Source of the DNA: Bolinopsis microptera
Lineage: Eukaryota; Ctenophora; Tentaculata; Lobata; Bolinopsidae
Length of the DNA: 60,000 bases
Assembly: GCF_026151205.1 (NCBI RefSeq)
Contig: NC_087079.1
Coordinates: 6,794,169-6,854,168, forward strand
Direction of reading: 5' to 3'
The notes under the pieces were generated by a model. It was given only the letters and a program-made list of their open reading frames with translations. It did no database searches and had not been told where the DNA came from. How positions within the stretch are numbered: position 1 is the first letter of the stretch; every line of letters begins with the position of its first letter. Positions 1 to 60,000 of this stretch are shown one piece after another. Both the position numbers and the translations under genes were made by a program.

Positions 1-528
1 AAAACATCGAATTTTGCCTGCAAAAATCGAAATTTCGTATTTTTAACCCAATTTTTATTGGATCTGGCCCCTAACTCCATATAATAATGATGAAAAACAA
101 TGTTTATGGTTTTAGACATGTTTAGAGATTATTATTCTAGTTTATATGCGACCAATTCATCCATTAATTCTTATCCTATTGAATTTTATTCATAAATTTC
201 ATACCAATTTGGTGTATATGATTCAAAATATCTCAAAAACTAAAAATGATAGCCCCTTAATTCTTTTTTTGTTAGAAAATTCAGATTATTTCTGATCAGA
301 TCAGGCTAAACTTATCTGGAAAGCAAATATCACCCAAAATACTTTTTGCAGCCTCTGGGCACACTGTGCAGTATACACTATACATGTATTATATATGTTT
401 TCATGCAGTCCTCGCATGAAAAACATTTTCTCACCGAATCATATCGTTTTAACAGAAATAGCAAGAAAATATCATGGTAAGTAACCATGGTAACGAGTAA
501 CCATGGCCCCCTGCAATTAATTAATTAC
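1..528. other. AT-rich non-coding stretch, no gene seen
   Basis: No coding exon, RNA gene or clear mobile element was recognised. The stretch lies just 3' (in gene sense) of the PPP1R2-like exon, so it is probably intron of that minus-strand gene, whose remaining exons would lie off the left edge. Confidence 0.5.
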
Positions 529-647
529 CATTATAATACTCGTAGGGGGTCGGAGGTTCGTCTATCTTCATGTGACCATAGTCCTTATCGGCCGGGTGGA
601 GCGTCAATGTTATATTTTCTTCATCCCAAGTGACCGGTGGTGGTACT
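529..647 (-). CDS. PPP1R2: Internal exon of protein phosphatase 1 inhibitor-2-like gene
   Basis: On the minus strand this exon encodes a segment containing [26 protein letters not shown] and YYN. It closely follows the vertebrate inhibitor-2 core, in which a WDE motif precedes HPADKDYG and then the IDEP-TPY motif. Inhibitor-2 is an intrinsically disordered cytosolic and nuclear protein that binds the PP1 catalytic subunit; phosphorylation of the threonine in the DEPxTPY motif by GSK3 is known to relieve inhibition, and that threonine is present here. The exon is bounded by an acceptor (ttcctcag) and a donor (G/GTAATT). The N-terminal KGILK-type exon and the C-terminal KLHYNEG-type exon were not found; the latter would lie beyond the left edge. 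Family assignment is strong over this short stretch; whether the gene is intact cannot be judged. Confidence 0.8.
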
Positions 648-1627
648 CTGAGGAACATTTTAATAATTGTTTTATATTTATCTGACAGAGATTTATTGTT
701 AAAAGATTTGATTGCAAAAATATTTTTAATTTTCTTGCACCCTTCAATAGGTTCAATAATCAATAGGCAGGTTCCTTCGCGTTGAACAGTAAAAAGTAAA
801 AACCCGACGTAGCTTTGACACACCACCAACATACCAATAGTAATTAGGGTATGTAAATAAGAAAATATAAGACCCTTCCTTCCGGCACACTATCCTATGA
901 GTATTAGTCCGTTATCGATAGTTACATTAGCTGTGGGGAACATCATTGATGTGCGAGTCTGCGACTGAGATGTCTATATTTCTCAAACGCTATCGATTAA
1001 TGACAAAATGTTCCGTCTTCATGAACAATGAATATCTCAAATAGTGAATAATTTTGCCCTATTCGATCGCTGAAATATAATCTGTTAAATAAACGGCCGA
1101 TGTCACATCCGATCGAATCTAAGCGCGCGCGCGTTAGCGCGCTAGTTATCTGCGCCATATTGTATACTACTGAATCGTGTGTCGTTCGCGTTCCTGGAAC
1201 TTTATTTATGATTCGTTGCCAAACGGGCATGTCCCCGATAGGCGATATGTCCTTACAAGGTTAGATAACAAAATTTGAATAGATTTTGATTGACTGCTTA
1301 AGAGAGAGATATTAATTTGGAATAACTAACACAAAATACGGATCCATAAAAGGCTCAAAAGCTAGTGACTGTCACAATAAATAACCACAACAAATTAAGT
1401 ACATTACGTAAATGTACTGAGACCAGAGTCCAGATAGTTCATTATATAGCTCACTTAGACTGCATTAAATATACTGCTTGTTGTTCAGAAGGTGCAGGTT
1501 CTGGGAACTAATGAAGCTGGCGATATTATCATGGTATAAACTGGTACAGCTTTGGAATGATCCCCTTTTATATAGCTACAAATCATCGGCCCGACACAGT
1601 CTGTATAATTACTGCACTTAGTGCACT
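648..1627. other. Non-coding stretch upstream of the PPP1R2-like exon
   Basis: No convincing exon was found. It holds a short CpG-rich, partly palindromic run near 1121-1142 (alternating CG flanked by TTAGCGCGCTAG-type sequence). It could be intron of the PPP1R2-like gene. Confidence 0.4.
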
Positions 1628-2575
1628 AAGTGGTACCTTGGTTAGGGCACCTTGGTTAGGGTACCTTGGTTAGGGTACCTTGGTTAGGGTACCTTGGTTA
1701 GGGTACCTTGGTTATGGTACCTTGGTTAGGGTACCTTGGCCTGGTTAGGGTACCTTGGTTAGGGTACCTTGGTTAGGGTACCTTGGTTAGGGTACCTTGG
1801 TAAGGGTACCTTGGTTAGGGTACCTTGGTTAGGGTACCTTGGTTAGGGTACCTTGGTTAGGGTACCTTGGTTAGGGTACCTTGGTTAGGGTACCTTGGTT
1901 AGGGTACCTTGGTTAGGGTACCTTGGTTAGGGTACCTTGGTTAGGGTACCTTGGTTAGGGTAACTTGGTTAGGGTACCTTGGTTAGGGTACCTTGGTTAG
2001 GGTACCTTGGTTAGGGTACCTTGGTTAGGGTACCTTGGTTAGGGTACCTTGGTTAGGGTACCTTGGTTATGGTACCTTGGTTAGGGTACCTTGGCCTGGT
2101 TAGGGTACCTTGGTTAGGGTACCTTGGTTAGGGTACCTTGGTTAGGGTACCTTGGCCTTGGTTAGGGTACCTTGGTTAGGGTACCTTGGTTAGGGTACCT
2201 GGCCTTGGTTAGGGTACCTTGGTTAGGGTACCTTGGTTAGGGTACCTTGGTTAGGGTAACTTGGTTAGGGTACCTTGGTTAGGGTACCTTGGTTAGGGTA
2301 CCTTGGTTAGGGTACCTTGGCCTGGTTAGGGTACCTTGGTTACGGTACCTTGGTTACGGTACCTTGGTTACGGTACCTTGGTTACGGTACCTTGGTTACG
2401 GTACCTTGGTTACGGTACCTTGGTTACGGTACCTTGGTTACGGTACCTTGGTTACGGTACCTTGGTTACGGTACCTTGGTTACGGTACCTTGGTTACGGT
2501 ACCTTGGTTACGGTACCTTGGTTACGGTACCTTGAATACGGTACATTGAATACGGTACATTGGTTAAGGTTACAG
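1628..2575. repeat. 14-bp minisatellite carrying TTAGGG and KpnI sites
   Basis: About 65 copies of the 14-bp unit TTAGGGTACCTTGG stand head to tail. Each unit contains the metazoan telomere hexamer TTAGGG and the palindrome AAGGTACCTT (a KpnI site). A few units carry short insertions (CCTGG or CCTTGG) or substitutions. From about 2336 to 2530 the array changes cleanly to TTACGGTACCTTGG, so the two halves have been homogenised separately. The last units drift (TTGAATACGGTACA). Open reading frames over the array come only from the periodicity. On the minus strand each unit reads CTAAC followed by AAG/GTACC. Confidence 0.95.
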
Positions 2576-4215
2576 AATAGGAGAGAAGCGATCCCTCCTG
2601 GTTAAACAGACCTTTGTAACTAAATTAGTGCCATCAAATTTATAATTACCTCGCTGAGGCTTAGAACGAGACGAATCAAATACAGACCTTTAACATTGAA
2701 CAAATAAAAAATAACTTACTTAGGTTGAGTTTCTATCTCCACTACAGATCGCAGTATTCCCTTTGGTGTGTCGCCCATTTATATCTTGTCTCCCTAACAC
2801 ATTTGCTAGATTGAGAGTGAAGGTATAATGAGAAACATCTTTAAATGAGTAAGATAATATTAAATACATATTCTGCCACGATGACGACGATCTATAATTG
2901 CTTAAAACAGTGACAATTTCTCGGGAAGTCACTTCAAGTAACGCTGCGAATGAAGAATATTCGGAAGATATTTAACTTTAGTGTCAAATAACGTCAAAGG
3001 TTGAACTCATTTGTGCGTTTAAATGTCTACGATAATGCTTCATTGGGTAAAACAGAAATCACAATATCATATATATGGCACCCTATAAGGTCTTCACTCT
3101 TCATTTGGCGAGAAGCATTTACCGAGGATTATTTGTTCAATACAATGAAATATAATTATTTATTAGTAGAGGTACTTTTATGCGTGATAATTACAAATTG
3201 TGGTTACAGCCGAATATGACAGATTAAAGATGTTAATGAATTAAATGCAATCAATATCTAAATCTATTTATAATAATAATATATATATTTTTATTAATTG
3301 TATTAAAACTTAATAACTTTTGTACGTCTATTTTACTTATCCTACGTAATGTGGCACAGTTAGTGATAACTTTTCTGAAGTCTATTTTGTTAAATTAACT
3401 ACGACTCTCGAGTGAAACTATAAAAATGTTCTTTTTCACAAGCACAGGTAAAAAAACCTTTGAAAACATGCAATATAAATATTTTAAATACCTTCAAAAA
3501 AGCTATCTGATAAAAAATCTTAAAATTAACTAGCAAATATTTACGATGACACCAAACTGGATGATTAATATTTAAGGCATACCTTTGATTTAAAACGGGG
3601 TAGTAATCGTCAAAAAATAAAGTATAATTTATTAAGCAACCAAAACTAAAGGATGTAATAAAACAACTTCTCAAAAAAGCACATCTACAATAACTTAACT
3701 AAATTGAGTAAATAACGATAATAAATCACCTAAGAAAAAACACTACAAACGTCCTTAAACTTCCTTAAATGTCATGCGAAGCTCTCGACAAAGTTCTTTG
3801 ACAACTATAATATTAAAAATATGAAAATGCGGTCTTTAGATACCAAGTCAGTTAAACATGATCATTAAAGGATATATAAGCTATTTTTAACCCAAACAAA
3901 AGACGACAGTAAGTGAGTAAGTGACCATATAGGGAGCGTTTCCCCTAGTCTTCTACAGCCTTTCAAGTTCCAATCTCAAATATTTGGACAATAACTTGGT
4001 TTCGGTTTGGTTTCTGCCATTAAAACTATATAAGGAAATTAAGCCGAAGTTGTAACATGCCCGTATTGCGTAGTTATTCATTTAAAGATCCTACTCTAAA
4101 ATCCTGTTACATGCGGTAAAGCATGCGTAATGCCAGCTAGCTGCGAAGTTCAGCTATGAAGTTCAGTGGTTAAGTTCAACTGTGAAGTTAGGCGATATCC
4201 CGTCAAATCAACAAG
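2576..4215. other. Non-coding stretch downstream of BCKDHA
   Basis: AT-rich sequence between the minisatellite and the BCKDHA stop codon. No exon, RNA gene or recognisable transposon was seen. The part next to 4215 is presumably BCKDHA 3' UTR; I could not pick one polyadenylation signal with confidence. Confidence 0.4.
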
Positions 4216-4338
4216 TTATTTCATATCCTCGAAACTCTCTAGCGGGTAGTTTTCTCCGTACTTAGCGCAGTGTTCGATAAACTCATCTTTCTGCTCCTGA
4301 AGCTGAGTTGGAAGCTCGTCCCAGACCTCGTCAAATAT
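4216..4338 (-). CDS. BCKDHA: BCKDHA coding exon 8 (C-terminus)
   Basis: Residues 387-426 and stop [23 protein letters not shown] then [19 protein letters not shown], matching the mammalian FSDVYQEMPAQL...YGEHYPLDHF end. Acceptor ACCGCAG, phase 0. It lies 12.1 kb from exon 7; phase and homology join the two without a gap. Confidence 0.94.
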   Translation of the reverse strand: MFDEVWDELPTQLQEQKDEFIEHCAKYGENYPLESFEDMK

Positions 4339-7300
4339 CTGCGGTACAATTAATTAAATAACCGACTACGCGACTATCATATTGATTAGCTAATTGACTA
4401 TTATAAGGCCTATCATGTCACGGTTATTAGTCAAATATTCGATTGGTAGATTCGTAATGCGTAGATATTAGATAAAAGAGAATGGCTGAAATATTCCCCA
4501 TTTTTACAGCTAATTATTTTTACAGCTAATAGCCAACGTTTACGTGGTATTTGAACATGTTTATCTAGAGATTAGAGATTAGAGATATAATCGTTTATCA
4601 CACCTAGGATTCTGTAGGCAAGTTTATAATTTATGTAACATAACATGTAACACATTTCTTATCTATTTGTGAGCGAGCACTTATAAATATCAATAACAAT
4701 CTCGCCATCTAATTAGATGAATTATATAAATATAGAATATCTGATTATAACACTTTTTTGCGATGTCTCACTACAATGTAATTGTCTTGTTGGAATTGCT
4801 GGCCCTGTGGTTGCCAGGTGGTGTATAGTAAAGGTCTACACAGAATTTCAAACAACAGGGCTTATCTGTTCGAATCCGACTGAGAGCAACTTACCGCAAA
4901 TTACCAGAGATATACATCTGGAGATGCATACCCTTGGTAGCTCAGTTGGCAGAGCGGAGGACTGTAATGGTTTCAACCCTAGTAATCCTTAGGTCACCAG
5001 TTCAAATCTGGTTCGAGGGAACTTTTTAAGTTTTTATATGCAGTGTATTTTTGCTAAAATTTGAATGCAAGATAATGGTGATAAATTTTACTGTGAACAA
5101 TCTGTCATGATACTGCCACCATAATCACGAAGATGTCATCATTTAAAGGGAATATTAGGGTTCTACCGTTCTTCTGAAAAGTGAAACGTCAGGCCCCCCC
5201 CCCCCCCCCCCCCCCCCAAAACGTCATCTTCAATCTTTCCAGTATAACTAAATAAATTCTCTTCCTGAAGCCTCTCTATTTCTAACACCCCATTAAATTC
5301 ATTTGGAGCATTTGCCACTCCAAATGATCAGACGAGATGATGACGAGATGTGTCAAAAATGTGGGTGATATTCTTCAACCCATATATTTCAAGATGATGA
5401 TTCCATTGGACCCAAGATCTGTTTTATTCTCTTATTCATTGATTTGCGATAACGATATAATTTGCATTAATATTGTTTTTAACTCAGCAAAACAATTATA
5501 TGTTTCTAGAATTATAAAATAATACATAACACCTTTATCTGTTAACATTTGTATTCTGTTAATGAAAACCCCACATTTTTGTTTTCAATTCAATTCAATT
5601 TAATATCAAACATTAATTCATACTGCAATAAATAACCCTAGTTAAATCAATAACCTATAATATTAATAAATAGCCTTCTGTGAAAAAATAACCATGTAAT
5701 TAGAAAACACGAGAACCTGGAGTGTTTAAAGAATTAAAGAAGTAAATGTTACATTTTTTGTTTGGTTATCAAAGAATCCGATTCACTCAAATTAGTCTGA
5801 ATACTAAAGATAAATAGAATGATAGCGAGTGGTTGACTCGGCTGAGTTGACTAAAATGTTAATTGTTAAATAACACGATACAGCTGATTGATTTATCAAT
5901 TAAAAAGAACACATTTAAAAAAATTATTCAATCAGTATCTCTAAACATTTTCAAGCAGCTTTGTGTAGTACTACAAAGCTTAAAGTCGAAAGTTAAGCTA
6001 AAGTCCGAAACTTTACAAACAAAACCGGACCTGGCTATCAGAAAATGCTGAAATACTATCTCGAAAAATAGTGAAATTCGTAAAATATTTTATTCTCAAA
6101 TAAGGTCATGCTCATCAGTTTCCTAAGAAGTTTGTTATATAATTAAAAAACAGTTTCCCACAAATACCGTTATCTTCTTCCGCTGCTACTGCTGCTTCCA
6201 CTGCCGCTACCATTCTTACCCCCGCCTGGATTCTTCTTCTTCTCCATCTGGATTACACATTCCAATAAACTGTTAACAGAAGCATGAGCTCCCATCTTTC
6301 TGATGGCCTCCTGAGCAAGCTGTCTGTAGTTAGCGTAGCCTAGCCTCTGCACGTACTGTTCGAACCTGTCTGCTTTGTGACGCCTGAAAACATACACGTT
6401 GTTCTTGAGTTCTGAGTATTTTTACATTGCTGAAATATAAGGTTAATCCTTATTTACGATAATTTTTAATATAGTAAATAATAATAAACTAATCCCAGTA
6501 TCACATAGGAAGTAGTAAGAGAGTCTAAAAACATATTACGTTGTCACATATAAAAACTCAATTATTACAGATTATTATTATTATGCGAAATATTTTAAAC
6601 CTACTGTATTCCAGATTTAAATGCAGTTCCATAAACGCTGCAACTATATAAACAGCCTTAATATATTATTATAGAATTTGAAAAATATTTGAAAAATATT
6701 TGAAAAAAGTTTAAAAACTTACTCTGACTGACATTTTTTATCGTGCTCCTTTTTCTCAGCGTCAGTCCGGAATTGCTTCCTACAGAATCGGCACTCCTGT
6801 ACCATAGTAGTGTAAAATAGCACGTGCAAATCACAAATGCGCGTCCACGTTCGGTAGGCTCCTGTGTGTACCTTGTTGTGTCCTGAACTTGCGATGCGGC
6901 GAATACCGGGAAAAATGTATATATATAAATATACCGGGGAAAATGAGTCCGAGCAAAGATAATACCGAGAAAAATGATTCCTAAATTTAGAGCTCTCAAT
7001 GGAGTGATTGACCAGGAAATGAAAATTAAGACTGCTGACCCAATTATTTATAACCGAGCTTATCAGGGCAAGCAATTAAGGTTAAAGGGCTGGCGAGTTC
7101 GTTAGATCTTGTGCGAATTGGACGGTTATTGGAACTGTGCTAGAACTCAATCATTCATGGAGAATGATTTTAAGAGGGTTAGCGGGAGAAAATTTCGAGA
7201 TGTAAATGTTTTGAAAGTTTATCGTGTTTGAAAAATAACACTGAAAATTGTACAGAATATTGATTTTTTATATTTTTGATGAATCTAATTTTGATCAACC

Positions 7301-10300
7301 CTGACACTATGTAGACAGTGTCTAGTATTAAAATTCATAATTGAACCCATAGTTATAGAATTAAAATTTTAATGGGATAAGATTTTAATAGGATCTCTAA
7401 GATTAGCTGTGAGTTTCCCATAATAGGATAATCTACAAATCATCTGCCGGTCATTGCATTGGTACGTTTGACGTTATAATCATAATTTTCAATTAGTATT
7501 AATGAGAGAGGGCTATTGGGGGGAAGTCAATACAACTTTAACACGGTACCATGGTAACTACGTTAAAAGCATTAAGGCATCTTTTGGCTTGTCTTTGAGC
7601 CCGTCAATGGATGCTTAATATAGGGCATTCTTCTGCCTAGATTAATTAGATTTTTAATTTATTAATATGAACAATTCTGGTAGAACAATTATTTTCAAGT
7701 ATTCTACAGAACTCGTTTGAGTCGTGATTCCAAGAGAAGACTTTTCCTCGAATAATTGGCAATAAGTGGTAATGCTGGAGTGTCTTACGTTTCTTGGAAA
7801 GGGGCCCCTGACCCTTTCGAAGAAAAGTAAGACCCTCAAGTGAGACCCTTACTTTAGTCTTTACCCCTAGATCACCGTAAGATAAGCATTTGAGCCATTA
7901 ATTTATGCACATTTCGTAGTAGAGGGCTCAAAATTTGTGGGGCCTCCCCAAGGTTTTTATACGACCAAAAAATCAGACTAAAAAATTTACCGTCCTGGCC
8001 ACGCCCATTTGTGAAATAAAATTTCACAAATGGGTGGCTAAAATTAACCGCAATGGCCACATTTATATGCAACAAGAATGACTGATTTAAAAATTTTGGA
8101 ATTATTGGCCAAATACTGATTTTTGACAACGCAGTCACGCTGACCCACATCCAGAAAGTTAAAAATTTCCTCGAAGATACAAATTTTCTGCTTTTTGTGG
8201 CCCGCTCGCTTCGCTCGCGAATTTTCCACTTTCGCAATGTCGGCAAGTAAAGCAGGACAATTCTTAAGCATTTGGAGCTAGGCCCCAGAAAATGTTTTGC
8301 GTTTTTGCTTGGCCACATTAAAATCTACAATAAAGCCCTTCAAAATAGTGTGTTACAAAATGGCTTTCTCCTACAACCCAGTTACAAAATGACCCACAAG
8401 TAAAACATGGCCAGCTTGCACCATCTGTCTTAGTTATCACAAATTATTATATGTGCCTTGCAGAGTTGAGGCAACCATACCTGAGAAATGTAGAGTGCAT
8501 ACAACTTAAACTTTCGCACAGACAGAAATTGAAGATATGTTTGCCGCAGCCAAAATTCTTGATGATTTTGCCCACACAGAAGGCCTAGAAGCAATTTGGC
8601 AATAGAGATCATTTTCAAACACAGTTTCAAAAACGATTCAAAGAACTGTTAGTTTTTTCCTATTTCATCAAGGACAAAAGAAAATCGCGATTATTTAGGC
8701 CAAAAATCGCGGCGCCGCGACAATTCAAATTAGGCAAAATCGCGGCGAAAGATAATGTATTTGCAGGGCTTTTAGATGTCAGAAATTCGTTAACTAGCTT
8801 GATAGTATAGTTTAAGATTAGGGAGCGACAGGCTCGTCAGACAAAACAATAGCATCTATTATATTAATAATCTTTAGTGTGTTAGCCAAGGAATAGTGCT
8901 AAGATCTAAACAGACTCTTCTTCATGATGCCTACGATCGATACATTGTTAAGTTACTTTTGCATTTCAACTCCGATAGTGAAGTCCCGGACGTAGGCCTT
9001 GGTTACACTAGTATAACATAATCTCGAATATGTTATCGCTATCAAACAGCATACTGGAAGCTATATTGGTCAATTATGTGTTGTACAATTTGTATAGCAA
9101 CTTAGACAAATAAACACCAGCGATTCAAGCTGTAACTTACTCGTTGTTACACGAATTATGAATTAGGGATACACTGGTTCATAGGATTAGATAATTAATG
9201 ACAATTGCTAGTTGGTTTGTGTGTAGATAGAAGGTCTGTGCGGCTTCTAGTGATAATAGAAAATCAATAATAATAATAACAAATAATTTATATCCCGCTC
9301 ATATTAGCAACTAGTAACCAAGAATGGCACTAGCTACTTATGTCAGAGCGGCTCTCCTAACAAAGAGAAAACTATAATAATTTAGAAATCTCCAACAAAA
9401 AATTCTCATTATTATATTATAATTATTACGTACAAATTATTGTAAAAGTTATGTTTATATAGAAACAAGGAGAGTAACTTACATATCGAGGCACTCTCCT
9501 TATACCTAGCTATCGAGAATGACTCGGACCGAAAATTTTCTAAATCGAAATTATTTTCAAAGTTTTTCTGGAAACTACTTTTGTTCATGTTTCATGCTAC
9601 CCTGATCATTATGAGCAGAAAATACTTTTTCGGTCCGTACCTACATTAGGAAGGCTGTGGATGTGATTAGTTCCATATAATTATAAAGAACGTGATATTT
9701 GGCCCTCAGATTTAAAGGAGAATGCGCAAATTTGGTCCTCAGAAATTCTGCACGTGCCGCGATTTCCTTTTGACCTTGTCTTTCATTTGTCAACAATTTT
9801 GGATTGTTTTTAGAAAATTCCCTCTTTACCCCAGAAAATTCATGGTAAAATGTTTCAAAATTCAGATCGTAGACTTTATAAAGTCTACGATCTGAATTTT
9901 GAAACATTTTACCATGAATTTTCTCTATAAATAAATTTCCTCTTAGGCACCAAAAATTTTCTCCGAAATCGAAAATTTCCTTGCAGATTATCTGCTAGTC
10001 TGCTATGGTTTCTGGCAGTGGGGTCACGCAATTTGGCCCAATTTCGTCATTTTGATAGAAACATGTTAGAGACTTCTTGTAAACTAGCCTAAGAGCCGGG
10101 GATAAGTGGTTAAGCCTTACCGAAGCTCAATTAAAAGCAGGGACCGATCAGAATATCAGTTTGTAAATTCCTACTCTTTTCAAAAAATTATCCGGATAAT
10201 TTCAACAGAGAAGGCAGAAGCTGGAATGTCATCTTATTGTAATAATAAGTTCTAACCATGAATCTAAATTGCGATGACTGATGTCTCTCGATCAGTGACA

Positions 10301-13300
10301 ATTTTATTTATCATGTGAACAATTACGTGAACGGAAAATTCATTAAAGCAAATAAAACAAGCGAATAGAAAACGAATAGAACGGACCAATCACTATTAAC
10401 AACATTTACACTGATAATCAATTATGATCAGCTGAACAGGGTAGTTTGTAAAAGGACGAATTCTCAGAATTAGCAACTTTCCAGCAATTGGACCACGAAA
10501 GCTTTTGTTAACTGAAGTATCAGTATATATGTGTATAACTGAATAACTTGATGTGGTATGCCCCGCCCCGTCTAGTATTTCACTCCCGTCAATGGATGCA
10601 TATTATTTCTAAATAGACGGTTCACAAAAAATAAGCATTTTTGACATATTACGTTGCTTCATAAATTGTAAAGGCGGTTCTCCCATTCTGAATTTTTGGT
10701 CTTGAAAAAATTGTTCAGCCCTCTACTCTTCTACTATGATGCAGGTAAACACATCTCCTTCATACCTGACCAGACTACAATCGTGCTTACCAAGAATTAG
10801 AGCGGTGCTTTTGTTGTTCATTTTGTATAGCTATCTTTCCGTTGTTTTGTGGCATTTGTGAGGTCAATAATTTCTCAGAAGTGAAGATGTGTCCACAGCA
10901 GAGGAAGACTGGAGGTTCACAGTGTTTTCATCAACCTCAGCTAGAAACATAAACTGGCTTAAATTTCGGTCATGTAGGCATCACGCTATCAAAGCAAGTG
11001 TTCAACTACAAAGAAAGACTTGAACAAATGGTTGTAGACGATCGTGACTGCTTTGCTAGACACGCTTTCGAAGAGCAGGCGACCCTAAACCTGAGCTGGT
11101 TCTCCACTCTCGAGCAGATGCAAGAAACCATCGAGGCATCAGAGAGAAACCAAGGATTAAGACCAAGCCAGATTAGAAAGAGTTTGCAAAAGTGGTTTAT
11201 AAACTCATGGGAAACAGAAAGGACATCTAACAGAAAACTATCATTCTACAACTTAGTGAAGAGAAAGTTTGCTCAAGAGATGTACCTAGCCCTTGATCTT
11301 AAACCTAACTGCTCAAAGAAAATCGCGCAATTCAGAAGCAGCTCCCACCGCTTTAACGTTGAAACTGGTCGCTACGGCAAAAAGCGGTTTAACATAAAAC
11401 ATCGGGCCTGCAGACATTGCTGCTCAAGCGACGATGACTTGTTAGATCTTCTCTATGAGCTACCAGGGGCATATCCAGTGATAGAAGATGAGCAACACAT
11501 CCTCTACGAATGCCCCCTATACGAAGACCTACACAAAAACCTGCATCAACGAACGAGGGACCTGTTAGTAATGAGAGAAGAACCGGGAGAAATCTTCGAC
11601 GACTCAACATCAATTAGAGACATTGGACGTTTTTAAATAAGGTCGATGAACGGAGGTTCCCGAAGAAAAATACTGAATGAATGTCGTGTTTTGTATTTGA
11701 TAAGTGAGTGGACATTGTATATGATACTTTCTTTGTCATTGTTGAGTGCTCTTGGCTGAGATTTTTCTGCATACGTCTGTGCCATCTGTGCTAATTCTTT
11801 TGCATGGCTATCTACTTTTACCACCTTGTTTGGTTATTCTTTACATAGGAGTAGTTTTGAAAATTAAACCTTCTATTCCTGTAAATTTGGTCGGACACGG
11901 CATCTGCCGTTTGACCCAATTTTGTTTAATTCCTGTTTAATTCCTGTTTAATTCCTGTGGTGGTGTCACGTGGTTCTAAGCTGTACGTGACAAGACGAGA
12001 ATACCTGTTTTCATGACAGCTGCTTTCTTTTCTTTGCAGGACAGATAGTACAAACTAAAAATGTGATCACTTAACAGCTGACACCTTTCCCACAGATATT
12101 CGAACAATTTCCAAGGCCAAGGTTTTATAAACAGTTTTGGAAAGATAGGCGGCAGGAAAGTGTCTTTATGAAGGCTCTAGAAATATTACGGTATCGATAC
12201 GGTAATATTTTGCTTTAAAAGCTTTTAAGATTTATTAAATTTATTATTCGCTAACAATTTGCATACTGGTAATAACTTACATTAGTAACTTAAGTAAGTG
12301 TACGTGAAGTTCGGCATAAAAAGCATAAAGCTAATTTTTTAATGGGTTTTTGTAGTTATACAGTTACTGTATATTAGGCAAATTATAGATTTCTTCAAAA
12401 ATATTTATTTATGATGACGTACTGATGAAGTTTGCGTTATTATTACTTGATTGGATTTGGGCTCTCATCGATCTTAGTGTCAGTGATGGGTGACAGCTTT
12501 CTAAAACCTGACATCACGTGATATCACGTGAGGTCCCAGACGTCAAGAAGGAAGTGACAGAAATTGGCGGGAAACAAAACCATCTCTCACCCCAGGGATG
12601 GCAAAACACTCCTTATACGGGCATCACGTGACTCCGAACCAAAGAGACCCTTACGTGTGGTATGCCTGGGACCACGGCGTTTCAGGAATGATCTTCTAAT
12701 ATGGATCGGGAAAATAAATTGTTCTTAAAATCACGGCGAGACTTATTTAATGGAAGATATTTAAACGCAGAATAAAATTAAAGCATCTGGCAATTAAAGG
12801 TCGATTTAATCCTTTCACCTTTTTAATTTTTAGTCATCTTACTTTCAATTCAAACTTTCTGGTTAAACAAAAAAGATATAAGAAAAAGAAAGATAAGAAT
12901 TTCGGATACTACAAAGAATCAGAAATTACAAGCACAATTAATTTGTATCAAATCAATCAGCGAAATAAAGCTACGTAACTAGGTGCATTACTTCCCGGTA
13001 TGAAATATTCCCAACTCCCAGCTTGAGCAACAAAAGTAAACGGCAACGTTTTAAGCTGACTGACTGAGTCATTCCAGAAATATTTCCAGATAGTATTTAA
13101 TTTATAAAGGCTGCATGAAGCGAACACGAATTACTAATAATGAAACATTGTATTTCAGAAAACCGTACTTCAACATTGATCCAACAATTTGACGTAAAAC
13201 ATTAATAGAAATATTAGAAATTATCGTACTTCAAACTTAAGAAAGTGTTAATAACAAAACTCAAATTCCATCAGTTATACGACGTGCAAGTACGTGATGA

Positions 13301-16300
13301 ACGCCAGCTTTTCCAACTACATCGAGTACTTCACAACATATCATACAATACATGACATATTCTACATACTTCACAACATATTCTACATACTTTATCACAT
13401 ATTCCACTGCCATGACCACGTCAAACAGCTAACAGGCTGACTGGAGCCAGTATTTTAATCAGAAGGACTGGTACCCCCCCCCCCCCCCCCCCCCCGGAAA
13501 TATCCGTACTATTCTAAAAAGTTGCATGCAACTCCCCGGACAGTGCCAAGTATGTCCACCTTATACACATTATGTGTATACACATTACACATGTGTTATT
13601 ATATACATTTCACAGGTAATCTATGCTTCACATTAAACTGTGAGCACTTCCAGCATATTACGTAGTTTTAAGGGAATAGAAATTGCGTTTATGAAGGAGT
13701 ATGAACTATAAATGTAGTATGATGAAGAGCTGGCTAAGAAAAGGGAGATTGAACGGCTGAAACTAATCAGCTTTTTTTTTTCTTTCCGTTTTTATCAGTC
13801 ATCCTCAGACACTTTTACCATTACATTTGGCGACACTCAAATAACTCAATGACTATTAAGACTAATAAGCGATAATTTTGTACAGTCAGAATAAGTCATT
13901 GTGTCCCCCTTTTAAACAAATTCTCATCTCATATATGGTATTTATAGTTTAAACTCATTCATAAACCCTTTTTTTTCTATTCAAGTTGCGTTCCCGTCTT
14001 TTACAATTTGAGCCAGAGATGAAGCTTCCATTATACCAAAAGAAATGGTCTGTGTTACAATAAAAGAGTAAATAAAAAGCGGAACTTCCAGTAAACAACT
14101 TACAACAGTTCTTATAGCCGAGACTCGAGATCCAGCGTAATCATGCCAAAGTAGATTAATTGTGCGATGTACACAAAGTTACGATTCAGCGACCATCAAC
14201 GGATTACCATGTTGCCGCAGTTACCGCGCTAATGCGCTATATATTATGATATTATATCATTATCTTATGCCGACCGTCTATTAACCGGCTATTAACCCGG
14301 CTATTAGCCGGCTAAGAGTTTGTCGGCACTGTACCTATAAATACCCACGGCTTACCTTTTAACACCACAATTCTAGTCACAAACCTGCTGGACGATTATA
14401 AACTGCTAGTAGAGACCATTATAACCAGAACTTCTATAACCAATATATAATTATATATTATATATATATATATGACGCAGTGATTCTAGACACAACTTTA
14501 TAATACGAGCAGCAAAACTGTCAAAAGTCTAGAGTTATTTAAATACAACTTTACAATACTAGCAAGCTAACACTGTCACAACATTCAAGTCATAAAGAGC
14601 TAATCTAAATTTAATAACGTGTTAATACACGAATAATCTGCCCCTATTATATATTACGCCCCTGCTTATATACAGCTCTACCAACAGACTGCTGACAATT
14701 TCACTGCTATCCAATTATCATTAAACGAGTCAAGGACAAGAGTTAGCGAACGAGGTTTTTTGTTGTATATGGTAGCTTTGCGACCGTCGTACGAGCGAAC
14801 GTGCCCAATAAGCTACCAATGAGTTGTTGCTTGGTTTCCCAAACAGTTCTAACTAACAAGCAGGCCTATTTTATTATATCAAACATGTGAAACACTTGAA
14901 ATAGGCGAACAAACGAACCATTTCATGGTATAGTCAAAGATAAAAGTAGAACAATTCTAATCATCGGTGTGGATGATTGGTTTTGCTATATCTTTAACTA
15001 AAACATGAAACGACTAGTTTGTCCGCGTATCGGCACCAATATCATTATGGTTTGACCGCCGTGTTTTGATTTAGCCGAAATAGATTTTACTAATGTTTTA
15101 CATACATTTTCCTCACTCTTGCTGAAGTCTAGTAGTGTTGAGGTTAATTAATATTTTTCTAACCCTCATGAATCATGTTGTTGCCTCATTGTAGATATTT
15201 TGGTCATTGATGTAAAATTTATTTGAATTTTTAAATTAATTAAATTGTTTGACAAAATGAATAAGTAAATTTGTTACTTCTACTATCATAAGTATTGTAA
15301 AAATCGGTAACACCACACAGTTAACTGGCACACATCTATTTATGCTATTTATCGCGATACTAATATGTAAAATTTATTTAATAATATAACATTTTATACA
15401 AAAATGGGGTATTATATATATAGTTTTAATCATGATTAAATTTTGCTGTTTACTTAAGTCTTGTGATCAATCTAAATGTTATGAAACTCTTTTGCCCTCA
15501 GCAATGAGATTAATTCAACTAGATCTAAGAGTTTAGCTTCAGCTCATGTCTAGACTATAAAACTAATAACGCTATTCTGGAAACCAAGAGAACATGCTGG
15601 AATAAGTTGCATATTTAATAACATCATGTGCAGCCAACTTTGATACATAACACTCAATTTCATATTAAACTTACGAGGCCGAGGATGGTTGAAGCTTATA
15701 ACATTAGTAAACTAATCTAATTATATAACCCGAGCCTTGGATTGTAAACTCAAACCTAACACATAATATTTACAATGTAGAACCACCATCCACAGTGTGT
15801 AAATAATAAAATATATTTATGCGGCTCAACTGTGCAGTACTGTTCATTGTGGACGGCGGTCGAGCGGTTGCTACTTTCTAACTTATGTATTTCTTAATAA
15901 ACTTATCAAAACTCATTTAAAGCCGACACTATATAACATATATAATTGATTTCAACAACGTTACAAAAGAACTGAGATTTATAAAACTTATAGCCGGTTG
16001 GAACAAACTAAACTTAATGTTCAGCCCAACTAGAAGTTTCATGTATGATAGGCAATATAGTTTAAAGAGGTAGTACTATAGATCCAACTGTAGGTACTAT
16101 ATTATATCCAACGTTACGAAAGCATCATTACTATGCAGCGAATTAAATGAGCAATATCACAGCTGTAACTGAGTATTAAGTAGTTATAGCGTTTTTCTTG
16201 CGATATTTCACTGCTCACGCTTACCGTATATTATGATATAGAATATTTCCCCAACAGAGCAACGAATTTATTTTTAGTGTGACCAATCTATTATAGCTAT

Positions 16301-19300
16301 GTTAATGACATTTTTTTCAGTGTCTCCCCCTGGTACTACCCCTGGTACTACCCCTGGTACTGCCCCTGCCCCTGCCCCTGCCCCTGCCCCTGCCCCTGCC
16401 CCTGCCCCTGCCCCTGCCCCTGCCCCTGCCCCTGCCCCTGCCCCTGCCCCCTAAAAGTTAAACACACACTAACCTGTAGAGGGTTAGGTAGCTTAGTGTT
16501 CTCCGCCTCCCTGAACCCCTTCAGTATCTCCCCCCTGGTACTAGTCCGGAACTCCTTCTCCAGCACCTCGTCCCACCACCCCTTCTCTGCCAGGTAGTTT
16601 CTGATACGGTTTATGGGCGTGTCCACTGTGTCCCAGTGCTTCACCTCGTCTACTGACCTGCAGGGGTAGTTTATTTTAACAAATAAGGTGGTAACAACGA
16701 CCTGGAAACATTACATATTGTTTACATATTGTTAGTTTACAGCCACCTGGAGGGGTTCTGAAAACTTATTATTGATAAGAAGTAGTACTAGTAGTAGTGA
16801 TAAGAAGGGGTTTCGTAAATATATCGAGTTGTTAGCTGAGGATACAGAAACTGGTAGTAGTATAAGATATAGAAATGGTTTATCAGTAATCGATAAACAA
16901 TGACGTAAAGATAAATGTTTTGAATAGTTAAATCGACAATTTACGCTTGAATGCACGGTAAACTAAGCAGAAGGATTATAATTTCTGAGAAGATTGGCGA
17001 GACAGAATTGTGTTTTGAGGTAATGAACGAATGGTTAGCTCTGTACTAGCATTTTGAATTAACTATACGACGTGTATGTATTTAAATTAAGTAAGCATCT
17101 AAAGTTTGAGCTCCTAGTTCACCTAATGAGAGTCTGTATGAGAGCTGCCTTTTGTAAACATACAGTGGGTCGAATATTATGCTCTATAAAATATACCGAG
17201 TTAAGGATCTAGGAGTTACAGTGTCTTCAGATATTATATCGTGGTCACATCATGTCAGTTCTATGGCATCCCGAGCTAGGAACGTTCCAGCCTCGGTGCT
17301 CAGATCTTCACCCCATTATAGACCCACAGCTGTTTAAAGCTATCAGCATTTGTTAAATCCTTTCCAGATTATAACCCATCTGTCTGCCCTAATTGAAATT
17401 TTTTGCTGGACTGTAGTATGGACAAGGCAGCAGCGATGCTACAAGGGCGGTCAAACTATTTGATGACCCACTAAAGGAATCTACGAATATTTCCTAAGTA
17501 CATAAAGTAATTAAGTAAAGTAACTTTGCATCGACAGTAGACAAGGATTTAAAGAAAATCTGTATTCAAAGAAGATACGAATCTAATTCTGAGATAAGTC
17601 TTAGTAACTCTGTATCTAAATAATATCATGTATGAGTATTTGCAGACATCTGTATTTAAAGTAAGTATTTGTTGAGATTTGTATAGACAAACCTGTAGGC
17701 AGTAGAATCATCGCTGGTGCTGTGGTGGCCCACTCTATAAGTCATAGCCTCTAACACGACTGGTCTCTGCTGTTCGACACTGAGTTTCCGCGCGGCTTTC
17801 GTCGCGTTGTACACCGCAAACAAATCGTTACCGTCAAACCTTATTGCGGGTATTCCATACCCTATCCCACGGGATGCGATACCTGCATATAAAAATATCA
17901 TTAGAGAAGCTGGAGATTTACATTCATTGTATTGAAAAGTTAGCTTGAGGTTATAAGTTATAATACCGGATACTTTCTTGGAAACACGTCAGCAAACGAA
18001 AATCAATAAAAAGGAAGTTACTGCCGCCTTCCCCTGTCTACTGAACAAAATAATCTACAAATTAAAAACTCGGGACATGACAGGCTTAACCATCTCTGAC
18101 CGGAATTAAAAATACCGGAGGATGTCCAAAAACTCAAACGTAATCGTGCTGGATCCGACTAATTTTGTTGATTTGAAGATTCGCCGAGATTCGAAGACTT
18201 TACCACGATACCCAATTTGACTATAACGTACCACGGGGAAAAGCTTCAAATCTTCAAATTAACAAAATACAACCACTTAACCTCTCCCGAATTTGTCTCA
18301 ATTTGGCAAAAAAGCAGAGTTGTCAAGTCTGGTGCTTAATGATAATCACGTACCCACGTGGTAATCACGTGGGCACGTGGTAATCACGTGGTAATCACGT
18401 GCCCATGTGGTAATCACGTACCCACGTGGTATGTACCACGCTGGCTGCTGGCTGCTGCATTATAATATAACCACTTAACTTAATGTGAGTAAACGCTACA
18501 ACTCCTGGATTACCTACCATCTCCTCTGTATTGGTCCTTGGTGGCGGTTGAAATAGCATAACCATTGTTCCGGCAGAAGAAGAGAATAGGACAGTCCAGT
18601 GTGGCGGCCATGTTCATGGCAGAGTGGCAGTCCCCCTCGGAGGCGGCTCCCTCCCCAAAGTAGCACACTGCACAGGAGTCTTTGTCGCGCTGCTTCATTG
18701 CGTAGGCGTACCCGGCTGCTTGAGGGATCTGAGGGTTGTAATGCAGCTCAGGTTAGCAGGGTGTTTACTGTTTACGTATAGTACTAGTAATATAGTAGTA
18801 GTACTGTTAACTGTTTACTGTTTATGTTTACGTAGATCTGGTTACAGAAATGGGATTTGAACTGCAAGGGCACGACTTTGATAATTTCAGGCTAGCAGTG
18901 GTAATTTCAGCGACGCGTTTCAAAGTTTCGTTATTCAGCATGACAATTAAAGGGATTAGGAGTTGAAATTATTTTATAAACTCAGATACTTTAACCTTAT
19001 CATTTTATAAAGAAATTGTCATATTTACGTCATTGAGGGTGAGTAAAACTTTTTAAAAATTATCAGTCGAAATTCATTAAAATATAAAATTAGGATATTT
19101 TGACAAAAAATCGACGTTATTATTTGACAACCATACGTCATTAAGGTTGTATAAAACTTAACGGGGATTAAGCATTCAAATTTGTTTATAAAGCACAGAT
19201 ATTATGACTTAAGGGGGCAGGGTCTTAATGGAAATTGTCTCAAAATCGACTTTTTAGTTTTTTCTGATAGAGGGAGTTCCATAAAGACCCCCGCCCCTCT

Positions 19301-21451
19301 TACAAGAAATCGCCAACCTCATGAGGCCATAACCGTGACCACGGGCATGACACATACCAAAACTAATCAAAAGATAAATGACATAATAACATATTCTGTA
19401 CATCTCCTCATGGGATGTGCCTATTTATAGAACAGTATGCAGAGTATCCAGAATTAATTATAGATGTACAATAAAATAATAGACAGATTTTGGGAGTTCC
19501 AAATAGTTTCTGATTATTCTGATTTCTTGCGACAAATGATACTGCACTGTTAGGATAATAAAATTAATATAATACACAAATAAAACTTCCTTTCCTGATA
19601 AGAGCATTTTTCCTTGTCGCATCAAACGGGATCAATACAAATTTACACAAGAATACGTTGCAACCATGCGCCTCATAAACAATACTCCAATCCGGATTTT
19701 ACACAAATAAAAGAACAATAATTACTGAACAATACCTGAGTACCGAGTGGTGATGACACAGTTACCTGGTTACCTGGTTACCTGGTTACCTGGTTACCTG
19801 GTTACTTGGTTACATGGTTACCTGGTTACCTGGTTACCTGGTTACCTGGTTACCTGAACAATACCTGTGTACCGAGTGGTGATGACACAGCCTGGATGTT
19901 AACTTTCGCTCCAGTGTAATGTACTGGCATCTGTTTACCTGGTCACACGGGGACAAATCAGTAAATTATAATACAACTATATTTAAACATTATGACACCA
20001 TAGGTTATGTGCCCACTCTAGTTCTTATAATGCTGTGTAAAGCTCAGGGACCATCATTGTCCATTTCAAGGTAAGCTCTAAAGCTCTGAATTCAGATTTT
20101 GATGCTAATTCTGCCTTGAGTATAAGTAGGAGGAGTTGAGATATCTTTAGAAAAGGCAAAAATTTCTAAAAATCACCTTTTCCGAAGTCCTTGTTAGTTC
20201 CAAAACACTGATGCATCATTTCGAGCGGAGTATAGCCTCTCCAAATAAACACACCAGCTTCACGGTACTGAGGGAACACGACATCCTTAAACTTGAGAGC
20301 TCGAGCACTGCCTATTTGGGTTGCTTCCTCTCCAAAGTTCGTCATGTAAAAGGATATACGCCCTGAAAATTGTGGGTTTATGTCATCTTTATTGGGGAAC
20401 TGTTTGAGTTAATAAACTTGACATAGTTTCTCGGATATTGGATATACGCCTACTTTTGAAAGGTTATGTTGCTGTTAATAGCTTTGTTAATAGCAATAAC
20501 TGTAAATTGTTCAGAACACAAGTTACAGAACACAAGTTACAAACACAGTAAGAATTGGGGCCACAATTCTTGATATGTAAACGGCCCTAAACAAAACACG
20601 AAAGCGTGTATCAAAATTGAGTTATTAATGCAGTTCTTGACGCTATAAGCTACTCTAAAAAAAAAAAAGGAGAAAAAAAGCTATTCTGTACGTGAAACAT
20701 TAGAATCATTCCTAAGGTCACACGCTGAATTTTTGGAAGCCAATTTTAAGTTTCCGGCTTGAATTGTTACAATGAATTGCATTGAATCAATAAATATAAT
20801 GATGAGTCAGTCATGTTTTGATTTGAACATAATGCATCCTCAGTCATACTTTTAGCCTGTATTGTTTGATAGAACAAAGCGTAATTTTTACTTCATGCAT
20901 GCACACTTATATTACTACCCGGGTATATTATAATTTGTTGACAAAAAGCCAAGGGACAGAAAAGAACATTATTCAAGTACATAAAATGTACCTTGTCTTT
21001 GAGACTGATACAATATTCTATCCATGATACTGGTTTTAACCATTGCTTTGTACATATCAAGAAGGTCTTCCTTGTCAAATTCGGGATCATCTTTGGGATT
21101 TATGACTTTTCCCTGACTGTTCAGAACTCTGTAAATCGGGATTGTTGGTACCTGTATTATTCTTGTTATAGACATTATATACCACGCAGAGTGAGAACAT
21201 TAATGTCAAATCGGCAATAATATCACTGAATCATCAGTGATCAAACCTGATTAAAAATTTGATTACTGGTAAATTGATTATAAATATCTGAAAATTACCT
21301 CTTCAGGAAGAATGAACCGCATCTCTTTAGTAAATTCTGTTTTAACTCCAGGATAAGGAGCAGGCTCGTCTCTTACACTATCATGATGGAAACCAGCTAC
21401 CCTCTGAGTGACAGCTCCCAGAGTCCCAACTTTACGAGCTATTTTTATCAT
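4216..21451 (-). CDS. BCKDHA: BCKDHA, E1 alpha subunit of branched-chain 2-oxoacid dehydrogenase (whole gene, 8 coding exons)
   Basis: Mitochondrial E1 alpha subunit of the branched-chain 2-oxoacid dehydrogenase complex. With E1 beta it forms the thiamine-diphosphate-dependent decarboxylase for the keto acids of Leu, Ile and Val. Exons (minus strand): 21299-21451, 20992-21151, 20177-20362, 19865-19938, 18518-18728, 17693-17882, 16474-16657, 4216-4338. All have GT-AG borders and compatible phases, giving 1281 nt and 426 residues (human about 445). The first 20 residues are basic and amphipathic, as in a mitochondrial presequence. The ThDP motif GEGAASEGD...NN is at residues 216-246. Both serines of the kinase-regulated loop are conserved, at 316 (GHHS) and 326 (YRS), ten residues apart as in mammals. 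The C-terminus [10 protein letters not shown] matches human YGEHYPLDHF. Intron 7 is 12.1 kb, much longer than the others, and contains other genes. Introns 4 and 7 begin with tandem repeats. I see no disruption. Confidence 0.96.
4931..5020 (+). tRNA. tRNA-Tyr (GTA) with 17-nt intron
   Basis: The acceptor arm CCCTTGG pairs with TCGAGGG plus discriminator A. The D arm is GCTC...GAGC, the anticodon stem GAGGA/TCCTT has loop CTGTA, and the T arm ACCAG-TTCAAAT-CTGGT is perfect. Between anticodon position 37 and the 3' side of the stem lies an extra segment (TGGTTTCAACCCTAGTA) that must be removed, as in almost all eukaryotic nuclear tRNA-Tyr genes. The internal A box (TAGCTCAGTTGG) and B box (AGTTCAAATCT, one base off the GGTTCGANTCC consensus) are recognisable, and a T-run (CTTTTTAAG) follows the gene as Pol III terminator. 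It sits in BCKDHA intron 7 on the opposite strand. Confidence 0.92.
5194..5217. repeat. Poly-C tract (24 nt)
   Basis: An uninterrupted run of 24 C inside BCKDHA intron 7. Its true length is uncertain, since such homopolymers are error-prone in sequencing. Confidence 0.9.
5218..6169. other. AT-rich intron sequence, nothing recognised
   Basis: Part of BCKDHA intron 7 between the poly-C tract and the nested zinc-finger gene. No exon or mobile element was recognised. Confidence 0.4.
6170..6805 (-). CDS. Small C2HC zinc-finger protein gene nested in BCKDHA intron 7
   Basis: Two exons, 6723-6805 and 6170-6383 (minus), join with perfect phase (donor TCAGA/GTAAGT, acceptor GTATGTTTTCAG) into a 98-aa reading frame. 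Residues 5-25 form a CX2C-X12-H-X3-C zinc finger ([21 protein letters not shown], broken here: CRFC then H and C). A basic helical region follows ([20 protein letters not shown] then [11 protein letters not shown]), and the protein ends in a Gly/Ser tail ([13 protein letters not shown]). I do not recognise the family. The ATG (MVQECRF) is the nearest start, but the frame stays open further upstream. The CTATGGTACAG just before GAGTGC could be an acceptor, so earlier exons may exist. It has the same orientation as BCKDHA, so it needs its own promoter or is an alternative exon set. Confidence 0.6.
6806..9832. other. Intronic sequence with no recognised gene
   Basis: BCKDHA intron 7. Several longish open frames occur (for example near 7872-8318 minus) but show no motif I recognise. 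The CGCTCGCTTCGCTCGCG run at about 8202-8219 looks like part of a dispersed repeat. Confidence 0.35.
9833..9924. repeat. Perfect 92-bp palindrome, no spacer
   Basis: Two 46-nt arms are exact reverse complements with the centre TTTATAAA at 9878/9879. The pairing runs from AGAAAATTCATGG to CCATGAATTTTCT and breaks at both outer ends. There is no spacer, so it can extrude a cruciform or fold into a 46-bp hairpin. Confidence 0.95.
9925..10997. other. Intronic sequence, nothing recognised
   Basis: BCKDHA intron 7, AT-rich, no exon recognised. It may include 5' parts of the LINE remnant that follows. Confidence 0.35.
10998..11960 (+). mobile_element. 3' end of a LINE (non-LTR retrotransposon) remnant
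   Basis: An open frame at 10998-11636 encodes a 212-aa segment typical of the last part of LINE ORF2 downstream of the reverse transcriptase: a helical stretch ([20 protein letters not shown]), [20 protein letters not shown], then a zinc knuckle CRHC...[16 protein letters not shown]. The same architecture appears at 22086-22559. No reverse transcriptase domain is left upstream, so the copy is 5'-truncated. About 290 nt after the stop, three direct copies of GTTTAATTCCT (11921-11955) may be the 3'-terminal repeats. It lies antisense within BCKDHA intron 7. Confidence 0.75.
11961..13473. other. Intronic sequence, nothing recognised
   Basis: BCKDHA intron 7. The only notable content is a small cluster of CACGTG/TCACGTGA motifs at about 12513-12530 and 12624-12631. 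Confidence 0.35.
13474..13495. repeat. Poly-C tract (22 nt)
   Basis: A second uninterrupted C run in the same intron, adjoining GGTA. It is close in length to the one at 5194. Confidence 0.9.
13496..16324. other. Intronic sequence; contains one dispersed repeat copy
   Basis: No exon recognised. At 14727-14790 a segment (GAGTCAAGGACAAGAGTTAG through GCTTTGCGACCG) recurs inverted at 23404-23461, so both are copies of an unnamed interspersed repeat. A short AT dinucleotide run lies at 14447-14472. Confidence 0.45.
16325..16450. repeat. CCCCTG hexanucleotide array beside the BCKDHA exon 7 donor
   Basis: Three 12-bp units (CCCCTGGTACTA) followed by about 15 copies of CCCCTG. On the coding strand this is (CAGGGG)n beginning 24 nt after the exon 7 donor GTTAGT. 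Runs of four G every six bases are ideal for G-quadruplex formation. The first 17 or so bases (TCTCCCCCTGGTACTA) nearly equal an exon 7 segment at 16527-16543, so the array may have been seeded from exon sequence. Confidence 0.93.
16474..16657 (-). CDS. BCKDHA: BCKDHA coding exon 7
   Basis: Residues 325-386: [30 protein letters not shown] and a basic helix ending NPLQ. Acceptor ACCCCTGCAG, donor CTACAG/GTTAGT, phase 2 in and 0 out. A C-rich hexanucleotide array starts 24 nt beyond the donor. Part of the exon (near 16527-16543) resembles the intronic sequence at 16323-16339. Confidence 0.95.
17693..17882 (-). CDS. BCKDHA: BCKDHA coding exon 6 (regulatory loop)
   Basis: Residues 262-325: [33 protein letters not shown] and [20 protein letters not shown]. 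Contains the first regulatory phosphoserine (GHHS, residue 316). Donor TACAG/GTTTGT splits the Arg codon just before the second regulatory serine. Confidence 0.96.
18344..18432. repeat. CACGTG-rich 12-bp repeat in BCKDHA intron 5
   Basis: About 90 bp of degenerate units like GGTAATCACGTG containing six perfect CACGTG palindromes (E-box/bHLH-type sites), plus near matches. It may be a binding-site cluster or simply a minisatellite whose unit happens to contain CACGTG. Confidence 0.7.
18518..18728 (-). CDS. BCKDHA: BCKDHA coding exon 5 (ThDP motif)
   Basis: Residues 192-262. Starts [18 protein letters not shown] and carries the thiamine-diphosphate motif [12 protein letters not shown] and [12 protein letters not shown]. 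Acceptor AACCCTCAG, donor GATG/GTAGGT, phase 0 in and 1 out. Confidence 0.96.
18729..19724. other. BCKDHA intron 4 main part
   Basis: AT-rich intron, no other feature seen apart from a degenerate GTTTACTGTTTA/GTAGTACT-type simple repeat next to the exon 5 acceptor (18765-18835). Confidence 0.4.
19725..19890. repeat. Duplicated exon 4 end flanking an 8-bp array
   Basis: Two 37-nt copies (19725-19761 and about 19854-19890, one mismatch in the core) enclose roughly eleven copies of GGTTACCT. The right copy is the true 3' end of BCKDHA exon 4 with its donor. The left copy is an intronic duplicate that also keeps the donor (CTCAG/GTATTG). On the coding strand the array reads CAGGTAAC over and over, each one a near-consensus 5' splice site. 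Confidence 0.9.
19865..19938 (-). CDS. BCKDHA: BCKDHA coding exon 4 (3' end duplicated in the intron)
   Basis: A short 74-nt exon, residues 167-191, encoding [20 protein letters not shown] then PLGTQ; mammalian counterpart RQMPVHYG...ISSPLATQ. Phase 1 in, phase 0 out, donor ACACAG/GTATTG. The last 20-odd nt of this exon plus the donor are repeated once, with one mismatch, 129 nt further into the intron, beyond an 8-bp tandem repeat. Confidence 0.93.
20177..20362 (-). CDS. BCKDHA: BCKDHA coding exon 3
   Basis: Residues 105-166: [20 protein letters not shown], then [20 protein letters not shown]. Corresponds to the mammalian [20 protein letters not shown] and YREAGVLMYRDYPLELF segments around the cofactor site. 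Acceptor AATTTTCAG, donor AAAG/GTGATT, phase 1 at both ends. Confidence 0.95.
20363..20991. other. BCKDHA intron 2
   Basis: 629-nt AT-rich intron with a poly-A run near 20657. No embedded feature seen. Confidence 0.6.
20992..21151 (-). CDS. BCKDHA: BCKDHA coding exon 2
   Basis: Residues 52-104, encoding [20 protein letters not shown] and then [12 protein letters not shown], both hallmarks of E1 alpha. Acceptor AATAATACAG, donor CAAG/GTACAT, phase 0 in and phase 1 out. Confidence 0.95.
21299..21451 (-). CDS. BCKDHA: BCKDHA coding exon 1
   Basis: Residues 1-51. Begins at ATG ([12 protein letters not shown]), a likely mitochondrial targeting peptide, and runs to [20 protein letters not shown], which parallels the mammalian FPGASAEF...LEFI region. 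Donor GAG/GTAATT, phase 0. The ATG is the first one compatible with the homology; a 5' UTR exon upstream is possible but not seen. Confidence 0.9.
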
Positions 21452-21929
21452 GGCTGCTTAACAATATACAGAAAAGTTAAGAAACAGTGTATAATTAGTT
21501 GTACTAAAATCTGGCATTGTGATATTTTGCTATAATGGTCTATTTCATAGTCTGAGCATCTGAAATTGCTTACGATTTTAAAACTGACTTAACCGACAAA
21601 ACAGTTTGGCAGATAAAATATGGGATAGTGGATTTTCCCAGCCCAACCTGGGTTATGCTGTTGAATAAACTTGAAGAATGTCATAGAATTGGGCTGACTC
21701 AGTGAGCCAGTAAAGTTGTTAGACAGTTAGACTTGTCAAGTCACTGGCGCAGTGAGTTAGCCAGTTGCATACTGATCAACTTACAACATTTAGAATGCAT
21801 ATGGCTCTCTTTTTCCCCTGGCAAGGAATCTGCAAATGACACTTCTAAATTGAGAACTTTATTCAAATTTCAGTGTTTCTTGGTTTTTGTCCTGTGCTTT
21901 TGTAATATTGATCATATATATTCAAGGAT
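21452..21929. other. Upstream region of BCKDHA
   Basis: Sequence immediately 5' of the BCKDHA start codon. It presumably contains the 5' UTR and promoter or a 5' UTR intron, but no TATA-like or other element stands out. Confidence 0.4.
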
Positions 21930-22560
21930 ACAAGGATACAAGGATACAAGGATACAAAAGTGATAATTATTTTATTGAATTCACAATAGTTATAATTCTG
22001 AAATAATTTAAGGTTACACAATTCTAGTTATTTACAAATGTGTAGGGATAAAATAGAAATGTTTTATAATACTATTTTTGAGGTCCTATAGCATTATGCA
22101 TTGGCCAGTATTTGAGTGGAAATCTGGGCTCTTATAGTAGGCTGTAAAATTTTCGTTCACAGAGAGAATTGAATGGATTGCTCTTGCTGTGGCAGTAAAT
22201 TTTGTAGGGTCTAGTGTTTTATCGGATAGCAAACCGGCTAGGTCAGTAATATTTTTGGGATGGAAGTTAAATTTTTCTCTAACTGAGGAGTAGAGTAAAC
22301 AGTCAGTTAGAACATGAATTTCGTCCTCAATAGGCTTAAGCCCCTTGCTGAAAAAGCAAAAAGTGCACCATCGATGTTCTCTTGGTACTAGGGGGGTTTC
22401 GTAACGGCCCCTCTCAATGTAAAGATTGTGGCAGCTAATACGAAACCTTGTTAAGCTTTTCCGAGCATCGGGGATCTTAACAACTCCTAAGTATGTTTCT
22501 GGTTCAAAATCATGTTTAATTTGATTGTAGAATTCTAATTTAGGTGAGGATGCCTTCATA
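21930..22560 (-). mobile_element. CR1-like LINE 3' end with octamer tail
   Basis: The minus-strand frame 22086-22559 encodes the ORF2 C-terminal module: FYNQIKHDFEPETYLGVVKI, FRISCHNLYIERGRYETP, a CTFC zinc knuckle and IEDEIHVLTDCLLYSSVREK. About 120 nt after the stop, the element ends in four copies of TTGTATCC (21930-21958 read on the minus strand). Terminal 8-bp repeats instead of poly-A are characteristic of CR1-clade LINEs. Strongly 5'-truncated. Confidence 0.8.
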
Positions 22561-24597
22561 AGAACATCTTAATAATTTAATAAATGATTTGATATTGTGC
22601 TTAATATTGCAACCTGCAGTTTGGACCTTTACCCAACAAACATACCTTGAGTATTCATGATCTAAGAAGTGTTTATCCGGTGTATCGCCTTATTGAAATA
22701 ATGCAACCAAACCGTAATCTGTGTTTGATAAAAGTCATTTCATCACAGTATCTCTGACCTTCCCAAAGGCTGATCTTTCCTGCAAGGTGCTTTAAGAACT
22801 CAGATGTCTCTGGTGCCATTCCTCCAGCCTCCTGAACTTGTATTTAAAACTAGTGGGTATATTATACTCATTGGAGTTCCAAGAGCCTTTTTGCTTCAGC
22901 ATGATATATTCTTACAGTTAACAAGAAATGCGGCCGCTTTTTTTTGTGCATGGCCGCTCAATTTCCCGATCCGTGATGGCGTATTTTATCATTTTCTATA
23001 CAACCTGAGGACCCCAGTTTTTACTGTTTATAAGTATGCAGATATATGGCGAAGTGACAGGCCGAGCGCCACCAAGTTAATATAATTCCATATTGAATTT
23101 GAAAATCGTGTATATTTTTAAAAACCATATGCTTATTGTTTATGCAACCTGACACCCGACACGGATGTGTGCAAAATAGTATAAGTAACTCAAAATAATA
23201 ATAGTATGCTATCAATTAGTGCCTAGTGGGATATGTACATGGTGAAATTAACAATGTACTTGGTCAGTTCAGCGCCGCGCGCCAACAATTAGCTGATTCG
23301 GATTATTCAGCAAAATAACTTTGCGCAGGTAGTCACGTGGGCGATTACAGTGTACGTGTGCAGGCAGGTACGGTCGCTCGCACGCTCGCACGCTCGCAGG
23401 TACGGTCGCAAAGCTACCATATACAAAAAAAACCTCGTTCGCTAACCCTTGTCCTTGACTCTTTTGTGCCTTCGGCACTTTGAGTCATGGATCGGGAAAA
23501 AATGCCCTTTCCAATAGGTTCCAAATACTCCTAGCACTGACATCTAACCAGAACAAACTGCTTTGTTAGTCCCTGCAGGAAATTCTGTCCCGTTGACAGG
23601 AAGAAGGAAAACCCCCCGGTTCAGGGGTTACACCTTTACAGCCAGCAGTTTGCAAAATCTCAGCTATCAGTCAATCTCTGCAATCTGTCAATGAATTGTG
23701 GCGAATAGATACATATCAACCACATTGGCATATAAATGGGCGTTTATTGAGTTGTTACCAGCTGAATCAAAGTTGTACTTAGGTACTAGGACATTATTGA
23801 AATTATTGCTCGTGGAGACAGAATCCTTGTATGTTGTAAATTTCACATAACTATTGTAATCAGGATTTATTATATACATTGATTATTGTTATGATGTTAA
23901 CTTACTAACTTCATTCCCCTGTAAGGGTTCCAATCTAGGTTAATGGTATTTTCATTGTGAACACTACACACCGCGCGCAACACAATCTACGAACTCGAAA
24001 CTTTCGAGGTCTGTAACACTGGAAGGAAGCAATATCTAGACGATCTGGCACTTTCTGAGGCTTAAGCAACCTAAGAGAAATTAGGGGAACAACTCAGAAC
24101 AAATTTTAAGTGGATATTTTGGTGTTTGTCGATGTCCGAAATTTCGGCAGTATAGTGATCACAACACAGCTTCTGAAGGTTCTAGAAAGTTCCCAATACC
24201 GTCAGAGTGTTCAGGACACTCCATTCTATCATATAAGAACCCCAAAAGATGTCCCAGGGCTCGAGCAGAAAAGTGTGATATTTGCCCATAACAGCTATTT
24301 AACTGCGTACCCGGCCAGAATACATTAATAACCATGAATCTTTGCCTACTACGTAAAGCGCTTGTTTCACTACTGCAAGCGCAAGAGCTCTGGTTAGAGC
24401 AAGTTGTAACTTAAGAGAAAGTGATGGAAGCTAAGAACGTACCCCTTTCTCTGATGTAAAATCTAACTACAGTTTTTGTGCTTCATTCAGCTCAGTTGTA
24501 ACTTCTTCTTTTTTACTTTGAAAAACTCTATTCTCGATATTCAGATTTCAGTATTGATCCGAATAAGATTCTTCAAAAAGTCTCCTGGTTTTTTAAT
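22561..24597. other. Intergenic, dispersed-repeat material only
   Basis: No exon recognised. It holds the inverted copy (23404-23461) of the repeat at 14727, a GCTCGCAC direct repeat (23373-23399), and GACAGGCCGAGCGCCACC (23056-23073), which resembles the hAT-remnant interior near 52866. Confidence 0.4.
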
Positions 24598-25000
24598 ATT
24601 ATAAAATTATTCAAACAATATACACATAATATAGCAATGACCCTATATAAAATCTACCCTTTTAAGAATTAAAAAAAGTTTCCTAAACAATCAAAAATTA
24701 CCCTTGGCCTTGTGGCTCCAAGTTAAGATCTAGACTGTTTATATCAACAATGTTTTTTCTCGCACCTCTGTCTCCACGGAGAGAAATCACTGTTGTTCTT
24801 AGGATTTCAAAGCAAAGGCGCTTTCTAATGTATCTTACAGCAACCGAGTACCTCTGGCCAGTGTGGTACTCCATCTTACTGGCCAGCTTCTTAACCAGTC
24901 TTTCAGCTTCACCACCCATTCCACCAGAAGTCGAGAAAACTAAAGGTGTGAAGCTTCCTTTCTCCACTTCAAGAACCCTTGCGTTGTAACATCGCTTTTT
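24598..25000 (-). mobile_element. LINE/retroelement ORF C-terminal fragment
   Basis: On the minus strand about 24698-25000 encodes YNARVLEVEKGSFTPLVFST, then GGMGGEAERLVKKLASKMEY and RYSVAVRYIRKRLCFEILRT. This is the familiar tail found after the reverse transcriptase of many invertebrate retroelement ORFs (N-RV..VE-G-FTPLVFS...GG-G-EA...LRC-L-F.LLR). No RT motif remains. Below it, 24600-24660 carries a sequence that recurs inverted at about 51208-51270, probably the family's 3' UTR. Confidence 0.65.
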
Positions 25001-26756
25001 CTCCTGGTTGATTATATGTTGCTTTTATTGGATTTGCATTTGACACCGCTGCGCGCAGTGTTGTGACCGCTCTTCGTCTTATTTTACACATATTTGGACG
25101 TTGCCAATTCATTCCATTGATAATTTTGAAGTTTTAACATTTTTATACTAAATTCTTTTTTAATTTGGTTCTAAAACGATTAGGCTTGCTTTCTATGAAA
25201 CTTTAATGTACTTTCGTAAAATAATTTTGATGTGGCAGCGATTTGAAAAAGAAATTATTTAAAAATGATACAAAAAAATCGGACATTTTTTGATATTAAA
25301 ACATATATAACTTGGGCTGTGTTGACAGTAGAAAAATTAATTAACCTCTATCCGACAGCTTTAAAAATTTTCTAGGCGCCGCGCAAATCCACGCGCGCAT
25401 TTTAGCGTGTCAAAATCGTTTAAAACTAGAATTAGTTGATGAAGGAGCATAATGCAGATCATACGTTGTACGTGTATGTGGTGTGATCATTATAATTTCG
25501 CGCTATTTCTTGTTTCTGCACTCGCTTTGAACTTTGGCTTTAACAGCAGTTATCGACTTAGCTGTATTACATAGTGTACTTGGTACATAATTGATCAAAA
25601 GGGCTCGTGTTACTTTAACATCACTTTTGAATTTCACGAAAGCAGATAAAAGGTAGGTTTTCGTTGAATCAAAGTAAGCTAATATCAATTAGAACGAGTA
25701 TAATTGTTTTACTTTAAAACATCGCTTGGTACTGTCAGCCTATTTTATAGTTAACTAACGACATTCTGGATGATGATTAATCACTCTACACTCGACTGTC
25801 ACGTGACTTTTTAAACACGTTCTCTTGGTGGCCCTGAATGACTATTCGAAATCATAGCCCTCTAATCTGATGCCAACCTTAACCCTAACCCAATCCCTAA
25901 CAAAAGCATATGCTGAAACCCTAACCCTACAAGTTTTGTTTTTCGCAAATATCTCGGCAGGGGAGCATTTTAACATGTCATGGGGGTGATTCGGAATCAG
26001 CGGCGGAAAATACATCGATTTAAGCTGGTTTCAACTGTCGGGGGCCCTTTTAGAACAATCTCGAAGATCGACTGTAGAGTGATTTAGCACGCTCGACATT
26101 CTCGCTTTAGGTTATTTTATATAAAACAGTTTTACCACTGTGAGTTGTTCAAGCATTGCACTAGTTTATTACAAAGATTATTAAAACCTTGCGGTAAAAT
26201 TATTATTATACAAGCACCCATAAATGACAAAAGTCACTTAATTTCAACATTGCTTTTGTAATTTCCTACAGCTCTTACTTGCAGGTCGCCCCGTGGTGGT
26301 TCATGGAATTGGAGGCGTCTAAAAAAACTGACTGAACTATACACTATAATCTAATTTATATGATTAGTGCTTATTAACCTCTTCGAGCCTTTTATTAAAT
26401 CTACAAATGAACTTGCAATGTTTTGCAGTTTTAGTGACGCTGCAGAAAATAGATTGAAGAAACTCCGGAATACTCAATACTGTGGATTGGGAGGAGGAGA
26501 AAGTGATAATCCTGTTATATGGACTGTTTCTAGGACACGATAAACTTCCTAATAAGGTATGTGTTTAGGATACGATAAACTTCTTGAGAGAATCGTGTTA
26601 AGAGTTCAATTTTGAGATATATCCTCCTGAGGATGAAAGTTTGGTTACCAAGTGAGATGACACAGTCAGTTACTTAGATACCGTGGTTACTAAATGACGG
26701 CAAATCAGTGACTCTAGGGACGGAATTGTATGATAATTGCCAGAATTATGTTAAAT
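25001..26756. other. Intergenic; degenerate telomere-like run
   Basis: No exon recognised. At 25878-25930 several CCTAACCC / CCCTAACCCTA segments form a degenerate interstitial telomere-like stretch. The core CTGCGCGCAGTGTTGTGACC at about 25049-25068 recurs inverted at about 29802-29821. Confidence 0.4.
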
Positions 26757-28308
26757 ATGAAATGAGTGCCAGGAGTCAGTTTTGTGGGTTATATTACTGG
26801 CTTTAAAGGGGTTTTAAAAAGGTGTAAATAGTTGGATAAGTGTAAAACACATTGTCTGGCCGTTTAAGATCCTGAAATGAGTGCCAGGAGTCAGTTTTGT
26901 GGGTTATATTGCTGACTTTAAAGGGGTTTTAAAAAGGTGTAAATAGTTGGATAAGTGTAAAACACATTGTCTGGCCGTTTAAGATCCTGAAATGAGTGCC
27001 AGGAGTCAGTTTTGTGGATTATATTGCTGACTTTAAAGGGGTTTTAAAAAGGTGTAATTAGTTGAATGAGTGTAAAACACGTTATTTGGCCGTTTAAGAT
27101 CCTGAAATGAGTGCCAGGAGTCAGTTTTGTGGATTATATTGCTGACTTTAAAGGGGTTTTAAAAAGGTGTAAATAGTTGAATAAGTGTAAAACACGTTAT
27201 TTGGCCGTTTAAGATCCTGAAATGAGTGCCAGGAGTCAGTTTTGTGGGTTATATTACTGGCTTTAAAGGGGTTTTAAAAAGGTGTAAATAGTTGGATAAG
27301 TGTAAAACACATTGTCTGGCCGTTTAAGATCCTGAAATGAGTGCCAGGAGTCAGTTTTGTGGATTATATTGCTGACTTTAAAGGGGTTTTAAAAAGGTGT
27401 AAATAGTTGGATAAGTGTAAAACACGTTATTTGGCCGTTTAAGATCCTGAAATGAGTGCCAGGATTCAGTTTTGTGGATTATATTGCTGACTTTAAAGGG
27501 GTTTTAAAAAGGTGTAAATAGTTGGATAAGTGTAAAACACATTGTCTGGCCGTTTAAGATCCTGAAATGAGTGCCAGGATTCAGTTTTGTGGATTATATT
27601 GCTGACTTTAAAGGGGTTTTAAAAAGGTGTAAATAGTTGGATAAGTGTAAAACACATTGTCTGGCCGTTTAAGATCCTGAAATGAGTGCCAGGAGTCAGT
27701 TTTGTGGATTATATTGCTGACTTTAAAGGGGTTTTAAAAAGGTGTAAATAGTTGAATAAGTGTAAAACACGTTATTTGGCCGTTTAAGATCCTGAAATGA
27801 GTGCCAGGAGTCAGTTTTGTGGGTTATATTACTGGCTTTAAAGGGGGTTTAAAAAGGTGTAAATAGTTGGATAAGTGTAAAACACATTGTCTGGCCGTTT
27901 AAGATCCTGAAATGAGTGCCAGGAGTCAGTTTTGTGGATTATATTGCTGACTTTAAAGGGGTTTTAAAAAGGTGTAAATAGTTGGATAAGTGTAAAACAC
28001 ATTGTCTGGCCGTTTAAGATCCTGAAATGAGTGCCAGGATTCAGTTTTGTGGATTATATTGCTGACTTTAAAGGGGTTTAAAAAGGTGTAAATAGTTGGA
28101 TAAGTGTAAAACACATTGTTTGGCCGTTTAAGATCCTGAAATGAGTGCCAGGAGTCAGTTTTGTGGATTATATTACTGGCTTTAAAGGGGTTTTAAAAAG
28201 GTGTAAATAGTTGGATTAGTGTAAAACACATTGTCTGGCCGTTTAAGAACCTGAAATGAGTGCCAGGAGTCAGTTTTGTGGGTTATATTACTGGCTTTAA
28301 ACTTTCAG
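26757..28308. repeat. 115-bp minisatellite, about 13.5 copies
   Basis: Units start near CCTGAAATGAGTGCCAGGAG and recur every 115 bp (26871, 26986, 27101 and on). Copies differ by linked variants (CATTGTCTGG versus CGTTATTTGG; GGGTTATATTACTGG versus GGATTATATTGCTGA) that come in blocks, suggesting unequal crossover or conversion. No open reading frame is kept. Confidence 0.95.
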
Positions 28309-30693
28309 AAATACTAAGTTTGACCCAGATTTAAAGGTCGCTACTGAATGTAATATTTCAGTTAACAACTCTACCTCGATTCGATGCAGTGGGAGAGGTT
28401 GAAGTTGACGTTTAAGCAGTCACCCTGCCGAACAAAAAATCTTTCAGGCCAAGAGGCTAGGTGACTAGAAACTCAATCACTATATCCGTGAAACTTGTCT
28501 GGAGCACTGTTATGTGAGTTATTTTACCTTCTAATTTCCAATGAGCATGAAAATTACCCAGGTTCATGGAATGCACAAAAATGAACAAAAATTGATATTC
28601 TCCTAAAAGTGGTGAGAACGGTTCAAAACTGGCCGGAAAGCGTTTAGATTGGTCCTAGGACCACTCAAACCAAGTTTGGGAATCACTACATGTCTACAAC
28701 CTATGTAACCAATGTTCCAAAATGTTCCAATTTTGTCCCAATAATTCGTTCACCAGCCTACCTCGCGTTCACCAGCATGCGCTGTGACCATCATGGTCAC
28801 AGCGCAAGATGCGCGCATTTTAAAATTGCGGGAACACATTTTAATTGCCATTGTACATTGTACTTGTAGTGCATAGTGGAGTGTGTGGTCTGATAGTAGA
28901 CAGAGGATTTATTTGAAACATTCCCGTTGCCTTCAACTCTTCTTTGCACTGACTATTTGATTGCTTAAACGAATAGGCGAGCCTTCAATTTAAACATTAG
29001 TTTCAATGTTTTCATAGTTTTATGATGCAAATATGATTTTTCCATTTACATAACTGATAATACCCCCAATATCTTTTCAGGTGTGGAGGTCGGACCGAAA
29101 CTAATCAGACACTAAACATTAACGAGGACCAATTATTTTACTCCTTTAATGATGAATAATTATAAAGATCGCTGATTGCTTTTACTAATATATAGTGTTA
29201 AAATGAAAGAGAAACTGTTGAGACAAAAGAGAAAAACGCACTCATTTATTTATAGTTTTATGTCTTAACAATGTTATTCGAAAGCTAATTTTAAAAGCTG
29301 GCTCTAATTCCTTGCTAAATGATTTGGGAAGGTGTAAGGGCTAAACATGCCTGTAGACATCATTTTCAGTGGGTTTTATGAAGTTTATGATTAGGGTATA
29401 TTTTGGGACTGAAATAAGCGCAAGACCTTCGACGTTTCTATTCCTACTGTTTTTTTAATTTAGCAAATATACCAAAAAAAATTATACTGTCGTAAAGATA
29501 AAATGTTTAGTTATCGGATAGATACTTTAAAATTAAGTATTAAAATAACCGAGCTAAGATATTCAATGTTAAACTCAAAAATGTTCACGCGTTTATGAAG
29601 AAATATTTAATTCTGCGCGTAGTTTTTTGGGTCACAACTATGGCAAATTTTTAACAATTTTGTTCATAATTTCAAAATGTTATTTAGTAGACAAATTACT
29701 TTCGGACTAAATCCATATTGTTTATTCAAATCTAAAAGAAACAACATTTATTTGACTTCAAAATTGTTCAATCTGAATACGAGCTAATTACGACGAAGGG
29801 AGGTCACAACACTGCGCGCAGGAGTGTTTGATGTTGTTTTGCAGAACATATAAGTATGTTTGCTTTTCAACTGTCGATCTTTTTTATAATGAGTCGGCGC
29901 GGCCCGCGTCCTTAACGGGTGATACTCGTAAAATAATGAATATCTGTTCCATATACCAGGACCGTCGACGAGTCCAACCCGGCGCGCGTCCTGGTAGGTT
30001 GTAAACCTACAACCCGTGTCCCCGCAATTGTGCTGATCTAGCAAATTCATGGTTAGTTGTTAACAAATTGCCTAACGTTGTATAGTAGACCCACCGCGCA
30101 ACTTTCGACACAATATTTAAAATTGGTTGTAGCGCACTATTGGGCCTCGCATCTGGCATCAAATAATGTTTTTTGCTAGATCGCATCGGCAATCAAATGA
30201 CCCATAAAAACGAGCTATAAAATATTGACATTGTGAATCAACGATATTGGCGATACACTAAGTGAAACGACAATGGGTGTCACGACGTGATACAAAATAA
30301 ACTTTATTTGGTGCGCGGCACGAGCCAGTCAGTGTATTGTGTGCATTGTGCCACAAATGTACCGTCAATCAAAGTGGTTTATTGTAGCGTGATGTACTAC
30401 TGTGTCACACATCAAATAATTATCATTCTTGCTTCACAAGGTTGTAGCACTTTCTATTCGGCCGCTACGAGGGATCGGCATCGTCAATGGTCAATCAAAC
30501 TGATTTATCATATTCCCGTAGGGCCAGAAAAAGATAAAATGTACGTACGTGCGCGCGCGTTCCGCAGAGTTTGGCGCGCCAAGAGGATCAAGTATAAAGA
30601 CAATGTCAGCTAGTTGTATAGCTGTTCGATGATAGCATTCGATTGCCTTCCATCTCCAGCAGTGCCGCATCACCAAAACAAACATTAACTCTA
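28309..30693. other. Intergenic, CpG-richer patches, no gene recognised
   Basis: Contains a 29-bp palindrome (28778-28806; arms TGCGCTGTGACCAT, one-base centre) and CpG-rich patches at 29880-30030 and 30540-30590. Short open frames are present but none has a recognisable motif. Confidence 0.4.
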
Positions 30694-30701
30694 TTTATAA
30701 C

Positions 30702-30989
30702 CAGTGGCGTAACGAAGGGCCCTGCTGACCCCGCTGTGCAGGGGGGCGCCGTCTTAGGGGGGCGCCAAATCGTCGTTTGAATGTGGGACAATTTCGAAAA
30801 CTTAACTAAAGTACTAGCAAAACTGCGCGTTTTGATCTAGATACACACTTTTTTAGAGATTTTACCGGCGTATCCTCTAAAATCACCTAATTTGTTCAAT
30901 TTTAGGGAGGGGCACCAAAAGGGGAGGGGGCGCCAACAGGGGGGCGCCTTTTCGGCAGGGGGGCGCCAACAGGCAACGTTACGCCACTG
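30702..30989. mobile_element. hAT-type MITE, complete, with 8-bp target duplication
   Basis: A 288-bp element with terminal inverted repeats CAGTGGCGTAACG ... CGTTACGCCACTG, flanked on both sides by TTTATAAC (30694-30701 and 30990-30997). An 8-bp duplication and CA-G TIRs are the signature of hAT transposons. The inside is GC-rich (GGGGGGCGCC repeated) and non-coding, so it is a non-autonomous element. Related fragments lie at 47462-47537, 52763-52922 and 52963-53178. Confidence 0.9.
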
Positions 30990-30997
30990 TTTATAAC

Positions 30998-33367
30998 ATT
31001 AGCACTGCGAACGCGACCAGTCGGCCGCTTTGATTTATTCCCACCAGATTCCACGGGTGGCGTGAATTTATAAGGGCTTGTTTACATACTTCTTCGGCAC
31101 CTTCAGGAGAGGAGTTTGAAATTGCTGACGGAGGGGGGAGGGTAGGGGTTAATTATGGCTTGTTGACGTCATCAAAAATCATGATTTTGACAAAATTCAT
31201 GATTTTATGCAAGAATAAAACGATAAAACTCTGCTGATTCTCTGGTCATTTTGTACTCCTAACGGTACCTATCAAGTTATTTGATAGATAGGGAGAATGA
31301 TCAACATTGTAGGTCGATTGTAAATAAACCTAAATAAAATTGTTGCTATCTAAAAGATATTGTAAACCTGAAGTTTTTGTTCAGAAAAGGCGGGAGGGGG
31401 TTCAGCATATCCTGACGTCATTAGGGGTGGGGGTTTTATTGTTTGGTACTCACTGTCCCAAACGAGGGATCTAAAAAGAACAACAGATTGTTGTGGTAAT
31501 ATGTATAGACAATCCCTTGTGAGCAGCGAACTGTAGCCTAGTGTGTTACAGATAGTGTAACTGGTGAGAAAGGCAACTCAGAATCAATCTATTGGCAACT
31601 CGGTACTGGGCCAGAATCAATCTATTGATGATATATACAGCACAAAACGAAGTGGCAAATACTTCAGAATGTAGGATTTTCATTTGACAGGTCCAACGTT
31701 GTTGAAAGGACATAATATTATAAGCTAATTGTTTATTTACAGCCCTTAATTCTTTAAATCTCTTACATCGTAGATTACTCTGAAAATTCCAGCCTTCATA
31801 TAATTTAAAACTTAATTAGTGTATTTTACATAGTAACAATAAGATGGATATGCAGTACGTATAATACACTCACAAGCAGCTCTCCTGTTTGTCGAGAGCA
31901 TCCTCTCATAATGTAGATTCGAAAAAGTTCCAAAAATTAGAAAATTTTTCAAATTAACCAATGGTCGCTTTAGCTTTATCATAAAGTCTCAGAATGTGGT
32001 GAGGCCTCTAGTAGTCTAGGCCACCCGTGTGCTCATCGGTAAAACGATAGTTGTCAAAAGATTGGTCTTGCCTTTAAAACTGGATTGGCTATCAATGTTC
32101 AGTGTTCACAAGCAATCCCTTCTTTAAAATTTGAATTGAATCTAGTCGTCATTGAATATTAAAGCCACGGAGATTTAAAGCATGGATTTTCAAACTTTTG
32201 ACCAGTCGTTCTATCTCTGAGAACACATACGAGTAATTTGTAATTAAATCACTTTGGCACATTTTCGAAATCGAGTTAGGATCCGGTCACCGGTGATTGT
32301 CTTTGTACGAGATTTTTCGAAACGTGTAGACGGAATGTTTCTAACACGAACTGTTTTGGAACATTTTTGAAACACCTCTTTATTCCTCAAGGGAAACATC
32401 TGCTGAATAATTTATCTTAGAAACAAGATCAGCAAATTCGAGCTGTTGAAAATGTTGTTTGCAGCCAGTCCAAATTCTAACGTGCTGTGACAGCTCAGAA
32501 CCGAAGTATACGCTTTTTTGTAGTTTCCATTATAAAATATTTGTCCAAACTCTGCCTCAAAAGGTATGACATGAGGGCAGTTTATTCTAACAACAAATAT
32601 CTGAACTTAAGTGAGATCAGAGATGATGCGCTGAGACGATCATCCTATAAACCACGTGTCACTTGTTTACAAAACACCAAAATAACACAATTTCACCACA
32701 ACCACTCAATACTCCCCCTGAACTTGTGGCTTATTTCTAATAATAGCACCAGTGTGAGTGCTACCAGCACTAAGCTTTGCACACAGTACACATCACACAG
32801 TACTCAACCAGGAAAAGATTAAAAGTGTGCTGATGTCATAGCTCATGTGTACTACAAGTGTACTGCGCGGCATTCGGTCAATCGGTATTTGAGGAATGTG
32901 TAGGCTATTTCTGTTGCTTTTTCTATAATTACACAAACAGAAATACAAATATGCAAGCAGGCTGGAAGCGAGAGGTGGTTGTTGTATTTGGTGGAGCGGA
33001 GTTTTGCCACATTATCTGTGTTCCAGAGCGGAAATAGCTGGAATATGTACCGTGTCTAAAGATGGCTTGGTGAGAAACACATATTTAGCTCACACATTGT
33101 AATTACTGACTACAGTTTGGTATTTGTGGAACGTTGGGTTACGTGGAGAATCAAGTACAAACACTTTAATTGTTAAAAAGTTACACATTAAGTCAACGAT
33201 ATCAATAAAAGTGTTTAAAAACTTCTTTAAAATATTATAGGATAATAGGATATGAGATGGAACTAGACACAGTACTCAAGTACATACTGCACTGCAGTCT
33301 GCAGTATGTACTCGAGTACTGTAGTCTACAAGTCAACAAGTACATACTGCAGTCTGCAACAAGGAAG
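30998..33367. other. Intergenic, no gene recognised
   Basis: An open frame at 32487-32822 (plus) has no recognisable motif and ordinary composition; I do not call it. A direct/inverted run of AAGTACATACTGCAGTCTGC-like sequence lies at 33275-33358. Confidence 0.35.
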
Positions 33368-33759
33368 TTAACAAATCCCTCTTAACTTGTGGTAAGCACT
33401 AGATAAATCCTGTAAAGAGGATGACAAGCTAACATCAGTAACACTAGTAGTAGTACTCCTCTTCTCCCTCACTCCTCTCAACTTAACAACAGTCTCATAC
33501 AACTGCTCAGCACTGAGTCCGCTCATCTCCCCCTCACCAGCTGCTTGTTTAACATGTCCCTGTAAACCAGCAGGGGTCTGAGAGCAGTGAACTGATATGG
33601 AGTACAAGTCACGTGGTTTAGAGTCTGAGTCACGTGGTCCAATGTCACGTGGTCTAGTAGAGTTGATGTACTGTTGGAGGAGTGTTGGTAGAGGGCGGGT
33701 GGTGTAGTGAGGATGGGTATTGTTTGCGGAGGAGTACAGGGTTCTGGTGTACACTTTAT
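33368..33759 (-). CDS. Last exon of unrecognised gene, two possible frames
   Basis: Acceptor AATTGTTCAG at 33760. If the preceding exon uses the good donor TTCAGT/GTGAGT (phase 0), the frame is IKCTPEPCTPPQ...LRPLLVYRDMLNKQL, ending at TGA 33523-33525, 79 codons including the stop. A second frame in the same exon stays open to 33368 and encodes LSAEQLYETVVKLRGVREKR and SLQDLSSAYHKLRG, which looks more like a folded helical segment but would need a different upstream phase. Three GACCACGTGAC-type repeats run through both frames. I cannot decide between them from sequence alone. Confidence 0.45.
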
Positions 33760-33953
33760 CTGAACAATTAGAAGAGTTTTAATTTAGAGTCGGTTTATTA
33801 TTGTGTTATTCTAGGGCGCTAAATCAAATCAATCATTAAATTTTAGACCTGTAAATTCAATGGACTCAATTTATTGTCGACAACTCATCGTATTAATTTG
33901 ATAATCAGACCAAATTATTAGAAACAAAACCCACAAGTTGCACAGTAACTCAC

Positions 33954-34163
33954 ACTGAAACAGATGTCTGTCCTGAGGAAGCAGAGCCCGATAACCTCAG
34001 GACACTTGTAGATAAGTGTGACAGTGACACTCACTGTCACAAGCTCAGAGATTGAGGGTAACTGGACGGTTACCAGAGCCTCCTGGTTACTAGGCAACAG
34101 GGTCATCACGTGACAGTCACCTATGTGGTGGAGAAGGGTGGGCAGGGAGGGTTTTAGTTCCAC
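33954..34163 (-). CDS. Internal exon of unrecognised gene, acceptor amplified
   Basis: Encodes 70 codons, phase 0 at both ends: VELKPSLPTLLHHIGDCHVM, then SNQEALVTVQLPSISELVTV and SVTVTLIYKCPE, a beta-strand-rich pattern. The donor is AGT/GTGAGT (or GAG/GTTATC). The acceptor CCCTCCCCAG/GTGGAAC and the exon's first 19 or so bases form the unit of the adjoining 26-bp array, so the true acceptor may be any of several copies. It joins in phase with the exon at 35242-35442. Family not recognised. Confidence 0.6.
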
Positions 34164-34518
34164 CTGGGGAGGGAGGGTTTTAGTTCCACCTGGGGAGGGA
34201 GGGTTTTAGTTCCACCTGGGGAGGGAGAGTTTTAGTTCCACCTGGGGAGAAAGGGTTTTAGTTCCACCTGGGGAGGGAGAGTTTTAGTTCCACCTGGGGA
34301 GAAAGGGTTTTAGTTCCACCTGGGGAGGGAGGGTTTTAGTTCCACCTGGGGAGAAAGGGTTTTAGTTCCACCTGGGGAGGGAGGGTTTTAGTTCCACCTG
34401 GGGAGGGAGGGTTTTAGTTCCACCTGGGGGGGAGAAAGGGTTTTAGTTCCACCTGGGGAGGGAGGGTTTTAGTTCCACCTGGGGAGGGAGGGTTTTAGTT
34501 CCACCTGGGGAGAAAGGG
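34144..34518. repeat. 26-bp minisatellite built from a splice acceptor
   Basis: About 14 copies of a 26-bp unit; on the coding (minus) strand each unit reads CCCTCCCCAG/GTGGAACTAA plus AACCCTC. It begins inside the exon at 33954-34163, so every unit repeats that exon's polypyrimidine tract, AG and first bases. Variants (AGGGAGGG versus AGAAAGGG) change the pyrimidine tract strength between copies. Confidence 0.93.
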
Positions 34519-35241
34519 TTGGAAGGAAAAACATTGTATATCGAACAAACTTAATTCTTAAGAAACATGCAGGGAATGTGTGATTAGATTCCTTCCTAAA
34601 CGTGATTCTTATTGAAAGTATTGCTAGAAAATTTCTTGCAAAAGATGTCCTAGAATATCAGGGCCAGGGGCCCTATGTCGGATGTCAAAAATAAAAATAA
34701 AGCTATCTTAGAACCAGGTGGATCATGGATGATGTATAAAGTATAGACGTCGCATGATGACGTCACATGATGACGTCACATGATGACGTCACATGATGAC
34801 GTCACATGACCAATATATTGTAATATGGAGATCAGGACAGGGTGTGGTAGAATTAACACAATGGAGAGTTATGTGAGAGGAGCAGAATAGTTTCATGTGA
34901 AATTGTTGTTCCCATCCACATTGCGTTGAGTAGAATCACAGTCATTGGTGTGCAAGCTAACATAATATATAATACATATATATACAGTATACTACACAGC
35001 TACAGTCGTAAGTTATAATGAATAATGTGAATAATGAATCATAAAGTAGTCTTGTTTCGTTAGTCGTATATTCCTGGTGAGGTGCACGAGACATTACACA
35101 AACCACTGATTTTGTGACTGTCATGACATAGCCGCAGTAAATATTAAATAACCGCATCTTAATTTAAGGGCGCATATTAACGCGTACGGTCAAATAATAT
35201 TTCAGATTAAAAAGTAGAGAAAACATGTTGGTATTTCCTAC
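34519..35241. other. Intron with a TGACGTCA cluster
   Basis: Intron between two exons of the unrecognised gene. At 34753-34809 four perfect TGACGTCA palindromes (CREB/ATF-type sites) recur every 13 bp (unit CATGATGACGTCA). Otherwise nothing seen. Confidence 0.5.
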
Positions 35242-35442
35242 CTTTACAAATCTGGAAATATTAGAGGAGGTTTGAGGAAGCTCTCTCAGTCTGATATCCA
35301 GGTACCCATGTGACACCTCGCTAGACACCCTCACTGAGTCGTTATGTAAAGTTGAGTACAAACTAGATATATCCCCGATGTATCTGGATAGTTGATCCTG
35401 TGTTGATAGTATCTCGCTCCGACGTTCTGATATCCCGTCAAG
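35242..35442 (-). CDS. Exon of unrecognised gene (helical segment)
   Basis: 67 codons, LDGISERRSEILSTQDQLSR then YIGDISSLYSTLHNDSVRV and LRELPQTSSNISRFVK, predicted helical and coiled-coil-like. Donor GTAAAG/GTAGGA, acceptor CAGCTCCTGCAG. An upstream alternative would extend it to ATG 35472 (MSGVSCQLLQ). The phase 0 donor continues smoothly into the exon at 34163. Earlier exons on the higher-coordinate side were not identified. Confidence 0.6.
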
Positions 35443-36059
35443 CTGCAGGAGCTGACAGCTTACCCCTGACATCCACCACTAGGTTTAGGTTTCAGCTGCT
35501 TTAAGGTAGGAGTAAATGGAGAGTTTTAGAAGAGGATTCAGCATATCGTTTAACGTATTTAGCATTATTTAGCATATCGTTTAACGTATTTAGCATTATT
35601 TAATTTGAAAATGGAATTCCGTCCCAACTATTCTGTTTACATTATTATAAACGAGGCGGAGGTGTAGTGGGTGTAGTGTGGGTAGAGGTGTAGAAGTGTA
35701 GCAAATCATCTTTACAATTGCTAAGTCTTAAAGAGCAGCTCAAGCGGGACCGATTCAAACATCCTACCACGTGATCATGATATACTACCACGTGATCATA
35801 ATATACTATCACGTGCCAGCAAATTACCATAATTACCCACCCTTACCTATTATAAAATTAGTTATCTCGACCTTATCTAGGGAATAATTAGTACAATATC
35901 TTATATTACAATGCAATACTAGGATCAGATGTATAGGTGATGTATAGGATCAAGTTTAAAGGTGCATGGGTGGGGGAGAGGAAGTACACTGCGTTATAAT
36001 ACAAACAGTTGCAGTGTACATTGTAACTTCTTACCAACAAGTACACTGTAACAGAGCAC
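35443..36059. other. Non-coding; E-box-like motifs
   Basis: Contains three CACGTG motifs (about 35768-35815, within TACCACGTGATCAT-type repeats) and a 31-bp direct repeat (CAGCATATCGTTTAACGTAT, 35540-35600). Possibly intron or promoter of the minus-strand gene. Confidence 0.4.
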
Positions 36060-38245
36060 ACTTTTATACATAGTGGTACTAGTGGTGTGTGGTGTGTGGT
36101 TCATTGTTGATTACTGGTTTACTTTTATACATAGTGGTAGTAGTGGTGTGTGGTGTGTGGTTCATTGTTGATTACTGATTTACTTTTATACATAGTGGTA
36201 GTAGTGGTGTGTGGTGTGTGGTTCATTGTTGATTACTGATTTACTTTTATACATAGTGGTAGTAGTGGTGTGTGGTGTGTGGTTCATTGTTCATTACTGA
36301 TTTACTTTTATACATAGTGGTAGTAGTGGTGTGTGGTGTGTGGTTCATTGTTCATTACTGATTTACTTTTATACATAGTGGTAGTAGTGGTGTGTGGTGT
36401 GTGGTTCATTGTTCATTACTGATTTACTTTTATACATAGTGGTAGTAGTGGTGTGTGGTGTGTGGTTCATTGTTGATTACTGATTTACTTTTATACATAG
36501 TGGTAGTAGTGGTGTGTGGTGTGTGGTTCATTGTTGATTACTGATTTACTTTTATACATAGTGGTAGTGGTGGTGTGTGGTGTGTGGTTCATTGTTGATT
36601 ACTGGTTTACTTTTATACATAGTGGTAGTAGTGGTGTGTGGTGTGTGGTTCATTGTTGATTACTGATTTACTTTTATACATAGTGGTAGTAGTGGTGTGT
36701 GGTGTGTGGTTCATTGTTGATTACTGGTTTACTTTTATACATAGTGGTAGTAGTGGTGTGTGGTGTGTGGTTCATTGTTGATTACTGGTTTACTTTTATA
36801 CATAGTGGTAGTAGTGGTGTGTGGTGTGTGGTTCATTGTTCATTACTGATTTACTTTTATACATAGTGGTAGTAGTGGTGTGTGGTGTGTGGTTCATTGT
36901 TCATTACTGATTTACTTTTATACATAGTGGTAGTAGTGGTGTGTGGTGTGTGGTTCATTGTTGATTACTGATTTACTTTTATACATAGTGGTAGTAGTGG
37001 TGTGTGGTGTGTGGTTCATTGTTCATTACTGATTTACTTTTATACATAGTGGTAGTAGTGGTGTGTGGTTCATTGTTCATTACTGATTTACTTTTATACA
37101 TAGTGGTAGTAGTGGTGTGTGGTGTGTGGTTCATTGTTCATTACTGATTTACTTTTATACATAGTGGTAGTAGTGGTGTGTGGTGTGTGGTTCATTGTTC
37201 ATTACTGATTTACTTTTATACATAGTGGTAGTAGTGGTGTGTGGTGTGTGGTTCATTGTTGATTACTGGTTTACTTTTATACATAGTGGTAGTAGTGGTG
37301 TGTGGTGTGTGGTTCATTGTTGATTACTGGTTTACTTTTATACATAGTGGTACTAGTGGTGTGTGGTGTGTGGTTCATTGTTCATTACTGATTTACTTTT
37401 ATACATAGTGGTAGTGGTGGTGTGTGGTGTGTGGTTCATTGTTGATTACTGGTTTACTTTTATACATAGTGGTACTAGTGGTGTGTGGTGTGTGGTTCAT
37501 TGTTGATTACTGGTTTACTTTTATACATAGTGGTAGTGGTGGTGTGTGGTGTGCATGTGGTTCATTGTTGATTACTGATTTACTTTTATACATAGTGGTA
37601 GTAGTGGTGTGTGGTGTGTGGTTCATTGTTCATTACTGATTTACTTTTATACATAGTGGTAGTAGTGGTGTGTGGTGTGTGGTTCATTGTTCATTACTGA
37701 TTTACTTTTATACATAGTGGTAGTAGTGGTGTGTGGCGTGGTTCATTGTTGATTACTGGTTTACTTTTATACATAGTGGTAGTGGTGGTGTGTGGTGTGT
37801 GGTTCATTGTTGATTACTGATTTACTTTTATACATAGTGGTAGTGGTGGTGTGTGGCGTGGTTCATTGTTGATTACTGATTTACTTTTATACATAGTGGT
37901 AGTGGTGGTGTGTGGCGTGGTTCATTGTTGATTACTGATTTACTTTTATACATAGTGGTAGTGGTGGTGTGTGGCGTGGTTCATTGTTGATTACTGATTT
38001 ACTTTTATACATAGTGGTAGTAGTGGTGTGTGGTGTGTGGTTCATTGTTCATTACTGATTTACTTTTATACATAGTGGTAGTGGTGGTGTGTGGTGTGTG
38101 GTTCATTGTTGATTACTGATTTACTTTTATACATAGTGGTAGTAGTGGTGTGTGGTGTGTGGTTCATTGTTGATTACTGGTTTACTTTTATACATAGTGG
38201 TAGTGGTGGTGTGTGGTGTGTGGTTCATTGTTGATTACTGATTTT
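36060..38245. repeat. 61-bp minisatellite, about 36 copies
   Basis: The unit begins ACTTTTATACATAGTGGTAG and recurs every 61 bp with a GTGTGTGGTGTGTGG core; some copies are 2-10 bp shorter or longer. Variants (GATTACTG versus CATTACTG, TACTAG versus TAGTAG) are interleaved. Open frames inside are periodicity artefacts. Confidence 0.95.
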
Positions 38246-38951
38246 ACTATCGTGTACTGTGAACTGTGTTATAATGCTACTTCACCTGGAGCTGTGTTAA
38301 TCTAATTTTCATTTCTTGCATGTTCACTGGTGTGTGACAAAAGGTGGCTGTTTGGGATAAATACTAATTTTTAAAATAGTAATGAAATTCTGGGATTATA
38401 AATACAAAGAAATCGTGTTTTATGTACAATGGGAACATTTTAAAACAAAAAGCGATCAACACCGTCAAAAATTTAAAATCACCAATATAATCAATAACAA
38501 AACTAATCTTTAAAATAAATCACACTAAATACTTAAATATTTGGTAGTAGAAAATTCGTTCTACGGAAGTCTTTACACATTGTTTACACTGTATTGACTC
38601 ATAAATTCGGAATAAAACCCGGTTTTCTGAATAAAACTCAAACAATGCTAGGAATGTAGGAGCACACGAAGGATGTGTTATATATTATAACGTTAATTAC
38701 ATAACATTACGTCAGTAACATTAAAGAGAGAGGGTTTGCAAAAGCTGCCGGAGCTGGCTGCCGGAGCTGGCTGCCGGAGCTGGCTGCCGGAGAGGAGTCT
38801 TGCTGAAGTCATCATCCTGAGGGCTGAGTGTGACTGTAATGTAATTTACTACTTGACTGGAAGGGTTATTTATATTGAGTTCAATAAAAAATGCTTATAC
38901 TATTTCTGAGTGAGCGAGGGATAGAAGATAGCTGACGTAATAATGTGATCC
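38246..38951. other. Non-coding region downstream of the protrudin-like gene
   Basis: Presumably ZFYVE27 3' UTR and flank. Holds a small array of about 3.5 copies of CTGCCGGAGCTGG at 38745-38793. Confidence 0.5.
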
Positions 38952-39923
38952 CTAACCAGTGCCGGGCAAGTAAAGAGCGCACTCAGCACATACTTTCACC
39001 AAATCATGTTTAGTATCAGGGTTAGTAACCCCCAGCGAGGCCTTAACAACAGTGTTACAACAGCATTTAGCACAGTAACTCCTACCACAAAACCCACACA
39101 TCACCTCCCCACAGCCAGTACTAGAGCAGTTTGTGCAGGGTCGAGAACAAGAGAGAGCACTCGGGGACATTCCGTCCTCTTCAATATCATCCTGTGATTC
39201 CTGAACTGGATCCAGTGGAACATGGAGAGAAGGCTGATTTGAAAGCTCGGCTGAATCCTCAAACTCACCATCACTCTCTGCCCTCTCGTAGTCCTGTTCC
39301 AACGCAACTTTACATTTAAAATCTATCTCAGTGAGAAGCCCCCTGAGAGCATTATAACATGTCTTATTACAACAGAAGAGATACAGAACAACACCTAGTA
39401 GGAGGATATTGAGGGGGATGACAGAGGGGGCGAGGATCAGGAACCCTGCAATCACTAAACAGTTTCTAGTCTCGTTAAAGTCCTTCCAACACACCACTTC
39501 AATTAGCTTATCACCAATCTGGAGGACATTCTTCAGTAACACGTCCAGTTCCTGCAACATGCACTTGTAGTCCTCTATCGTCTGTTCTCGGGACTTCTTC
39601 GAACTTTCCGGCTCCAGTGAATAATAAATAGGGTTTATAAAGTTGACAGGATTCAGAGGATTAGTTCTAGAATGTTGGTTCTGAGAGAAGTTGCCCATGT
39701 AACTGACACTGAACACGCCAGTTAAAGCAGCCAGCAGAGCAAACTGAAGATAGGCAGGGTAGATGAGGAGTGTAGTGGTTACCACGAGGGAGCATATTGT
39801 AAACTGGGTGTTTCTCCAGGATAACGCGTGAGAGATGCGTGAGTAGAGGGGGTGGAGGGGTCGGCACACTGATTTGAGCTTGTTATAGTTGGTTACTAGG
39901 TCCCTCAGTTCCACTTCAGTCAT
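38952..39923 (-). CDS. ZFYVE27: Protrudin-like ER membrane protein (FYVE, FFAT)
   Basis: A 323-aa single-exon reading frame. Protrudin is an ER-shaping protein that binds VAP, Rab11/Rab7 and kinesin-1 to promote endosome and ER transport and protrusion outgrowth. Hydrophobic segments lie at about residues 41-75 and 153-184, as expected for the paired membrane segment and re-entrant hairpin. Residues 220-226 (EFEDSAE) match the FFAT consensus that binds VAP. Residues 263-316 form a FYVE-type zinc domain: CTNC, CGFCGRSYCAKCC, then VVKASLGVTNPD and VCAECALYL. The last part tracks human protrudin closely; canonical PI3P residues (WxxD, RHHCR) are absent, as in the human protein. Shorter than human (about 411 aa). 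The TTAAACAG five bases before the ATG suggests a 5' UTR intron. Confidence 0.88.
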   Translation of the reverse strand: MTEVELRDLVTNYNKLKSVCRPLHPLYSRISHALSWRNTQFTICSLVVTTTLLIYPAYLQFALLAALTGVFSVSYMGNFSQNQHSRTNPLNPVNFINPIYYSLEPESSKKSREQTIEDYKCMLQELDVLLKNVLQIGDKLIEVVCWKDFNETRNCLVIAGFLILAPSVIPLNILLLGVVLYLFCCNKTCYNALRGLLTEIDFKCKVALEQDYERAESDGEFEDSAELSNQPSLHVPLDPVQESQDDIEEDGMSPSALSCSRPCTNCSSTGCGEVMCGFCGRSYCAKCCCNTVVKASLGVTNPDTKHDLVKVCAECALYLPGTG

Positions 39924-42868
39924 AGTTCCTGTTTAACAAGAGTTAGTTGAATTTTAATATTTTTAACCGTTATAAATTCTTAGAATATATTATGTTGTTT
40001 TTTCTATTTCATTTTGTTCTTGCTAACAATGCCAAATATTTAATACTCTTTAACATTGAAACCCGTGATAATGTTGTCTGTGATAAGCAGGATTAAACAG
40101 AGATATCGTCTTCAAAGCACGTGTTCATATTGGAGTTGATTGAACACAACGAACTTACCAAACACTGCCAAAATAATTGTATCTGTTCATTGAATTATTA
40201 TTTTATTATAACGGTTAACACTTATTAACTGTCTATGTGTTGAGATCACGATATATAATGTGATAAAGCACTGTCATGAAAATCAAAACAGCTCAGTTTA
40301 TTTGTGTACATTTACCACGTGACTTGTTATTATTATAGTTATTATTAGAGTCACGTGATTATTAGAGTCACGAGACAAACCAATATATAACATAGTTAGC
40401 TCATTTGTTTAATTGTACATCAACCGAGTATTTCACAGATAAACATTGCTAATTAACTGATTAATTCTGTCAATGATGCAATGTGGAGGATATTGTTCCG
40501 TTACTGAATGGTATTCCAGCAATGCTATATTCGGATTGACTGTTTAGTCAAAGCTATTTCTGAGTATTTGGCATACCTGAAAATCGAATCGTGAAAAAGC
40601 TAATTATAGGTTATAATCTAGATGTTCAGATGTAATTGGTGAGGTCACGGTTGCCTTGGCAATAGATTTTTTCCAATAAAATTATTCACACAGAATAGTT
40701 TGTGACACAGAATGTGAAATAATTCCATCATTTTAGATACTATATACGATATTTCGGAAGAAATTTACAAAAAATAAAACAAACAGTTACCATGGTTACA
40801 GTAATCATTGAAAATTAATTGATATAAATGTTTACAGTTTCATAAATATACAGTTACTTTAATGCTCAAAACAGTGCTACGCTGACAGATAATATGTGAA
40901 CAAACTCGGATCAGATAGATATTATCGCACAACGCTGACGAAATCAGTACAGTAATAATACATGTAATATAATGCGGCTAGAGTGCGGTTCAACACTCTG
41001 ATGCGGTTCAAACACCGTGATGCGGTTCAGATAACTTGGTTACAATAATACAATAATGGGTCATCACAAAACGTTGCGTTACAGGTACTGTAAATATAAC
41101 TGTTATATAATCTGCTTATCTTACAAACTGTCAAATTGCCAAGATAACGTTTGGACTGTATTATCTTTATAATATGTTTATTTACAACAAATGAGAGACT
41201 ACATTTTCTAATTTTGGAACACACACGAAAATCTTTTACCCATGAGGCCGTGAGGCGGTCACTACTTTTCAAAACGGAAATATTGATTATTGTTAATTAC
41301 ATATTATATTAAGTAATGCCAGAATTACACAACATCTTATTAGGTATCTATTTCAAACCCAGAGTTTGCATTACTCAAAATTGAACATTATAATATATAA
41401 TATTATTGACTCACGTATATTAACTTCTGTACAAATAAAACTGAGAGAACACAGAATATTGTTAGTATAAACAAGAGAAGCCAAAAAAAAAACAATGCAG
41501 TTAACTTAAATTATACAATCACATAAGCAGACTAAAGTTCTAAACACTTATCCCATTTAAAATCCAAAATATCTAACAAAAGGTCCCATAGTTAAGAGAA
41601 GAAGAGTAATCCTCCCATCAGGTGTACTATCACTGCAAATTAAAATGTCCTAAAATCCCTTTACATTATTGTTAAAACATTTCAGGCATAAATTTGAATA
41701 TTAGAAGAAAATTGCTTAAAAGTGAGGCCCTCAATCTTATTCTATTTTTTACTGCTTTAATCAAAAATCTGCAGATTTTACAAGGCAAGCAGATAAAATC
41801 AGATCACTTAAATTTCAACAAATAACTCCCAAAATTATATAGCAACTGCAAACTAGGGTCAAACTTAGCTTAGGAAGATTTGAAAAAGGAAAACAGTTCG
41901 GTAAATAATATTGTTTTGACGGTAGCTTGCAATTTCGCTAGTATTCGTTATTAATTTAATTTTCACGATTACTGACAAGTGTAGTGCACAGAAAATTATA
42001 AATAATATATCTGCACACCGCTGTATAGTGAATGTTACAGTAATCTTATAGTCCCACAAACTTCCAATAGTTACCCTGGTAGTGGGACACAATTTTGAAG
42101 AGCAAATTATGAGAAAAAGTTAAATAATTCGAGATCTATCAGCCCGAAAGCAGCAATCGTAGCTCTGAAATTGTCTCCCACTTCAGTTATAGAAAATGTT
42201 ATGATATTTACAGTAGATATGGCTTATGGCATGGTTGCTTTGGGTCTTCATAATAAACATTTTATAGGTATTATCTGCAATTTAAGAGTAAGATTAATGT
42301 GATCATGTGTCAAATTCACATTCCTAAATGCCATAAACCAGTAAAATATATTCAGATTTAACTACAAACATAAGACGGTAACGGTAATCAAATGCCTCTT
42401 TTATCTAGAAAACAGCTCAAGTTTTGATAACCGTTATTATCATTCGAAATGAAAGCATCAGAGGGACTAAAGGACAAATCTTTTCCAACAAGGTACTAAC
42501 TTACTTAGAAAGCCCTAAAAAGTATGGTCGTGAAAATACTTTGTAATTCCTAATATGAAGCTATGAAAATGTTCGGCAAACATGTACATGTACCTACTTA
42601 ATACGTATACTACTTAGTACTTATACCTAATAACAAGACACACAATCCATATCATAAAAAGCACAAAATAATGTGAATAAGAATGGATAATACCGAAAAT
42701 CTAAATAATGTACAATGATTTCAACAACATGTTCCTATACCATAATACAAGTTTAACCCGTGTGAAATATGTCTCCACCGTGGATGAGATTGCATCATTT
42801 ACAACAAAATATTAAAAATAATTATCATTATCTTTAGTTCGAACATACCGTGACTCCAGAATCCGTGA
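39924..42868. other. Intergenic / 5' region of the protrudin-like gene
   Basis: About 2.9 kb of AT-rich sequence without recognised exons. It should contain the protrudin-like gene's 5' UTR exon and promoter and the FAM72 3' UTR, but neither is identifiable. CACGTG-type motifs occur near 40316 and 40352. Confidence 0.4.
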
Positions 42869-42987
42869 TCACCTAATACATTCTATCGGATATAGAGGGA
42901 ATATAGATCGATTTTTAGATGTTTTATCTTTTAGCTTCTGCAAGTCTTCATGGGTTGGAGGCAATTTTCCCCATATTAAATGCTTCC
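42869..42987 (-). CDS. FAM72: FAM72 exon 4
   Basis: Encodes GKHLIWGKLPPTHEDLQKLK through PLYPIECIR and stop TGA. Acceptor CTACTTTTCAG. The ECIR terminus is identical to that of vertebrate FAM72. Confidence 0.93.
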
Positions 42988-44100
42988 CTGAAAAGTAGAG
43001 ACGTGAGCTAACTGCAACTTAAATTTTACTGTTGTATTAAAGTATTAAGTAATGCATTATGTGTTATATGTTTGATAGCTTAAATCACGGGATGAAAGAA
43101 TATGATCGAGTTATCAGTAGCATAATTACATTACAAGATATTATAACAGATATGATATTTGACAGATTGACAGATAATACAGATCGTACGCGTAGTACAA
43201 TTACTATTCATTCAAATAGGATACAGTTACTTAAATAATACCTTTACAGAACAAGAACTTGTAAAATACCTGAATCGTCCATACGTTCAACTTCTTTACA
43301 TTCTAGAGCATGAAACATCCAGAAGTGGCCATTGTTACACGAGTCCATACAGTTCCTACATGGCAACGTCACGTGATACCCCACTTGATTACCACTGAGA
43401 ATTTAGCAAGATTATGAAGTTATCGTGTTGAGTGTGAATTGATTATCATTGAAATGTAGAAAGCTATCTAAGCTATTATGTTTGACATATTCTATTGTTT
43501 CAATTGTTGTTAACCAAAATGCTACTGCATGTCATTTGAGCGCTCTCATGGAAAGTAGAACAACTCATTGGAAAGCTATTTATAAATTGTGGTGATCAAG
43601 ATAACAGCATATGATTAAGTAAAACTTACCACCCAGCGCAAACCAGGTCACGGATGTGACAGGCACAATTACTTGTGCAATAATCATCTCCACTCATCTC
43701 AACAGCACTGAAAATGAAACTTATTAATCCTACGTGAATTATTCAAACTTATGTAATGTCATGTTTAGTTCTATGTGCATGTTAGTTGCAACTTCTACTA
43801 CTACTACACTTGATTGCAATACTGCATAAATAGCACGATAACATGATGAAGCATGTTACTATTTATAATAGTAATACTTTAGTACACAGTCCACAGAACA
43901 TGAGAAGTACACGATATATTGTTACAACAAGTGGGCAGTAATTACTTGGGTGGAGGTAGATCAGTGGAGTAGAGTTCAATACTAGTATCAGCTAGAAGGA
44001 TAGCCCGCATGCCTCGCCAACACAGAATGTTCATGCAGTGGCGACACTCCAGCTTCACCACTCGCTTGTGGAAAAAGGTCTGTGTTTGGTTGTAAGGCAT
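42869..44100 (-). CDS. FAM72: FAM72 family protein (whole gene, 4 exons)
   Basis: Exons 43946-44100, 43630-43707, 43270-43394 and 42869-42987 (minus) join in phase to 477 nt, 158 aa (human FAM72A is 149). Landmarks: CRHCMNILCWRGMRAILLAD, TSIELYSTDLPPPNAVEMSG, CGNQVGYHVTLPC, then [12 protein letters not shown], then LIWGKLPP, and C-terminal ECIR. Each has a direct FAM72 counterpart ([54 protein letters not shown]; EECIR). The Cys pairs suggest zinc binding. In mammals FAM72A antagonises the uracil glycosylase UNG2; whether that holds here is unknown. An in-frame stop precedes the ATG. The gene is compact, with introns of about 240-280 nt. Confidence 0.95.
43270..43394 (-). CDS. FAM72: FAM72 exon 3
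   Basis: Encodes GNQVGYHVTLPCRNCMDSCN then [20 protein letters not shown]. Acceptor AATTCTCAG, donor TTCAG/GTATTT, phase 2 in and 1 out. Confidence 0.95.
43630..43707 (-). CDS. FAM72: FAM72 exon 2
   Basis: Encodes NAVEMSGDDYCTSNCACHIR then DLVCAG; acceptor ATTTTCAG, donor GGTG/GTAAGT, phase 2 at both ends. The split Cys codon completes CAGCGN with exon 3. Confidence 0.93.
43946..44100 (-). CDS. FAM72: FAM72 exon 1
   Basis: From ATG (MPYNQTQTFFHK) to STDLPPP; donor CCCAA/GTAATT, phase 2. Contains the first CxxC pair (CRHC). Confidence 0.93.
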
Positions 44101-44379
44101 ATTCCCTAGTGACCATATAGTTTAAGTTAGAAGGATGTATGAAATGAATAGCCTAGATACTGCAGGTAACAATGTCTAGAACATGTTAGGATTAGGAGTG
44201 AAACCCTAAAATTTCCTCTTATTACAATATTGTAACCAGTATATTATTTTCATAGTAATAAAACAATTGAATATAAGAAAAAAAAGTATAAAAGATTTTA
44301 TCGCACAATCAAAAAAAAGCAAAATAACATGCAATAAATTGATAAAATAACATGCAATAACAAGTATTTTTTATCATCA
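44101..44379. other. Upstream of FAM72
   Basis: Short AT-rich region between the FAM72 start and the large inverted repeat; presumably promoter and 5' UTR, no element recognised. Confidence 0.4.
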
Positions 44380-44708
44380 ATTTGACCAAAACCCATAATC
44401 ATGGGTAGAGTGTACCGCTGCCAGTGTCTCTCTTTTCCAAACAAAAGGAAATGATATTGATTTGAGGAACCGTCCGCTAATGCAAATTGATACCGAGAAT
44501 GAAATCGGTCGCTCGCTTTTTCAAATCAATAAGCTTTATTACAATTCGTAAGCCGTGATCGAATGGAAAAAGCGAGCGACCGATTTCATTCTCGGTATCA
44601 ATTTGCATTAGCGGACGGTTCCTCAAATCAATATCATTTCCTTTTGTTTGGAAAAGAGAGACACTGGCAGCGGTACACTCTACCCATGATTATGGGTTTT
44701 GGTCAAAT
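44380..44708. repeat. Inverted repeat, 143-bp arms, 43-bp spacer
   Basis: Arms 44380-44522 and 44566-44708 are reverse complements with no indel and no mismatch I could find. The symmetry centre is at 44544. Outer ends ATTTGACC/GGTCAAAT, inner ends CGCTTTTTC/GAAAAAGCG. ATCATC lies next to both outer ends (44373-44378, 44709-44714 area), possibly a target duplication. Transcription would give a 143-bp hairpin. The short open frame inside is incidental. Confidence 0.93.
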
Positions 44709-46484
44709 ATCATCTCTTTTTGATTATAATGACAGGATAATTTACACAGTCGAAACTTCATTAACAAGGAGGTAATTTCGACGATTTCGAAATTCTGCCT
44801 TTGAAAACGTTTCCTTGTGTTTAGTTAGGTATATCTGTCGATAACCGACTGAATATGGCACTTTTTACTCATTCAAGTTTGCATTAAATTCATATATAAT
44901 GCCATTTAAATATCGTGGAAAGCAGAATATATTCGAAATCACGAATGAGCAAAATTCTCACCTTTCGCACGTGCAAACTTTGAGCGGACGTTGCGTGCGC
45001 ATACAATATTGAATCACCGTAAATTTTTGCATAGTGGTATTTAATATATGGTTTGATAAGCATGCAAAGTTTCAGAAGATTTCAAAAAGAACTTGGATCA
45101 CAACGAGACTCCAATGTTGATAAAAATCGTGAAAATCAAAATTTTTAGTGATTTTAGCTATTTTAAATCAATTTGGGCGTGTCCCCACGTGTGCAACTTT
45201 TCGATTTTTAACTTTAAAACTAGCCTATAACACAATTTACACCTTTTAAAAGCAAAATTGAGCTCTACAACCCAAGGGATGGCCCAACACCAGAGAATAC
45301 TAATTCACAACTTTTGTGTTTTTATAAAATTATTCTTCAAAAAAGCACTAACTTCAATAGCAAATATCTTTATGAAGGAGCAAGGTAGGAAACTATTCCG
45401 GTAGATTTTCGGAATGCTTGAACAATTATCTAAGATGAAAATGTCCTCAGATTTTGAATAAAATTACTCCTTAATAGTGTAAAATCGATTTAAAAAGTTG
45501 TTACTTTGTCAAAAGTCAAGTTTTAAAAACACTTAACTTGATGACGTCATCAAGTGATGATGATGACGTTAAATTATTTTTCAATACAATGTAAACTAAA
45601 GCTTAAACAATTATCTTTAAAACCTGTGGTTCGAAATGACTGTATCGTTTATACTTTTGAATCTACGGACACTTAAATGTAGGCTACAATTGACTGCAAA
45701 AAGCGTCTATACATACATATATATCTTCACGACAATCTGTTGTAAAACAGGGGTTCCAGAAAACCCACTTCCCGATACTCCTGAAACATGACATTTTTTT
45801 TACAGTCGATTTGGACAAGGTCTAGACGCCCTGCAAAGTTTCAGATCTCTAACTCAATTTTAACATGGTTTTTAAGGCACCTGAATATGGCGATTTTGGG
45901 TTTTTTACCTAATTTCGTATAACATGCTGGCGCGTATTTTGCGCAAATTTCTTAAAAACCTCCATACAACTATTTCTTATTCCTGTCATCTTCAACATTG
46001 AATTAGAATGTTTTGAACTTAAATGTACCTGCTGAACTACTTTCGATGAGTCTTAATGCCTGGAAAACAATAAAGGGGATATAATCGTATAGGGGGTAAA
46101 TAGTGTTGTGAATATAAGGGCGACGGTAATGCTTGCCAGCATTGTGATGAAAAACATGCCTAAAAACATCTGTAATTTAAGCTGCTTAAAAAGGTCTGTA
46201 CAAAGACAGTCTTTTTAATGATATCTGACTTAGAATATTCATTATACATTAGATTGGTTAAAGAAGTCTCAAAGCATGATCCAAAGATTTCTGAAACAAA
46301 AGCCATGATAAGATTTCTTTATTTCTGAATAGTATAGGGTTTGTCTCGGAAAAAGGCTTAAAAGAAGGAGCCTCAATCTTTTCATGAGTGGATTTCAAAA
46401 TGGCACTCATAAATCTAAATAATCAGTCTGTAAGCAGATCAACACTTCTTTGTGTACCCATCTTAAATAAAACTTGAAAATCCT
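44709..46484. other. Intergenic, no gene recognised
   Basis: AT-rich with scattered TGACGTCA-like motifs near 45541-45570. No exon or classifiable transposon was seen; the composition and phrasing resemble ancient dispersed repeats. Confidence 0.35.
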
Positions 46485-47154
46485 CTAAAATACGTTCTTT
46501 GCTTGGTCGTGAAGAACCTTTAACTCCTCATCAGTATCCATTATCGTGGTCCGATATACTGTCCAATCAGTCGTTTTTATTGCATTCTCTAACTTTTCCT
46601 TGTCAGAAGTTGCTATGCCTTCTCTTAAAAGCTGTTTACAATAAGCTGATCTCTCAGCTTGATCCTTCTCAAATCTTCTCTGTCGCTCTTCCTCCTCTCT
46701 TACTTTTCTAGCATCCTCTATTGCTTCTGCAATCAACTCCCCTTCTATCCCATTCAGAGCTCTAAGTATTCGTAACCTGGGGCACTGACTCACCAACCTG
46801 ATTGTAGCATCACTTCGGGTCTTGATGGCATTCCTTAGGGCCTCCTCCCCTCCGTCCTGCTGTCTCAGCACTTCCTTTTCTGCCTCCTCTAATGCCTTTT
46901 TCAATTCCTCTGCCCTTCTTTCTTCTTCTTCAAGCTCTTTCCTTTTTGTTGCTACCTTTCTTGCCATCAGGAATTCAAATAACTGGACAGCTTTATCATT
47001 CTTTTCTCTGAGTTCCTTTTGGAAACATTCATGTTCGACAATATAAATTGTCACCTTCAAATCTGCCATATCTTTGGAGGCTATATCATCGTCTAGATAC
47101 CTTTCAATCTCTCTCAGTCGTACAAGAGCAGGGTGTTCAATTTCGTACATCCTG
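46485..47154 (-). CDS. Terminal exon of a coiled-coil protein
   Basis: The open frame runs from 47171 (ATG) to stop TAG at 46485, up to 228 aa. It is highly charged: a long predicted coiled coil (ARKVATKRKELEEEERRAEE and EAIEDARKVREEEERQRRFE) separated by a recurring LxxAI-type helical motif (ALRNAIKTRSDATIRL; KLENAIKTTDWTVYRT), which suggests a degenerate repeat of about 40-70 residues. At 47155 a likely acceptor (GGTCTTCTGTCACCAG) precedes G-ATG-TAC-GAA, so I favour an exon starting at 47154 over the upstream ATG; earlier exons are not found. No enzyme motif. The family is not recognised; similar LxxAI helical repeats occur in several cytoskeletal and regulatory proteins. It is intact and lacks transposon hallmarks, so a host gene is likely. 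Confidence 0.6.
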
Positions 47155-47461
47155 GTGACAGAAGACCTCATAGAAGCATGAATTATGGGTCAAAATGTAC
47201 TATCAACTACCAAATTGGAATTTTATTACGTCTTGAAATTATGACTAGCAAGAAAATTAAGTCTAAACTGCATAATTCGTTGACTGTAACAAACATTTAT
47301 TACTGCTTGTTAAAAAAGAAAAGAAGACTAATAACTAATAAGCCATTAAAATATACATGGTGGCCCAGAAGTAACTGCCCACACGCAACCCTTTCATAAC
47401 TCAAGTAATTCTTGTCAGAATTGCACACAAATTTCAAAGAATAAAGATATATATAGAGATA
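47155..47461. other. Non-coding, nothing recognised
   Basis: Probably intron of the coiled-coil gene. No exon recognised. Confidence 0.35.
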
Positions 47462-47537
47462 TTGTCCCACATTGAAATCGTCGTTTGAATGTGGGACAAT
47501 TTTGAAAAACTTGCCAACAGGCAACGTTATGCCACTG
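47462..47537. mobile_element. hAT MITE fragment
   Basis: Shares ATTGTCCCACATTG, TCGTTTGAATGTGGGACAAT and the right terminus CAACGTTATGCCACTG with the complete MITE at 30702-30989. The left end is not recognisable; it is a truncated or decayed copy. Confidence 0.7.
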
Positions 47538-48090
47538 AAACAAGCGCTACATTTCAGTCATGCAAAATTATACTGACATTATTTTGATATAGTATCGCAA
47601 TGTAAGTTGCATACTGTGTTGCCTGATGACAACTAACAAGACTAAAAAATAAACATGTTAATGACATAATTAATTTGGCTGAATCAACACAAAGAGCCAC
47701 ATTAATGTTGTGGCTGTTTGAGAATAAAAAATCAAATCAAATCAAGAATAATTACATTAACATCATCACAACTTTCGAAAACATTCTTCCTAATTACTAC
47801 ATTAGCAGAGCTGTGAACAAGTCACAATCTTCGTCATTAAAAACAGTTAACAAAGTTAAATATAATCGGTCAAAAGTAGTAATTATTGAATACACAATAC
47901 ACAATAGTAGTAATCCTGCAATAACTTAAGTTAAATACAATTTAACTCTTGGTGACAAGATTGGAGATGTTGGTATACCAAGGAAGGCCCAGCATAATCT
48001 GCTTGTGAAATGCAGCGGAGAGAAGTTCATTTTCAGTGCTTTCAAGGCGACTATAGAAATCTATTGTAACTTTACTTTACTTTACTTTAA
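47538..48090. other. Non-coding; TTTAC microsatellite
   Basis: No exon. A short (TTTAC)n run at 48068-48088 abuts the 5' edge of the Penelope-like element. Confidence 0.5.
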
Positions 48091-49560
48091 ACAATATCAT
48101 CTCAAGAAAAGAGACCAGAATGGTCCGCCAAATTTAAGGAGTGGTTGATAAGAAGTGTTGAACTCAGCTATGAGTCGTCTATAGGCAAATTTAACGGAGA
48201 GTGGTACAGACAAAAACGAGGAGTACCGACAGGAGGCAGTATCTGTGTACAACTTGCAAACATAGCAGTATACCATGTCATGCGTGAGCAAGTCTATTCA
48301 GACACGGAACTAATGGAACCTGTAAAATCGGTCAAGAGATACATAGACGACGGCTGTGAAGTATTCCATGGTACGAAAAGACAGTTTTTAAAATTCATCG
48401 CGACTGTCAATACAAGGCTAGCAGAACTTGGCCTCCACATTGATGAGAACATCATAGAAGATAACAATGTTTATGTGGCGTTCTTAGACATAGAATTTTG
48501 TTTCGACACCGCAGGTGATCTTCAGACAGACCTCCATGTTAAAGAGACTGATGCTCGCTCTTACCTGTACTTCGGTTCCCACCACCCGAACCATACATTC
48601 AGCAGCATAGTCTATAGTGCATGCCTGAGACTCCGGCGAATCATCAATGATAACGACAGACTCCGAAAACAAATTGATGAATTAAAAACCTTTTTCTTCC
48701 AATCCAACTACCCTAAAACTATGGTAGATAACATCAGTGAAAAAGTCAAAGGCTTTGAAAGATGCCTCAATCCACTGGACAACTCAAACAGCAGTGTCCT
48801 GGTCCCAAAGTCTCCAGAACCAGCAGTCCGCGTTATTTCAACATTTAGCAGCGATCAAGAGTTAGTAGAATCGGTAAAAAGATTGGAACCAGAACTCAGT
48901 AGAACCAGGAGCTTCTCAGGACTATCTGGTTCCCATACAAGTGGAAACACCACAGGCTCCCCAATATCATCTAGAGCCGGTACATCACGCCCTATCTTCA
49001 AATTCGTCAGACGTACTGGAACATCATTTAGAAGGAAGTTAGTCAAAGCAAAACAGTTTGCGGATGACTTAACCCAACCTCACACAAGACCATGTGGGGG
49101 CAGACACTGCGGTACCTGTAACATCATATCTCCACATCCATCAATAACAGTCAATGGACAGCGAGCCAAAGCAGTGTCTGGTACATGTGTCAGCTACAAT
49201 GTTGTATACATCTTCAGTTGCCAACTTTGTAACATGTGTTATGTAGGAAGAACGGTGAAGCCCCTAAGGGCACGAGTAAACGAACATCGCGCCCATTACT
49301 ACAAGCTCATTTCGGACAATACGTTTGTCCCTGAAGAAAACGACGACGGATTCAGCTTGGGTAAACACCTTGTAGAAGTTCATAACATGAAACAACGTGA
49401 CAATTTCAACCAGGCTTATAAAGTGTCAATTCTCAGTAATAGTAGCCCAAGAACTCTAGAAGTGGATGAACACCGTTATATTCAGAAACTAAGAACTATA
49501 CGTCCATTGGGGCTCAATGCCGTGGACCCGTTTGGGATTCCATTATTGGATTTATCTTAA
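48091..49560 (+). mobile_element. Penelope-like retroelement, 5'-truncated, RT end plus GIY-YIG nuclease
   Basis: An uninterrupted frame starts right after a stop at 48088 and runs to TAA at 49560. Numbering from ATG 48145: the C-terminal half of the reverse transcriptase, with QKRGVPTGG (23-31) and YIDD (66-69); a Cys linker CGGRHCGTC (about 315-323); and a GIY-YIG endonuclease from about 352 with VVYIFSC...CYVGRT, RARVNEHR and DEHRYIQKLRTIRPLGLN (about 440-457). RT followed by a CxxC linker and GIY-YIG defines EN+ Penelope-like elements. The N-terminal RT fingers are missing, so the copy cannot be autonomous, yet 490 codons without a stop or frameshift imply recent insertion. Confidence 0.93.
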
Positions 49561-50373
49561 AGGTTTAATTCCATTGCATTGGGGCACAAAAGTCATGTTT
49601 TTAAAAATATTCATAGGTATCGTTTTTAGTTGTGTCATTTGATCATTTCCAATGTTACACTTTGTAGGAGCTGATATTAACCGAGTTTCTGATTCAGGAT
49701 GTTACTGAAGATAGTAATGAAAATGTTTTAACACCTCAGTACTGTGTTTTACTACAGCTCAACCTGCTCAGTCTGACTATTTGGGAATTTAAACTCTTAA
49801 TATCATATACACTTAATATCACAACGACCCTATAAAATGAAACCTTCAAAAATTCAGTATATTCACCATGAACTAAAATCAAAAATATTTATATTCACAA
49901 AGAGAATTGTATCATTGATTGCTTCTTTTGAGCTTCTTGCGCTTTTTCTAATTGACAGTCGTCGCGTAATATTAATAATACTGGTTTAAATTTCACGAAA
50001 TATTGCGCGCCGTTAATTTGAACAATTGCAGTGGCGCGCACCCGCCTTCCGAAACAAGCGCGCCTGCAGTGGCGCGAAAGCAGATGGTTAGGTAAAATTT
50101 GATACATGTTACGTATCCCAAATAACAGAGATATATTTTCCACCTTCGGCGGCGCACGCCAAAACAGAAAAGTGGCATGCAACGTATGTCAAGGTGAATT
50201 AAATGAACATTATAGCCTGGGGTCCCCAATGTAGGCAAGCTAAAAGCAATGGTGATAGTATATACATTTTTGTGATTATTTTAAAAATTATTTAAAATTA
50301 TTTAAAATTATTTGTGTATTTTGTTTTGTGTTTGACATTATTAAATATGTATTACTTTTTAAAAAAATTCAAA
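49561..50373. other. Non-coding; 3' flank of the Penelope-like element
   Basis: Contains a CpG-rich patch (50000-50160) with GCAGTGGCGCG repeated twice (50029, 50066). No exon recognised. Confidence 0.4.
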
Positions 50374-50403
50374 ATTTTTGAAACCCCTAGGGGTTTCAAA
50401 AAT
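50374..50403. repeat. Perfect 30-bp palindrome
   Basis: Centre CCCCTAGGGG with arms extending through GAAACCCC/GGGGTTTC into A/T runs. It resembles a transcription-terminator stem but lies in eukaryotic non-coding DNA; see the adjacent larger palindrome. Confidence 0.9.
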
Positions 50404-50433
50404 GTTTATATAAATTTTTATATAAATTTTTAT

Positions 50434-50493
50434 ATAAATAAAATAAAAGACAATTATGAACATATGTTCATAATTGTCTTTTATTTTATTTAT
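50434..50493. repeat. Perfect 60-bp palindrome
   Basis: Centre CATATG at 50463/50464; arms read AAAGACAATTATGAACATA outward to ATAAATAAAAT. No spacer or mismatch. Only 30 bp separate it from the palindrome at 50374-50403, and the spacer is two copies of TTTTTATATAAA-type sequence. Confidence 0.93.
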
Positions 50494-51476
50494 CCAGTTG
50501 TTTGATCGTTTCTATCATTCGAAAGTTCGAAAAGATTTGTTTCAGGACCAACAATGTGTTGAAACCACTGTCCTCTTTTGTGTATACCTATTTTTGCGCT
50601 CGAAGCGTTCATTTAACCAGGTGCTTTTATACCACTGCGGGCGTGCCTTTTTACAAACACTACTCCAAGCGCAAGGGCTTTGAATAGAGCAATGCGAAGC
50701 GCGCAGCGGCCCAAATAAAGATAAAACGTATACAACGTGTAGCAAACAATGTGGGTTTAAATAATTTATTCACTTTATTTGGGTGCCACACTGTGTAGAA
50801 CGGCAACTTTACAATGGAATTTAAACCTCATCTGACAAATACTCTACTTTACTTTATCCTTATACGAACACTATCGTCCCTAATAAAATAGCTCAACACA
50901 TGTATTATTTTTTAAATACACTTTCGTAAAAGCCAAACTTTTTTTTTAAAAAAATTAAATACTTTTCAAATTTTACAGAGTACAGCAATAGATGAATATA
51001 AAATAGAATCGTTCAAAATATCGCCCCCATTTGTAAAATATGATGGCATGGGCACCCAAACACGGTAAACACATAGTGAACTATGTCCGCAGTAACTTGG
51101 ACCCATTACATCGAATTAATCTAAATCCAAAAATTTATGAAAAACTATTTAATAACAAACAAATCCATGGTGAATAACTGTGGATATTTTTTGAATTCTT
51201 TAAGGGTTGATTTTATATAGGGTCATTGCTATATTATGTGTATATTGTTTTAATAATTTTACCATTGCAAAAAAAAAAAAATAACTGTGGATATAGAGTC
51301 AAAATTGGTATTTCAATACGTCAAATTCCAGATACATTAGATACAGGTCTGAAATGGTCATTAATGTGTGAGAAGGTGTGCGGGTGAAGTGTGATATGAT
51401 GTTGAAAGTATAGGAAGGTAGATAAAAAAATTAATAAAAAAAAAATAATAATAATATGGGGAGCAAAGAGACTAGG
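50494..51476. other. Non-coding; LINE 3'-tail-like repeat
   Basis: At 51208-51270 a roughly 60-bp segment (TTTTATATAGGGTCATTGCT ...) recurs inverted beside the LINE fragment at 24.6 kb, so it is probably a 3' UTR remnant of that family. CACTACTCCAAGCGCAAGGG (about 50656) echoes 24370. Confidence 0.5.
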
Positions 51477-51935
51477 CTAGACTGTTGTTTCACTATCCAA
51501 TAAACATTTCCAGAGATGCTTAGTGACCTCAGCTTTGAAAAGACTAGTAGACACAATCTGTCTTACCTGTAAAGGGAGTCCATTCCACAGTATATGGGTT
51601 CTGTAGAAAAATGATTTTGCCAGTGGGCTATTTGAGGTACATGTGGTGTGTGAATTCTGACTTAACTTAGGTAAAATTGATGACACAATAGACAGACTGT
51701 CGAGGTGGCAACGTCTTAGTCGAGAAGTGCCCTGATATAAAGAGAGATAGTGAGGCAGCGATACAGGAATTAAATTGGTAAGAACTTTGTGGAAAAAAAT
51801 AAGATCATTCAAGTCAAACTTTTGAGACAAAGGGAGAATGTCGACAAGCTTGCACTTTTTGACATATTGCTCAGGTGGATAACTGCGGCCCTCTTCAGAC
51901 AGAATCCATTTAATAGCTCTCTTTTGGAAACTTCC
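51477..51935 (-). mobile_element. LINE ORF2 C-terminal remnant
   Basis: Minus-strand frame with LGSFQKRAIKWILSEEGRSY, LSQKFDLNDLIFFHKVLTNL and SFFYRTHILWNGLPLQVRQI, the standard end of CR1/jockey-type ORF2 (QKRAIKWI ... FF-RT---WN-LP). It stays open to TAG at 51477. Confidence 0.75.
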
Positions 51936-51936
51936 T

Positions 51937-52177
51937 AATTTAGTATGAATTCAGTATGAATTGTCCCTCCTTTGATGTAGTGGTGCTTGTTTGGCTCAGA
52001 TTCTTTCTTCTTATAATGCAGGTTTCGAACAAGAAGTCTGTGCTTAACTCGATCCTCCAAAAAGCAGTCTGGACTAATGAAGACTGAGCTGAACTTCTCT
52101 GATTGTCGCAGCTTTCGAGCTTGACTGATTATTTGATAGGCTGTTCTGAAACTGGACAAAGTGTTTTCAGGTAACAC
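51937..52177 (-). mobile_element. LINE ORF1 C-terminal remnant, fused to ORF2 end
   Basis: Encodes ISQARKLRQSEKFSSVFISP, DRVKHRLLVRNLHYKKKESE and HYIKGGTIHTEFI. This matches the C-terminal domain of LINE ORF1-type RNA-binding proteins (ARKLR ... VFI-PD ... R-LV--L ... G-I). It lies directly before the ORF2 tail in the same orientation, so endonuclease and RT have been deleted from between them. Confidence 0.65.
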
Positions 52178-52762
52178 CTGTAAAGTGTAAAATCTCTTAA
52201 AAAGTGTATTTCTAGAGCAAAATGCGCAGTTTTGCTAATTGCTAATACCGTAGAATGTTTTGACTTGATATAACGACGTCCTCGTAATGACACAAGTGAC
52301 TGATCAACCACCTTATTTGATAGTGTTTTTGAAATAAAGTATTTATATTTTTAACTTGGGCCTGGGGTGTAAATATTTTTTAGGGATTTTATTTATTTAA
52401 AAAAATTTCAGATCTATCATGTTCTAACCAATCTTTCCCCTTTAGCAAGATCACCCTGAACTCTACTGTGGTGAGTAGAGTGTTACACTTTGTAACTGTG
52501 CTTAGCTTTTCCTAGTATAGTTTTCAGTTAATCTTTCTAGTAAGATAGGAACTGTTATTGATATTTCTAATTGCATTTATTCTATAATGTATTGCATTAC
52601 AAATTATATACGTTTTCAGATAGATTGATAACAACCATTGTGATTTCATTGCATACATCAGAGCAATAAACATATCATACTATCTGTTACTAAAATGCCC
52701 ATTGTAGCCTATATTATTTAGATTTTCATCATCATCTTAATACCGTAGTCAAGTCTTTCCAA
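52178..52762. other. Non-coding, nothing recognised
   Basis: May include the upstream part of the LINE ORF1 (minus strand). No intact frame. Confidence 0.35.
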
Positions 52763-52922
52763 ATTGTCCCACATTGAAACGATGATTTGGCGCCCCCGCA
52801 CAGCGGAGTTTACCTGGGAACCTCAGGCTATCATGTTCATAAACAATATGAGATTAGGCGGAATGACAGGCTGAGCGCCGCCCAGTAAAGCAAGGTCGGC
52901 GGGGCCCTTTGTTACGCCACTG
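52763..52922. mobile_element. hAT MITE remnant
   Basis: Has ATTGTCCCACATTGAAACG, GACAGGCTGAGCGCCGCCC and the right terminus TTGTTACGCCACTG, related to the MITE at 30702. Left TIR not found. Confidence 0.7.
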
Positions 52923-53478
52923 GTTCCGTCAAAGATGTGTCAAAGAAGAATCCTGAAAATCAAATGGTGTAACGTTGCATGTTGGAGCCTCCTCCACCTC
53001 ATAAAGTGGAAAGATAAAATTGGACAAATTATGTGATTTTAGCGGATACGCCAGTAAAATCTCTAAAAAGATATGTTTCTAGAGCAAAATGTGCAGTTTT
53101 GCTAGTACTTAAGTTACTTTTTTCAAAATTGTCCCACATTCAAACGACAATTCAGCGGGTCCCTTCGTTACGCCACTGCTATCGTGTATCTAACGCTGAT
53201 GTACTCAAGCATACCAACAACGCCCCTGTTGATACTTTTGTGTACAAGCAGCTAGGCTCAGATGGTTTGGTTATGTGTTGAGGATGCCAGAAGAGAAAAT
53301 ATCCAACTATCTTCTGCACTGGATCACAAAGAATGGCAAAAAGTCTAGAGGCAGACCTCGCAAGAACTGGTTATCATGTACTGCCCTAGAGAATGAGGCT
53401 AATATCACAATGGAAGCAGAGCAACAAGCAACAGACAGGGTACTGGGGTACATTGGTGCAGGCCACTTCAACGATTAA
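52923..53478 (+). mobile_element. Decayed LINE ORF2 end, interrupted by a MITE
   Basis: LINE pieces at 52923-52970 (RQRCVK then, one frame away, RRILKIKW) and 53179-53478 (RVSNADVLKHTNNAPVDTF, a frameshift, then LRWFGYVLRMPEEKISNYLL and GKKSRGRPRKNW ... ATDRV). QRCLRRILGI-W, RVSN--VL-RT, LRW-GHV-RMP and GRPRKNW are consecutive landmarks of one LINE ORF2 tail. The two pieces are contiguous in the protein but separated by a hAT-type insertion. At least two frameshifts; pseudogene. Confidence 0.75.
52963..53178. mobile_element. hAT MITE inserted in LINE
   Basis: Starts near GGTGTAACG (degenerate TIR) and ends CTTCGTTACGCCACTG. The interior contains ATTGTCCCACATTCAAACGA as in the other copies. 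It sits between the KIKW and RVSN codons of the LINE. About 216 bp. Confidence 0.7.
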
Positions 53479-56400
53479 AAGGAGACCTTTTCAAGTACAA
53501 GTTAGTAAGTTTCAGGACTTAGATAGATTTATTTGATGGATTAATTAGTTTATTCTATTTTGTCCAATGTTTTAAGCTTTTTCATACCTGGAAAAAGGTT
53601 TGTTTGTGATATATTACATTGGCAAAAAGTAATAAAACAAAAGTTGATTGAACAAAAGTTAAATTTATTACCAATTATTCAATCAATACATATGATAAAC
53701 TCTAATATAGGAAATTCACAGCAAAAAAGATGCTTTAAACTATTTTGTTGTAGCTTATAGATTCTAATAGTTCCTATACTGGGTTGAAAAACAAAAATGG
53801 GAGAAAATCGTTAATTTTAAACATTTGGGGGAATAATTTGGTTGCTCAAAGCAGTCAGATTATCCTTTGCTTAGTATTTAAATCATAATGGTATCAAAAT
53901 CTGCCACAGTATTTATAATTGTTTACTCTAAGTTACTAAATCATTTGTACAGTAGCATTAGAATCTCTATGGACATAAAGCTACATTCATGTTCTTTGAG
54001 CCTATCAATGGTTTAGATTTCACTATTTTCTATCTAGCGAGCTTTTAAGAAACAATTTTGTACCACTGTGTGATTTTCTGTTATATTTCTGAGCATTCTT
54101 TTTGCCACCATTACATCTGAAGTTTTCTGTAAAAAAGAAGAACTATGATCTCCCTTGAGGTGAGTGTATTATATTCATTGTATACTTAAAAAACATTAAA
54201 AAAAAAACATTTTATGAATCTGTAAAGTAGCATGAAGAAGAGTTGAACAGGTATTCTCTTATAATTAACATAATATTATCTTATGACTGCATAAAGTTTG
54301 GGCCAGTGGCCAGCTTATGTGAGTTATTAGTACGTCAATGAATTGCATGTCATTTATTAATCAAATTATGTGTCTTATGAATTGTTTGGATCCATCATTG
54401 ATTTGTGTTATATGTATAATCCTGTGAATTTCTTCATGGCAATAAAGGCATGCTTTTGTTCACAATTTTTGTTGCCACTGACGACTTATTTGTAATTTTC
54501 TGAATAGTTTGTCATGGTGAAAATGGCGACAACGGCAAGAATAGAAAAACATCTTTGTCATTTATCATGAGTTTTATTGATTCTTTGCAAATCAAATAAA
54601 AAGGTTTATCGTGAAATTGGCGATGATTCCTACTCAATATTTGATGTTTTGATGCTCTGTCTAATAAATCTGTTGAGGTAACAATACATAATATGTATAT
54701 AACACGATTTGGGGAATAGAGTAGAACTTCAGAAATCCCTCCTGGCATTCAATATATATTCTGTAAGTCATTTAAACAACAGGGCTGCCAAATACCAATA
54801 TTCTGAATACTGAAGTAAAATAAAAACTAAGATAAGCAGTTGCTTCAGTAGAACCAGTGCTCCATCACATGAACCCTAATATTTATCTTTCTGTCATGTT
54901 TGTATAACACAATTTGAAACATGATACTTACTAAACACAATATTTATCATTACTATACCTTTCTAAGATAAGGAATGCGTCATCAGTGATGTGTATCAGA
55001 GCTCAGTGTTACCATGGTTACCATGCACACTTCCAAACAGGTGGGTATCTCAGCACAGTTATAAATGTTGTCATCGTGATCGTTACTAAATACTGCAATC
55101 TTGTCAGTTCATAGCATTTTATATCACCATTGTTGGGTTCTTTAATTACATGTGCAAGGTATCCTCTCTTCAGTAAATGTTCGGTTACTTAGGAAATGAT
55201 CCAGCATCTCTAGCATCATAATAGTCGTCAGATATTACTCTAAAGCTAACTGTATAATACTGATAATAACATGAGTTGTGGCCGTAGTATTGATTGGAGT
55301 ATATAATATCTGACTGTTATTGTTACAAGTAGCACTGAAACGCTATGCGGCTATGGCTGACCCTTCCTTCTTAAGAAATATATGCTTTATGTTGACCACA
55401 ACCCACCATAGCGTTATATTGTTATAATAACCTTACAACAACACACGCGACCCACTATTGTCCTGCGATAATATGGTTGTCTGGGTGATATAGTTGCCTG
55501 GGTGATATGGTTGTCCGGGTGAACACGTGATCGCACTCCCTGCTTTGTCACTTTTAAACATTTTTTCATGAATGTTTTTCTCCCTAAATGTTTTGTTCGA
55601 GTTCTTTGTCCCCGCTACTTACTGGTTAACTGTAAGAAATTCTCGAAGCACAATGGACCCAGCCCAGGGAACCAGTTAACAGCTATTTCACAAACTTTTG
55701 TCAGCTGAAAAGAGCTAGACGATAGCCACTGTACACAGGTGCTTAACGTTTGGCAGCTGCCTTGAGGCTAATACCTGGGAGGCATTGTACCCCGCCTCCG
55801 AAGTAATTAGCAAGCTATTGTGTTTATTGCTGGTGATAAAAACTGGCCTGTTAGTGGCGGGGTGTTTTATTTCACTTACTGGACCCATTTTATTTGAACG
55901 TACCTCCGTCAAATGGCATATTCTTATTTTGTGTATTGTATCTGTGAAATGGCCCATATAATTCGTATTTTGTGTATTTTATCTGTGAAATAGCATATAA
56001 TATATTTGGATTGTTTATGTTACTTGTTACCCTCGGCAGTTTAAATTGAGAATTTCTATAGGAGAGACCTGAGCGGTTTGATCAACGTTTTGATAAATCA
56101 TACTGTGACGTTCGGAAATATATTTGCATGACTATTGACTTCAGTAATTTGAATAATTGATGAACAAAAACCATCATCGAATTTTTAATTTATTTATTAT
56201 CGTATCAAGAAAGCTAGATTTTATTCCCACCTTTTGGCTTTTTTTCACAGCAATCTGTGCAATCACATATTTTGCTTCTATTTTCTATTTCAATATAGGT
56301 ATTGATATCTTTCGTTAGTCCGTGTTTCTTGGGTATGCCTTTAATTTTGAAGCGTGTAAATACTAGAATTTATTTATTATTTAATTATGCATTGCCACCC

Positions 56401-56682
56401 TCCGCCAAGGGATTTAAACAAACCAATTTGTCGTACGTGTTCTCCCTGTTATAAGTTTACTGAAACCATAAAGTTGTGAGTGAAGGGTAATTTGTGTCGT
56501 TTTGACTTTTATATCCCTTTGCAGTATTGTTAATTTTGCTTATCTTACCTGCAGTTTATACTGTAAGAATTTATCAGCATGACACAAGCATTTCTTTAAA
56601 TTCTTTAATATTGTTATTCGTTTCTAAAACCTCTACTTGTAAAGATGTTCTCAAAAATTAAACCACTCCGTTATCTCTCTAG
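53479..56682. other. Intergenic, no gene recognised
   Basis: About 3.2 kb of AT-rich DNA. It should hold the promoter and 5' UTR exon of the G6PD-like gene. A GGGTGATA(T)-type direct repeat lies at 55482-55520. No coding exon seen. Confidence 0.4.
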
Positions 56683-56688
56683 ATTAAC

Positions 56689-56781
56689 ATGGAGGCACTA
56701 GAAGCTATACAGAATGGAGCGGCTTCCAAACCCATATTCTCTAAAGACTCCTGCGTGGTCTTCACCGTCCTTGGAGCGTCG
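56689..56781 (+). CDS. G6PD: First coding exon of probable glucose-6-phosphate dehydrogenase
   Basis: ATG at 56689 after a strong acceptor (CGTTATCTCTCTAG at 56682), so a 5' UTR intron is likely. Thirty-one codons end SKDSCVVFTVLGAS/GTAAGT. G6PD catalyses the first, NADP-dependent step of the oxidative pentose phosphate pathway in the cytosol. Its dinucleotide fold opens with a beta strand and G(A)SGDLAKKK; here the exon ends exactly at VLGAS, where GDLAKK would follow in the next exon. That next exon was not found before the right edge. The call rests on about ten residues and the exon position, so it is moderate. An H6PD-type gene or another Rossmann-fold protein is possible. Confidence 0.55.
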
Positions 56782-57260
56782 GTAAGTCAATGTTGGTATT
56801 AATTAGTCTGTTTTAGTAAGTCAATGTTAGTATTAATTAGTCTGTTTTAGTAAGTCAATGTTGGTATTAATTAGTCTGTTTTAGTAAGTCAATGTTGGTA
56901 TTAATTAGTCTGTTTTAGTAAGTCAATGTTGGTATTAATTAGTCTGTTTTAGTAAGTCAATGTTGGTATTAATTAGTCTGTTTTAGTAAATCAATGTTGG
57001 TATTAATTAGTCTGTTTTAGTAAGTCAATGTTGGTATTAATTAGTCTGTTTTAGTAAGTCAATGTTGGTATTAATTAGTATGTTTTAGTAAGTCAATGTT
57101 GGTATTAATTAGTCTGTTTTAGTAAGTCAATGTTGGTATTAATTAGTCTGTTTTAGTAAGTCAATGTTGGTATTAATTAGTCTGTTTTAGTAAGTCAATG
57201 TTAGTATTAATTAGTCTGTCTTGGTAAGTTAAAGTTAGTATTGATTAGGTTTGGTAAGTG
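56782..57260. repeat. 34-bp minisatellite made of the exon's splice donor
   Basis: Starts at the first base of the intron. Thirteen 34-bp units (56782, 56816, ... 57190), each beginning GTAAGTCAATGTT, then two degraded ones (57224, 57256). The unit end CTGTTTTAG before each GTAAGT also resembles an acceptor. Copies differ by one or two bases only. Confidence 0.95.
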
Positions 57261-58140
57261 CCGATTAGTAATATTTACATATTTGTCTGTCTCCGTAAGT
57301 ATCAGTGAACATCAATTAGTCTGCTGGACTACTAACTGTATTGTAAAAGAGTTCAGCTTGTCAAATTATTACTAGCGTATTAGTAATCAGTAACTAAATT
57401 ATGATTACTGACCCTATTAGTTATGTACTTATTGAGATTAGTGTAATTAATGTTCTGTCAACAAAAAGAATCTGTCTTACGAATATTGGATTGTATTTAT
57501 ATCGGACTATATAAATATAATGCTTTAGTAAATAAGTACCCGCTATAATTAGCAAGTACCTCCAATTTTAGAACGTGGTCACTCACCACCACATTCCAAT
57601 ATGATGTCTCTATAATACGGTAAAATATTTGTACTTGCTAGTACCGGCAAAATAACAAAACAAATTTTATTTTTATATCAATAATTCATCACGGTACAGT
57701 GAGTTTGAAAAGCGCAGAAAATAAAATGTTAAATTTATAACGTTAATAATAATAGGTTTAAACTTTAAAGTTATTTGATACTATAATTTATAATAGTATT
57801 GTGTGTATTAGTGCTTTTCATGCAACAAGTAAAACAAATCCTTTATGTCATGTTTCCAGGGTTTGGACTGGAATTTCCCGCTTAAAGAACCTCCATCACG
57901 TTACATTACATAATTTTCTGAAACATATATTACATTTACAATAAATTATGCAATATCATAACATTACAATCAACAAAATAAATTTAATCGCAGAATCTCA
58001 AATGCAAATAATCGTAAACTAATATTATAATGTTCGGCTGGAGTTAAGCGGTTACATTTACAATGTTAATAATAATAAGTTTAAAATTCTCTAAGATAAT
58101 ATTAGTAATAGAAGATAATAGTATTGTGTGTATATTATAG
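57261..58140. other. Intron-like AT-rich sequence
   Basis: A further diverged GTAAGT unit lies at 57294. Otherwise no feature; no G6PD second exon was seen. Confidence 0.4.
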
Positions 58141-58445
58141 TGTTCAGTTGCTACTGTGCATACCAAACCCTGGGTCACGCGTGGAGGGTCACTGGAAACA
58201 TGGGCGTGCGCAGGGGGGAGGCGACGCAGTCTGGGCACGGGTATCTGCCAGACCTCTCATCGGAGAGAGCTAGTTATTTGAGGTCTCCGAACCTTTGCAA
58301 GTATGTGACATTGAGAATGGGCTGTACGAGGTGAACATCTAGGCTTCCCTTCCCCCCGAGATGGCTTCCTTGTCAATATGTCCACAGATTCACAGCCTCC
58401 GTGAAAATAAGCCAGTAACAATGTTGGGGTACTGGCTTGGGTCAA
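58141..58445. other. GC-rich island of unknown nature
   Basis: About 300 bp of conspicuously higher GC in AT-rich surroundings. A plus-strand frame reads TLGHAWRVTGNMGVRRGEAT and YLRSPNLCKYVTLRMGCTR; the 3' part has a hairpin (AGCCAGTAACAATG against GGTACTGGCT). I do not recognise a known RNA or transposon; a dispersed repeat copy is my best guess. Confidence 0.4.
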
Positions 58446-60000
58446 CATTGTAAGTTGTTACTTAGATCCTACCAATATAATTTCTTTAGAAACGTATACA
58501 ATTTTTTAATGTGTATCAAAGTAAAATACTTAGTAAAATATCTAGTTTTAACACATAGTAAAATAGGATGGGGAGCATTTATGTGGCTACGCACGTCAGT
58601 AGTCTTACAAGAGAGTATAGTCAGTCTAATAGGAAAATATTCATACCTGAAAGTCTGAGACGTGACGCAAAATACCAAGATAATTATTAAACTATTTGGT
58701 ACCTTCAACGCTACTATATATGACCAAATATTGGAGGTATTTATGATACCGTCTACCTATTACTTATGAGTCACGTACAATTTATTGCTAGTCCGACTGT
58801 TAGCTTAGAAGTGCTAAGTAATTTAATTTCTTATATTAATTTTATCATTAATTATTATTCATTGAACTTATAAGTGAGTTTAGAAACGGAGTTTAAAAAC
58901 GGAGCGTGGAAAAACTGAAAAAGTAAACTGTGAACTGATTTTCATCAACAGATCACTCGTTTTTAATTAGGGAGTTCAGTGAAGTGGCTAGCTTGCTGCT
59001 GATAAGGTACTCGTGTATTATGATTTGGTAAGTAACAACAGCTGCAGCTGACCATGAAACTAGACTGAAGACTGAAGAATGAGATAATAGACAATCACTG
59101 GTCATTGTTCGAAGATTGGTGGTGAAATTAGATTAAAGCTAGACGGAATAAACATAATTAGAGTCTGTCTTTTCTCAGTCCAAAGCCTCTCAAATTGCGT
59201 CAGATTGCGATGGAATCTGTACTCAGATCACCATCAAATGCGAAATAACCTATGACAAATCACGTTTCTTCCAAAACAAAACTAGCTAATTAATTTAAAG
59301 TTTGGGAGAAAAGAAGAGCCCGGGTATCGAGAGGTTTGACTTTATTTACACATTTTACAGTTGTTAATACTCAAAAAAGGTTCAGGAAAATTGGATAATT
59401 TCCCCTAAATTAGGGTAATTATTTAACCCTAATAACACCGCCCTCGCGGGCGTGTACTGTTAAAATGTGAGCCACATTTTCACTTGGTGTAAATTTTAGA
59501 TTTCATCATATGTCTTTGAAGTTTGAGGTGCAAATATATCTATCTTCACCTCCCGACCACATACCAGACAGGATGAATATTCCAGAAAGATGATTTAACA
59601 CTACCGTGCGTGTTCCTACCTCAGCGTTTTTTAAAGCCGTACGTGGTGAAATGAGCATTCCTCTGGTCGTTTTGAAGCCTCAAAAAGTGGTATGTTAAAT
59701 ATAACTCATTTTGCCGTTGCACTTTCAGTGTTGACAATTCTTTGAACTTTAGTTTCTCATTTCCCTCGCCCTTTCGCTTCGTCGGTGGCTTTTCGTATAA
59801 TCTTGAATAACAAGTCGTTTTGGTTGCTAATCTTATACCATAACTATCATATAAATGTGTTTATCGGCGCCAGCAGTCTTTCCAAATTTGAATGACAATT
59901 CATAAATCGGTTATTATTTGTAATTTGTGAACCTCTTGTTAAGCAGCTTGACCTACCTATTGCCGCAGCTTTTTTACTCTAGAAAGACTAAGACCGCACA
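58446..60000. other. No gene recognised to the window end
   Basis: AT-rich, presumably intron of the G6PD-like gene. A short CpG-containing patch near 59440-59455 (CCGCCCTCGCGGGCG, imperfect palindrome) is the only notable item. Confidence 0.35.

Follow-up and report, generated by a model that had tools for sequence, protein, structure and literature searches.

The window analysed here, the whole 60-kb stretch of Bolinopsis microptera DNA, carries three genes in which tandem arrays lie on or close to splice junctions: a G6PD-like gene, a gene near 34 kb and BCKDHA. By using Tandem Repeats Finder (TRF), 35 rows were obtained for the window, which were reduced to 30 arrays by hand merging and cover 11.4% of its length; together with flanks of 30 nt they occupy 14.4%. 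The stretch also holds a 61-bp array of 36 copies at 36060-38244, where GC skew is very high (0.56 in 36-38 kb), and two open frames of other kinds. A 489-aa frame at 48091-49557 (+ strand) matched reverse transcriptase and GIY-YIG weakly, in both cases below the Pfam cut-offs, and is presumably a Penelope-like element. A 326-aa frame at 38955-39932 (- strand), read from its first ATG, exceeds the Pfam cut-off for Pex24p, and by eye we take this frame to be protrudin-like.

Coding exon 1 of the G6PD-like gene (56689..56781, + strand, from the ATG; MEALEAIQNGAASKPIFSKDSCVVFTVLGAS/, the slash marking an exon-intron border here and below) ends with CTTGGAGCGTCG/GTAAGT at 56781 (protein GAS/). At 56782, the first intron base, a 34-bp array of 13.7 copies opens (56782..57248, + strand; TRF and unit listing), its unit beginning exactly at the donor and including zero exon bases. 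Nearly all units are headed by the donor GTAAGT (one has GTAAAT); those adjoining the exon are near-identical, and the distant ones, which reach about 57340, are degenerate. In total, GTAAGT occurs 15 times within 56770-57320. Exon 2 (CTCAG/GGCGATTTAGCG, encoding GDLAKKK...) was located 39 kb downstream at C8:6890392, with contig and strand unchanged, and its phase-0 acceptor CTCAG/GGC supports both the exon 1 border and phase 0. Presumably a human intron occupies the same position. With the consensus unit, splicing from an inner donor, tried with one to three extra units, would lead to an in-frame stop. Further into the same intron, positions 57804-57900 form an interspersed repeat; of 225 candidates 40 were scored, and 39 of these are near-identical copies elsewhere.

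The gene near 34 kb is read on the minus strand. Its tentative exon 1 ends at 35243 and its tentative exon 2 (VELKPSLPTLLHHIGDCHVM...) covers 33954..34163, with the acceptor at the upstream end and GTGAGT at 33953, both exons being drawn from open frame and splice consensus. Across this acceptor lies a 26-bp array of 14.6 copies (34139..34520, - strand; TRF and unit listing), in which the units read CAG/GTGGAACTAAAACCCT or close variants and each contains the acceptor plus the first exon bases; CAG/GTGGAACT was counted 14 times, as was CAGGTGGAACT. The predicted product had zero matches in Pfam and PDB, and the border, placed by reading frame, phase and splice consensus, is tentative. Outer acceptors, tried likewise with one to three consensus units, bring in an in-frame stop. 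Given the stops that follow from inner G6PD donors and from outer 34-kb acceptors, the frame would be kept by the outermost donor and by the innermost acceptor alone, and these are presumably the sites in use.

In BCKDHA, the borders were set by a PDB match to 1dtw and by spliced alignment against human BCKDHA, with which 199 of 324 aligned residues are identical. The exon ending in SSPLGTQ/ (19865..19938, - strand) has its donor at 19864. An array of 12 copies of the 8-bp unit CAGGTAAC (CAG/GTAAC; 19761..19856, - strand; TRF) begins 8 nt into the intron, and on its far flank lies a border-spanning block, in which exon end and donor are repeated within the intron with 36 of 37 bp matching (19725..19761, - strand; alignment). 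The exon ending in PNPLQ/ (16474..16657, - strand; spliced alignment and PDB match) has its donor at 16473 and is followed, 23-146 nt into the intron, by a 12-bp and then a 6-bp array (16327..16450, - strand; CCCCTGGTACTA then CTGCCC when written on the + strand; TRF). Overlapping the far end of this array, at 16316..16338 (- strand), is a copy of 24 bp that stand at 16520-16543 within the same exon, the alignment having 24 columns with 22 matches, 1 mismatch and 1 gap. As this array spans no border, it falls outside the strict meaning of mirage, a term taken from the amphioxus arrays considered below. The last BCKDHA exon was sought in 8001-16700 and was not found (score 34), so the acceptor of this intron is unmapped.

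The four arrays had been singled out in a preliminary description of the window, and TRF recovered all of them where noted, in three genes, at 0, 0, 8 and 23 nt from the mapped borders. Its individual observations also held: the repetition of the first 34 bp of the G6PD-like intron, the repeated acceptor and first exon bases at 34.16 kb (with a border that is tentative), the duplication of exon end and donor around the array at BCKDHA exon 4, the recurrence of an exon 7 segment at an array, and the multiplication of candidate splice sites. The statement that each array or its flank is built from junction sequence stands for three of them, which repeat border sequence, but not for the fourth, since the array after PNPLQ copies an exon segment and not the border. 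The sequence identity of the window arrays with border or exon is not explained by chance, and these are true local duplications. As to their rarity, an array is found within 30 nt of 4 of the 15 junctions mapped in the window. The probability of at least 4 of 15 is 0.16 if placement is uniform and 0.017 against the rate of 30/430 in the sample of 215 introns described next, the post hoc pick being uncorrected in both values, and on these figures the earlier argument that four independent coincidences are unlikely in about 15 junctions was dropped as a standalone argument. A search of the genome for a second copy of the stretches 16325-16725 and 56200-57900 found none.

For the genome sample, conserved genes were located with human protein sequences as queries, which are approximate and may hold errors. 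Regions were fetched where several exons clustered, leaving out single-exon and many weak hits, and were aligned with a spliced aligner that permits GT-AG introns only. The genes were picked blind to the arrays that they carry, and the sample consists of conserved, mostly housekeeping genes. The non-redundant set comprises 39 alignments, some of them paralogues or pieces of one gene, with 222 introns, of which 215 were kept. Four introns were dropped by a 30-nt exon-length filter and three as dubious by hand (L012 at 2122, L048 at 824 and L038 at 1670); the dropped L012 intron, which terminates within a 185-bp satellite, would have counted as one more acceptor-spanning case. Second copies, weak loci and single-exon loci (L014, L043, L045, L047, L049 and L050) were excluded. 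An earlier set of 197 introns still includes L014 and the L012 intron; in that set arrays make up 15.8% of intron bases. Arrays with a period of at least 6 were counted, and an array was taken as spanning when it extended at least 3 nt across a border. By this definition there are 76 arrays in the 215 introns and 0 wholly inside the 41,613 coding bases.

Arrays detected by TRF span 6 of the 215 donors and 1 of the 215 acceptors. The clearest case, a textbook mirage, is found in an MDH2-like gene (L036, C3:542600-546600, at about 1725-3207), where a 47-bp unit consisting of 39 nt of exon end and 8 nt of intron is repeated 32 times across the donor. A second donor-spanning array in MDH2 has a 31-bp unit in 3.8 copies, and two in an AHCY-like gene have units of 31 bp (13.8 copies) and 13 bp (7.2 copies). 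The 14-nt border word recurs, with at most two mismatches, in both MDH2 and both AHCY-like arrays, and no such recurrence was seen in the remaining two, in citrate synthase (150 bp, 2.4 copies) and in IDH (33 bp, 2.1 copies, sharing only 4 nt with the exon). The single spanned acceptor, in GLUD1, is crossed by 4 nt, which may be a chance extension. In GAPDH an array opens 7 nt inside the donor with units that resemble the border. The exon 1 donor of ENO1 runs directly into (GTTA)n both on C4 (L003) and on C188 (L051), a second, 98%-identical contig that was taken as a haplotig. The exon end is the same on the two contigs, the donor reads GTAAGT on C188 and GTTAGT on C4, and the layout of the repeat differs between them.

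To follow the birth of arrays, second copies of FH, CSNK2A1 and PDHB were examined together with another SDHB contig. Since TRF was run on introns alone, this comparison is blind to spanning; the smallest distance that it returned between an array edge and a splice site was 16 nt for donors and 21 nt for acceptors. Large interior insertions were seen in FH (932 nt) and CSNK2A1 (338 nt). In SDHB, the intron after aa 201 contains a 58-bp array of 3.1 copies ending 29 nt before the acceptor on C61 (L045; intron of 359 nt), probably a haplotig, and the array is absent from C2 (L044; 254 nt). The fumarase gene is present as two inverted copies about 100 kb apart (C8:15785300-15792500 and C8:15887900-15897500), with different intron insertions.

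The preliminary description had called for a test of whether arrays lie within 30 nt of splice sites more often than expected. The answer depends on the null that is chosen. In the main null, arrays were collapsed to one unit and were free to straddle the borders of their own intron at its present length. Under this null, 19.8 arrays are expected at or near splice sites and 30 were counted (about 1.5-fold, P=0.001-0.002), and the excess was kept under stricter filters: 18 vs 10.0 with at least 3 copies (P=0.001), 24 vs 13.7 with a score of at least 80 (P printed as 0.000 from 2000 simulations) and 11 vs 6.0 with both at least 3 copies and a score of at least 150 (P=0.004). By intron length class the excess is 1.2-1.9-fold and nominally significant in one class of four (P=0.014). 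When the total is divided, the sole strong excess is that of arrays ending 0-30 nt before the acceptor (15 vs 6.0, 2.5-fold, P=0.001). Arrays 0-30 nt inside the donor number 8 against 6.0 (P=0.24), spanned donors 6 against 3.9 (P=0.18) and spanned acceptors 1 against 3.9 (P for so few 0.06-0.08 across nulls). The donor-spanning count is therefore not clearly above uniform seeding over intron and border, and the donor-acceptor asymmetry, 6 vs 1 of 215 introns, is suggestive only.

Two other nulls gave different figures. When arrays were allowed to move between introns, donors stood at 14 vs 9.0 (P=0.053) and acceptors at 16 vs 9.0 (P=0.01). A null from the 197-intron set that kept arrays wholly intronic had given, within 30 nt, 15 vs 7.6 for donors and 17 vs 7.7 for acceptors; it was dropped as unfair because it forbids straddling. 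The target length matters as well: with introns capped at 600, 400, 300 and 200 nt, the total expected grows to 24.6, 28.4, 32.0 and 39.3, to be set against the observed 30. Whether the excess is real hinges on introns at their present length being the correct target, and that premise is in doubt because array-free introns have a median of 207 nt (n=167) and because of the large interior insertions in the FH and CSNK2A1 copies. The proposed enrichment thus appears in the 215 introns at their present length but is gone if the arrays arose in introns of about 400 nt or less. The acceptor-side excess, for its part, is unexplained by uniform seeding unless ancestral introns were short.

A second view was obtained from the recurrence of border-centred 16-mers within 1 kb, with at most two mismatches. 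Centred on the border, recurrence was found at 7/197 donors and 1/197 acceptors; 30 nt into the intron, it rose to 18/197 on the donor side and 15/197 on the acceptor side. The corresponding figures are 93 of 18,818 positions in exon interiors and 8,499 of 50,705 deep in introns (about 17%, from 131 introns with long introns weighted). On the donor side of introns of at least 400 nt, the counts were 6/59 at 0, 10/59 at +16, 9/59 at +30 and 11/59 at +200. Local recurrence rises into the intron, and a peak at the junction is absent.

Taken together, these results make it probable that the mirage-type minisatellites are products of ordinary local tandem duplication in introns crowded with arrays, tolerated as long as the exon-proximal splice site stays in use; they look like a by-product of tandem-repeat-rich introns and not a new process aimed at splice sites. 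The duplication would proceed by slippage or unequal exchange, with homogenisation afterwards. Some arrays do start at or straddle a splice site and so copy the exon end with its donor, or the acceptor with the exon start. Such copies could persist since the exon-proximal site would still be used, leaving the mRNA unchanged, and conservation of the exon would keep the origin of the array visible. Acceptor-spanning arrays may be rarer because splicing would then meet a wrong AG first after the branch point.

A competing explanation is that arrays are seeded by the splice signals: GTAAGT and GTTAGT, as donor hexamers, amount to 1.5 units of a 4-bp repeat, and branch-point and pyrimidine stretches are of low complexity, so that slippage would be favoured at intron ends. 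The total excess under the present-length null fits this idea, as do the arrays just before acceptors, of which 6/15 have units with YTAAY, presumably a branch-point-like motif, against 11/61 elsewhere. The (GTTA)n that begins exactly at the ENO1 donor points in the same direction, and under the filter of at least 3 copies and a score of at least 150, 4 donors are spanned against 1.4 expected (P=0.037). The earlier view that arrays are seeded at the junction keeps this last result, but border 16-mers recur less often than those of the intron interior, spanning is not significant in the unfiltered set at either site, and the total excess vanishes if ancestral introns were 400 nt or shorter. On balance we regard seeding by splice signals as rather unlikely. 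A related and bolder scenario, which can be put forward only tentatively, would make intron ends mild hot spots, through 4-periodic donors and branch-point or pyrimidine seeds, with arrays purged at acceptors and tolerated at donors; the outcome would be one-sided, ongoing intron growth and possibly new introns.

The other explanations have far less in their favour. That arrays are kept as an aid to splicing, supplying spare donors, acceptors and branch points, or as regulators, is improbable: their units do repeat donors, acceptors and branch-like motifs, but unit length is no multiple of 3 in 8 of 10 listed units (the 150-bp citrate synthase unit being outside the list), and use of another copy gave an in-frame stop in both consensus cases tried, so spare sites would mostly be harmful. 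Errors of assembly or of exon borders are very unlikely to account for the pattern. The 34-kb gene gave no Pfam or PDB match, and arrays are hard to assemble, so that copy numbers may be inexact; against this, the 215 introns combine GT-AG borders, the only kind the aligner allows, with continuous protein homology, the ENO1 array sits at the same donor on two contigs, and the join of G6PD exons 1 and 2 is in phase. Two of the mechanisms proposed in the preliminary description, R-loop breakage at splice sites and repair from a spliced-RNA template, fit the position of the arrays and nothing else, and we find them scarcely credible. Repair from spliced RNA would predict exon-exon joins, and the border copies examined are contiguous, unspliced exon-intron sequence, never such joins; R-loop seeding would predict G-rich RNA-like strands, and of the ten listed units, 4 have a positive GC skew on the RNA-like strand, 5 have a negative one and 1 has a skew of zero.

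If local duplication across borders occurs genome-wide as in the sample, border-spanning minisatellites are no amphioxus curiosity, since in a distant animal lineage roughly 3% of donors would be affected. They would offer many natural experiments on how the spliceosome chooses one among many sites that are identical, and models of how introns lengthen and are gained could draw on them. In such genomes, exon borders are easily mis-annotated.

Several known systems can be compared with these arrays. Intron gain by tandem genomic duplication, as reported for potato RdRp (PMC4974935), shares with them a local tandem duplication within a gene that bears on introns; however, the arrays described here sit in existing introns. 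In C. elegans, intronic minisatellites have been tied to alternative splicing (PMC4039745), and there too minisatellites lie in introns of spliced genes, but that work concerns the regulation of multiple splicing decisions, and border duplication is absent from its title and the start of its abstract. Within ctenophores, repeats detected by Tandem Repeats Finder are given as 13% of the Hormiphora genome (PMC8527503), the main text of the Bolinopsis paper contains none of the words tandem, minisatellite and intron (PMC10232365), and among the matches listed no ctenophore report of border minisatellites appears by title or abstract start.

The closest parallel is found in amphioxus, where minisatellite-like tandem copies of an exon-intron border have been described in the globins BflGb6 and BflGb9, Adh3, troponin C and PGBD5, most, although not all, being published as "mirages" (PMC3087553, PMC3902484). 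These involve the 5' or the 3' border, hold many copies with AG/GT signals and vary in length between haplotypes, and splicing and somatic instability have been reported, the instability for Adh3 (PMC3087553, PMC3902484). Regular splicing of the mRNA that stays unaffected counts among the marks of a mirage. The phenomenon for which a new process had been proposed is already on record in amphioxus. The ctenophore arrays resemble it in being tandem border copies with splice signals, at donor or acceptor: copies with such signals were found at the G6PD array with its degenerate end and at 34 kb, and the unit spans the border in the 34-kb acceptor array, where the border is tentative, and at the six sampled donors. 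A layout that differs between presumed haplotypes was seen at ENO1, yet that repeat is a microsatellite. They differ from the amphioxus mirages in lineage, in units that are partly shorter (6-12 bp) and in being known here from sequence alone. What is added is a host lineage that is probably new for mirages, together with an estimate of their rate from a sample of 215 introns.
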